This document shows, piece by piece, positions 1 to 36,806 of a stretch of DNA of 36,806 nucleotides. Both the position numbers and the translations under genes were made by a program. Positions within the stretch are counted from its first letter, which is position 1; the number at the start of each line of letters is the position of its first letter. The notes beneath the pieces were generated by a model. It did no database searches and had not been told where the DNA came from. It saw only the letters and a program-made list of their open reading frames with translations. Origin of the DNA: Bacteroidales bacterium (GTDB lineage: Bacteria; Bacteroidota; Bacteroidia; Bacteroidales; P3); assembly GCA_017960605.1 (NCBI GenBank), contig JAGCYV010000035.1:1-36806 (forward strand), read 5' to 3'.

Positions 1-1922
1 AGGTGGCGGAACTTCTTGGCCAGCTCGGGGTTGAAGAGGTCGCCGCTCTCGGCGAAGGCCTCGAAGGCGTCGGCGTCGAGGATGGCGGTCCAGGTGTAGC
101 TGTAGTAGCCGGCGTCATAGCCGGTGGTGAAGATGTGCTGGAAGTAGGGGCTGCGGTAGCGGCTGATGATTTCGGGGATGAGGCCGATGGTGTTCATGTG
201 CTCTTCCTCGAAGGCCACGGGGTCGATGTGCTGCTTCTCGCGGATGGTGTAGTAGTCCATGTCGAGCAGGGAGGCGGCGAGGAGCTCGGTGGTCATGAAG
301 CCCTGGCCGTAGGTCTGGGCGGCGGCGATCTTCTTGATGAGGGCGTCGGGGATGGCTTCGCCGGTCTGGTAGTGGTGGGCGTAGAGCTTCATCACCTGCG
401 GGTGGCGGCACCAGTTCTCCATGACCTGGGAGGGCAGCTCGACGAAGTCGCGGGGCACGTTGGTGCCGGCCAGCGAGGGGTAGGTGCACTTGCTGAGGAG
501 GCCGTGGAGGGCGTGGCCGAACTCGTGGAAGAGGGTCTCGCTCTCGTCGAAGTTGAGCAACGAAGGCTTGTCAGCCGTGGGCTTGGTGAAGTTGCAGACC
601 ACCTGGATGATGGGGATGACGTTCTCGCCGGTCCGGCGGTCGATATGCTGGCCGCGGAACTCGGTCATCCAAGCGCCGCTGCGCTTGGAGGCACGTGGGT
701 GGAAGTCCATGTAGAGGATGCCGATGGTCTGCTCGCCGTCCTTGACTTCGAAGCAGCGGGCCTCGGGGTCGTAGGTGGGCAGGTCGGTGCGCTCGGTGAA
801 GGTGAGGCCGTAGAGACGGTTGGCCACCATAAAAGCACCTTCGCGGACGCTGTCGAGAGCAAAATAGGGGCGCACCTCGGCGTCGTCGATGGCATACTTC
901 TCGACGCGGTATTTCTCGGCATAGTAGCGCCAATCCCAGGGCTGGAGCTTGGCGCCGGGCTCGTCTTTCTCGAGCATGCGCTTGTAGATGTCGCGCTCCT
1001 GCTTGGCCACCTTGAGGGCGGGGCCCCAGATGGCGTTGAGGCAGTCATAGACAGCGGCGGGCGTCTTGGCGAGGCAGTCGTCGAGCACCCAGTCGGCGTG
1101 GGTGGGGAAGCCGAGGATATTGGCGCGCTCGAGGCGGAGGTTGACGAGGGTGTCGATAATCTTGGTGTTGTCGAACTCCCCATCCTTGCAGCGGTCGGTG
1201 TAGGCGTGCCACACCTCCTCGCGCAGGGCGCGGTCGGGGCAGGTCTGCATGAAGGGCTCCCAGGTGGGTATGTCGAGGGTCACCTTGCCACCGTCGGGGA
1301 GCTCCTTGGAATAGGCATTGGTGGCCTTGAGCACATTCTGGGCAAAGCGAAGGGTAAGCGAGGCAATCTGCTCGTTGAGTTGACGGAAGCGTTCCTGCTG
1401 GTCGGCAGGCACATTGGCACCGCCGCGGACAAAGCCCTTGTAGGTCTCCTCCAGCAGGCGCATCTGCTCGGGGGTGAGGTCGAGGCTCTCGCGCTGGTCA
1501 TAGACGGCCTTGATGCGGGCGAAGAGCTTGGCGTTGAGGGCGATGTCGTCGCCATGGGCCGAGAGCAGCGGAGTGACCTCCTCGGCGATGGCTTCCATCT
1601 CGGAGCTGTTCTCACACTCGCTGAGGTTGAAGAAGACCGCACTCACGGTCTGCAGCATCTCGCCGCTGTACTCGTAGGGGATGATGGTGTTGCCGAAGGT
1701 GGGTTCCTCGCTGTTGTCGGCGATGTTGTCTATCCACTCTTTCTGCTGCTTCATGGCCTCCTTGAAGGCAGGCATGTAGTGCTCGGTCTTGATGCGCGAG
1801 AAGTCTGGGATCTCGTAGGGGGTGTTCCACTTGCTGAAGAAGGGATTGTCCATGTTCTTTTTGTCTTTGCAGCCGGCCAGCAGCAACAAGGCCGCTGCGG
1901 CGATGGGAATTAAACGTTTCAT
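1..1922 (-). CDS. dcp: M3 family metallopeptidase, peptidyl-dipeptidase Dcp-like lipoprotein (C-terminus cut by window edge)
   Basis: 640 codons are present, starting at the ATG at 1922; the stop lies beyond position 1. The protein begins MKRLIPIAAAALLLLAGC, a signal peptide ending in a lipobox (Cys18), so a lipid-anchored periplasmic or outer-membrane enzyme is likely. The M3 zinc motif HEFGHALHG is encoded near 505-540, about residue 465, and the usual Dcp surroundings are visible (SLLNFDESETLFHEFGH, then a GTNVPRDFVELPSQVMENW segment). Family knowledge: Dcp removes C-terminal dipeptides from oligopeptides using Zn2+. Full-length Dcp is about 680-700 residues, so perhaps 40-60 are missing here. 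The start lies 1 nt after the stop of the thioredoxin-like gene, so the two are probably co-transcribed. A cytoplasmic form starting at the later Met (about residue 24) is possible but less likely given the lipobox. Confidence 0.93.
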   Translation of the reverse strand, partial: MKRLIPIAAAALLLLAGCKDKKNMDNPFFSKWNTPYEIPDFSRIKTEHYMPAFKEAMKQQKEWIDNIADNSEEPTFGNTIIPYEYSGEMLQTVSAVFFNLSECENSSEMEAIAEEVTPLLSAHGDDIALNAKLFARIKAVYDQRESLDLTPEQMRLLEETYKGFVRGGANVPADQQERFRQLNEQIASLTLRFAQNVLKATNAYSKELPDGGKVTLDIPTWEPFMQTCPDRALREEVWHAYTDRCKDGEFDNTKIIDTLVNLRLERANILGFPTHADWVLDDCLAKTPAAVYDCLNAIWGPALKVAKQERDIYKRMLEKDEPGAKLQPWDWRYYAEKYRVEKYAIDDAEVRPYFALDSVREGAFMVANRLYGLTFTERTDLPTYDPEARCFEVKDGEQTIGILYMDFHPRASKRSGAWMTEFRGQHIDRRTGENVIPIIQVVCNFTKPTADKPSLLNFDESETLFHEFGHALHGLLSKCTYPSLAGTNVPRDFVELPSQVMENWCRHPQVMKLYAHHYQTGEAIPDALIKKIAAAQTYGQGFMTTELLAASLLDMDYYTIREKQHIDPVAFEEEHMNTIGLIPEIISRYRSPYFQHIFTTGYDAGYYSYTWTAILDADAFEAFAESGDLFNPELAKKFRH

Positions 1923-1923
1923 A

Positions 1924-3306
1924 TTATTTCAATTGTTTGCATATCGTCTCGAAGAGGTCGGCACTCAGCTTCTTGGCCACAAACTTGTGGGTCTCGTTCT
2001 CGATGAGGTAGATCTGCGGGGTGGTCTGTATGTCATAGACTTCGCGCCAATCGACGTTGGCCTCGGCCCCGTTGAGGTTGATCCAGCGCGGGTTGGTCAT
2101 GTGGTGGTCGGCGAGGAATTTCTTCCACTTCACCACCGTGCCCTCGTCGGGTTCGGAGAGGATGGCGAAGGCGGTCAGATTGAGCGAGTCGGCCATACGG
2201 TCGAACACCTTGTAGATGGCAGGGATGATCTCGCGGCAGTGGCCGCAGGTGGGGCTCCAGAAGACCAGCAGCGTGTAGCGGCCGGGCAGGTGGTGCAGCG
2301 AGGCGGGCCGCTGCAAGGTGTCGAAGAGTATCAACTCGGGAGCCTCGCGTCCCACCAGCAGACGCTCCCACTTGGTGGCGCGCTCGACCTCATGGTCGAT
2401 GCCCGAGGGCGACATCCAGAAGGCCTTGCCGGTGGCGTAATAGCGCTGCACCAGATGCACATAGACCTCGTCATAGACCATCACGTTGCTTTGCAGGAAT
2501 TTCTCGGTGGTGGTGTGCACCAGCCACTTGAAGACCTCGGGCGAGGGTTCGGCGCGGTCCATCAGGCTGTCGAGCAGCGGGATGATGGCCGCTGGCGGCA
2601 GGCCCTGCATGTGCTTGTCGATATAGTCGGACACGCGCTGATAGAACACCGACTTGGGGGTGCGCACCAGGAAGTCGTCGTCGAGGGGCATGTTGTCGAA
2701 ATAGTGATGCATGAACCAGAAGTAGCGGTCGTTGCCGTTCAGGCTGTCGGGCGGAGCGGCCGGGTCTTTGGTGGCCGTCATCATGCGGGAAAGCATGGCG
2801 TCGGGGTTGGAGGCGATGAAGGTCATACGGACGCTGTCGATTCGCAGGTACTGACGGCGACGGAAGTCACTATAGGCCGAGTCGCTCATCTCGGCTTTGG
2901 CATTCTCCATCTCCTCGTAGAGCTGTTCGGTGGCCCGATGGAAATTGTAGAAGACGGTGTTCTGCTTCGAGCCCTTGACCTCCATGTTGCGCTGCCAGTC
3001 GCGCTGGTCAGTGTGGAACTTGAAGTTGGGCTTCTCGTGATAGATCACGAAATCGACATACTGTCCCTTCTGGTTGTTGAAGAAATAAAGGCCGGGGAGC
3101 AGCTCACGGTCGCCCTCGAAGACGAACTTCCCGTGGCCGTTGTTGTAGGCCGTATCCAACACACGGAGGCTTTCGGCGTAGTAGTAGCCGAGGAGCATCG
3201 CCGAGTCGGTGTTGCCGTCGATTTGCAGGGTGATCTTGTAGGCGGGCTTGGCCGCCGCCAGCAGCGGCAGCAGCAAGAGGAGGAGTATGACGTTCAGTCG
3301 TTTCAT
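1924..3306 (-). CDS. TlpA-like thioredoxin-family thiol-disulfide protein with DUF4369/DUF5106-like N-terminal part
   Basis: 460 residues from the ATG at 3306. This start was chosen because it opens directly into a signal peptide (MKRLNVILLLLLLPLLAAA); an in-frame ATG 51 nt upstream would bury it. Residues about 20-115 look like the beta-rich DUF4369 domain, followed by a helical DUF5106-like segment. From about residue 315 to the end there is an AhpC/TSA-thioredoxin fold with the active-site motif CGHC at 354-357 and the cis-Pro loop TTPQIYLI. Family knowledge: such proteins are periplasmic or membrane-associated reductases in Bacteroidota. The precise substrate cannot be read from sequence. 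It is followed after 1 nt by the M3 peptidase gene. The 112 bp upstream shows no consensus promoter, so transcription from the mnmE operon is possible. Confidence 0.9.
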   Translation of the reverse strand: MKRLNVILLLLLLPLLAAAKPAYKITLQIDGNTDSAMLLGYYYAESLRVLDTAYNNGHGKFVFEGDRELLPGLYFFNNQKGQYVDFVIYHEKPNFKFHTDQRDWQRNMEVKGSKQNTVFYNFHRATEQLYEEMENAKAEMSDSAYSDFRRRQYLRIDSVRMTFIASNPDAMLSRMMTATKDPAAPPDSLNGNDRYFWFMHHYFDNMPLDDDFLVRTPKSVFYQRVSDYIDKHMQGLPPAAIIPLLDSLMDRAEPSPEVFKWLVHTTTEKFLQSNVMVYDEVYVHLVQRYYATGKAFWMSPSGIDHEVERATKWERLLVGREAPELILFDTLQRPASLHHLPGRYTLLVFWSPTCGHCREIIPAIYKVFDRMADSLNLTAFAILSEPDEGTVVKWKKFLADHHMTNPRWINLNGAEANVDWREVYDIQTTPQIYLIENETHKFVAKKLSADLFETICKQLK

Positions 3307-3418
3307 CGTTCCAATGTTTGTCATAACATAACGGGATTGGGGTTCATTTATTGTCATTCACTTACCCTATAAAGACGCCGATATCCCTTGTTTTGGCTCA
3401 TCATTTTAACATTATTCT

Positions 3419-4900
3419 TCATTTTCCGATGCAGAACCGCGAGAAGATATTGCCCAGGACCTCGTTGTTGGTCACCTCGCCGGTGACGGTGCCGAGGTGG
3501 TAGAGGGCGTCGCGGAGATCGACGGCCACCAGATCGCACGGCGTGCCTGCCTCCAGCCCTTCGCGGACCTGAGAGAGTGCCTCCTGCACGCGGCGTAGGG
3601 CGGCATAGTGGCGTTCGTTGCTCACCAGCACGCTGTCGGTGCCCATCTCCTGACGCACAGCCTCCACCATGGCCGCTTTCAGCGCCTCGATGCCGGCGAA
3701 GGTCTTGGTTGATACGTTGATAGGTTGATAGGTTGATAGGTTGATACGTTGATACGTTGATGGGTTGATAGGTTGTCGGCTGAGCCGACGGCATACCAGA
3801 TACGTTGATGGGTTGATAGGTTGATACGTTGATAGGTTGTCGGCTGAGCCGACGGCATACCAGATACGTTGATAGGTTGTCGGCTGAGCCGACGGCATAC
3901 CAGATACGTTGATCGGTTGATAGGTTGTCGGCAGGAGGTCGGTTTTGTTGAGGACGACGATCACCTTCTTGCCGGAGAGGTCGAGGTCGGGCTCCTGCCA
4001 CGGGGTGGTGGCGTCGTGGACGAGCAGCACAATCTGGGCATCGGCGACGGCCTTGAGGCTGCGCTCTATGCCGAGGGCCTCAACGGTGTCGGTACTGTGG
4101 CGCAGGCCGGCGGTGTCGATGAAGCGGAACGTGAGGCCGTCGATGGTCAGGAGCTCGTCGATGGTGTCGCGGGTGGTGCCGGGAATATCGCTCACGATGG
4201 CGCGGTCGTCGCCCACCAAGGCGTTGAGCAGCGAGGACTTGCCCGCGTTGGGCCGTCCGACGATGGCCACCGGGATGCCCCTTTTCAGGGCGTTACCCAG
4301 GCGGAAGCTGCCGATCAAAGAGGAGAGTTCGGTGAGGAGTGTTGAAATCAGACCGTTCAACTGTGTGCGGTCGGCGAACTCGACATCCTCCTGGCTGAAG
4401 TCGAGCTCCAGTTCCAGCAGGCTGGTGAGGTCGAGCAGCTGCTGCCGCAAGGTCTTGAGGGTTTCCGCATAGCCGCCCCTCAGCTGGCTGACGGCCAGAC
4501 GGTGCTGCTGGGGTGTGGCGGCATCGATGAGGTCGGCCACCGCTTCGGCCTGCGAGAGGTTGAGGCGACCGTTGCGGAAGGCACGGAGGGTGAACTCGCC
4601 GGGTTCCGCCAGACGGATACCGTCGTTGATCAGCACCTGCACCAGCGCCTCCTGCAGGAAGAGCGACCCGTGGCAGGTGAGCTCCACAGTGGGCTCGCCG
4701 GTGTAACCCCGAGGATAATAGACGGCCACGATGTCGTCCAGCTCGTCGAAACGGCAATAGACAGCATGTCGCGGCGGCAATTCTTTGACGCTGAGATGAC
4801 GCAACACCGTCGGCAGAGCCTCGCTGCCGCTCAACCGCAGCATGGCCACCCCTCCCACCCCGCGGGGTGTGGAGACCGCCACTATGGTATCCTCATTCAT
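3419..4900 (-). CDS. mnmE: tRNA uridine-5-carboxymethylaminomethyl(34) synthesis GTPase MnmE, with a low-complexity insertion of about 70 residues
   Basis: 493 residues from the ATG at 4900, which overlaps the preceding stop by 8 nt; a start at 4924 is possible but gives an atypical extension. With MnmG, MnmE modifies U34 of certain tRNAs. The N-terminal THF-binding domain is followed by the G domain: G1 GRPNAGKSS (about 215-223), G2 GTTRD (about 241), G3 DTAGLR (about 262) and G4 NKTD (about 318). The C-terminal motif is FCIGK, whose Cys is conserved in the family. Between G4 and the G5-like STK (about 397-399), where homologues have a short loop, lie about 72 residues built from the DNA array at 3707-3932, reading as STYQPIN-type repeats. 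All other motifs are intact and in frame, so I infer the protein is functional. It is the last gene of the uvrA operon. Confidence 0.96.
   Translation of the reverse strand: MNEDTIVAVSTPRGVGGVAMLRLSGSEALPTVLRHLSVKELPPRHAVYCRFDELDDIVAVYYPRGYTGEPTVELTCHGSLFLQEALVQVLINDGIRLAEPGEFTLRAFRNGRLNLSQAEAVADLIDAATPQQHRLAVSQLRGGYAETLKTLRQQLLDLTSLLELELDFSQEDVEFADRTQLNGLISTLLTELSSLIGSFRLGNALKRGIPVAIVGRPNAGKSSLLNALVGDDRAIVSDIPGTTRDTIDELLTIDGLTFRFIDTAGLRHSTDTVEALGIERSLKAVADAQIVLLVHDATTPWQEPDLDLSGKKVIVVLNKTDLLPTTYQPINVSGMPSAQPTTYQRIWYAVGSADNLSTYQPINPSTYLVCRRLSRQPINPSTYQRINLSTYQPINVSTKTFAGIEALKAAMVEAVRQEMGTDSVLVSNERHYAALRRVQEALSQVREGLEAGTPCDLVAVDLRDALYHLGTVTGEVTNNEVLGNIFSRFCIGK
3707..3932. repeat. Tandem octamer array with three copies of a 29-bp hairpin unit, inside mnmE
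   Basis: On the + strand the basic unit is SGTTGATR (8 nt), in tandem many times. Three identical 29-bp units are interspersed at 3775-3803, 3839-3867 and 3879-3907. Each starts with the inverted repeat GTCGGC-TGA-GCCGAC (6-bp stem, 3-nt loop) and continues GGCATACCAGATAC. A last GTCGGC at 3927-3932 coincides with the mnmE codons following NKTDLL. Copy spacing is 64 and 40 nt, both 1 mod 3, so the three copies are translated in three different frames (SGMPSAQP, WYAVGSAD, CRRLSRQP). None contains a stop on the mnmE coding strand. Three octamers give an 8-residue peptide period. Confidence 0.97.
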
Positions 4901-5375
4901 TCCCACCGATGTATTTGTCTCCAAAAAGCGATTGCATCTCCTCGTCGGTCAGCCCCAGGTCGATCTTGATGCGGTACATGTTGGGATAGTTGAGGAAAAG
5001 CACCAGGACGGTGACGATGGCCAGCATGAGCAATGTGTTGCGGGCGGAGAGGATGGTGAAGGCGCAGAGCAGCACCACCACAGCCCACATGGTGAGGTAG
5101 AGCGAACGCACATGGGCCGCATAGCCGCCGAGTTTCAACTCCAACCCGTCGGACTGACGCAGACGGGGTATGGTGCGGCGCACGGTGAGCAGCGTCATGC
5201 TGACGGCCAGCACCGCCAACACGGCTCCCGCGATGAGCATCCACCGCGAGGTGTAGGCCGAAGGATAGAAGCGCCAGGGGCTGAGATAGATGAACAGCAC
5301 CGTCAGAATCACCATCCCCATCGAGCCCCAGAGGCCGATGGCAGAGGAACGGCGGATCGTCTTGATATGATTCAT
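4893..5375 (-). CDS. Small integral membrane protein of unknown function
   Basis: 160 residues from the ATG at 5375, which forms an ATGA overlap with the uvrA stop (5372-5374). I prefer it to an upstream start at 5411. Four hydrophobic segments are visible: about residues 10-30, 38-58, 90-108 and 110-128. They are arranged as two pairs separated by a charged linker (VRRTIPRLRQSDGLEL). The C-terminal tail (YRIKIDLGLTDEEMQSLFGDKYIGGNE) is probably cytosolic. I do not recognise a named family. Its stop overlaps the mnmE start by 8 nt, so translational coupling to both uvrA and mnmE is likely. The position between a DNA-repair and a tRNA-modification gene gives no firm functional hint. Confidence 0.85.
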   Translation of the reverse strand: MNHIKTIRRSSAIGLWGSMGMVILTVLFIYLSPWRFYPSAYTSRWMLIAGAVLAVLAVSMTLLTVRRTIPRLRQSDGLELKLGGYAAHVRSLYLTMWAVVVLLCAFTILSARNTLLMLAIVTVLVLFLNYPNMYRIKIDLGLTDEEMQSLFGDKYIGGNE

Positions 5376-8125
5376 AACTTCAAGTATTTGGCAGTGTAGG
5401 ATTCTTCGCACTTGACAAGATCCTCGGGGGTGCCGCTGAACACGACGCGGCCCCCGCGTTCGCCGCCCTCGGGGCCGAGGTCAATCACCCAGTCGGCGCA
5501 CTTGAGGATGTCGTGGTGGTGCTCGACGACGATGATGCTGTGTCCGCGTTCGATGAGCCGGTCGAAGGCGGCCAGCAGTTTGCGGATGTCGTGGAAATGG
5601 AGTCCTGTGGAGGGTTCGTCGAAGATGAAGAGCATGGGACGCTCCTGCGACTCACCGTGCACCAGGTAGGAGGCCAACTTGATGCGCTGGGCCTCGCCGC
5701 CGCTGAGCGACGAGGAAGACTGACCCAGTTTGAGATAGCCCAGGCCCACGTCTTGCAAAGGCTTGAGACGGGTATAAACCGAGCGGGTCTCGTCGGCATC
5801 GAAGAACTCACATGCCTGATCGACGGTCATCTCGAGCACGTCACTGATATTCTTCCCCTTGTAGAGCACCTCGAGGGCTTCGTCCTTATACCGTGAACCG
5901 TGGCACTCTTCGCAGAGCAGGTGCACGTCGCTCATAAACTGCATGCTGACCGTGACGTAGCCCTCACCCTCGCAGGCATCGCAGCGACCTCCCTCGACAT
6001 TGAAAGAGAAGAAGCCACTCTTGTAGCCGCGGGCTTTGGCCAGCGGTTGCTGGGCATAGAGCGCACGCACCTCGTCAAAGACCTTCATGTAGGTGGCCGG
6101 ATTGGAGCGAGAGGAGCGTCCGATGGGATTCTGATCGACCAGCTCGACTGCCGCCAGACGGCACACATCGCCCTCGAGCGACACACATTCGCCCACATAG
6201 TCGGCATTGCCCTCCATCCTCCGCTGCAACACGTCGTAGAGCACCCGCTTGATGAGGCTGGTCTTACCCGAGCCGCTGACGCCGGTAACCACCGTGAGCA
6301 CCCCGAGCGGAATATCCACGTCAATGTGCTTGAGGTTATTGCAGTAGGCGCCACGGATACTGATGCGGTCGCGCCAAGGACGGCGGAGCGACGGCACGGG
6401 GATGGTCTTGCGACCGAGGAGATAGTCGGCCGTAAGCGAGCGTTTGGCTTTGGGGAGATTGGCCGGGAGACCGGAATAGACCACTTCTCCACCCAGGCGA
6501 CCCGCCTCGGGGCCGATGTCGATCAGCCAGTCGGCAGCACGGATGATGTCCTCGTCGTGTTCCACCACGATGACGGTATTGCCGAGGTCACGCAGATGTT
6601 TGAGCACCCCGATGAGTCGGGCAGTGTCGCGACTGTGGAGACCGATGGACGGCTCGTCGAGGATGTACATAGATCCCACCAAGGAAGAGCCGAGCGAGGT
6701 GGCCAGGTTGATGCGCTGGCTCTCACCGCCGCTGAGGGAGCGGCTTTCACGGCTGAGGGTGAGGTAGCCGAGCCCCACGTCGAGCAGATAGCCCACACGG
6801 TGGCGGAGTTCGGTAAGGATACGTTCGACGGTCTTGTTCTCCGTGTCGGTCAGTTCAATATTCTCCAGCCACCGGGCCAGTTCCTCGACCGGCATAGCCA
6901 CCAGCTCGCTGATGCTCTTGCCGGGTAGGCCTACCTTAACATAATCAGCATCCTTACGGAGACGCCTCCCGTGGCAGTCGGGACAGACGGTGCGACCCCG
7001 ATAGCGGGCCAGCATCACACGGTATTGTATCTTGTAGCTTTGACTCTCGACCCATTGGAAGAAACCATCGATACCCTCCCAGGTGCCGTCACCGTGCCAG
7101 AGGATATCCTTCTGTTCGGGGGTAAGCTCGTAATAAGGCTTATGGATGGGGAAATCGATGACGGCCGCATGGCGGATAAACTCACGCTTGACATCCTGCA
7201 TCTTGTCGCCGTTCCAGCAAACCACAGCATTCTCATAGATGCTGCGGCTCTTGTTGGGCACCACCAGATTCTCGTCGATGCCGATAATGCTGCCGTACCC
7301 TTGGCAGGTAGGACAGGCGCCATAAGGGTTGTTGAACGAGAAGAAGTTGGGGTTGGGTTTCTCGAAAGTGATGCCGTCGGCCTCGAAGCGGTTGCTGAAA
7401 TCGGAAGCTGTCCCTCCGGCCTCCATGATGCGGCAGCTGCCCTTCCCCTCGAAGAAGGCTGCCTGGACACTCTCGGCGATGCGAGCCATCTGGCTGTCGT
7501 CGCCGGGTAGGAGTTCGACGCGGTCGATGACCAGATACACGTCGCCGTCGAGCGAGATGCCTTCCGAATCCTCGATACGCACCACCGTGCCTTTTACCAT
7601 CACACGCTGGTAACCCTCCTGACGAAGGATGTCGAGCTGCTGCCGAATCGGCCGTTCCTTGCTGTCCTCCAATGGGGAGAGGATAAACACTTTGCCCGAG
7701 AGCGTGGAGATATAATCGACCACGTCGCTGACCGAATGCCGCTTCACCTCTACCCCGCTGACGGGCGAGAAGGTGCGGCCGATGCGGGCATAGAGAAGCT
7801 TGAGGTATTCGTAGATCTCGGTCTGAGTGCCGACGGTGGAGCGGGGATTGGTGGTGTTCACCTTCTGCTCGATGGCGACGGCGGGAGCGAGTCCGTGGAT
7901 GTAATCCACATCGGGCTTGGTCATCCGGCCAAGGAACTGACGGGCATAGGAACTGAGGCTTTCCACATAGCGTCGCTGACCTTCGGCGAAGAGGGTGTCG
8001 AAGGCCAGAGAGGATTTGCCGCTGCCACTGAGTCCCGTGATGACGATCAGCTTGCCCTTGGGCAGGGTGAGGTCTATATTTTTCAGGTTGTTGGCGCGAG
8101 CGCCATGAATGATGATATCACTCAT
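5372..8125 (-). CDS. uvrA: Excinuclease ABC subunit A (UvrA)
   Basis: 917 residues, a little shorter than the roughly 940 of E. coli UvrA. UvrA is the damage-recognising ATPase of nucleotide excision repair that loads UvrB. Two ABC modules are complete: the first Walker A is GLSGSGKSS (31-39) and the second GVSGSGKTS. The signatures are LSGGESQR and LSGGEAQR, with the Walker B segments ILDEPS and IFDEPS. Zinc-module Cys pairs are seen as CPTC (about residue 270) with CPDC, and CDAC with CEEC. The segment NTTNPRSTVGTQTEIYEYL is typical of UvrA. The gene overlaps its upstream and downstream neighbours by 4 nt (ATGA) on each side. mfd, encoding the transcription-coupled partner of the same pathway, lies only 4 kb away on the other strand. 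Confidence 0.98.
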   Translation of the reverse strand: MSDIIIHGARANNLKNIDLTLPKGKLIVITGLSGSGKSSLAFDTLFAEGQRRYVESLSSYARQFLGRMTKPDVDYIHGLAPAVAIEQKVNTTNPRSTVGTQTEIYEYLKLLYARIGRTFSPVSGVEVKRHSVSDVVDYISTLSGKVFILSPLEDSKERPIRQQLDILRQEGYQRVMVKGTVVRIEDSEGISLDGDVYLVIDRVELLPGDDSQMARIAESVQAAFFEGKGSCRIMEAGGTASDFSNRFEADGITFEKPNPNFFSFNNPYGACPTCQGYGSIIGIDENLVVPNKSRSIYENAVVCWNGDKMQDVKREFIRHAAVIDFPIHKPYYELTPEQKDILWHGDGTWEGIDGFFQWVESQSYKIQYRVMLARYRGRTVCPDCHGRRLRKDADYVKVGLPGKSISELVAMPVEELARWLENIELTDTENKTVERILTELRHRVGYLLDVGLGYLTLSRESRSLSGGESQRINLATSLGSSLVGSMYILDEPSIGLHSRDTARLIGVLKHLRDLGNTVIVVEHDEDIIRAADWLIDIGPEAGRLGGEVVYSGLPANLPKAKRSLTADYLLGRKTIPVPSLRRPWRDRISIRGAYCNNLKHIDVDIPLGVLTVVTGVSGSGKTSLIKRVLYDVLQRRMEGNADYVGECVSLEGDVCRLAAVELVDQNPIGRSSRSNPATYMKVFDEVRALYAQQPLAKARGYKSGFFSFNVEGGRCDACEGEGYVTVSMQFMSDVHLLCEECHGSRYKDEALEVLYKGKNISDVLEMTVDQACEFFDADETRSVYTRLKPLQDVGLGYLKLGQSSSSLSGGEAQRIKLASYLVHGESQERPMLFIFDEPSTGLHFHDIRKLLAAFDRLIERGHSIIVVEHHHDILKCADWVIDLGPEGGERGGRVVFSGTPEDLVKCEESYTAKYLKL

Positions 8126-9564
8126 TGGAGGAATTTGAGTTGAGCCAGACGGACCTTGTTGCCGTTGGCCGTAAAGAGTGCGAAGGAGCCGTCGGGACGG
8201 CGGATAGAACGAAGGTGACTGTGTTTCGCCTTAGCATCGACCAAAAGTTTCTGCACTTCACCGTCGGGATTGAGCGTATAGATAACCAAATTGGATTTGT
8301 TGCCGACTTCATAGGTTTTGGCTTCTTTGGAAATCTCATAGCCCTGCGGCAGTTTGGGGTGCTCGGATTTGACGATGAAAACTTTCGATCCGTCGGTAAG
8401 CAGAGAGATGGCCAGCAGGTCTTCTCCCTTCTTCTGCATGTCGCTACGACGGATATTCTTCACCCAAAGCAGGTTGCCGTTGTTATCGACCGCCAAGCAA
8501 TGCAGACCGGAAGCATAGGAAACCGCGGTGAGGGTGCCGTTGCTCTCGGCGCTCTCGGTACGGAAAGCACGGCCGGCCACCATCACGGCACCGTAGGAAG
8601 TGGGCACACATGCCAGCGTACGCACATGGTCGGCACGTTGCTCGCGCTGCACTTTCTTGGTAGGTTTGTTATAGAAGATATTCACATCCTCGTTCATGAA
8701 AGGACGGAGGAGGAAGTTGGAGAGAACGGCAGAGTCGATATTGAACGACATGGCGAGAACACCGCCGGTGCTCTTACCGTCTTCGGTCAGGAAGGTGCCC
8801 ATCGCAATCGCGTGACTGCCATTGACAGCAGCCAGCTGCAGTTCCTTCACGGGGTCGCATCTCACCACGGCGGCATAGCTGTCGGCTTTATACTGCGACA
8901 GAATGTTGAAGATGAAACGGGTGTCCCCTTCTTCTCCCGTCTCCAATCCGAGGGTGACAATACGGCCTTCATTGGTAACCATCATGTCATGCATGGAACC
9001 CAACGCAAACTCCTTCTCCCACAGCGGTTGCATGCTGGCATCGAGGAGCATGATATGGGTGCGGTATTGCATACTTTCGGTCAGTCGCACAATGCTCACC
9101 AGAGCTGTGAGATGGCCGTTCGGCGAGGTAGAAGCCCACACAAAGCACTGATCCTTCTTGTTGTAAGTAAAAAGTTCCAAGCTATCGACGGGAAACACCA
9201 CCAGGCTGTCGAGGTTCACACGGTAGGCCACTACCGAAGTCTGACGCTTCACACTGCGGTCAGCAAGAAGTACGGCGGCACAACGGTTGTCCATCGTGGC
9301 CGCAATCACCTCGGCATTGTTGCTCTTGGGCAAATCGACCACATGAAGCGTCTCGAGGTTCTGGTCGGTAAGCACTACATGCTTGATATGCTTTTTGCCC
9401 TCAAAAACCCAACAATCAAGACCGTCATGTGTGCCAAGATGTTTACCATTGGAGAGGTTATAGCTATCGACATGCTTGCTTTCGAGGCCTTTTGAGAGGA
9501 CGGCTTGCTGAGCGGCCAACTGACCCACAAAAGCAAGAAGGAGGAAAAATACTATACGTTTCAT
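8122..9564 (-). CDS. Secreted protein of unknown function, possibly beta-propeller-like
   Basis: 480 residues with a clear signal peptide (MKRIVFFLLLAFVGQLAAQQ) cleaved near residue 19. I recognise no family. The mature part alternates short hydrophobic strands with polar turns at intervals of roughly 40-50 residues (for example HIMLLDASMQPLWEKEF, LHCLAVDNNGNLLWVKNI, LVIYTLNPDGEVQKL and RSIRRPDGSFALFTANGNKV). This resembles beta-propeller blades with D-x-N/D-G-x-LLW turns. A periplasmic or surface location is inferred. The gene heads the operon and has a near-perfect Bacteroidota promoter 62 nt upstream. Its stop overlaps the uvrA start by 4 nt, so a secreted protein is translationally coupled to a cytosolic repair enzyme. 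I take this as shared transcription rather than shared function. Confidence 0.85.
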   Translation of the reverse strand: MKRIVFFLLLAFVGQLAAQQAVLSKGLESKHVDSYNLSNGKHLGTHDGLDCWVFEGKKHIKHVVLTDQNLETLHVVDLPKSNNAEVIAATMDNRCAAVLLADRSVKRQTSVVAYRVNLDSLVVFPVDSLELFTYNKKDQCFVWASTSPNGHLTALVSIVRLTESMQYRTHIMLLDASMQPLWEKEFALGSMHDMMVTNEGRIVTLGLETGEEGDTRFIFNILSQYKADSYAAVVRCDPVKELQLAAVNGSHAIAMGTFLTEDGKSTGGVLAMSFNIDSAVLSNFLLRPFMNEDVNIFYNKPTKKVQREQRADHVRTLACVPTSYGAVMVAGRAFRTESAESNGTLTAVSYASGLHCLAVDNNGNLLWVKNIRRSDMQKKGEDLLAISLLTDGSKVFIVKSEHPKLPQGYEISKEAKTYEVGNKSNLVIYTLNPDGEVQKLLVDAKAKHSHLRSIRRPDGSFALFTANGNKVRLAQLKFLQ

Positions 9565-9625
9565 ATGGGTGTATTATTTTGTTTATCTTTTGAATGGTAA
9601 ATCGACGGTATCCGTAATCAAAATG

Positions 9626-9657
9626 CAAAAGTACGTAATATTTTGCACCTGTACAAA
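9626..9657 (-). promoter_or_regulatory. Bacteroidota-type promoter for the 9564-3419 operon
   Basis: On the minus strand TTTG (9657-9654) is followed after exactly 20 nt by TACTTTTG (9633-9626), matching TTTG-N19-21-TAnnTTTG. It lies about 60 nt upstream of the ATG at 9564. Confidence 0.8.
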
Positions 9658-9683
9658 TTAATTTCACTTTTCACTTTTTTTTG

Positions 9684-9691
9684 TATCTTTG
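9684..9691 (+). promoter_or_regulatory. -7 element of a Bacteroidota promoter for the outer-membrane-type gene
   Basis: TATCTTTG matches TAnnTTTG and sits 69 nt upstream of the ATG at 9761. No clean TTTG is found 19-21 nt upstream; that stretch is T-rich. It is divergent from the promoter at 9626-9657. Confidence 0.6.
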
Positions 9692-9760
9692 CAACATCGA
9701 CCTTTTGACAGCCCGCAAACGTTCATCATTCTGAATCAAATAATTAAACACATATTCACC

Positions 9761-10477
9761 ATGAAAAAGACAAGCACACTTCTTTTCGTCCTTATCGCAC
9801 TGTCCACCGGCCTCCATGCACAACAATTTCACACCCCCTTGGAAGGCGACAAGGCGCTCAGTTTCAACATCGGTACCGACTTCAACCTCACTCCGCGCTC
9901 CTTCGGCGTCCAAACCATACAAATCACTCCTGCTGCCGGACTTGCACTCTCTCTCCGATACGAAAGCGACAACAAAATCAACGAACGATTCTCGTGGGGG
10001 TATCAGGGAGAACTCTCCTACCTCAACCAAACATACCACTATACCGCCGCCACCAGTGACATGGCCGCCATCGAGCATGTCACGCTCAACCAATGGGATC
10101 TCCAGGCCGATGTACGTTTATCCCTGACCTATCGGATTACCAACTTCTTTGAGGTTCAGGCTGCCGCCGGCGTCTATTCCGGACTCCTCTACGGCATTTC
10201 CGGCGAAACCTACCAGACCGTCACTGCCACCACCGTTGAGGTACCCAACAGCCGCCTGCCCATCAGTAAATTCAGCATCTTCAACTTCGACATGGGCCTC
10301 AGCACGATGTTGCAGGCCAAATACCATCTCAACAAAGACCTCTTCGTCAGCCTCTCCCTCCGCGACAATATCGGGTTGAATTTCTTCGGCGACGCTTTCA
10401 CCAAAAACCCATACCTCGCCCATGGTGGCCAACGCGGCATCATCATGGCCGGCATCGGCTACAAAATCACCCAATAG
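9761..10477 (+). CDS. Outer-membrane beta-barrel-like protein of unknown function
   Basis: 238 residues from the ATG at 9761, chosen because it opens the signal peptide MKKTSTLLFVLIALSTGLHAQQ. The mature protein is rich in alternating amphipathic strands with aromatic ends (ALSFNIGTDFNL, GLALSLRYES, WGYQGELSYLNQTYHY, WDLQADVRLSLTYRI, TMLQAKYHLN). It ends ...IIMAGIGYKITQ, a pattern typical of 8-12-stranded outer-membrane barrels. No enzyme motif is visible and the ligand or role is unknown. It is a single-gene unit with its own TAnnTTTG element, and its stop lies 6 nt from the convergent porX stop. A segment near 10270 (KFSIFNF) resembles the Mfd repeat peptide, but I treat that as chance. Confidence 0.85.
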   Translation: MKKTSTLLFVLIALSTGLHAQQFHTPLEGDKALSFNIGTDFNLTPRSFGVQTIQITPAAGLALSLRYESDNKINERFSWGYQGELSYLNQTYHYTAATSDMAAIEHVTLNQWDLQADVRLSLTYRITNFFEVQAAAGVYSGLLYGISGETYQTVTATTVEVPNSRLPISKFSIFNFDMGLSTMLQAKYHLNKDLFVSLSLRDNIGLNFFGDAFTKNPYLAHGGQRGIIMAGIGYKITQ

Positions 10478-10483
10478 CAGACG

Positions 10484-12049
10484 CTACTTCCCTCTCATGA
10501 GGATAAACGGCACGAGGCATTCCTCCATCGAGATACCTCCGTGCTGGAAGGTGTTTGTGTAGTACTTCACATACTCGTTATAGTTGTTCGGATAAGCGAA
10601 GAAGTCTCCTCCGCGGCAGAAGATATAAGGACTTGGCAGGTGTAATCTCGGGAGGAACAGCTTTGCGGGATCTTTCACTTCGAACACATCGCTTGCCTTG
10701 TACTCCATCAACCGGCCCTGCTTGTAGCGCAGGTTCACGCTGATGTCACGGTCGCCGCGCACCCTCACTGGCCTATCAATCTTCACGCTCCCGTGGTCGG
10801 TGGTAATCACAACATTCACATCCCGTTCCGACAACGCCTGAAGCATCTCCATCAGCGGCGAATGCTCTAACCAGCTCAACGTCAGACTACGATAAGCACG
10901 TTCGTCATCGGCCAGTTCACGCACAATGTCGCTGTCCGTCCGTGCGTGGCTCAGCATGTCGATAAAGTTATAGATGATCACATTCAGTGGCGACTGCATC
11001 AGTTCGGGAAGTCTCTCCACCAATTTGCGGCCATACTGTGCGTTCAGCACCTTGTTGTACGTATGTTTGATATTCAGTCCGTGGCGACGCAAGTTCTCGT
11101 CCAGCAGTTCGTTCTCATATTGGTTCTTCCATCCCTCTTCGTCTTCGTTCACCCAGTACTGCGGATACTTCCGCTCGATTTCCCCGGGCATCAGGCCAGC
11201 AAACATCGCGTTCCTCGCAAACTGCGTCGTCGTCGGTATGATGGTGTAGTACATTTCGTCCCTCTCGACACGGAAATACTGTTCTATCATCGGCTGCACC
11301 ATCTTCCACTGGTCGTACCGGAAATTGTCTATCACAATAAGAAACGTGGGACGTTCAGTGCCGGAATTCAACAATGGCATCAGCCATTGCTGGATTACCG
11401 TCTGACTCATCGCAGGCTTCTCTTCGCGACCTGCAATCCAGTCCAAGTAATGTGACTCATAGAAGCGGCAGAACTGTGCATCGGCCTCCCGTTTCTGCGA
11501 CAGGAAGATGTCGTGGATGTTCGCGTCATCGGTCCCAGCCAGTTCCAAATCCCAATACACCAGCCGCCGGTACATCTCCTTCCACTCCTCGGCATCCATA
11601 CGGTCCGACAGCTGCATGCCTATCTCTCGGAACTGACGCTGGTAATCCATTGTGCTCCGTTCGCTCTGCAATCGACGCAACTCCGTGTGTTTCTTCACCG
11701 TCAGCAGTATCTGGTTAGGGTTCACAGGCTTGATCAGGTAGTCGCTGATCTTGCCGCCCAAGGCATCCTCCATGATGTGCTCCTCCTCACTCTTCGTAAT
11801 CATCACCACCGGTAGCTGTGGCCATTTTTGCTTGATTAGCTTCAACGTGTCTATGCCGCTCAGGCCTGGCATCTGCTCATCCAGAAACACCATATCCACC
11901 GTTGTTCCGCCCTCCAGTTCATCGACTGCATCGCGTCCGCTCATCACGGGTATCACGCGGTAGCCCTTCTCTTCAAGAAAAAGAATATGCGGCTTCAAAA
12001 GGTCGATCTCATCGTCGGCCCACAATATCGTCACTTCCATATCTGTCAT
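10484..12049 (-). CDS. porX: PorX: response regulator with PglZ/alkaline-phosphatase-like output domain
   Basis: 521 residues (518 if the second ATG at 12040 is used, giving MEVTILWADDE). Residues about 5-125 form a CheY-like receiver: acidic pair in WADDE (12-13), phospho-acceptor Asp57 in VFLDEQMPGLSG, and the conserved Thr-Lys in MITKSEEEH. From about residue 150 to the end lies a PglZ domain with metal-site-like segments FLIVIDNFRYDQWK, DMLSHARTD and VVITTDHGS. Family knowledge: in Porphyromonas and Flavobacterium this combination is PorX, the cytoplasmic partner of PorY. It controls type IX secretion genes and its PglZ domain is a phosphodiesterase acting on oligonucleotides. No sensor kinase or T9SS structural gene is next to it. 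It is divergent from mfd (143 nt between starts). I see no clear consensus promoter. Confidence 0.93.
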   Translation of the reverse strand: MTDMEVTILWADDEIDLLKPHILFLEEKGYRVIPVMSGRDAVDELEGGTTVDMVFLDEQMPGLSGIDTLKLIKQKWPQLPVVMITKSEEEHIMEDALGGKISDYLIKPVNPNQILLTVKKHTELRRLQSERSTMDYQRQFREIGMQLSDRMDAEEWKEMYRRLVYWDLELAGTDDANIHDIFLSQKREADAQFCRFYESHYLDWIAGREEKPAMSQTVIQQWLMPLLNSGTERPTFLIVIDNFRYDQWKMVQPMIEQYFRVERDEMYYTIIPTTTQFARNAMFAGLMPGEIERKYPQYWVNEDEEGWKNQYENELLDENLRRHGLNIKHTYNKVLNAQYGRKLVERLPELMQSPLNVIIYNFIDMLSHARTDSDIVRELADDERAYRSLTLSWLEHSPLMEMLQALSERDVNVVITTDHGSVKIDRPVRVRGDRDISVNLRYKQGRLMEYKASDVFEVKDPAKLFLPRLHLPSPYIFCRGGDFFAYPNNYNEYVKYYTNTFQHGGISMEECLVPFILMRGK

Positions 12050-12161
12050 TTTTGTTTCACAAACAATAACGAAGGAACCTCCCTTTTAGTATCTGTCTCC
12101 TTGTTTTATCGCACCATACCCTCCCTTGCAAATAAAAACCTCCTCATTCATCAAAAAAGCG

Positions 12162-12169
12162 TATCTTTG
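12162..12169 (+). promoter_or_regulatory. -7 element of the mfd promoter
   Basis: TATCTTTG matches TAnnTTTG and lies 23 nt before the mfd ATG (12193). This implies a very short 5' leader. No TTTG is seen at the expected upstream distance. Confidence 0.6.
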
Positions 12170-12192
12170 CATGTCGATTAACCCCTCAGCCA

Positions 12193-15100
12193 ATGCGCTT
12201 AACCGAAGAATACCAGGAAAGTAGGCTTGTCAATCAACTCACCGACCGCCTCCGCGGAAAGGGTACACGACTCCATATAGACGGAATGACCGGCTCGCTG
12301 CCTGCCGTAGTGATTGCCGCTACTGCCCAACAACTCAACACCGCCTCCCACCTTGTCATTGCCCCCGACAAGGAATCTGCCTTCTATCTCTCCAACGACA
12401 TTGAGGCCCTGCTGAATGAGGCCGACACCCAGGTGATGCTTTTCCCCACCTCCTACCGCAAAGCCTACCTCTACGACAGCGACCAGACCGACAACGCCAA
12501 CATACTGATGCGCAGCGAGGTGGTAAAAACGCTCTCATCGGGAGTGCCCCTGACGGTGGTCACCTACCCCGAGGCGCTGAGCGAAAAGGTGGTCTCCACA
12601 GGAGTGCTGCGGGCCAACACCTTGCGCCTGAACCGCAACGAGCAACACGACCTGTGGGAGGTAGCCGACCAACTGCAGGAGATGGGATTCGAACGCGAAG
12701 ATTTTGTGGTCGAACCCGGGCAATATGCCGTCCGAGGCGGCATCCTCGATGTCTTCTCTTTCGCCTCCGACCTCCCCTTCCGCATCGAGTTCTTCGACGA
12801 CAACATCGACTCCCTCCGCACCTACGACCCTGTCACCCAACTCTCCGTCAAGCAACTGGACCGACTGGATATCCTGCCCAACCTGACGGACAACACCGAA
12901 CGCAGTGTAGAGAAAAAGGTGAGCCTGCTGGAGTATTTCGGCAGCAGCGACACCGTATGGGTGCAGAGCCTGATGATAGTTACCCAACGCATCGATGCCT
13001 TGATGGAGGAAACCCGCAAAGCCTATGCCGACCGTATGGCAGACTCTGCGCACCCCATCGTCGGCACCCTGCCCAAACCCGAGGACATCTGCTGCCCGCA
13101 CGACGAACTGCTCCGTGGCATGCTGCAACTAAACATCGTGGAATACGGCAACAGCCACTACTTCAAGGACGAAGAGCGAATCGAGACCCACAGCGAACCC
13201 CAGCCGGCGTTCAACAAGCAGTTCGACCTGCTGACCGACACCCTCAACCGCTACGCCGAACAGGGCTACCGGCTGCTCATCACCGTCAGCAACGAGAGTC
13301 AGGAGAAACGACTGAAGAAAATCTTTGAGCAATCGGGCAATCATAACTTTCAATTCTCAATCTTCAACTTTCAATTATCCCACGGCTTCATCGACCACGA
13401 CGAATGTCTCCTCTGCTTCACCGACCATGAGATTTTCGAGCGCTACCACAAATACACCGTCAAAGACCTCCGTTCCACCCATGAGGCACTAACCCTCAAG
13501 GAACTGTTCGAACTGAAACCGGGCGATTACGTAACCCATATCGACTACGGTGTGGGACGTTTCAGCGGGCTGGAAAAGGTGACCCAGAACGGCAAGAGCC
13601 AGGAACTCATACGCCTCATCTACAAGAACAACGACGTTCTCTACATCAGCATCCACGGCCTGCACAAAATCAGCCGCTATGTAGGCCGCGAGGGTGAGGC
13701 GCCGACGCTCAACCGCTTGGGCAGCAACACCTGGCAGGTACTCAAGCAGAAGACCAAACGGCAGGTGAAGGACATCGCCCGCGACCTCATTGCCCTCTAC
13801 GCCAAACGCAAGGCCTCGCATGGTTTCGCCTTCAGCGCCGACTGTTCGATGCAGACCGAACTGGAAGCCAGCTTCCTCTACGAGGACACCCCCGACCAGT
13901 TGAAGGCCACTATCGCTGTGAAACACGATATGGAGGAGCAGGCTCCGATGGACCGCCTCGTCTGCGGGGATGTAGGCTTCGGCAAGACCGAGGTGGCCAT
14001 CCGTGCCGCTTTCAAGGCCTGCTGCGACTCGAAGCAGGTAGCCGTACTGGTGCCCAGCACCGTACTGGCTTTCCAACACTACAACACCTTCCGCGAGCGT
14101 CTGAAAGACATGCCTGTCCGCGTCGATTACCTCAACCGGTTCCGCAGCGCCAAGGAAAAAACTCAGATATACAAAGACATAGAAGCCGGCAAGATAGACA
14201 TTCTCATCGGAACCCACGCCATCACCAACAAAGACCTCAAGTTCAAGGACCTGGGACTGCTCATCATCGACGAGGAACAGAAGTTCGGCGTCAGCGTCAA
14301 AGAGAAACTGAAACAGATGAAGGTGGGCGTCGATTGCCTCACCCTCACCGCAACCCCTATTCCCCGCACCCTCCAGTTCTCTCTCATGGGAGCCCGCGAC
14401 CTCTCGGTCATCCAGACGCCGCCGCCCAACCGGCAGCCCATCGAGACCGAACTCTCCGACTTCAACGAAGAGCTCATCCGCGACGCCATCAGCTACGAGA
14501 TGTCCCGTGGAGGACAGACATTCTTCATCAGCAACCGCGTGGAGAACCTGCCCGAGATGGCGGGATTGGTGCAACGCCTGGTGCCCGATGCTCGGGTGGC
14601 AATGGCCCACGGACGATTGGACGGCAAAGAGGCCGAGGATACGCTGATGCGATTCGTGGAGGGCGACATCGACGTGTTGGTGGCCACCTCCATCGTGGAG
14701 AACGGTCTCGATATACCGAACGCCAACACCATGATTATCAACAACGCCCATCAGTTCGGACTGAGCGATCTGCACCAGATGCGAGGCCGTGTGGGTCGTT
14801 CGAACCGCAAGGCCTTCTGCTACCTCCTCATCCCGTCCTACCTCTCCCTCACCGACGATGCCCAACGCCGCCTCCGCGCCATCGAGGAGTTCTCCACCAT
14901 CGGCAGCGGATTCAACATCGCCATGCGCGACCTCGATATCCGCGGTGCCGGCAACATATTGGGCGCCGAGCAGAGCGGATTCATCTCGGAGATTGGCTAC
15001 GACATGTACCACAAGATTCTCAACGAAGCCATCGAAGAACTGAAAGAGACCGACTTCAAGGAGCTCTTTGCCGCCGAAGCCGAGGAGCGCAAGGAATACG

Positions 15101-15552
15101 TGCGTGAGTGCACCATCGAGACCGACCTCGAGGTGCTGCTGCCTGACGACTACGTCACCTCAGGCACCGAGCGTCTTGTGCTGTACAAGGAGCTGAACGA
15201 ATTGACCACAGAGGAAGAACTGGCCGCCTACCGCAGCCGTCTGCAAGACCGATTCGGACCAGTGCCGGCATGTGTAGATGAGCTTATCAGCACCATCACC
15301 TTGCGCCGCATGGCCAAGGAATTCGGCATCGAGAAGCTGATACTCAAGCAGGGGCGTATGATCTGCCATCTGGTGAGCAACCCCGAGAGTCCGTTCTACA
15401 GCAGTGCGGGATTTGCCAAACTCATCCGCTACGCACAGGACAACCCCCGTCGTGTCCATCTCAAGGAGACGCCCGAACGACTCAGCCTCTCCATCGACAA
15501 CATTCCTTCCATCGCCGCCGCCCTCCAGCAGATGAAATCCCTGACGGAGTAA
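12193..15552 (+). CDS. mfd: Transcription-repair coupling factor Mfd
   Basis: 1119 residues, normal for the family. Mfd removes RNA polymerase stalled at lesions and recruits UvrA. The UvrB-like N-terminal module is at about 30-330. The RNA-polymerase-interacting domain begins near LKPGDYVTHIDYGVGRF (about residue 440). The RecG-like motor has Walker A GDVGFGKTE (about 595) and the DEAD-like box DEEQKFGV. It also has the helicase segments TATPIPRT and MRGRVGRSNRKAF. The C-terminal TRCF domain ends the protein. At about residues 385-395, before HGFIDHDE, the peptide NFQFSIFNFQLS is encoded by a heptamer array. It replaces a short variable loop between the UvrB-like part and the RNA-polymerase-interacting part. 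A TAnnTTTG element is 23 nt upstream and a bidirectional terminator follows the stop. Confidence 0.98.
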   Translation: MRLTEEYQESRLVNQLTDRLRGKGTRLHIDGMTGSLPAVVIAATAQQLNTASHLVIAPDKESAFYLSNDIEALLNEADTQVMLFPTSYRKAYLYDSDQTDNANILMRSEVVKTLSSGVPLTVVTYPEALSEKVVSTGVLRANTLRLNRNEQHDLWEVADQLQEMGFEREDFVVEPGQYAVRGGILDVFSFASDLPFRIEFFDDNIDSLRTYDPVTQLSVKQLDRLDILPNLTDNTERSVEKKVSLLEYFGSSDTVWVQSLMIVTQRIDALMEETRKAYADRMADSAHPIVGTLPKPEDICCPHDELLRGMLQLNIVEYGNSHYFKDEERIETHSEPQPAFNKQFDLLTDTLNRYAEQGYRLLITVSNESQEKRLKKIFEQSGNHNFQFSIFNFQLSHGFIDHDECLLCFTDHEIFERYHKYTVKDLRSTHEALTLKELFELKPGDYVTHIDYGVGRFSGLEKVTQNGKSQELIRLIYKNNDVLYISIHGLHKISRYVGREGEAPTLNRLGSNTWQVLKQKTKRQVKDIARDLIALYAKRKASHGFAFSADCSMQTELEASFLYEDTPDQLKATIAVKHDMEEQAPMDRLVCGDVGFGKTEVAIRAAFKACCDSKQVAVLVPSTVLAFQHYNTFRERLKDMPVRVDYLNRFRSAKEKTQIYKDIEAGKIDILIGTHAITNKDLKFKDLGLLIIDEEQKFGVSVKEKLKQMKVGVDCLTLTATPIPRTLQFSLMGARDLSVIQTPPPNRQPIETELSDFNEELIRDAISYEMSRGGQTFFISNRVENLPEMAGLVQRLVPDARVAMAHGRLDGKEAEDTLMRFVEGDIDVLVATSIVENGLDIPNANTMIINNAHQFGLSDLHQMRGRVGRSNRKAFCYLLIPSYLSLTDDAQRRLRAIEEFSTIGSGFNIAMRDLDIRGAGNILGAEQSGFISEIGYDMYHKILNEAIEELKETDFKELFAAEAEERKEYVRECTIETDLEVLLPDDYVTSGTERLVLYKELNELTTEEELAAYRSRLQDRFGPVPACVDELISTITLRRMAKEFGIEKLILKQGRMICHLVSNPESPFYSSAGFAKLIRYAQDNPRRVHLKETPERLSLSIDNIPSIAAALQQMKSLTE
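13347..13374. repeat. Four tandem heptamers (YTYTCAA) inside mfd
   Basis: Four consecutive 7-nt units with consensus YTYTCAA occupy 13347-13374. A degenerate fifth (TTATCCC) follows. They encode FQFSIFNFQL. The local A+T richness contrasts with the surrounding mfd sequence. Confidence 0.9.
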
Positions 15553-15555
15553 AAC

Positions 15556-15590
15556 AAAAAGAGACGGCCCATCCGACCATCTCTCTTTTT
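15556..15590. terminator. Bidirectional intrinsic terminator between mfd and the PepSY-like gene
   Basis: The arms AAAAAGAGA (15556-15564) and TCTCTTTTT (15582-15590) are complementary, with a short GG/CC extension inside and a loop of about 13 nt. A and T tracts flank both sides. It sits 3 nt after the mfd stop and 18 nt before the convergent stop at 15609. Confidence 0.75.
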
Positions 15591-15608
15591 ATTCTGTCTT
15601 TATCGCTG

Positions 15609-16661
15609 TTATTGCACGTCCTTCTCGTCGAGGGGCTGGGCGATGAGGCCGGTGAACTGGTTGCTGTTGTTGAACTCCATGCGGACAAACTTGCGGTCGC
15701 GGGTTCCTTTGATTTTCTGGCTCACGACAACATAAGTGTAGGGTTTGGGTTTCTTTCCTGTGACGGGGTCGCGGAACTTGGAGTTGTACTCATAGACCAC
15801 CATCTTCTCTATCTTGTAGCGCTCGCCGTCGAACTTCTCCTCCAGGTATTTCTTGATGCCGCTGTTATAGCGGTCCTTGTCGAGCACCTTGCCGGTCATG
15901 ATGGGCATGTCGTCGCTGAGGCGATAGACGGCTTCCATCTTCACGTCCTGGGTATTGCTGAAGTAGGCCACTGCATATTCGCCGTTGCGCTCCACCCATT
16001 CGGGACCGGCGGTGACACGGCGGCCCATCGACTTCTCAAAATGCGACGAGATGGCCTCGCTGGGGGTGAACTGCTCGGTCTGGGGCTGATCGACACGCGG
16101 TGCGGGACGCTTGCGCTCACGGCTCTTCTCGGTGCCGCTCTGCTCGCTGATTTTCTCCTCGCTCATGTCGGGACTGTTGCGGGTGTAGTAGTCGCGTTTC
16201 ACGGCATCGGGGTCCGGGGCGTTGCTCTTCATCAGCTTGCCACGGGTGTCGAACACCAACTCGCAATCGTTCTCGGCGATACCCTTCTTGATGATAATCA
16301 TGCGGTAGTAGTTGTCGCCATTCATCTCTTCGACATACTGGATGTCCTTGATGCGGTAGCCCGGGTAGTTGTTGACGAAGTAGGTGTTCATCAGCGTGGG
16401 GCATTCCTCAGCCTTCACGGGGAAGGTGCTGTACTGCCAGTCGCCGCCGGCGGTGAAGTAGGAACGTCCGTTCTGTCCGTCGATGACCAACTCGGCGATG
16501 TACTGTCCGGGAGCCTGATACCAGGTGCGCACCTTGTAGCTGTCATAGGTCTTCTCCAAGGCCAGCAGCACGCTGCGCGGGACGGCGGTTTCCTTGATTT
16601 TGGTCTGTGCTCCAGCCACCAACGGCAGCACCATGAGCAACATCAAAACTATCTTCTTCAT
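15609..16661 (-). CDS. Secreted PepSY-like (DUF2874-type) protein
   Basis: 350 residues with the signal peptide MKKIVLMLLMVLPLVAGAQ. The first half has the pattern of the Bacteroidota PepSY-like family: VPRSVLLALEKTYDSYKVRTW, then Y-x-AELVIDGQNGRSYFTAGGDWQYS, then a second unit PTLMNTYFVNNYPGYRIKDIQYVEEMNGDNYYRMII. A polar linker (about 165-200, rich in Glu, Ser, Arg and Lys) separates a second, similar half starting near PSEAISSHFEKSMGRRV. The gene therefore looks like an internal duplication of the fold. Family knowledge: these small domains resemble BLIP-like inhibitors and are periplasmic; no molecular role is established. It follows purA by 65 nt on the same strand and could be co-transcribed with it. 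Confidence 0.8.
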   Translation of the reverse strand: MKKIVLMLLMVLPLVAGAQTKIKETAVPRSVLLALEKTYDSYKVRTWYQAPGQYIAELVIDGQNGRSYFTAGGDWQYSTFPVKAEECPTLMNTYFVNNYPGYRIKDIQYVEEMNGDNYYRMIIIKKGIAENDCELVFDTRGKLMKSNAPDPDAVKRDYYTRNSPDMSEEKISEQSGTEKSRERKRPAPRVDQPQTEQFTPSEAISSHFEKSMGRRVTAGPEWVERNGEYAVAYFSNTQDVKMEAVYRLSDDMPIMTGKVLDKDRYNSGIKKYLEEKFDGERYKIEKMVVYEYNSKFRDPVTGKKPKPYTYVVVSQKIKGTRDRKFVRMEFNNSNQFTGLIAQPLDEKDVQ

Positions 16662-16726
16662 ATTCGGTGTGTATTTTCCTATTTTGTATCTTATTCCTTT
16701 GGTTTATTGCAGTATTGTCTCTCTTC

Positions 16727-18019
16727 TTACTTGAACAGCACGTCCTTCCGGTCGGGGCTGATGCTGACGGCGGCGATGCGCACGCCCGTCTGCTCCTCGA
16801 TGGCGGCAAGGTAACGCTGCAACTTCTCCGGCAGCTTGCCATACTCGGTGATGCCCTGCAACTCCTGCTTCCAACCCTCAAAGGAGGTGAGCACGGGGTC
16901 AATCTGCACGGTATTGTACTCGAACGGTATCTCGTCGGTGCGCCGGCCTTCAATCTCGTATGAGGTGCACATGCAGACAGTGTCGAAATCGTTCATCACA
17001 TCAGGCTTGGTGACGTAAAGTTCGGTGACGCCGTTAATCATGCAGGCGTAGCGCAGGGCGGGCAGGTCAATCCATCCGCAGCGGCGCGGACGACCCGTGG
17101 TGGCACCATACTCGTGGCCCAGTTCGCAGAGGCGGCGGCCCGTCTCATCGAACAACTCCGTCGGGAAGGGACCGGCACCCACACGCGTGCAGTAGGCCTT
17201 GGTAATACCCATCACCTTGCCGATGGCCGTGGGGGCCACACCCAGTCCGGTGCAGACGCCGGCGGTGATGGTGTTGCTGCTGGTGACGAAAGGATAGGTG
17301 CCGAAGTCGATGTCGAGCATCATGGCCTGCGCACCCTCAGCCAGCACCTTCTTGTCCTCGCGGAGGCACTGGTTGATGAAGTACTCGCTGTTCACGAAAC
17401 GGAAGCGTTTCAGCGTCTCGAGGCTCTCCATCCACACATTCTCGTATTCATCGAGGGTCATGCCGTCGATGCGGAAAGCTGCCACATCAAATCCAAGTGT
17501 CTGTGCCATACGCAGATGCTGCACCTTCAGCAGCTCGTAGCGCTCGCGGAAGTCGGAAGCCAGCGTGTCGCCCACACGGATGCCGTTGCGGGCAATCTTG
17601 TCGGTATAGGCCGGGCCTATACCCTTCAGGGTCGAGCCAATCTTGCTGTTACCCTTGGCCTGCTCGTTGGCGGCGTCCATCATGCGGTGGGTCGGTAATA
17701 TCAGATGGGCTTTCTTGCTGACAAAGAGATTTTTCGTGGCATCGACACCCTTCTCGGCTATCCCCTCTATTTCCTGACGGAAGATGCGGGGCTCGATGAG
17801 CACGCCGTTGCCGATGAGGTTCAATTTGTCCTGGTGGAATATACCGCTGGGGATGATATGCAGCACGTGCTTCATGCCGTTGAACTCGAGCGTATGACCC
17901 GCATTGGGACCGCCCTGGAAGCGGGCCACCACATCGTAGGCGGGCGTCAGCACATCGACAATCTTGCCCTTGCCCTCGTCGCCCCACTGGAGACCCAACA
18001 ATACATCTATCTTAGTCAT
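16727..18019 (-). CDS. purA: Adenylosuccinate synthetase
   Basis: 430 residues, the normal length. PurA catalyses GTP-dependent condensation of IMP with aspartate to adenylosuccinate, the first committed step of AMP synthesis. The N-terminal GTP-binding loop GLQWGDEGKGK (about 9-19) is intact. So are the IMP-site and core motifs FQGGPNAGHT, IGSTLKGIGPAYTDKIARNG, VLAEGAQAMMLDIDFGTYPFVTSS and the C-terminal GATTGRPRRCGW. A TATCTTTG element is about 66 nt upstream, and a heptamer array (18046-18073) lies in the leader between that element and the start codon. A second purine-related gene, a PurF paralogue, occurs about 15 kb away in this window but is not linked to it in an operon. Confidence 0.98.
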   Translation of the reverse strand: MTKIDVLLGLQWGDEGKGKIVDVLTPAYDVVARFQGGPNAGHTLEFNGMKHVLHIIPSGIFHQDKLNLIGNGVLIEPRIFRQEIEGIAEKGVDATKNLFVSKKAHLILPTHRMMDAANEQAKGNSKIGSTLKGIGPAYTDKIARNGIRVGDTLASDFRERYELLKVQHLRMAQTLGFDVAAFRIDGMTLDEYENVWMESLETLKRFRFVNSEYFINQCLREDKKVLAEGAQAMMLDIDFGTYPFVTSSNTITAGVCTGLGVAPTAIGKVMGITKAYCTRVGAGPFPTELFDETGRRLCELGHEYGATTGRPRRCGWIDLPALRYACMINGVTELYVTKPDVMNDFDTVCMCTSYEIEGRRTDEIPFEYNTVQIDPVLTSFEGWKQELQGITEYGKLPEKLQRYLAAIEEQTGVRIAAVSISPDRKDVLFK

Positions 18020-18045
18020 TTTCTATATTTTATCAATCAAAACCC

Positions 18046-18073
18046 GCCAATGGCCAATGGCCAATGACCACTA
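18046..18073. repeat. Four tandem heptamers (GCCAATG) in the purA leader
   Basis: GCCAATG is repeated three times exactly (18046-18066), and a related ACCACTA follows. Read one base-phase over, the units (AATGGCC, AATGACC, ACTACTT) are the same family as those in the radical SAM gene at 28795-28822. The array lies between the purA -7 element and start codon, so it should be transcribed in the purA 5' leader. Confidence 0.9.
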
Positions 18074-18084
18074 CTTTCGCGATG

Positions 18085-18092
18085 CAAAGATA
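18085..18092 (-). promoter_or_regulatory. -7 element of the purA promoter
   Basis: On the minus strand 18092-18085 reads TATCTTTG, matching TAnnTTTG, about 66 nt upstream of the purA ATG. The A/T-rich region upstream lacks a perfect TTTG at the standard distance. Confidence 0.6.
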
Positions 18093-18145
18093 CAACTTTT
18101 TTTACAATAAAGCGGATTTTTTTTCAACACCTTCTGCACAGCCAC

Positions 18146-18222
18146 TTCCTCCAGTGTCTCTCCAGTGTTCCTCCAGTCTTCCTCCAGTCTTCCTCAAGCC
18201 ATCCTTCAAGTCTCCCTCAAGT
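18146..18222. repeat. Seven tandem 11-mers between the sialidase and purA genes
   Basis: Seven 11-nt units with consensus TTCCTCMAGTS fill exactly 77 nt. The first four carry CCAG and the last three TCAAG or similar. They start 53 nt upstream of the purA -7 element and end 8 nt from the sialidase stop. No ORF with coding character uses them. Confidence 0.92.
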
Positions 18223-18230
18223 CTATGGTG

Positions 18231-19346
18231 TCACTCGAGATTGAAGCGATAGAACCAGAGCTGACAAGGGCCGCCGTCGAGGTTGCGTTCAACGAAGGCA
18301 CCGACAGTGCCGTCGGGAAGAAGCGTGAGCGACGAGTACTGAGAGGGTCCGTCGCAGAGCAGCACCGGAGCGCTCCATGACCGCCCTTCGTCGTGCGAGA
18401 CAAAAAGGCTGACGTTCTCGCGTCGCAACGAGTTGGGGAGGCTGTGTATCAGCGTCGTGTCGTCGATTCGAAGCATTTCCCCGTTGCATGCGTTGACGGT
18501 CATCTCGGGCCAGGTACCCTGCGTGCCCCACGTATGGCCGCCGTCGGAAGAGTGATTAAAGCCGCGTGATCCCTGACGACGCACGCTGACGAGCACTGTA
18601 CCATCGGCCAGTTCCATCAGTTTCGCTTCGTCGCCGCCAAGGAAGGCACACTCGGAGCGGTGCCAAGTGTAGCCATTGTCATCGCTGTAAATCACATAGT
18701 TGTCACTAACCCACTCGCTGCGTCGCAACACAGCGGCGGCGAAGAGAATGCGTCCAGCATGGGGGCCGTGCCGAAGCCGGAGACCGTTGCCCGAAGCCAC
18801 GAAGGCACCTCGGTAGGGCGACCCGGCGTCCCAGAGGAGGGAGGTAAGATTGACGGTGTCTGTCCATGTGTGTCCGCGGTCGGTGCTGCGCATGAGATAG
18901 ACGCCGATGGGGTTTGCGTCGGTGGATTGGAAGTAGCCGTTGTGTCCGGCAAGAAGGCAGAGCACGTCACCGTTGGGGCACAGCACGAGTGCGGGGTCAC
19001 CGTAGCCGCGTCCTCTCCCCTGCCCCTCGATGAGGGTTTGGGGGTCGCTCCATGTGCGGCCGAGGTCGGTGGAACGACGAATAACAACGTCGATATCTTC
19101 GGGCAGGTCGCCCTCGTTGTACTTGCGCTTGTCATTGACAGCCAGCAGGCTGCCATCGTCGAGACAGAGCAACGCGGGGATGCGCCAGTTGGCCGAGCCA
19201 TAGTCGCCCGGCCGATAGAGGCAGACACTGTCAATCATCACAACCTTATTCCCATCGGTAGAATCAGCCTTCACCGCAAGTCCGGAGGGGCATGCCGCAA
19301 CCGTCGATGCCGCAAAAAGCAGAAGTGAACATACAAACCCTTTCAT
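18231..19346 (-). CDS. Exo-alpha-sialidase (GH33-like, BNR/Asp-box repeats)
   Basis: 371 residues with a signal sequence; VAAC near residue 19 could serve as a lipobox. GH33 sialidases release terminal sialic acid from glycoconjugates. The hallmark RIP motif is at 55-57 (WRIPALL). Five Asp boxes of the form S-x-D-x-G-x-T/S-W lie at 92-99, 154-161, 221-228, 266-273 and 317-324. Candidate catalytic residues are the acid/base Asp in NEGDLPEDID, Glu240 in GDEAKLMEL, a triad Arg in SVRRQG and nucleophile Tyr337 in SQYSSL. The protein is compact, without the extra carbohydrate-binding N-domain of larger Bacteroides NanH. It is the last gene of an eight-gene unit that begins with a GH20-like lipoprotein. 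No sialate lyase, epimerase or transporter gene is in the window. Confidence 0.92.
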   Translation of the reverse strand: MKGFVCSLLLFAASTVAACPSGLAVKADSTDGNKVVMIDSVCLYRPGDYGSANWRIPALLCLDDGSLLAVNDKRKYNEGDLPEDIDVVIRRSTDLGRTWSDPQTLIEGQGRGRGYGDPALVLCPNGDVLCLLAGHNGYFQSTDANPIGVYLMRSTDRGHTWTDTVNLTSLLWDAGSPYRGAFVASGNGLRLRHGPHAGRILFAAAVLRRSEWVSDNYVIYSDDNGYTWHRSECAFLGGDEAKLMELADGTVLVSVRRQGSRGFNHSSDGGHTWGTQGTWPEMTVNACNGEMLRIDDTTLIHSLPNSLRRENVSLFVSHDEGRSWSAPVLLCDGPSQYSSLTLLPDGTVGAFVERNLDGGPCQLWFYRFNLE

Positions 19347-19347
19347 G

Positions 19348-19842
19348 CTACATCCAAGTGAAATGACGGTTCCAGAGGCGGCTGTTATAGTCGGCGTTGA
19401 GGCGGTTCATGATGTGGTACAGGGGGATATCGTCTTTGACATAGCGGATGCCGCGCCGGTCTGTCTCACGGTGAACAAGGAACATAGTGTCTTCGCCACG
19501 GAACATCAGCAGGCGGAGCCAGAGGTAGAGGAGGACGATGGTCTGTCCGAGGGGGATGGACCACCAAGGTGCAGCGGCGTCGAGGACAAGATAGATCAAG
19601 GCCGCCGTCATGGGCACCATCACGATGAGGCAGATGATGCCGTTGGTTTTGAGGGCCTGCCTGTATTCCGCTTTGCGGTCGGCCTCACGGACGCTCTCGG
19701 GCCACACCGACCGCAGACGTTCCAAGTCGCGGGCAAAGGCCTCGATGTCATCTTCGACATAGTTAGTGCGGAGATGACCCGGACGACGTTGCGCCGAGGT
19801 GCGGCGACGGCCACGGTAGCGAGGGTCGTGCGAGGTGGGCAT
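19348..19842 (-). CDS. Small membrane protein of unknown function
   Basis: 164 residues from the ATG at 19842, 6 nt after the previous stop. The first 60 or so residues are very basic and polar (MPTSHDPRYRGRRRTSAQRR...), then acidic-helical (VEDDIEAFARDLERLRSVW). Two hydrophobic segments follow at about 70-90 and 95-113. The C-terminus is soluble (about 115-164). This gives a two-pass topology with both ends probably cytosolic. No family was recognised. The sialidase start lies 1 nt after its stop. Confidence 0.8.
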   Translation of the reverse strand: MPTSHDPRYRGRRRTSAQRRPGHLRTNYVEDDIEAFARDLERLRSVWPESVREADRKAEYRQALKTNGIICLIVMVPMTAALIYLVLDAAAPWWSIPLGQTIVLLYLWLRLLMFRGEDTMFLVHRETDRRGIRYVKDDIPLYHIMNRLNADYNSRLWNRHFTWM

Positions 19843-19848
19843 GGGGGG

Positions 19849-20457
19849 TTACTCGTCGCGCTTACGCTTGAACCACTCGACGAATTTGGGTAGGTCGTCG
19901 AGCTTCTGGAAACCAGCCTTGAAGGGTTCTTCAGGAAGAGGGACGGTCTCCATGTAGCCGACGAGAGTGGCGCAGTCGAACTCACCCATCAGGGCCTCAA
20001 GCGTCACATACACCCCCACTTGGAAGTCCTCATCCTGTCGCTGACCGTCTTCGACGGCGATACGGAGGCCGAGCATCTCGGGTTCCTCCTCGCATTCAAG
20101 CTGCTGGAAATACATCTTGCGGGTGTCGAAAAGGTAACGGTCGAAGCGTACTTTGAGTTCGGTGCCGATAGGCTGTTTGAAGGCGATGAACTCCCACCAG
20201 TCGAGGTCGGGAGCATTATCGACCAGATCAAGGACATAGCGAAAGATGTCGGTGTCGCCTTCGGCGGTGAAGGTGAGGGTGCGGCCGTTGGCGGTGGCCT
20301 CGCCGAGTTCAAAGGAGAGGCCGTCGCAGTAGGCGGAGAGTTGATGCTGCAAGGCATCGAGCAGTTGCTGACGCTGGCCGTCGGGGAGGTCGCCGATGGC
20401 AATTAACTGTTCGTTGTGGTCGGTGAACCACTGCCAGAATGTCTCTGTTTTATTCAT
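19849..20457 (-). CDS. Conserved-looking cytosolic protein of unknown function
   Basis: 202 residues from the ATG at 20457, 2 nt after the murB stop; an in-frame TTG six bases upstream is less likely. The start MNKTETFWQWFTDHNEQL is reminiscent of small Bacteroidales proteins that begin with an F-W-x-W-F motif, but I cannot name the family. Other features are a strongly acidic composition and the segments LDWWEFIAFKQPIGTELKVRF and YMETVPLPEEPFKAGFQKLDDLPKFVEWFKRKRDE. There is no signal peptide or membrane span. Its place after murB is operonic. A link to cell-wall synthesis cannot be claimed. Confidence 0.8.
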   Translation of the reverse strand: MNKTETFWQWFTDHNEQLIAIGDLPDGQRQQLLDALQHQLSAYCDGLSFELGEATANGRTLTFTAEGDTDIFRYVLDLVDNAPDLDWWEFIAFKQPIGTELKVRFDRYLFDTRKMYFQQLECEEEPEMLGLRIAVEDGQRQDEDFQVGVYVTLEALMGEFDCATLVGYMETVPLPEEPFKAGFQKLDDLPKFVEWFKRKRDE

Positions 20458-20459
20458 AA

Positions 20460-21512
20460 TCAAACGATGATTGCTTCGGGTTCGAGGGTGACGCCGAATT
20501 GACGGCGTACGTCTTTCTGTATGGCTTTTGCAAGAGCAACCACTTCAGCGCCGGTACAGGAACCAGTATTGTAGAGCACAAGGGCCTGCTTGGGCCACAC
20601 GCCGGCACGGCCGAGGGTCTTTCCCTTCCAGCCGGCCCGGTCAATTAGCCAGCCGGCAGAGAGTTTGTAGGTGTTTAGCGTTAAGTGATTAGCGTCTAGT
20701 GGATGGGCATCGGGCATGTCGGGATGCTCAGCTTTGAGGCGGAGGTAGGTGGCCTCATCGACGACGGGGTTCTTGAAAAAGCTGCCGGCGGAACCATATT
20801 CTTCAGGACGCGGAAGCTTGCTCCAACGCACCTCAGTGACGATGTCGCGCATCTGCTGCTGCGTGGGGTCGGCGATGCCACGTCGCTGTAACTCGTCAGA
20901 CAAGGCCTTGTAGCCGAGGTTGGGCGTGAAGGTGGTGTTGAAACGGAGTTTGACGCGCCAGATGAGCCAGCGGCCGGGTTGCTGCTTGAAGATGGAGGTG
21001 CGGTAACCGAAAGCACACTCCTCGTTGGAGAAAGTGCGGCGGTCGCCACTAACAAGGTCGATGGCATCCACCGTATCTACCAGGTCCTTGATTTCCACCC
21101 CATATGCACCGACATTCTGTACGACCGCAGCGCCGATGTTGCCTGGGATGGCGGAAAGGTTCTCCATGCCGTAGTACTTGTAACCTACACTGATACGCAC
21201 TACCTCGTCAGTCAGCATACGGGCACCGACGGTGAGGTACTTGTAACGCTCGTCGCTGCCGCCATGAAAGACGGCCTCGCCAATCTTGATGAGGGAGCCC
21301 TCGTAGTCCTTAGTAAAGACGATGTTGCTGCCCTCGCCAATGACCATGTAGGGGGCTTTGCGGAAGTCGCTTTTGAGGAGTTCTTCCACGTCGTACATAA
21401 AGCGGAATGGCTCGTCGAGGGTGCTGCCGCGAAGAAAGAGGATGCGTCGCGCCCGTGCGTCGATGCCGAAGGTATTCAGTCCCTTAAGGGAGTAGTTTTC
21501 GTATATCTCCAT
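20460..21512 (-). CDS. murB: UDP-N-acetylenolpyruvoylglucosamine reductase MurB, with a small heptamer-derived insertion
   Basis: 350 residues, type I MurB. It is a FAD enzyme that reduces UDP-GlcNAc-enolpyruvate to UDP-MurNAc for peptidoglycan. Visible motifs are the start YSLKGLNTFGI, the FAD-binding VIGEGSN and SAIPGNIGAAVVQNVGAYG, the Tyr-containing FGYRTSIFK, the catalytic-Ser region GSAGSFFKNP and the C-terminal KLSAGWLIDRAGWKGKTLGRAGV. Directly before KLSAGWLI the peptide LDANHLTLN is encoded by four heptamers (20672-20699). By memory of other Bacteroidales MurB proteins this loop is about six or seven residues longer than usual. All catalytic motifs are intact. The gap to the preceding MATE gene is 3 nt, and a 2-nt gap precedes the next gene. 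Confidence 0.97.
   Translation of the reverse strand: MEIYENYSLKGLNTFGIDARARRILFLRGSTLDEPFRFMYDVEELLKSDFRKAPYMVIGEGSNIVFTKDYEGSLIKIGEAVFHGGSDERYKYLTVGARMLTDEVVRISVGYKYYGMENLSAIPGNIGAAVVQNVGAYGVEIKDLVDTVDAIDLVSGDRRTFSNEECAFGYRTSIFKQQPGRWLIWRVKLRFNTTFTPNLGYKALSDELQRRGIADPTQQQMRDIVTEVRWSKLPRPEEYGSAGSFFKNPVVDEATYLRLKAEHPDMPDAHPLDANHLTLNTYKLSAGWLIDRAGWKGKTLGRAGVWPKQALVLYNTGSCTGAEVVALAKAIQKDVRRQFGVTLEPEAIIV
20672..20699. repeat. Four tandem heptamers (coding-strand CTAAACG-like) inside murB
   Basis: The coding (minus) strand has four 7-nt units of consensus CTAAACG over 28 nt. Two of the units are CTAATCA and CTTAACG. The third unit is the only one whose TAA would fall in the murB frame. There the sequence is CTTAACG, so the codon is TTA rather than TAA. 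Confidence 0.9.
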
Positions 21513-21515
21513 ATA

Positions 21516-22928
21516 TTATTGTTTGCCATCTTTCGGTCCGAGTTCCTTGCGGGGTTTGCGGACGGGCGGCACGTATCCGGGACGGAACACCTTGATCTGG
21601 GAGGTGAGCAGTACGGCAGCCAAAGCCGCACCGAGCACATCACAGACAGTGCAGGTCTGCCACACTCCCGTGAGACCATCGTGCCCAAGGAAGACCATGA
21701 AAGAGGGAATGATGAACATAAGCGGGATGAGGAAGAGCACCTGCCGCGAAAGACTGGTAACGATAGCAATCCAAGGCTTGTCAATGCTCTGGAAGAACTG
21801 CAAATTGGTGATGGTGAAGGCGATAAGCGGCATCATCACGTTAAGGTACCGCATGGCGGGTTCCCCGATATCAATCAGGTCAGCACTGTCGGTGAACGCT
21901 CTGAAGATAATTCTCGGCAACACCATAGCCAACAGGGCCCCCATTGTACCGACAGCGACACTGACTTTCATGGTAAGAGTAAAGACACGCTTCAGACGAT
22001 GGTTCTGTCCCGCACCATAGTTGTAGCCAGCAATGGGCTGCATTCCCTGACACAGACCTAGAATCAACATCACGAGGAAGGAGGCATACGTATTGACGAT
22101 ACCATAGGCACCGACGGCAAGGTCGCCGCCGTAGCGTATCAGCTGCCGGTTGAGCAATGCCACTACGAACGAGGCGGCAAAGTTCATCAGGAACGGACTC
22201 AGGCCTATGAGCAACACATTGCGGAAGATGTAGAGTTTCGGAGCCCAAGCATGGCGCTTGAAACGGATGAAACTCTGCGGCTGTACGAAGTGTAATATGG
22301 CGATGACTGCGGTACTGAACATGGAAATGGTGGTCGCCCATGCGGCACCGGATATTCCCCACCCCAACACCATGATGAACAATGCATCGAGGAAGATGTT
22401 AAGGATGGCGCCACCTGCCATAATCCACATACTCTTGGTAGGATAGCCACTGGCCCTGATGAGGCCGGTGAGGTTGAATGTCATGGTAGTGAAGAACATT
22501 CCGGGCAGCACAATCTGCATATAGTCACGGGCATAGCCAATGGTGTCAGGCGACGCACCGAAAAGTTCCAATATGCGATCCATGAAGAGGTAACCGCCAC
22601 TGACAAAGAGGAAACCGAAAAAGAAAGTAAGCAACATACTGTTACCCAAAATCTTCTCGGCCCATCGCACATCCTTGCGACCCAGCACAATACTCATGCG
22701 GCTGGAAGCGCCCACACCCACGAGCGAGCCGAGGGCGTGAATGATATTCATCAGGGGCAAGGTGATAGCGAGACCTGCAATGGCAAGTGCACCAACATAT
22801 TGTCCAAGAAAAACACGGTCAACAATATTATAGATGGAAGCGACCACCTGAGTAATGACCGCAGGCAACGCATAGGTTAGCAGAAGTTGCCCTATAGGTT
22901 TGGTCTCCAACTCTTTTACTTTATCCAT
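21516..22928 (-). CDS. MATE-family efflux transporter
   Basis: 470 residues from the ATG at 22928 (MDKVKELETKPIGQLLLTYALPAVI), 1 nt after the previous stop; a start at 23000 would overlap the kinase gene. About 12 hydrophobic segments are visible. The N-terminal YALPAVITQVVASIYNIVDRVFLGQYVG and the symmetrical second-half motif LGLCQGMQPIAGYNYGAGQ are MATE hallmarks. Family knowledge: MATE proteins export cationic drugs or metabolites using Na+ or H+ gradients. The Bacteroidales-type N-terminal KPIGQLLL places it near the DinF/NorM-like group. The substrate cannot be read. It is embedded in the minus-strand unit with murB 3 nt downstream. Confidence 0.93.
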   Translation of the reverse strand: MDKVKELETKPIGQLLLTYALPAVITQVVASIYNIVDRVFLGQYVGALAIAGLAITLPLMNIIHALGSLVGVGASSRMSIVLGRKDVRWAEKILGNSMLLTFFFGFLFVSGGYLFMDRILELFGASPDTIGYARDYMQIVLPGMFFTTMTFNLTGLIRASGYPTKSMWIMAGGAILNIFLDALFIMVLGWGISGAAWATTISMFSTAVIAILHFVQPQSFIRFKRHAWAPKLYIFRNVLLIGLSPFLMNFAASFVVALLNRQLIRYGGDLAVGAYGIVNTYASFLVMLILGLCQGMQPIAGYNYGAGQNHRLKRVFTLTMKVSVAVGTMGALLAMVLPRIIFRAFTDSADLIDIGEPAMRYLNVMMPLIAFTITNLQFFQSIDKPWIAIVTSLSRQVLFLIPLMFIIPSFMVFLGHDGLTGVWQTCTVCDVLGAALAAVLLTSQIKVFRPGYVPPVRKPRKELGPKDGKQ

Positions 22929-22929
22929 A

Positions 22930-23775
22930 TCACAACAAATCCAAGCATTTTTCGATGGGAATACCAAGGCAGGCATCGGTCTGGTCGCTGTTGCGCTCAA
23001 TAAGACGGCTCACAACATTCATGGAGGACTGCGTACTTTCCTTAAGGGTTTTTCCGTTCATCAGATGTCCAATCACGACAGCCGAGAAGATGTCACCGGT
23101 GCCATGGAAAGCACGAGGAATCTCCTCGTAGTCAATCTTGAAATAAGGTCCGTCAGCGAGATTCTGACTGAATCCTTGCAGCGGTGCATCGCTGCGGCGG
23201 CCAAGCACACAATTCCGTCCATCGACCCGTGCACTGGTGATAAGAGCCGTATGCGCACCCAAGGACACAATGGCATCTAGCATGCGGCAAGCTTCCTCCC
23301 ACTCCATTCCCTCCTTTCTGAAGGGAATGTCGGTAAGGTAACAGGCCTCCGTATAGTTGGGGAAAGTGAGATCTGCCACCGACACCATCTCGCGCATCAA
23401 CTCCACCTGTCGCTGACTCATACCGTTATACAGGTGTCCCCCGTCACCCATGATAGGATCCACAAAAACCGTGGTCCCCTCTTGTCTCAACCGTTTGCAA
23501 TAATCACCCACCAACCGAGCCTGATCTTCACTGAACATCAATCCCGTGCATACAGCATCGAAACGGAATCCCAACCGTTGCCATACGGGCAAGGTTCCCC
23601 GCATATACTCGGTGGTTTCCATTACGTTGAACTGTCCGTAGTCAAGCGTGTTGCTCACCAAAGCCGTGGGCAGATTATAGACGGTATGGCCAAGATAGGT
23701 CAGAATCGGCATCATGGCCACCATCCCCACATGGCTGTGACCCACCACATCGTTTATCAGCAGAATCTGCTTCAT
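22930..23775 (-). CDS. Pyridoxal/pyridoxamine kinase-like PfkB-family kinase
   Basis: 281 residues. The N-terminus MKQILLINDVVGHSHVGMVAMMPILTYLGH resembles the PdxY/PdxK opening, in which an early Ser/His lines the pyridoxal site. The segments FVDPIMGDGGHLYNGM and LTFPNYTEACYLTDI and the ATP/anion-hole motif FHGTGDIFSAVVIGHL (GTGD) are characteristic. Such enzymes phosphorylate B6 vitamers to PLP or PMP precursors in the cytosol. Its 5' end overlaps the M20 gene by 4 nt (ATGA), and its stop is 1 nt from the MATE start. Bacteroidales homologues are usually annotated as pyridoxamine kinase. I withhold a symbol because PdxY and PdxK cannot be separated by eye. Confidence 0.9.
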   Translation of the reverse strand: MKQILLINDVVGHSHVGMVAMMPILTYLGHTVYNLPTALVSNTLDYGQFNVMETTEYMRGTLPVWQRLGFRFDAVCTGLMFSEDQARLVGDYCKRLRQEGTTVFVDPIMGDGGHLYNGMSQRQVELMREMVSVADLTFPNYTEACYLTDIPFRKEGMEWEEACRMLDAIVSLGAHTALITSARVDGRNCVLGRRSDAPLQGFSQNLADGPYFKIDYEEIPRAFHGTGDIFSAVVIGHLMNGKTLKESTQSSMNVVSRLIERNSDQTDACLGIPIEKCLDLL

Positions 23776-24995
23776 CTCTTGATTTTATTCTGCAGGGCCA
23801 TGATGGCATTGTAGGCGATGAGTCCGTTGGCCAACTCGAGGCTACGCTCATCAACCATGAGGTTGGGACGGTGGAGATTGCTGAAGGGAGTGCCGGGTTC
23901 GTGAATGCCGATACGGAAATAGCAGGCCGGTATCTTCTGTGCGAAGAAGGCGAAGTCCTCGGCGGTCATGCGGAGGTCAAGCCACTCGACATTCTCCTCG
24001 CCGACATAGGCACAGGCGTTGTCGTGCACCTGCTGTGTGCAGGCGTCGTCGTTGAAGACGTAGGGGTAGCCGTAGTCGATGAAGAGTTCACACTCGGCTC
24101 CCATGGCCTCGGCCACGCCGGTGCTTATCTTGCGAATCTTCTCATGGGCTTCAAGGCGCCACTTCTCGTCGAAGGTGCGGATAATGCCCTCCATCTTCAC
24201 CGTATCAGGGATGATGTTGGTGCGGCCGCCGACTTCCTGTATCTTGCCGATGGTAAGCACCGTGGGCATCATGGGGGCGGCGTTGCGAGAAACCACCTGC
24301 TGCAGGGCAATAACGATATGGCTGGCCACTACGATGGGGTCAACGCTCAGGTGCGGCGTGGCTCCGTGGCCGCCGAGACCCTTAACTGTCCAATAGAGCT
24401 CGTCGGTCGAGGCCATGTACTTGCCTTTGCGCATGCCCACTTTACCACAGTCCATCTCCGGCAAGCAGTGGAAAGAGTAAATCTCGTTGGGCGTGATGTC
24501 GTCGAACAGACCGTCTTCCATCATCATGCGTGCACCGCCGGGGTACTTCTCTTCCGACGGTTCGAAGATGAACATCAGCGTGCCGCTGAACTGGTCTTTC
24601 AGCTGTATGAGGATTTTGATGGCGCCGAGGAGCGAGCAGGTGTGCATATCGTGTCCGCAAGCATGCATCACGCCAGGCTTCTCGCTGGCGAACGGCAAGC
24701 CCGTACACTCGGTAATGGGCAACGCGTCGTAGTCGGAGCGGAGCGCGACGCAGTATTGTCTTATCTCCTGGTCTCCTGTCTCCTTATCTCCTTTAAGGAG
24801 AGCCGTAACACCTGTACGTCCAATCCCCGTCTTAGGCTCCAGTCCCATCGCGCGCAACCGTTCGGCCACGAACTCCATGGTGCCATACTCCTCCTGCGAG
24901 AGATCGGGGTGCCTATGCATCCACCGCCGCCACTCTATCACCTCCTCGCGCTGCGCATGCGCCAGTTCTTTGATTCTATCTATCAGCATGTTCAT
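23772..24995 (-). CDS. M20-family amidohydrolase (IAA-amino-acid/aminoacyl hydrolase type) with a repeat-derived insertion
   Basis: 407 residues. Metal-binding and catalytic motifs are complete: WMHRHPDLSQEEYGT, the DYDALPI loop, MHACGHDMHTC, EPSEEKYPGGARMM, FHCLPE and GLGGHGATPH, ending GTPFSNLHRPNLMVDE. These enzymes hydrolyse N-acyl amino acids or related amides with a dinuclear metal centre; the physiological substrate is unknown. Between TGVTALLKG and CVALRSDYDALPI lies the polar peptide DKETGDQEIRQY. It comes from a tandem array at 24761-24791, at a place where homologues have only a short turn. The start overlaps the GH20-like stop by 4 nt (ATGA), and the stop overlaps the kinase start by 4 nt. 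A second Met at residue 3 is an equivalent start. Confidence 0.94.
   Translation of the reverse strand: MNMLIDRIKELAHAQREEVIEWRRWMHRHPDLSQEEYGTMEFVAERLRAMGLEPKTGIGRTGVTALLKGDKETGDQEIRQYCVALRSDYDALPITECTGLPFASEKPGVMHACGHDMHTCSLLGAIKILIQLKDQFSGTLMFIFEPSEEKYPGGARMMMEDGLFDDITPNEIYSFHCLPEMDCGKVGMRKGKYMASTDELYWTVKGLGGHGATPHLSVDPIVVASHIVIALQQVVSRNAAPMMPTVLTIGKIQEVGGRTNIIPDTVKMEGIIRTFDEKWRLEAHEKIRKISTGVAEAMGAECELFIDYGYPYVFNDDACTQQVHDNACAYVGEENVEWLDLRMTAEDFAFFAQKIPACYFRIGIHEPGTPFSNLHRPNLMVDERSLELANGLIAYNAIMALQNKIKR
24761..24791. repeat. Four tandem 7-8-mers (coding-strand GGAGAYA) inside the M20 amidohydrolase
   Basis: On the coding (minus) strand, GGAGATAA, GGAGACA, GGAGACCA and GGAGATAA follow one another over 31 nt. 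They are adjoined by a small palindrome, CTCCTT-T-AAGGAG (24788-24800). The array encodes GDKETGDQEIR. Confidence 0.88.
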
Positions 24996-26320
24996 TTGAT
25001 TACGAATTCATATACCGAGTCGCGTTCTACACCCTTATAGACCGGCAACAGTTTGATATGCGTGCCGCGAGCCAGATTCACCGGTCCCAAGTAAATCGAA
25101 CTCTGACGCGTCGGTGTGGTACCGTCGGTGGTATAGAAAATATAAGTATTCGGGACCTCGGTCTCAATGGCAATGTTCACCGTTCCTTCATCAAATCGGC
25201 GTGCCGTGAAATGGGGAGTAAAACTACCCTCGCAGTAGTGGAATCCACGCTCTCTCAGGCGGTCTTTTTCCACCTCCACCTTGCGACGGAAACGGCTCCA
25301 GTCATGCTTCTCACGGGGAGCCCACAGACATTCACTCACGGCCACCATCCTGGGCAGGAGCATATATTCCGCCTCGTTTCCACCGCCAACGCAATCCGTC
25401 AGCAGACGGCACTGGCCACCCATCACTTTTACCACCACATGTCCGTTGGTTCCAATCGGCACAGGGTCGAAGTCATAAGCCCGTCTCAGCGAAATTATCC
25501 CCTCGTCAGCCTTCGGCTGGTAACGAGGATCGGCCTGATAACGACTCAGATTCCACCAATCCTCGGGTTCCATCACCACTTTCAATCCTTCACGTGCACT
25601 GTCCATTCCTTCTTTCAACGAGTAGGCCGAGCAGGGGAAGGAATCCGTCACCACACTCACCCAGTGCTCCGTCGCATAGGCTCGCAAAGCCTTCATTTCC
25701 TCCATCTGCACGCTGTCATCCACACCATCTACACACAAACGGTTCATCTTGTAGGCCGCCATCACATCCACCACTCGTTTCAACTCCTTCAGCATCAAAG
25801 GCCGGCCGCTTTGGTTCAGATACAAGCCCCTCCATTCGAATCGGGGATAATCCAGTATGGTGCATTCCGGTATCGTCACCGAGCTGTACCTCTTGGTCGT
25901 CACATCGGCCGGAAATAGTTGCAAAAGCGTCTGAAAAGCATAGAACAAACCTTGCTCCGTATTGGCCGACAGGCGAATTCCTCCGTTGCGCACCTCCAGC
26001 AGGTAGCCTTCCTCTCCAAGCTCACTGTTCACCGTGTCATTCACCCTCAATTCCACATCGCACTCCGACGACACCGCCACCAACCTCGGATACATCCGTG
26101 CCTGTCGCATCGACTTCATGATATACTTCACCGTCGCCGAGTTCTGACCCACATTCATCACCCTCACCGCGGGATTGCCCCGCAGCCTGAAACTGCCCTC
26201 CCTCTGCACCTCGAACACCGGTTCCGGAGTCACGTTCACCTCCTTCACCTCTCCCCGTTCCCCGCACGCGGCCAGAATAGGCATCAGCAGCACAAGCAAC
26301 ACCAAACGTATCTTATTCAT
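24992..26320 (-). CDS. GH20-like (beta-N-acetylhexosaminidase-related) lipoprotein lacking the catalytic core
   Basis: 442 residues from the ATG at 26320, chosen because it opens MNKIRLVLLVLLMPILAAC, a signal peptide with lipobox Cys19. The GH20 N-terminal domain 2 is seen (about 60-150, ending NTEQGLFYAFQTLLQLFP). Then comes the entry to the barrel, IPECTILDYPRFEWRGLYLNQSGRPL and MAAYKMNRL. Usually a 150-200-residue stretch follows with the catalytic Asp-Glu pair (GGDE) and the EIDMPGH segment. Here the chain passes within about 60 residues to VVMEPEDWWNLSRYQADP and SLRRAYDFDPVPIG, the far side of the barrel. NEAEYMLLPRMVAVSECLWAP and a chitobiase C-terminal-like domain (YIFYTTDGTTPTRQSS) close it. 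I infer a non-catalytic glycan-binding or structural derivative. It heads the eight-gene minus-strand unit. Confidence 0.85.
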   Translation of the reverse strand: MNKIRLVLLVLLMPILAACGERGEVKEVNVTPEPVFEVQREGSFRLRGNPAVRVMNVGQNSATVKYIMKSMRQARMYPRLVAVSSECDVELRVNDTVNSELGEEGYLLEVRNGGIRLSANTEQGLFYAFQTLLQLFPADVTTKRYSSVTIPECTILDYPRFEWRGLYLNQSGRPLMLKELKRVVDVMAAYKMNRLCVDGVDDSVQMEEMKALRAYATEHWVSVVTDSFPCSAYSLKEGMDSAREGLKVVMEPEDWWNLSRYQADPRYQPKADEGIISLRRAYDFDPVPIGTNGHVVVKVMGGQCRLLTDCVGGGNEAEYMLLPRMVAVSECLWAPREKHDWSRFRRKVEVEKDRLRERGFHYCEGSFTPHFTARRFDEGTVNIAIETEVPNTYIFYTTDGTTPTRQSSIYLGPVNLARGTHIKLLPVYKGVERDSVYEFVIK

Positions 26321-26409
26321 CTTTGACTTTTTAAATCCATAACGACTCTTTCCTCTTTTTATTATATATAGGCACAATATTCTTTTCACCTGTCCGTTAT
26401 GCCATTATC

Positions 26410-27897
26410 ATGGCATCCTTAAAGAAACTTCTCTCCGACTCAGTCATCTACGGCCTGAGCAGCATTGTCGGCAGGTTCCTGAACTACCTGCTCGTTCCCG
26501 TTTATACCTACCACATAAGCGCTGCCTCAGGCGGCTACGGCGTAGTAACCAACGTCTATGCCTACACGGCGCTGCTCGCGGTCATCCTCACTTTCGGCAT
26601 GGAGACAACCTTCTTCTACTACGCCAACCGCGAAGGTATTGACCGCCGTAAGGTATTCTGTACGGCACTGAGCGCCGTGGGCTCGGTGGCGGCAATCTTC
26701 CTTTTGCTGGTGATGCTCTTTATTGGCCCTGTCAGCGCTTTCATGGGTTATAGCGACCATCCCGAATACATCCGGGCCATGGCTATCGTTGTGGCTATCG
26801 ACGCTTTCCAAGCCATACTCTTCGCCCGTCTGCGTCGCGATGGGCGCCCGTGGAAGTTCTTCTCACTGAAGATGGCATTCATCATCCTCAGCATGGGACT
26901 CAACATCTTCATCTTCCTTGTAGCGCCACATTGGAGCCACTTGTCGTGGATGTCGTGGTACGACGAAGCTGACAATGTGAAGTACATCTTCTATATCAAC
27001 CTCTTCTGTACCGCCATCGTCACACTCGGCTTTTTCAAGGAGCTCAAGGATTTCAGGCTTTCGAATGTCAGTGTGCCGCTCCTGAAGCAGATGCTCAAAT
27101 ACACATGGCCGTTGCTTCTGCTCGGCATCGTAGGCATCTTCAACCAGACAGCCGACAAGATACTGCTGCCCAAACTGCTGCCTGGCGAAGAAGGAAACGT
27201 GCAACTTGGCATCTATGGTGCCTGCGTCAAGATAGCCATGCTGATGGCTCTCATCACCCAAGCATTCCGCTACGCCTATGAACCGTTTGTCTTCGGCAGC
27301 CAACGCGACAAGCAGAGCAAAGAGACACAGGCCCAGGCCACCAAGTATTTCATCATGTTCACCCTGTTGGCCTTCCTGGCGGTGATGTGCTACATCGAGC
27401 TGTTCCAGCACTTTGTAGGACCCGACTATCGCGAAGCCCTGCCGGCCATACCCATCGTCATGATGGCCGAGATACTCATGGGCATCTATTTCAACCTCTC
27501 CTTCTGGTACAAACTCTCGGGGCAGACCTGGTGGGGAGCTGTCATGAGCGCCATCGGTTGTGTGGTGCTGGTGGCCATCAACATCATCTTCGTGCCCAGA
27601 ATAGGCTACATGGCCTGTGCCTGGGGCGGTCTGGCGGGCTACGGCGTCTGCGTACTGCTGAGCTACTTCATCGGCCAGCACAAGAGCCCCGTTCCCTACC
27701 CCGTGTGGACCATCCTCGGCTACATGGTGCTGGCGCATGTGCTCTACGCCCTCATGGTGGTGGTGCGTCCCGAGGCGCTGTGGCTGCGACTGGTGTGGAA
27801 CACCGTGGTGCTGCTGATCTACGTTGCCGTGGTGCTCTGGAACGAACGCAAACTGGTCGCGCAAGCAATAGGAAAACTCAAACACCGCAAGCAATGA
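26410..27897 (+). CDS. Polysaccharide/lipid-linked oligosaccharide flippase (Wzx-like, MOP superfamily)
   Basis: 495 residues with about 12-14 hydrophobic segments. The N-terminus MASLKKLLSDSVIYGLSSIVGRFLNYLLVPVYTYHIS has the amphipathic lead and first helix typical of the polysaccharide-biosynthesis (MVF/PST) branch of MATE-like flippases. A second repeat-like half begins near LLKQMLKYTWPLLLLGIVGIFNQTADKILLPKLLPG. The basic C-terminus NERKLVAQAIGKLKHRKQ is cytosolic. Such proteins move undecaprenyl-linked glycan or related intermediates across the inner membrane. The glycan is unknown because no glycosyltransferase is nearby. The start lies 89 nt from the divergent GH20-like start. Its stop overlaps the small lipoprotein start by 4 nt (ATGA). 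Confidence 0.9.
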   Translation: MASLKKLLSDSVIYGLSSIVGRFLNYLLVPVYTYHISAASGGYGVVTNVYAYTALLAVILTFGMETTFFYYANREGIDRRKVFCTALSAVGSVAAIFLLLVMLFIGPVSAFMGYSDHPEYIRAMAIVVAIDAFQAILFARLRRDGRPWKFFSLKMAFIILSMGLNIFIFLVAPHWSHLSWMSWYDEADNVKYIFYINLFCTAIVTLGFFKELKDFRLSNVSVPLLKQMLKYTWPLLLLGIVGIFNQTADKILLPKLLPGEEGNVQLGIYGACVKIAMLMALITQAFRYAYEPFVFGSQRDKQSKETQAQATKYFIMFTLLAFLAVMCYIELFQHFVGPDYREALPAIPIVMMAEILMGIYFNLSFWYKLSGQTWWGAVMSAIGCVVLVAINIIFVPRIGYMACAWGGLAGYGVCVLLSYFIGQHKSPVPYPVWTILGYMVLAHVLYALMVVVRPEALWLRLVWNTVVLLIYVAVVLWNERKLVAQAIGKLKHRKQ

Positions 27898-28100
27898 AAA
27901 ACAAAGCCCCACTTCTTCTTATTCCCTGCCTCCTTGTCGCCTTGTTCCTTGCCTCCTGCCAGCGCACTTGCGTCTGCTACGGCTATGACGGACTGGAGCA
28001 CCGCTACAGCGAGGAGCAGGTCGATGCCAACGGAGGCAACTGCCAGAATATGATTATCCAGGCCAACACTCGTTTCTACTCCGTATGCAACTGGGAATAA
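27894..28100 (+). CDS. Small Cys-rich lipoprotein (family member 1 in this window)
   Basis: 68 residues from the ATG at 27894, which overlaps the flippase stop (ATGA). The signal peptide ends in the lipobox LASC (Cys22). The mature peptide is only about 47 residues and has Cys26-x-Cys28, Cys50 and Cys65. The same C-x-C, then 22-23 residues, Cys, then a later Cys occurs in the two small lipoproteins at 35536-35802 and 35807-36067. I take the three as one family. The function is unknown. The four cysteines could form two disulfides or bind a metal. The last 16 nt overlap the start of the radical SAM gene. Confidence 0.8.
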   Translation: MKNKAPLLLIPCLLVALFLASCQRTCVCYGYDGLEHRYSEEQVDANGGNCQNMIIQANTRFYSVCNWE

Positions 28101-29032
28101 ACACGCAGGAAACCTGCAACCTCTGTCCCCGTCGTTGCGGTGCCGACCGCACTCAAAGCAAAGGCTTCTGCGGAGCCACTGACTCGCTGGAGGTAGCCTC
28201 TGTCTGTGTGCATCGCGGCGAGGAACCACCCCTCAACCCTATCGTCAATGTCTTCTTCGCCCACTGCAACCTTCAGTGCGTCTATTGCCAGAACTACCAG
28301 ATTAGTGGCCAGTGCACAGTGACCGACGACTTGTGTGCCGAGTCGGCAAGCACCCTCGCCGACCGCATCTGCCAACAACTTAACACCGAACACTTAACGA
28401 CAAGCACTCCCCTTATCGGTCTCGTCACCGCCGCCCACTACGTAACACACATCCCCCTCATCATCGACGAACTGCACAGCCGAGGGCTGCACCCCACGGT
28501 CGTCTATAACAGCAGCGGCTACGAAAGCGTCGAGACCCTCCGCTCACTCGAAGGGCTCATCGACATCTATCTGCCCGACTTCAAATACATGGACCCCCTC
28601 CTCGCCAAAGCCTACAGCCACGCCTCCGACTATCCCGAGGTGGCCACCGCTGCCCTCAGGGAGATGATACGCCAGGTGGGCCTGGGACTCAAAACTGACG
28701 AGAACGGCACCGCCTACCGCGGCCTCATCGTCCGCCACCTCGTCCTCCCGGGAGCCGTCGAAAACTCTCTCGCCGTCCTCAACCACCTCGCCCAAATGGC
28801 CACCGACCACTGGCCACTGGCCGCCCTCCACCTCTCCCTCATGGCGCAATACTTTCCCCCTCGCCCGGGGCTTCCCTCTCCCCTCGACCGCACCGTCACC
28901 CCCGAAGAATACCGAACCGTCGTCAGCCGCGCCGAGGAACTGGGCCTCACCGACGGCTGGATCCAGGAACTGACAGCTCAGGACAACTACCGTCCCGACT
29001 TCACCCAAACCAATCCTTTCCCCGCTCTATAA
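28085..29032 (+). CDS. PflX-like radical SAM protein (COG1313 type), with two heptamer-derived segments
   Basis: 315 residues. The N-terminal Cys-rich part CNLCPRRCGADR...GFCG (about 11-30) and the radical SAM cluster motif CNLQCVYCQNYQISG (CxxxCxxC, about 61-68) place it near uncharacterised PflX-type, pyruvate-formate-lyase-activase-like proteins. The barrel continues through IGLVTAAHYV, TVVYNSSGYESVETLR, DIYLPDFKYMD and GLIVRHLVLPG. Family knowledge: it binds a 4Fe-4S cluster and cleaves SAM; the substrate is unknown. Two stretches not expected from the family, NTEHLTTSTP (about 99-108) and MATDHWPLAA (about 238-247), are encoded by heptamer arrays at 28378-28405 and 28795-28822. The ATG at 28085 overlaps the lipoprotein gene by 16 nt. 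Confidence 0.9.
   Translation: MQLGINTQETCNLCPRRCGADRTQSKGFCGATDSLEVASVCVHRGEEPPLNPIVNVFFAHCNLQCVYCQNYQISGQCTVTDDLCAESASTLADRICQQLNTEHLTTSTPLIGLVTAAHYVTHIPLIIDELHSRGLHPTVVYNSSGYESVETLRSLEGLIDIYLPDFKYMDPLLAKAYSHASDYPEVATAALREMIRQVGLGLKTDENGTAYRGLIVRHLVLPGAVENSLAVLNHLAQMATDHWPLAALHLSLMAQYFPPRPGLPSPLDRTVTPEEYRTVVSRAEELGLTDGWIQELTAQDNYRPDFTQTNPFPAL
28378..28405. repeat. Four tandem heptamers (ACTTAAC) in the radical SAM gene, first array
   Basis: The units ACTTAAC, ACCGAAC, ACTTAAC and GACAAGC occupy 28 nt. Only the second unit lies in the phase where ACTTAAC would be read ACT-TAA (stop). It is ACCGAAC instead, giving ACC-GAA. Confidence 0.88.
28795..28822. repeat. Four tandem heptamers (ACTGGCC) in the radical SAM gene, second array
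   Basis: The units AATGGCC, ACCGACC, ACTGGCC and ACTGGCC occupy 28 nt. The purA-leader array at 18046-18073 belongs to the same sequence family. Confidence 0.88.
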
Positions 29033-29049
29033 CCCATAACCTTTAGACC

Positions 29050-29604
29050 ATGAAGTACAGAATGGACCCTGAGGACATGACCGACAGCTTCGAAGGCTGG
29101 GCATTCCTCCATTTCAGCACCACCCTCCCGGGCTACGCTCTCGCCGACTCCCTCAATCGGCTCTACGACCTCTCCCTCCGACGCATCGACGACCTCCTCA
29201 TCGACGGTACCCCGTGGCCTCTCTACCACCACATCGACACCGTGGCCCATCTCAAATACTTCCTCCTCCAACGTCCCGTCGCCGACCACCTCCTCATCAT
29301 TGCCGGCGACACCGCGAACCTCGCCGCCGACCAGCTCTACGAGGACTTCACCTCCCCCGCCGCTTTCGACCCCGCCGACCTTCTCGCCCGCGAACATGCC
29401 GACCTCCTCGGCCAGCTTCTCGCGGCCTTCACCGTCGCCTCGCAGCTCTCCTTTTCCGACACTTCCTCCTCCTCTCGCAAGGCACAGAAAGGGCGCGCCG
29501 CCCTCGAGCAGTCCTGCCAGCAGATTATCGACGCCATAGAGAAACGCCACCTCGACCTCAGCGACGAGGAAGCCTCCCTCCTCCATCCCTTCGCCGAAAG
29601 ATAG
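29050..29604 (+). CDS. Bacteroidota protein of unknown function, possibly IPExxxVDY family
   Basis: 184 residues starting 17 nt after the radical SAM stop. The N-terminal 100 residues (WAFLHFSTTLPGYALADSLNRLYDLSLRRIDDL, then WPLYHHIDTVAHLKYFLLQRP and DHLLIIAG) recall the small IPExxxVDY-type proteins of Bacteroidota. Those have a strand, a Y-x-L-A-x-x-LN helix, then an F/Y-rich strand and a Y-x-LI-x-N strand. The match is by memory only. The C-terminal 80 residues are Ala/Asp/Ser-rich and helical, with SSSS and a predicted long helix (ALEQSCQQIIDAIEKRHLDLSDEE). There is no signal peptide or membrane span. Confidence 0.7.
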   Translation: MKYRMDPEDMTDSFEGWAFLHFSTTLPGYALADSLNRLYDLSLRRIDDLLIDGTPWPLYHHIDTVAHLKYFLLQRPVADHLLIIAGDTANLAADQLYEDFTSPAAFDPADLLAREHADLLGQLLAAFTVASQLSFSDTSSSSRKAQKGRAALEQSCQQIIDAIEKRHLDLSDEEASLLHPFAER

Positions 29605-29627
29605 CCGTTGCCCCCAAAATGTTTTTT

Positions 29628-29659
29628 TTTGGTATATCAAAAAAATCTGCGTATATTTG
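29628..29659 (+). promoter_or_regulatory. Consensus Bacteroidota promoter of pepD
   Basis: TTTG (29628-29631) and TATATTTG (29652-29659) are separated by exactly 20 nt, a full match to TTTG-N20-TAnnTTTG. It is 48 nt from the pepD ATG. Confidence 0.85.
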
Positions 29660-29706
29660 CACCCACGTTTACAGAGCGAAACAATCAATCAAAAAACATA
29701 ACGCTT

Positions 29707-31164
29707 ATGACAATCAAAGACCTTGAACCCAAAGAGTTGTGGAGCAATTTCTACTCCCTCACCCGCCAGCCCCGTCCTTCGAAGCACGAGGAGAAAGTGC
29801 GTAAATTCCTCGTCGATTGGGCCAAAAAGAACAAGATTGCCTGCCGCGTCGATGGCGTGGGCAACGTGATTCTGAGCAAACCCGCCACCAAGGGCATGGA
29901 GAAAGTGCTCCCCGTGGTGCTGCAAGCCCACATGGACATGGTGCCCCAGGCCCGTGCCGGCAAGAAGCACGACTTTGAGAAAGACCCCATCGAGACCAAG
30001 ATTGTGGGCGACTGGGTGTATGCCTGCGACACGACCCTCGGTGCCGACGACGGCATGGGTGTGGCCGCCATCATGGCCGTCTTTGCCAGCAAGACCGTCA
30101 AGCACGGCCCGCTGGAGGCCCTCATCACCACCGACGAGGAAACCGGCATGACCGGAGCTTTCGGCCTGAAGAAGGGCGAACTGAAAGGCAAATACCTCAT
30201 CAACCTCGACTCCGAGACCGAGGGCGAGCTCTATGTGGGTTGCGCCGGCGGTATCGACGCCGCCCTCAGCATCCCCTACAAGACTGAGAAAGCCCCGAAG
30301 GGCATGGTGGCCTACAAGCTCACCATCGGCGGTCTCAAAGGCGGCCACAGCGGCATGGAGATCAACACCGGCCGCGCCAACGCCAACAAACTGATGTTCC
30401 GTCACCTGCGCTGGGTGGCTGAATGCGGCATCCGTCTCATAAGCATCGAAGGCGGCAACATGCGCAACGCCATCCCGCGCGACGCCGAAGCCGTCGTCGC
30501 CATGCCCAAGGAGCACGAAGCCTGCATCCTGAAGGAGTTCGACAAGGTGGCCGGCTGGGTGAAGAAAGAGCTGGCCTCGGTCGAGCCTGACTTCTTTATG
30601 AAATACGAGAAGGTACGCATGAACCCCACCGTCATCGACGAAGAGGGCACACAGAAGATTATCAACCTGATGATGGTGGCCCCCAACGGCGTCATCCGCA
30701 TGAGCAAGGATATGGAAGGCCTCGTGGAGACCTCGCTGAACCTGGCCATCGCCAAGACCACAGCTGCCAAGAAGTTTGTCGTCTATGCCCTGCTGCGTTC
30801 CTCGGTTGATACCGCCAAGGAAGCCCTGGCCGAGCGCCTCGTCTGCCTGGCCGAACTGGCAGGCGGCAAGTGCCAACTCAGCGGTGCCTATCCCGGATGG
30901 AAGCCCAACATGCAGAGCCAGTTGCTCAAGACCATGAAGGCCACCTACAAGAAGCTCTACAAGAAGGAGCCCGCCGTGATGGCCATCCACGCCGGCCTCG
31001 AGTGCGGTCTGCTCGGCGGCAAATACCCCGACATGGAGATGATCTCCTTCGGTCCCACGCTGCAGAGCCCCCACAGCCCTGACGAGCGTTGCAACATCCC
31101 CAGCGCCAAGAAGTTCTACGACTACCTCCTGGCCGTCCTGGCAGCCATCCCCGTGAAGAAATAA
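29707..31164 (+). CDS. pepD: Aminoacyl-histidine dipeptidase (M20C, cytosol non-specific dipeptidase)
   Basis: 485 residues from the ATG at 29707 (MTIKDLEPKELWSNFYSLTRQPRPSKHEEK), the normal PepD length; an in-frame ATG 99 nt upstream overlaps the promoter and is rejected. Zinc-site motifs are present: QAHMDMVPQ (about 78-86), LGADDGMGVA (about 115), TTDEETGMTGAFG (about 140-152), the lid segment GLKGGHSGMEINTGRANA and the C-terminal HAGLECGLLGGKYPDMEMISFGP. PepD hydrolyses Xaa-His and other dipeptides in the cytosol. It is a single-gene unit with a perfect promoter and a strong terminator, which suggests strong and independent expression. Confidence 0.96.
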   Translation: MTIKDLEPKELWSNFYSLTRQPRPSKHEEKVRKFLVDWAKKNKIACRVDGVGNVILSKPATKGMEKVLPVVLQAHMDMVPQARAGKKHDFEKDPIETKIVGDWVYACDTTLGADDGMGVAAIMAVFASKTVKHGPLEALITTDEETGMTGAFGLKKGELKGKYLINLDSETEGELYVGCAGGIDAALSIPYKTEKAPKGMVAYKLTIGGLKGGHSGMEINTGRANANKLMFRHLRWVAECGIRLISIEGGNMRNAIPRDAEAVVAMPKEHEACILKEFDKVAGWVKKELASVEPDFFMKYEKVRMNPTVIDEEGTQKIINLMMVAPNGVIRMSKDMEGLVETSLNLAIAKTTAAKKFVVYALLRSSVDTAKEALAERLVCLAELAGGKCQLSGAYPGWKPNMQSQLLKTMKATYKKLYKKEPAVMAIHAGLECGLLGGKYPDMEMISFGPTLQSPHSPDERCNIPSAKKFYDYLLAVLAAIPVKK

Positions 31165-31187
31165 ACCCTTCACCAATGTGCATAAAA

Positions 31188-31223
31188 AAGGGTGCCTTGT
31201 CAAAAGGCACCCTTCTTTTTTTT
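31188..31223. terminator. Intrinsic terminator after pepD, usable from both sides
   Basis: There is a perfect 11-bp stem, AAGGGTGCCTT (31188-31198) pairing with AAGGCACCCTT (31204-31214), with a 5-nt loop. A T tract follows at 31216-31223, and an A run precedes the stem. It lies between convergent pepD and the gene at 31236. Confidence 0.9.
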
Positions 31224-31235
31224 ACCGGTCAATCA

Positions 31236-33065
31236 TCAAAGGCCGATGAGAACCTTGATTTTCTCAATGTTGCTCTCGCGTTTCAGCTTGGCCTCCGCGT
31301 CGGCGGCATTGGCGCCGCGCATGGTGTTGATGAAGGCCTGCTGCATCTCGAGGATGTAGTCGCACTGACGGTCGTAGCGCCGCAGATCCTCGGTGTTGGT
31401 AATTTCCGTGAGGCCGCGGTAGGCCTTGTACATGCGGCTGTAGGCCTTGCGCATATTGTTGTAGGGCAGTTCGCGGTCGTTGATAATCTTCTCGTTGTCC
31501 TTCACCTGCTCCTGCTTGTGAAGCACCTTCAGGCAAAGCTGTTGCATCTCGACATGACTCTGTAGCACGTTGATGAAGCTGCGGCCACGCTCGACAGTGT
31601 AGAACGACGGACGCAGGTCGGCCTGCTTGCGCAGCAGACGGTAGCCGTTGGAGAGGACCGGATCCGTCTTGCGGCCGGCCGACAGGCTGTCGTCATTGGT
31701 GGCAATGGTGTGGCGCAGGTCTATCACATCGAGGAAGCACTGCTGCACACTCCTCACCTCGTCGAGCTGGGTTTCGTAGAGGTCGGCACCCGCAATGTCC
31801 TTGAATGACGGCATCGGCCTCAGGTGAGCCTGTGCGTCATGGTAAGTGGAGACCACATCGGGCAGGTTGCGCTGAGCCAGGATGGAGTCGCTGCGCATAC
31901 TCAGGTCCTCATAGACGGGATAGAGGTCCATGTAACGCTGCTGGGCAGCGATAAAGTCTTCCAGACTCTGGATAAAGAGGATGCTCTCGGCATTGGAGGT
32001 AAAGGCAGGCAGTTGATCAACGGTACGCAGCACATCGCGGTAGGCGGCAACCACATCGCGGTACCTCTTGCCGAAGAGCGACGCAATGTTCTCCGAACCC
32101 GAGGCGATGGTGGCACGCAGGTCGATGGTTTGCACATAGCGCTGCTGCACGTTGATGAGAGTGCGCATCCGGGTGGTGTAGTCCTCATACTCTTTCACGT
32201 CGGCAAAAGAGATGGGCACCGTGGTCTGCTTGAACACCTTGGTGTAACTGCGATAGATGTCGGAGTTCTCCTTGTCGCACCGCACCTTGAGCACATTCTT
32301 GAAATTCTCAATCTGATAGGGCAGCGAGTTCTGTCCGAGCACATTCTCCAGCACATCGTTCTGGAACGAGTTGAGCTGGTCCAGCCGTTCGATGCTCTCG
32401 TCGGTGGCGTTGCCCACCGAGAGGTCATACTTGTTATAGACCATCAGATAGCTATAGTAGAGGTCTTTCAGCTGCTTCAACTTGTTCTTGTCGGTGACAC
32501 CGGCACCGTCGCAGGCGGTGATGATGGCCCTGTGGTGCAGTTCGATGTTGGAACGCAAGTCGGAAGCCATGCGGTTACGCTCCTCCTGCTGACGGCGGGC
32601 CTCCTCCTCGGCGCGCTTGCGTGCCGCTTCCTTCTCGGCCTCGATGCGCTGCTGCTCCAGTCGGCTGTACTTGATACTCATGCGTCCCATCAGTTCGGCC
32701 AGGCTGCGCAGACGGTACTCATAGATGGCATAGTCGGCCAGGACGGTGTTGCTGTCGAGCCATATCAGGCTGTCACGGAACTCATAGTCGTTCTCTATCG
32801 ACGAGATGGCCTTCTGGGCTTTGGTACGGATGGAGACGCAGAGGTTGGTGAGATCCACATAGTTCTGCGGCTGCTCGTCCAAATAGCGCATGATGGCGGC
32901 GGTGTCGTTCACCCATGCCGAATCCAATCCATAGTTGCCCATCAAGTCACCCACACTCAGCACCGTGGGCGGAGTCACCTGTTTGGCCTTGGCTTTCTTG
33001 GGCTTCTGACTCATGGCCGCCATAGGCAGCAAGAGGATGAGAAAGACTAAGAGGATGCGTTTCAT
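31236..33065 (-). CDS. Secreted helical protein with degenerate internal repeats, unknown function
   Basis: 609 residues from the ATG at 33065, which opens the signal peptide MKRILLVFLILLLPMAAMSQ; an upstream ATG at 33128 would bury it and overlap the previous gene. After a basic stretch (KPKKAKAKQ) the protein is almost all helical. A coiled-coil-like segment at about 150-185 is rich in Glu, Arg and Ala (QQRIEAEKEAARKRAEEEARRQQEERNR). From about residue 200 onward there are about five units of 65-75 residues. Each has a Y-x-x-hydrophobic start, a central Phe/Leu and a Q-Q-x-(hydrophobic) motif (VQQRYVQTIDL, AAQQRYMDLYP, SVQQCFLDVIDL, MQQLCLKVLHK, MQQAFINTMRG). I do not recognise the family. 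It lies 33 nt after the Ser2 PurF-like gene. Confidence 0.85.
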   Translation of the reverse strand: MKRILLVFLILLLPMAAMSQKPKKAKAKQVTPPTVLSVGDLMGNYGLDSAWVNDTAAIMRYLDEQPQNYVDLTNLCVSIRTKAQKAISSIENDYEFRDSLIWLDSNTVLADYAIYEYRLRSLAELMGRMSIKYSRLEQQRIEAEKEAARKRAEEEARRQQEERNRMASDLRSNIELHHRAIITACDGAGVTDKNKLKQLKDLYYSYLMVYNKYDLSVGNATDESIERLDQLNSFQNDVLENVLGQNSLPYQIENFKNVLKVRCDKENSDIYRSYTKVFKQTTVPISFADVKEYEDYTTRMRTLINVQQRYVQTIDLRATIASGSENIASLFGKRYRDVVAAYRDVLRTVDQLPAFTSNAESILFIQSLEDFIAAQQRYMDLYPVYEDLSMRSDSILAQRNLPDVVSTYHDAQAHLRPMPSFKDIAGADLYETQLDEVRSVQQCFLDVIDLRHTIATNDDSLSAGRKTDPVLSNGYRLLRKQADLRPSFYTVERGRSFINVLQSHVEMQQLCLKVLHKQEQVKDNEKIINDRELPYNNMRKAYSRMYKAYRGLTEITNTEDLRRYDRQCDYILEMQQAFINTMRGANAADAEAKLKRESNIEKIKVLIGL

Positions 33066-33097
33066 GTTATCTCTCGGTTTTTGGTTTGTTTTTTTCT

Positions 33098-34522
33098 TCA
33101 GTCGCCGTAGGAAGAGGCATCGAAGCAATGGGTGCAGATGCTCTCCTTGGGCATTCCGATGGCGGTGCAGACATCTTCCACCGTATTGAATTTCAAGGTA
33201 TCCACACCGACATGCTGGCGAATCACCTCCACCATGCGGTCATATTCGGGCGTGTCGGCCTGCTGGTAGGCACGCAGTTTCTCCGGAGCCAGGTTGGCGG
33301 CGGGGATGCCTTCCAGTTCCTCAATGACACGGCGGGTAATAAGCTCGCGGTCGGTCTTGCTCTCGCTGAAGTTGAGGAACGTGCAACCATGCACCAGCGG
33401 CGGGCAGCTGATACGCACATGCACCTTCCTGGCGCCGTAGTCGTAGAGCATCTTCACGTTGTCTCTCAGCTGGGTGCCACGCACGATGGAGTCGTCACAG
33501 AAGACCACCTCCTTGCCCTGCAACACGGCGCGGCTGGGGATAAGTTTCATCTTGGCCACCAGGAAGCGGTCGGCCTGGTTCACAGGCATGAACGAGCGGC
33601 TCCAGGTGGGAGTGTATTTCAACAAGCCGCGTTTGTACGGTATCTTCTTGCCGTTGCTGTATCCCAGCGCCATACCGATGCCGCTGTCGGGGATGGGGCT
33701 CACAAAGTCGGGTTCCACATCGTCGCGTTCTCCCATGATGCGGCCCAGGTTGTAGCGCACCTCCTCGGCATTGATGCCTTCGTATTCTGTGCAGGGGTAG
33801 CCGTAGTAAATCCAGAGGAAGGAGCAAATCTGGTTCTTCTCCTCGGCAGGCTTCATCACCTTGATGCCGCCATCGACCGTCACCTTCACAATCTCGCCGG
33901 GACCCACGAAGCGGCAGGTCTCATAGCCGAGATTGACATACGAATGGCTCTCGCTGGCCACTGCATAATCGTTGCCCCTGCGTCCGATGACGATGGGGGT
34001 GCGGCCGTAGCGGTCACGAGCGGCGATGATGCCGTCGGGTGTCAGTATCAGCATGCTGCACGAACCCTTCACCTTGTCATAGACATTCTGGATACCCTCC
34101 GTAAAGTCGGCACCCTGCGTGATGAGCAACGCCACCAGCTCGGTGGGGTTGGTGCGTCCCATCGACAGGTCGGTAAACTGCTGGTGCTGGTCCAGGCAGG
34201 ACTGCTCCAGTTCGGCAATGTTGTTGATTTTGCTCACCGTGGCAATGGCGAAACGTCCCAGGTGAGAGTTCACCATCACCGGCTGTGCCTCGGTGTCGCT
34301 GATGACACCGATACCCACGTTACCTTTCATCTCATCCAGGTCCTTCGAGAACTTGGGACGGAAATGCGAGTTCTGGATGTTGTGGATGTTCTGGTGGGCC
34401 TGACTGCCGTCGAAGGTAGCCATACCGGCACGCTTGGTACCCAGATGCGAATGATAATCCGTTCCATAGAACAGATCGGAAATACAGGATTGTTCGGAGA
34501 CCACTCCAAAGAAACCACTCAT
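33098..34522 (-). CDS. Amidophosphoribosyltransferase (PurF)-like protein with Ser in place of the nucleophile Cys
   Basis: 474 residues. The order is glutamine amidotransferase class II (NTN) domain, then phosphoribosyltransferase domain. The protein starts MSGFFGVVSEQ, whereas functional PurF starts MCG with Cys as the Ntn nucleophile. NTN-fold elements remain: YHSHLGTKRAGMATF, GNVGIGVISDTEAQP and GRTNPTELVALL. The PRPP-binding loop is intact in VVFCDDSIVRGTQLRD, and the C-terminal CTHCFD matches PurF. Family knowledge: PurF transfers glutamine-derived NH3 to PRPP. Without Cys2, glutaminase activity should be lost, so ammonia-dependent or regulatory function is inferred. From memory, other Bacteroidales carry a similar Cys-less second copy. 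A TATCTTTG element is 86 nt upstream. Confidence 0.9.
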   Translation of the reverse strand: MSGFFGVVSEQSCISDLFYGTDYHSHLGTKRAGMATFDGSQAHQNIHNIQNSHFRPKFSKDLDEMKGNVGIGVISDTEAQPVMVNSHLGRFAIATVSKINNIAELEQSCLDQHQQFTDLSMGRTNPTELVALLITQGADFTEGIQNVYDKVKGSCSMLILTPDGIIAARDRYGRTPIVIGRRGNDYAVASESHSYVNLGYETCRFVGPGEIVKVTVDGGIKVMKPAEEKNQICSFLWIYYGYPCTEYEGINAEEVRYNLGRIMGERDDVEPDFVSPIPDSGIGMALGYSNGKKIPYKRGLLKYTPTWSRSFMPVNQADRFLVAKMKLIPSRAVLQGKEVVFCDDSIVRGTQLRDNVKMLYDYGARKVHVRISCPPLVHGCTFLNFSESKTDRELITRRVIEELEGIPAANLAPEKLRAYQQADTPEYDRMVEVIRQHVGVDTLKFNTVEDVCTAIGMPKESICTHCFDASSYGD

Positions 34523-34607
34523 AATGTGTTTGTTTTAAATGATATTTTTATTTATATAATGTTGATTCAATTGTCATTATACCTCCAGCACCCTCACAAA
34601 TAAAGTG

Positions 34608-34615
34608 CAAAGATA
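34608..34615 (-). promoter_or_regulatory. -7 element of the promoter of the PurF-like gene
   Basis: The minus strand 34615-34608 reads TATCTTTG. T-rich DNA with several TTTG copies lies upstream, but the spacing to the nearest complete TTTG is about 16 nt rather than 19-21. The leader is about 80 nt and A/T-rich. Confidence 0.6.
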
Positions 34616-34670
34616 CAAAATAATCAACAAACAAATAAAAATATTTACCAACAGGCGGAGGGTTGATTTC

Positions 34671-35549
34671 CTACCGCGCCAGCGTGCGACTGATTTCCCG
34701 CTCGTTGACATTTCTGTAGTGGTAGGTAGCCACCAACCGCCCGTCGTCCATCAGGATAATCAACGGCCGCTGACCGTAGGTGATGTCGAGGAACAGCCCC
34801 TCCGGCAGGTCGGCAGGCTCGTAGTAGTGGAACCGCGTCGTGTCCAAATGGTTGCGTTTGGCGATAGATTCCAATTTCTCGCGGCTCATCCGGCAGAAAG
34901 GGCACCCGGGGGTGACGAATGCCACCAGTTGTGGCCCGCGGCTCAAACTGTCGGCTTCCAATGCGCCGTCGGGAGCGATGGCCGCCTCGAAGAGTTCCTG
35001 GTCGTAGCGGCTCTCCGAGCTGCGGAACATCCAGTTGTCGGGCACCGAAACACAGAACACTCCCACCATCACCGCCACGCCGAGAACGGCAGTAAGCACC
35101 ACCCTCGTGGCGTTCTTTCCAGCCTTGGATTCAAACCGACCCGAAAGCTTCATATACAGCAGCGTCAGCACTATCAGCACGGCGTTCTTCAGCAGCGACT
35201 GACCGGGATTCATCTCGGCCAGCCGGCCGAAGCACTGGCAGCTCTCGTTGCGGCCCGCCAGCGCGGCATAGCACAGGAACAGCGAGAAGAACAGCAGCAT
35301 GGCCAACGCCAGCAGGTTCACCCACCGCCGCCACCAACCCAAAGCCAGCAGCAATCCCGTCAGCAACTCGACAGCGATGCACAGCCGCACCAGGATATAA
35401 GTGGCGTTGAGGGAAAAGAACCCGTAGGAAAAAACATAAAGTTCGAAATCGTCGATGGCCATCAACTTGGCCACCGCCGACACCATGAACACCGCCGCCA
35501 GCAGCACCCGCAGCACCACGGCGACCACCTTGCTCTTATTTGCGTCCAT
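34671..35549 (-). CDS. MauE/DoxX-like membrane protein fused to a thioredoxin-like domain
   Basis: 292 residues. The N-terminal half has four membrane segments (about 8-30, 45-70, 78-97 and 118-135). This is the DoxX/MauE arrangement: VVLRVLLAAVFMVSAVAKLMAIDDFELYVFSYGF, then AVELLTGLLLALGWWRRW. It carries CQCFG after the third helix, a Cys pair often seen in MauE-like redox membrane proteins. Another hydrophobic stretch follows at about 150-165. The rest (about 170-292) is a thioredoxin-like fold with VTPGCPFCRMSREKL (active-site CPFC) and a region near YGQRPLIILMDDGRLVATY. I infer membrane-to-periplasm thiol electron transfer. It overlaps the upstream small lipoprotein gene by 14 nt. Confidence 0.87.
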   Translation of the reverse strand: MDANKSKVVAVVLRVLLAAVFMVSAVAKLMAIDDFELYVFSYGFFSLNATYILVRLCIAVELLTGLLLALGWWRRWVNLLALAMLLFFSLFLCYAALAGRNESCQCFGRLAEMNPGQSLLKNAVLIVLTLLYMKLSGRFESKAGKNATRVVLTAVLGVAVMVGVFCVSVPDNWMFRSSESRYDQELFEAAIAPDGALEADSLSRGPQLVAFVTPGCPFCRMSREKLESIAKRNHLDTTRFHYYEPADLPEGLFLDITYGQRPLIILMDDGRLVATYHYRNVNEREISRTLAR

Positions 35550-35802
35550 AGTCGCGGCAGCTCACCTCGCGCATCCCCACACGCCGCAACGTGTGACGGT
35601 TATCCACCACCACCTTCTCCTCCTTGCCCATCTCGGTGATGCTCTCGCACTTCATCTGCGAATCCACCGTGACGATGGTCTGATGCTCAGGATTCAACGG
35701 TTCCAAGTCGGTGCACTCGCACTGGTGCTCCTTGGCGCATCCCGCCAACACCGCGGCCGCCAACACCGCAGCCGTCAGAAATATATGTCTCTTGCTTTTC
35801 AT
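35536..35802 (-). CDS. Small Cys-rich lipoprotein (family member 2)
   Basis: 88 residues from the ATG at 35802, 4 nt after the preceding stop. The signal peptide has lipobox LAGC (Cys22). Cys28-x-Cys30, Cys52 and Cys82 match the order and the 22-residue middle spacing of the other two small lipoproteins in the window. Its 3' end overlaps the membrane-thioredoxin fusion by 14 nt, so the pair is probably translationally coupled. I infer a thiol-disulfide link between the two. Function is unknown. Confidence 0.82.
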   Translation of the reverse strand: MKSKRHIFLTAAVLAAAVLAGCAKEHQCECTDLEPLNPEHQTIVTVDSQMKCESITEMGKEEKVVVDNRHTLRRVGMREVSCRDYGRK

Positions 35803-35806
35803 ACTC

Positions 35807-36067
35807 TCATTGTTTATAGATGCTGTCGATGGCGAACTCATAATCCGTGCAATAGAGGGTGTCGGCCTTCAACGTGTCGAGCGACGTGTGGAAGTTCACC
35901 ATGTGCAACTGGTCGCACTCCCCTTTTTCGATTTTGACGATGCGCACATCGGAGTTGCGGGTGGCGTCGTTGCCACGCACCGAGCAGCGGCAGGTCTTCT
36001 GCTTGCTGCATCCCGCCAGCGCCATCACCATAGCGGCTCCCGCCAACAACAATACAATTCGTTTCAT
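35807..36067 (-). CDS. Small Cys-rich lipoprotein (family member 3)
   Basis: 86 residues starting MKRIVLLLAGAAMVMALAGC (lipobox Cys20). Cys26-x-Cys28, Cys51 and Cys73 follow. The sequence between them is otherwise unlike member 2, for example VRIVKIEKGECDQL against TIVTVDSQMKCESI, though both have a beta-strand running into the third Cys. It lies 46 nt after the ftsK stop and directly before member 2. The intervening DNA holds a short 9-mer array. Confidence 0.82.
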   Translation of the reverse strand: MKRIVLLLAGAAMVMALAGCSKQKTCRCSVRGNDATRNSDVRIVKIEKGECDQLHMVNFHTSLDTLKADTLYCTDYEFAIDSIYKQ

Positions 36068-36080
36068 ATGAATGACTATA

Positions 36081-36106
36081 TTCTTTAACTTCTTTAACTT
36101 CTTAAC
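36081..36106. repeat. Three tandem 9/8-mers (TTCTTTAAC) between ftsK and the small lipoprotein gene
   Basis: TTCTTTAAC occurs twice, followed by the 8-nt variant TTCTTAAC, 26 nt in all, starting 13 nt upstream of the lipoprotein ATG. It would be transcribed into the leader just ahead of the start codon. Confidence 0.85.
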
Positions 36107-36113
36107 ATCCCGC

Positions 36114-36806
36114 TCACAATGTCTTCAGCAGTTCCTCCAGGCTCACCTCGTCGTGGATCAGCACGTCGCGGGGCTTGCTGCCGTTGCTGGGGCCCACGAT
36201 GCCGGCGGCCTCCAGCTGGTCGATGATGCGGCCGGCACGGTTGTAGCCCAGCTGCAACTTGCGCTGCAACAGGCTCGTCGAGCCAAATTGGCTGCTCACC
36301 ACCAGTCGGGCGGCATCCTTGAAATACTCGTCTATATGCTTCGCGTCGAACTCCTTGTTCGGCTCCTCGTTCTCGTCGAGATATTCCGGCAGCTCGAAGC
36401 CCTCGGGATAGCCGCGCTGATCGCCGATGAACCGCACCAGACGTTCGATTTCCGGCGTGTCTATCAGGGCGCATTGCAGACGTATCATATCCTTGCCGGC
36501 CAGCGAGATAAGCATGTCGCCGCGGCCTATCAGCTGCTGTGCGCCGCCGGTGTCGAGGATGGTCTTGCTGTCGATGCCGCTAGTCACGCGGAACGCCACA
36601 CGGGCCGGGAAGTTGGCCTTAATGGTACCGGTGATGATATTCGTCGTGGGACGCTGGGTGGCGATAATCAGGTGGATGCCCACGGCACGTGCCAGCTGCG
36701 CCAGTCGCGCTATCGGCAGCTCCACCTCCTTGCCGGCGGTCATAATCAGGTCGCCGAACTCGTCAATCACCACCACGATACAGGGCAGGTAGCGGTGGCC
36801 GTGCTC
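36114..36806 (-). CDS. ftsK: DNA translocase FtsK, C-terminal part (N-terminus outside window)
   Basis: 230 residues up to the stop at 36114 are present and the reading frame continues past the right edge. The motor domain part shows Walker B IVVVIDEFGDLIM, then the FtsK/SpoIIIE hallmark LARAVGIHLIIATQRPTTNIITGTIKANFPARVAFRV. It continues SGIDSKTILDTGGAQQLIGRGDML. The C-terminal gamma winged-helix domain that reads KOPS-like sequences is seen in SSQFGSTSLLQRKLQLGYNRAGRIIDQLEAAGIVGP. FtsK pumps chromosomal DNA through the septum and activates XerCD at dif. No dif-like site is recognised in this window. It is followed by two small lipoprotein genes and the thioredoxin fusion on the same strand. 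Confidence 0.97.
   Translation of the reverse strand, partial: EHGHRYLPCIVVVIDEFGDLIMTAGKEVELPIARLAQLARAVGIHLIIATQRPTTNIITGTIKANFPARVAFRVTSGIDSKTILDTGGAQQLIGRGDMLISLAGKDMIRLQCALIDTPEIERLVRFIGDQRGYPEGFELPEYLDENEEPNKEFDAKHIDEYFKDAARLVVSSQFGSTSLLQRKLQLGYNRAGRIIDQLEAAGIVGPSNGSKPRDVLIHDEVSLEELLKTL

Follow-up and report, generated by a model that had tools for sequence, protein, structure and literature searches.

The window, by which we mean the whole 36,806-nucleotide stretch of Bacteroidales DNA analysed here, carries short tandem arrays of a class that extends through the genome and the genus. Species often differ in the repeat they have at a given spot, so something keeps producing and replacing arrays. 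Through the fast turnover of arrays with 7-, 8-, and 11-nt units, related species carry unrelated peptides in one and the same loop of essential repair and tRNA-modification enzymes. The host genus, a species-rich group of uncultured Bacteroidales from ruminant guts with many tiny tandem repeats, offers a natural test of the birth, spread, and loss of long-unit repeats.

Arrays in the window and across the genus

The arrays that an earlier note had reported at mnmE, mfd, the purA leader, 18145–18224, murB, the M20 peptidase, 28797–28822, and 36081–36103 were recovered with TRF; of the two it placed in radical SAM genes, the one at 28797–28822 was found and the second was not. The named genes with arrays are housekeeping genes according to their Pfam identities (MnmE, Mfd, PurA, MurB, and Peptidase_M20). 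ORF 28085–29029 is without a Pfam match, resembles a glycyl-radical activase model only weakly (E 7e-4, well short of the model cut-off) and is probably the gene that the note called radical SAM. The array in MnmE occupies a loop that we take to lie between the NKxD and SAK motifs. A further repeat row at 27923–27957 scored only 35. The features are as follows:

3708..3931, minus strand: GTTGATAN octamer array in the MnmE loop; the coding strand reads STYQPIN, and the array contains a 40-bp tandem duplication
3773..3798, plus strand: 26-nt hairpin TTGTCGGCTGAGCCGACGGCAYACCA, copy 1, splitting a GTTGATA unit
3837..3862, plus strand: 26-nt hairpin TTGTCGGCTGAGCCGACGGCAYACCA, copy 2
3877..3902, plus strand: 26-nt hairpin TTGTCGGCTGAGCCGACGGCAYACCA, copy 3
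13338..13376, plus strand: heptamer array of TTTCAAT type in Mfd, on the N-terminal side of the CarD/RID domain
18046..18070, no strand assigned: GCCAATG heptamer array, 3.6 copies, in the purA leader (TRF)
18145..18224, no strand assigned: CTTCCTCMAGT 11-mer array, 7.2 copies, intergenic
20671..20701, minus strand: degenerate GTGATTAGCGTCAA array, 2.2 copies, in MurB; weak, 14-mer
24760..24793, minus strand: TCTCCTG/TCTCCTTA array in the M20 peptidase
28797..28822, plus strand: TGGCCAC heptamer array, 3.7 copies, in ORF 28085–29029, a possible radical-SAM activase
36081..36103, no strand assigned: TTCTTTAAC nonamer array, 2.6 copies, directly downstream of a gene with an FtsK C-terminal domain

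At a TRF score of at least 40, the window contains 10 arrays against a mean of 1.47 after codon shuffling (maximum 4 in 60 shuffles). At a score of at least 30, there are 17 arrays against means of 5.3 after dinucleotide shuffling (50 shuffles, maximum 10) and 7.9 after codon shuffling (60 shuffles, maximum 15). The earlier note had been prepared to regard the arrays as ancestral coding sequence if shuffled codons gave a similar density; the observed density was well above the shuffles. In 122 kb of the window's genome chosen blind to repeats, we counted 41 arrays against 2.5 in shuffled sequence; 11 of the 20 stretches sampled had been picked around octamer matches, and the nine unbiased ones were counted apart. 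Around MnmE, 36 relatives showed 46.2 arrays per 100 kb (2.07 when shuffled) and 44 more distant Bacteroidota, a set including a few Bacteroidales MAGs that possibly belong to the ingroup, showed 16.0 (2.80 when shuffled). Period-7 arrays numbered 72 in 692 kb of the relatives' loci versus 5 in 762 kb of the distant ones.

Among base periods, 7 and 11 are the most frequent, followed by 8 and 9; once overlapping loci had been removed, there were 191 arrays of period 7, 159 of period 11, 12 of period 6, and 11 of period 10. The fixed format of four heptamers proposed in the earlier note had to be abandoned: with ends as placed by TRF, only 1 of 187 period-7 arrays in 1.06 Mb of genus sequence is exactly 28 nt long, while 27 measure 26–30 nt and 38 measure 30–33 nt. 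The window itself speaks against a single 28-nt format, the array at 18145 being an 11-mer, that at 36081 a 9-mer, that in mnmE made of octamers, and that in murB a 14-mer. The heptamers follow the grammar CA[AC]YYYY, in a count that entered about ten overlapping loci twice; with overlaps removed, a single CA occurs on the pyrimidine-rich strand in 111 of 191 heptamer arrays. When array strand was set against GC skew in three tests, heptamers showed a weak bias (56 against 81; P = 0.04), and the counts were 10 against 17 for octamers and 43 against 49 for 11-mers. About 92% of bases lie in ORFs; 48 of 104 heptamer arrays and 11 of 116 11-mer arrays are located there, and array density is much higher intergenically than in genes. 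The unit is free of stop codons in the coding orientation in 66 of 77 coding arrays, the open frames being partly a consequence of the ORF-calling procedure. Two-copy genic arrays of period 12, 15, and 18 resemble ordinary coding repeats.

Different units at orthologous sites

The evidence for turnover comes from between-species comparisons with one genome per species. Of 28 orthologous segments, 18 have an array in the mfd loop, built of heptamers, an octamer, decamers, an 11-mer, or a 5-mer; of 40 segments covering the mnmE loop, 8 have one, at least five different heptamers being represented, and the other 32 are without an array (score of at least 30; mfd's one 5-mer and mnmE's two GC-rich 6-mers are all weak). 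These counts bear out the earlier note's suggestion of repeated independent gain, unlike units having arisen in one and the same loop. A generating process acting throughout the genome is likewise supported. Loop length, which the note had offered as a sign of insertion, gave a divided answer: the mfd loop measures 39 nt also in the nearest relative, which has a related array and thus no insert, whereas the murB copy in the window is 18 nt longer than that of the nearest relative, and the array is absent in all eight orthologous segments. At the place of the purA leader array, the nearest relative has another heptamer pair, ATTCACC/ACCCACT. Among six orthologous segments of the site 18145..18224, two contain other 11-mers and four no array; among six of the M20 peptidase site, four are without an array, one carries a CTTATCTC array resembling that of the window, and in one the unit is another octamer, TTTGACTC. 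The nearest relative's counterpart of 28797..28822 is equal in length and, by eye, nonrepetitive.

For a broader comparison between species, 188 arrays were considered, of which 94 were without an alignable orthologue, 46 had unaligned flanks, and 48 could be compared. The unit was the same at 30 sites, different at 12, and absent at 6, in a comparison run in both directions so that one site may count twice. Four of the 12 cases with different units are probable mis-calls (G072 110321; G023 45285, 52415, and 124604), and the remaining eight rows represent six distinct sites.

Of the three generators proposed in the earlier note, slippage is the one that may claim direct support: heptamers resemble their neighbours, and between orthologues the arrays change in steps of a full unit. 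The similarity of neighbouring heptamers is 0.524 versus 0.465 in shuffled arrays (0 of 500 as high); for octamers it is 0.423 versus 0.404 (P = 0.23 with overlapping loci removed, 0.034 before). For both octamers and 11-mers, units three positions apart are less similar than in shuffled arrays. One same-unit site shows a 14-nt length difference between species, and in a composite element described below, by eye, the orthologues L266 and L275 have three versus four 11-mers and the pair L276/L277 differs by 33 nt, or 3 × 11. Length differences of 36 and 39 nt between other same-unit arrays are, as measured, not whole units. A 90%-identical pair has a five-unit array reading AGTGGA[GA] in one member and AGGTGA[GA] in the other: the same two bases have changed in almost every unit, with the per-unit A/G pattern retained. 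This uniform change may be a coincidence.

Unit families within genomes and candidate vehicles

Pairs of arrays shared the same unit in 307 of 2679 comparisons within genomes and 526 of 30156 between genomes, a 6.6-fold difference (0 of 200 permutations as high) computed with overlapping loci removed and labels verified by sequence; before removal it was 6.2-fold. The effect is strongest for 11-mers (19-fold). Three consecutive copies of GTTGATAN matched 50 times in the window's genome and twice in its nearest relative, and across 119 genomes the matches ranged from 0 to 106 each, with 106 in G034 and 87 in G079, the reversed-pattern control giving 0 in every genome. With BLAST, the mnmE array found 39 matches in its own genome, itself among them. 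In the GTTGATAN arrays, a 7-nt core is fixed and the eighth base varies freely, being random along the array (0.373 versus 0.363 shuffled, P = 0.47). GTTGATAN also occurs at two places on a single contig, longer than 4 Mb, of G152, whose genome belongs to a different order of the same class; as to carriage by phages, the triple pattern is present in two stretches of a viral collection. Because unit families recur genome-wide and differ between genomes, the earlier note was right to see more than ordinary microsatellite drift. TTTTCAA triplets reach high counts in a small number of families of the order that are unrelated to one another: 32 in the window's genome, then 30, 26, 20, and 12 (control 0 in each). 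In a set of 295 genomes, the pattern occurred in 29 (170 matches) and its reversed control in 30 (94 matches), and low scattered counts are therefore uninformative.

A composite element with 11-mer arrays, some copies of which end in octamer arrays, is one vehicle of unit spread. It is present in at least eight copies in the window's genome (seven matches plus L098), in at least seven places in G047, and in none of 116 other genomes, the counts in the two positive genomes being lower bounds with seven first-look candidates scored in each. By eye, its left leader is kept and its right end is variable. It alone has the form of a MITE with an internal minisatellite, a dispersed element with a tandem core. 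The 26-nt hairpin TTGTCGGCTGAGCCGACGGCAYACCA shows the conserved, genome-dispersed hairpin of REP/RAYT systems: it has 17 matches in the window's genome and is present in 75 of 119 genomes (up to three mismatches; control 0), with some stem changes compensated. The Y1 transposase PF01797 was found in 73 of 119 genomes, with one match in the window's genome; G008, 88% complete, has 12 hairpins and no PF01797 match. Taking both lists as the same 119 genomes, PF01797 is present in 32 of 50 carriers of GTTGATAN and 41 of 69 noncarriers, and its role as driver of this family was rejected for want of association.

The small mobile template that the earlier note had considered, taken as one with defined ends, was not supported: a scan of five species pairs for arrays opposite a gap of 8 nt or less gave one case, in which neither clean ends nor a target-site duplication was seen. 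At this sole candidate for a transposon-like insertion (G023 131757–131813, intergenic), the partner G008 has another short sequence. Loss of mismatch repair was rejected, as MutS_V is present in 41 of 41 genomes, with more than 220 bits in 38; the weaker matches in G021, G026, and G037 are perhaps MutS2. No driving enzyme for the arrays was found in this analysis.

Mechanism and relation to known repeats

We consider it reasonably probable that whole-unit change driven by slippage, the spread of unit families within genomes, and selection act together. Arrays would grow and shrink by whole units, as seen between orthologues, presumably through replication or repair slippage; loops from units above about 4 nt are poorly handled by mismatch repair. 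A few unit families would reach many sites in each genome and give it its own dialect, a pattern that is observed and whose mechanism is unexplained, with the composite element as one vehicle. Within genes, the observed pattern is that arrays persist chiefly where every frame remains open, and the Mfd and MnmE loops, the two studied in depth, are repeatedly recolonised by different units. Against this combination, slippage alone leaves unexplained the dozens of sites of one octamer and its near-absence in the nearest relative, and most unit families are without a known vehicle, the composite element being found in 2 of 118 genomes.

Template- or repair-based spread would explain the dialects. 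Copying in trans by reverse transcription, short-patch conversion, or template switching could write current units into new sites, with slippage trimming them; the dialects and one-unit bursts, the differing units at orthologous sites, the random eighth base beside a fixed core, the octamers without neighbour correlation, and the pair with all units changed alike agree with this. We nevertheless think it unlikely, as no enzyme was identified, the five species pairs showed no fixed ends or target duplications, PF01797 is unrelated to GTTGATAN, and heptamers correlate with their neighbours, which local duplication would lead one to expect. A bolder version, to us a long shot, has a few source units copied in trans and overwriting older arrays, so that a genome acquires its dialect and conserved protein loops become recording sites; if true, a template step of 7 nt would lie behind the core of that length and its random eighth base. 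Should within-genome spread need an enzyme, that enzyme would be new. Sequence-biased slippage by itself is rather improbable: if pyrimidine-rich one-CA heptamers were preferred substrates, their loops possibly stabilised by a cold-shock or SSB-like protein with an approximately 7-nt footprint, similar units would arise independently, which suits the heptamer grammar, the high TTTTCAA counts in unrelated families, and the CspB binding to heptamer repeats mentioned in PMC4679880. Yet such a bias predicts neither the dialects nor the species bursts, the reversed TTTTCAA control is as widespread as the pattern, and the strand bias is weak.

That the arrays are protein-binding or regulatory sites under selection is very unlikely. 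The high intergenic density, the fixed core with a free eighth base, and the location of TAACTGA repeats close to the start codons of genes in other bacteria (PMC4679880) would fit, but arrays also occupy housekeeping genes, and unrelated units replace each other at orthologous sites. Ancestral coding sequence, chance, or assembly artefact is already disfavoured and is the most improbable reading. The unchanged unit at most comparable sites and the two-copy genic arrays of longer period point that way; the codon-shuffle control and the relatives lacking the array at murB, and mostly at mnmE, argue against it, as do the related arrays in separately assembled genomes and the two GTTGATAN sites on the long G152 contig.

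Short repeats in bacteria have mostly been studied as phase switches with units of 1–5 nt. Contingency loci for phase variation turn surface or antigenic genes on and off within a strain; the named genes with arrays in the window are housekeeping genes. According to PMC4679880 and PMC4692102, Mrazek (2007) described long simple sequence repeats (LSSR) of 5–11-nt units, heptamers being the commonest class in most genomes. The arrays here have tandem units of this size beyond statistical expectation, and heptamers are over-represented among them, with 11-mers abundant as well. They share with LSSR the many sites per genome and slippage as the proposed cause, and differ in the dozens of unit families within one genus, 11-mers nearly as common as heptamers, genome dialects, and conserved housekeeping-gene loops whose units vary between species. 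The arrays belong to a known kind, and the unit turnover in conserved loops looks new.

The heptamer repeats of Calothrix are called STRR. PMC4692102 mentions three Calothrix heptamers and the families GGGAATC and GGGGA(T/C)T of cyanobacteria and Xanthomonas, which, like ours, are dispersed in one genome and vary in length and sequence at the same intergenic site in close species; their units are G-rich and intergenic-enriched, whereas here many units, pyrimidine-rich on one strand, occur also in genes. According to PMC4679880, TAACTGA direct repeats occur in Beggiatoaceae and five Bacteroidetes, some of which have other heptamers beside TAACTGA and relatives without arrays, so that presence/absence and mixed heptamers are not new in the phylum. 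Those repeats are likewise short heptamer arrays, patchy in distant lineages with no evident transfer mechanism, but have one main unit, lie mostly intergenically upstream of start codons, and are described, in the passages cited, without unit swaps in conserved genes. BrickBuilt and PgRS are MITEs of Porphyromonas gingivalis, the former with 23-nt units and IS5-like terminal inverted repeats (PMC4596501). Like the composite element, they are dispersed, intergenic, built around a tandem array, and found in a single species group, where there are 19 copies; the composite element has 11-mers and octamers in place of 23-nt units. Rickettsia palindromic elements are defined palindromes of over 100 nt found in genes. 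They, too, are in-frame repeats tolerated inside housekeeping proteins, but the arrays here are short and their units interchangeable. No description of a comparable repeat vocabulary in Bacteroidales was found in the literature searched, which lacked most subscription papers. This bears on annotation, since peptide strings that recur in these proteins, STYQPIN among them, represent repeat DNA and not domains.

Tandem arrays in the window and the genome

TRF recovered the arrays named in the earlier note and returned 23 rows in the window, which merging of overlaps reduced to 17, compared with means of 5.3 in dinucleotide shuffles (n = 50) and 7.9 in codon shuffles (n = 60). At score ≥40, the window held 10 arrays against a codon-shuffle mean of 1.47 and maximum of 4 (n = 60), a density above the control that the note had proposed, and Pfam identified the genes concerned as MnmE, Mfd, PurA, MurB, and M20 peptidase. 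The note had seen something real and unusual, and was also right on repeated gain, but it misjudged the format: instead of a fixed 4 × 7 = 28 nt, the window shows periods of 7, 8, 9, 11, and 14. Of 187 period-7 arrays in 1.06 Mb from the genus, just one was exactly 28 nt long and 27 measured 26–30 nt.

The mnmE array as a BLAST query gave 39 matches, itself counted, in the source genome of the window (78 contigs totaling 1.91 Mb, completeness 78%). Sampling 296 kb of this genome, partly picked around those matches, gave 141 arrays of score ≥40 versus 5.3 when shuffled, and the unbiased 122 kb of the sample gave 41 versus 2.5. After reduction of arrays to their base period and removal of overlaps, 1.66 Mb from 39 genomes yielded periods 7 (191 arrays), 11 (159), 8 (69), 9 (58), and 12 (24), with 6 (12), 10 (11), 5 (5), and 13 (2) as minor ones. 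The 191 heptamer arrays used 78 of the 1172 possible unit classes; 111 had exactly one CA on the pyrimidine-rich strand, where the consensus is CA[AC]YYYY.

Under a simple ORF rule covering ~92% of bases, 48 heptamer arrays lay in ORFs and 56 outside, giving a ~14-fold higher heptamer density outside genes; for 11-mers, the numbers were 11 and 105. MutS_V was matched in 41 of 41 genomes, in three of them by no more than a weaker hit. Loops above 3–4 nt escape mismatch repair.

Unit turnover at orthologous sites

Repeated independent gain is borne out by the different units at orthologous mfd and mnmE loops. At score ≥30, the mfd loop carried an array in 18 of 28 distinct orthologous segments and none in 10; 12 of the 18 were heptamers, mostly TTTTCAA or CTTTCAA, with ACTGCCA and CCGCCAA among the rest, and the others were three decamers (TTCACTCCCT), one 11-mer, one octamer, and one 5-mer. 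At the same threshold, mnmE had arrays in 8 of 40 segments and none in 32. Two of the eight were weak GC-rich 6-mers, and the six heptamers represented five or more distinct units (AAATTGA, GAGTGAG-type in two segments, ATTGATA, AGTTGGT, and CCACCGG). Score ≥30 arrays were also found in two of six segments at the M20 site, two of six at the intergenic site 18145, and none of eight at murB; the purA leader had one in three of four, one being an 11-mer further on.

The 48 comparable sites of close-species pairs, counted in both directions of each pair, comprised 30 with the same unit, 12 scored as another unit, and 6 scored as absent. With four likely miscalls and the doubles removed, unit swaps amounted to six distinct sites, among which window 18046 (GCCAATG versus ATTCACC/ACCCACT, equal length) and a site in the relatives G008 and G023 (GTTGATAN versus a GTTTTGA-type heptamer) are clear. 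Same-unit arrays mostly kept their length, the exceptions being 14 nt (two heptamers), single bases, and 36 and 39 nt, the last two not whole units as measured.

Adjacent heptamer units were more alike than shuffled ones (0.524 vs. 0.465; 0 of 500 shuffles as high). The signal was weaker in 9-mers (P = 0.014) and 11-mers (P = 0.036), not above shuffled in octamers (P = 0.23), and reversed in 12-mers (P = 0.98; four arrays), and at distance three, octamer and 11-mer units were less alike than shuffled. The eighth base of GTTGATAN showed no neighbor correlation (24 arrays, P = 0.47), nor a signal when the letters were instead redistributed among arrays as the control (P = 0.14). In one five-unit array, the same two bases differ between two species in almost every unit, and the per-unit A/G pattern is kept:

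29896–29930, joined G056 contig: five-unit array
14306–14340, joined G114 contig: its counterpart

The intergenic site upstream of a gene starting MFEEVIKHYLDFPK holds a GTTGATA array, a hairpin, and a CACTAAA array in this genome (locus L090, about 930–1090), TAGTGGT ×8 in G023 (joined contig 131757–131813), an ATTGATA-like stretch in G072, and only a short other sequence in G008.

The arrays belong to the long-unit simple repeats, as a variant that looks new. In the literature searched, we found no account of a vocabulary of many units that replace one another within conserved genes. The nearest known kinds are those in the portions consulted of PMC4679880, PMC4692102, and PMC4596501, the first of which had noted, for some Bacteroidetes, both mixtures of different heptamers and arrays that are present in some genomes and absent from others.

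Taxonomic spread and genome dialects

The closest named matches are uncultured Bacteroidales MAGs, many of ruminant-gut origin, and G047 is nearest among the 119 other genomes of the genus (mfd identity 85%). Array density was 46.2 per 100 kb at the MnmE loci of 36 relatives (shuffled 2.07) and 16.0 at 44 more distant Bacteroidota loci (shuffled 2.80), with 72 versus 5 period-7 arrays. GTTGATAN ×3 occurred in 50 of 119 genus genomes, the matches per genome ranging from 0 to 106 over the whole set (overlapping matches counted; 50 in this genome vs. 2 in G047), and the reversed control in none. In the phylum sample, it was found in only 2 of 296 genomes; both places in the second carrier, G152, lie on one >4 Mb contig, making a MAG artefact less likely. 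Within the order, 29 of 295 genomes contained TTTTCAA-type triplets (170 matches) and 30 contained their reversed control (94 matches), and only the five genomes with high counts (32 in this genome, 30, 26, 20, and 12; control 0 in each) are informative on this unit. That control, (AACTTTY)n, is a heptamer array in its own right in those 30 of 295, with up to 15 matches in a single genome, and is another unit family. Two viral-collection contigs also hold GTTGATAN arrays (L259, 5385–5407; L260, 8082–8104) and could be a vehicle between species.

Same-unit pairs, counted within a locus only if ≥3 kb apart, numbered 307 of 2679 within genomes and 526 of 30156 between genomes. The within-genome excess was 2.7-fold for heptamers, 6.3-fold for octamers, and 19-fold for 11-mers, and permuted locus labels gave 0 of 200 as high in each of four tests. 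Such dialects, genome-specific sets of units, need spread within genomes or lineage-specific bias.

One vehicle of spread is visible in a composite element made of a leader, (TGACCTAGTAT)n, a spacer, and (CTTGAGTCATA)-type 11-mers, with octamer arrays (GTTGATAN) in some copies. Among 118 genomes examined, only this species and its nearest relative carry it, the other 116 having none. All counts are lower bounds, with only 7 candidates scored per positive genome: 7 matched places in this genome (at least 8 with locus L098) and 7 in G047.

L265, L267, L269, L271, L273, L275, L277: this genome, intergenic
L266–L278 (even numbers), L279: G047, intergenic

Two orthologous pairs from these genomes differ by one and three 11-mers. 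In its internal architecture, the element resembles BrickBuilt of P. gingivalis, as described in PMC4596501.

Hairpins in and beside arrays

A 26-nt hairpin, TTGTCGGCTGAGCCGACGGCAYACCA, has 17 matches in this genome (≤3 mismatches), often immediately following GTTG inside arrays, and is present in 75 of 119 genus genomes. It is REP-like (TTGTCGGCNGAGCCGACGGCAYACCA), and some of the changes in its stem are compensated.

Window 3773–3902: three copies within the mnmE array
L090, L092, L093, L094: loci with the hairpin
L096, 19480: hairpin
L098, 8853: hairpin

In the contexts inspected in other genus genomes, surveyed at one locus per genome with the site missed in some rows, it lay mostly outside arrays. 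It appears to be a REP-type palindrome that has inserted into arrays rather than given rise to them. At the M20 site, a second hairpin, GTAGGGGCGTACCCCCGTGTACGCCC with its inverse, adjoins the array of L185 (orthologue of window 24760–24793) and looks like another REP-like element.
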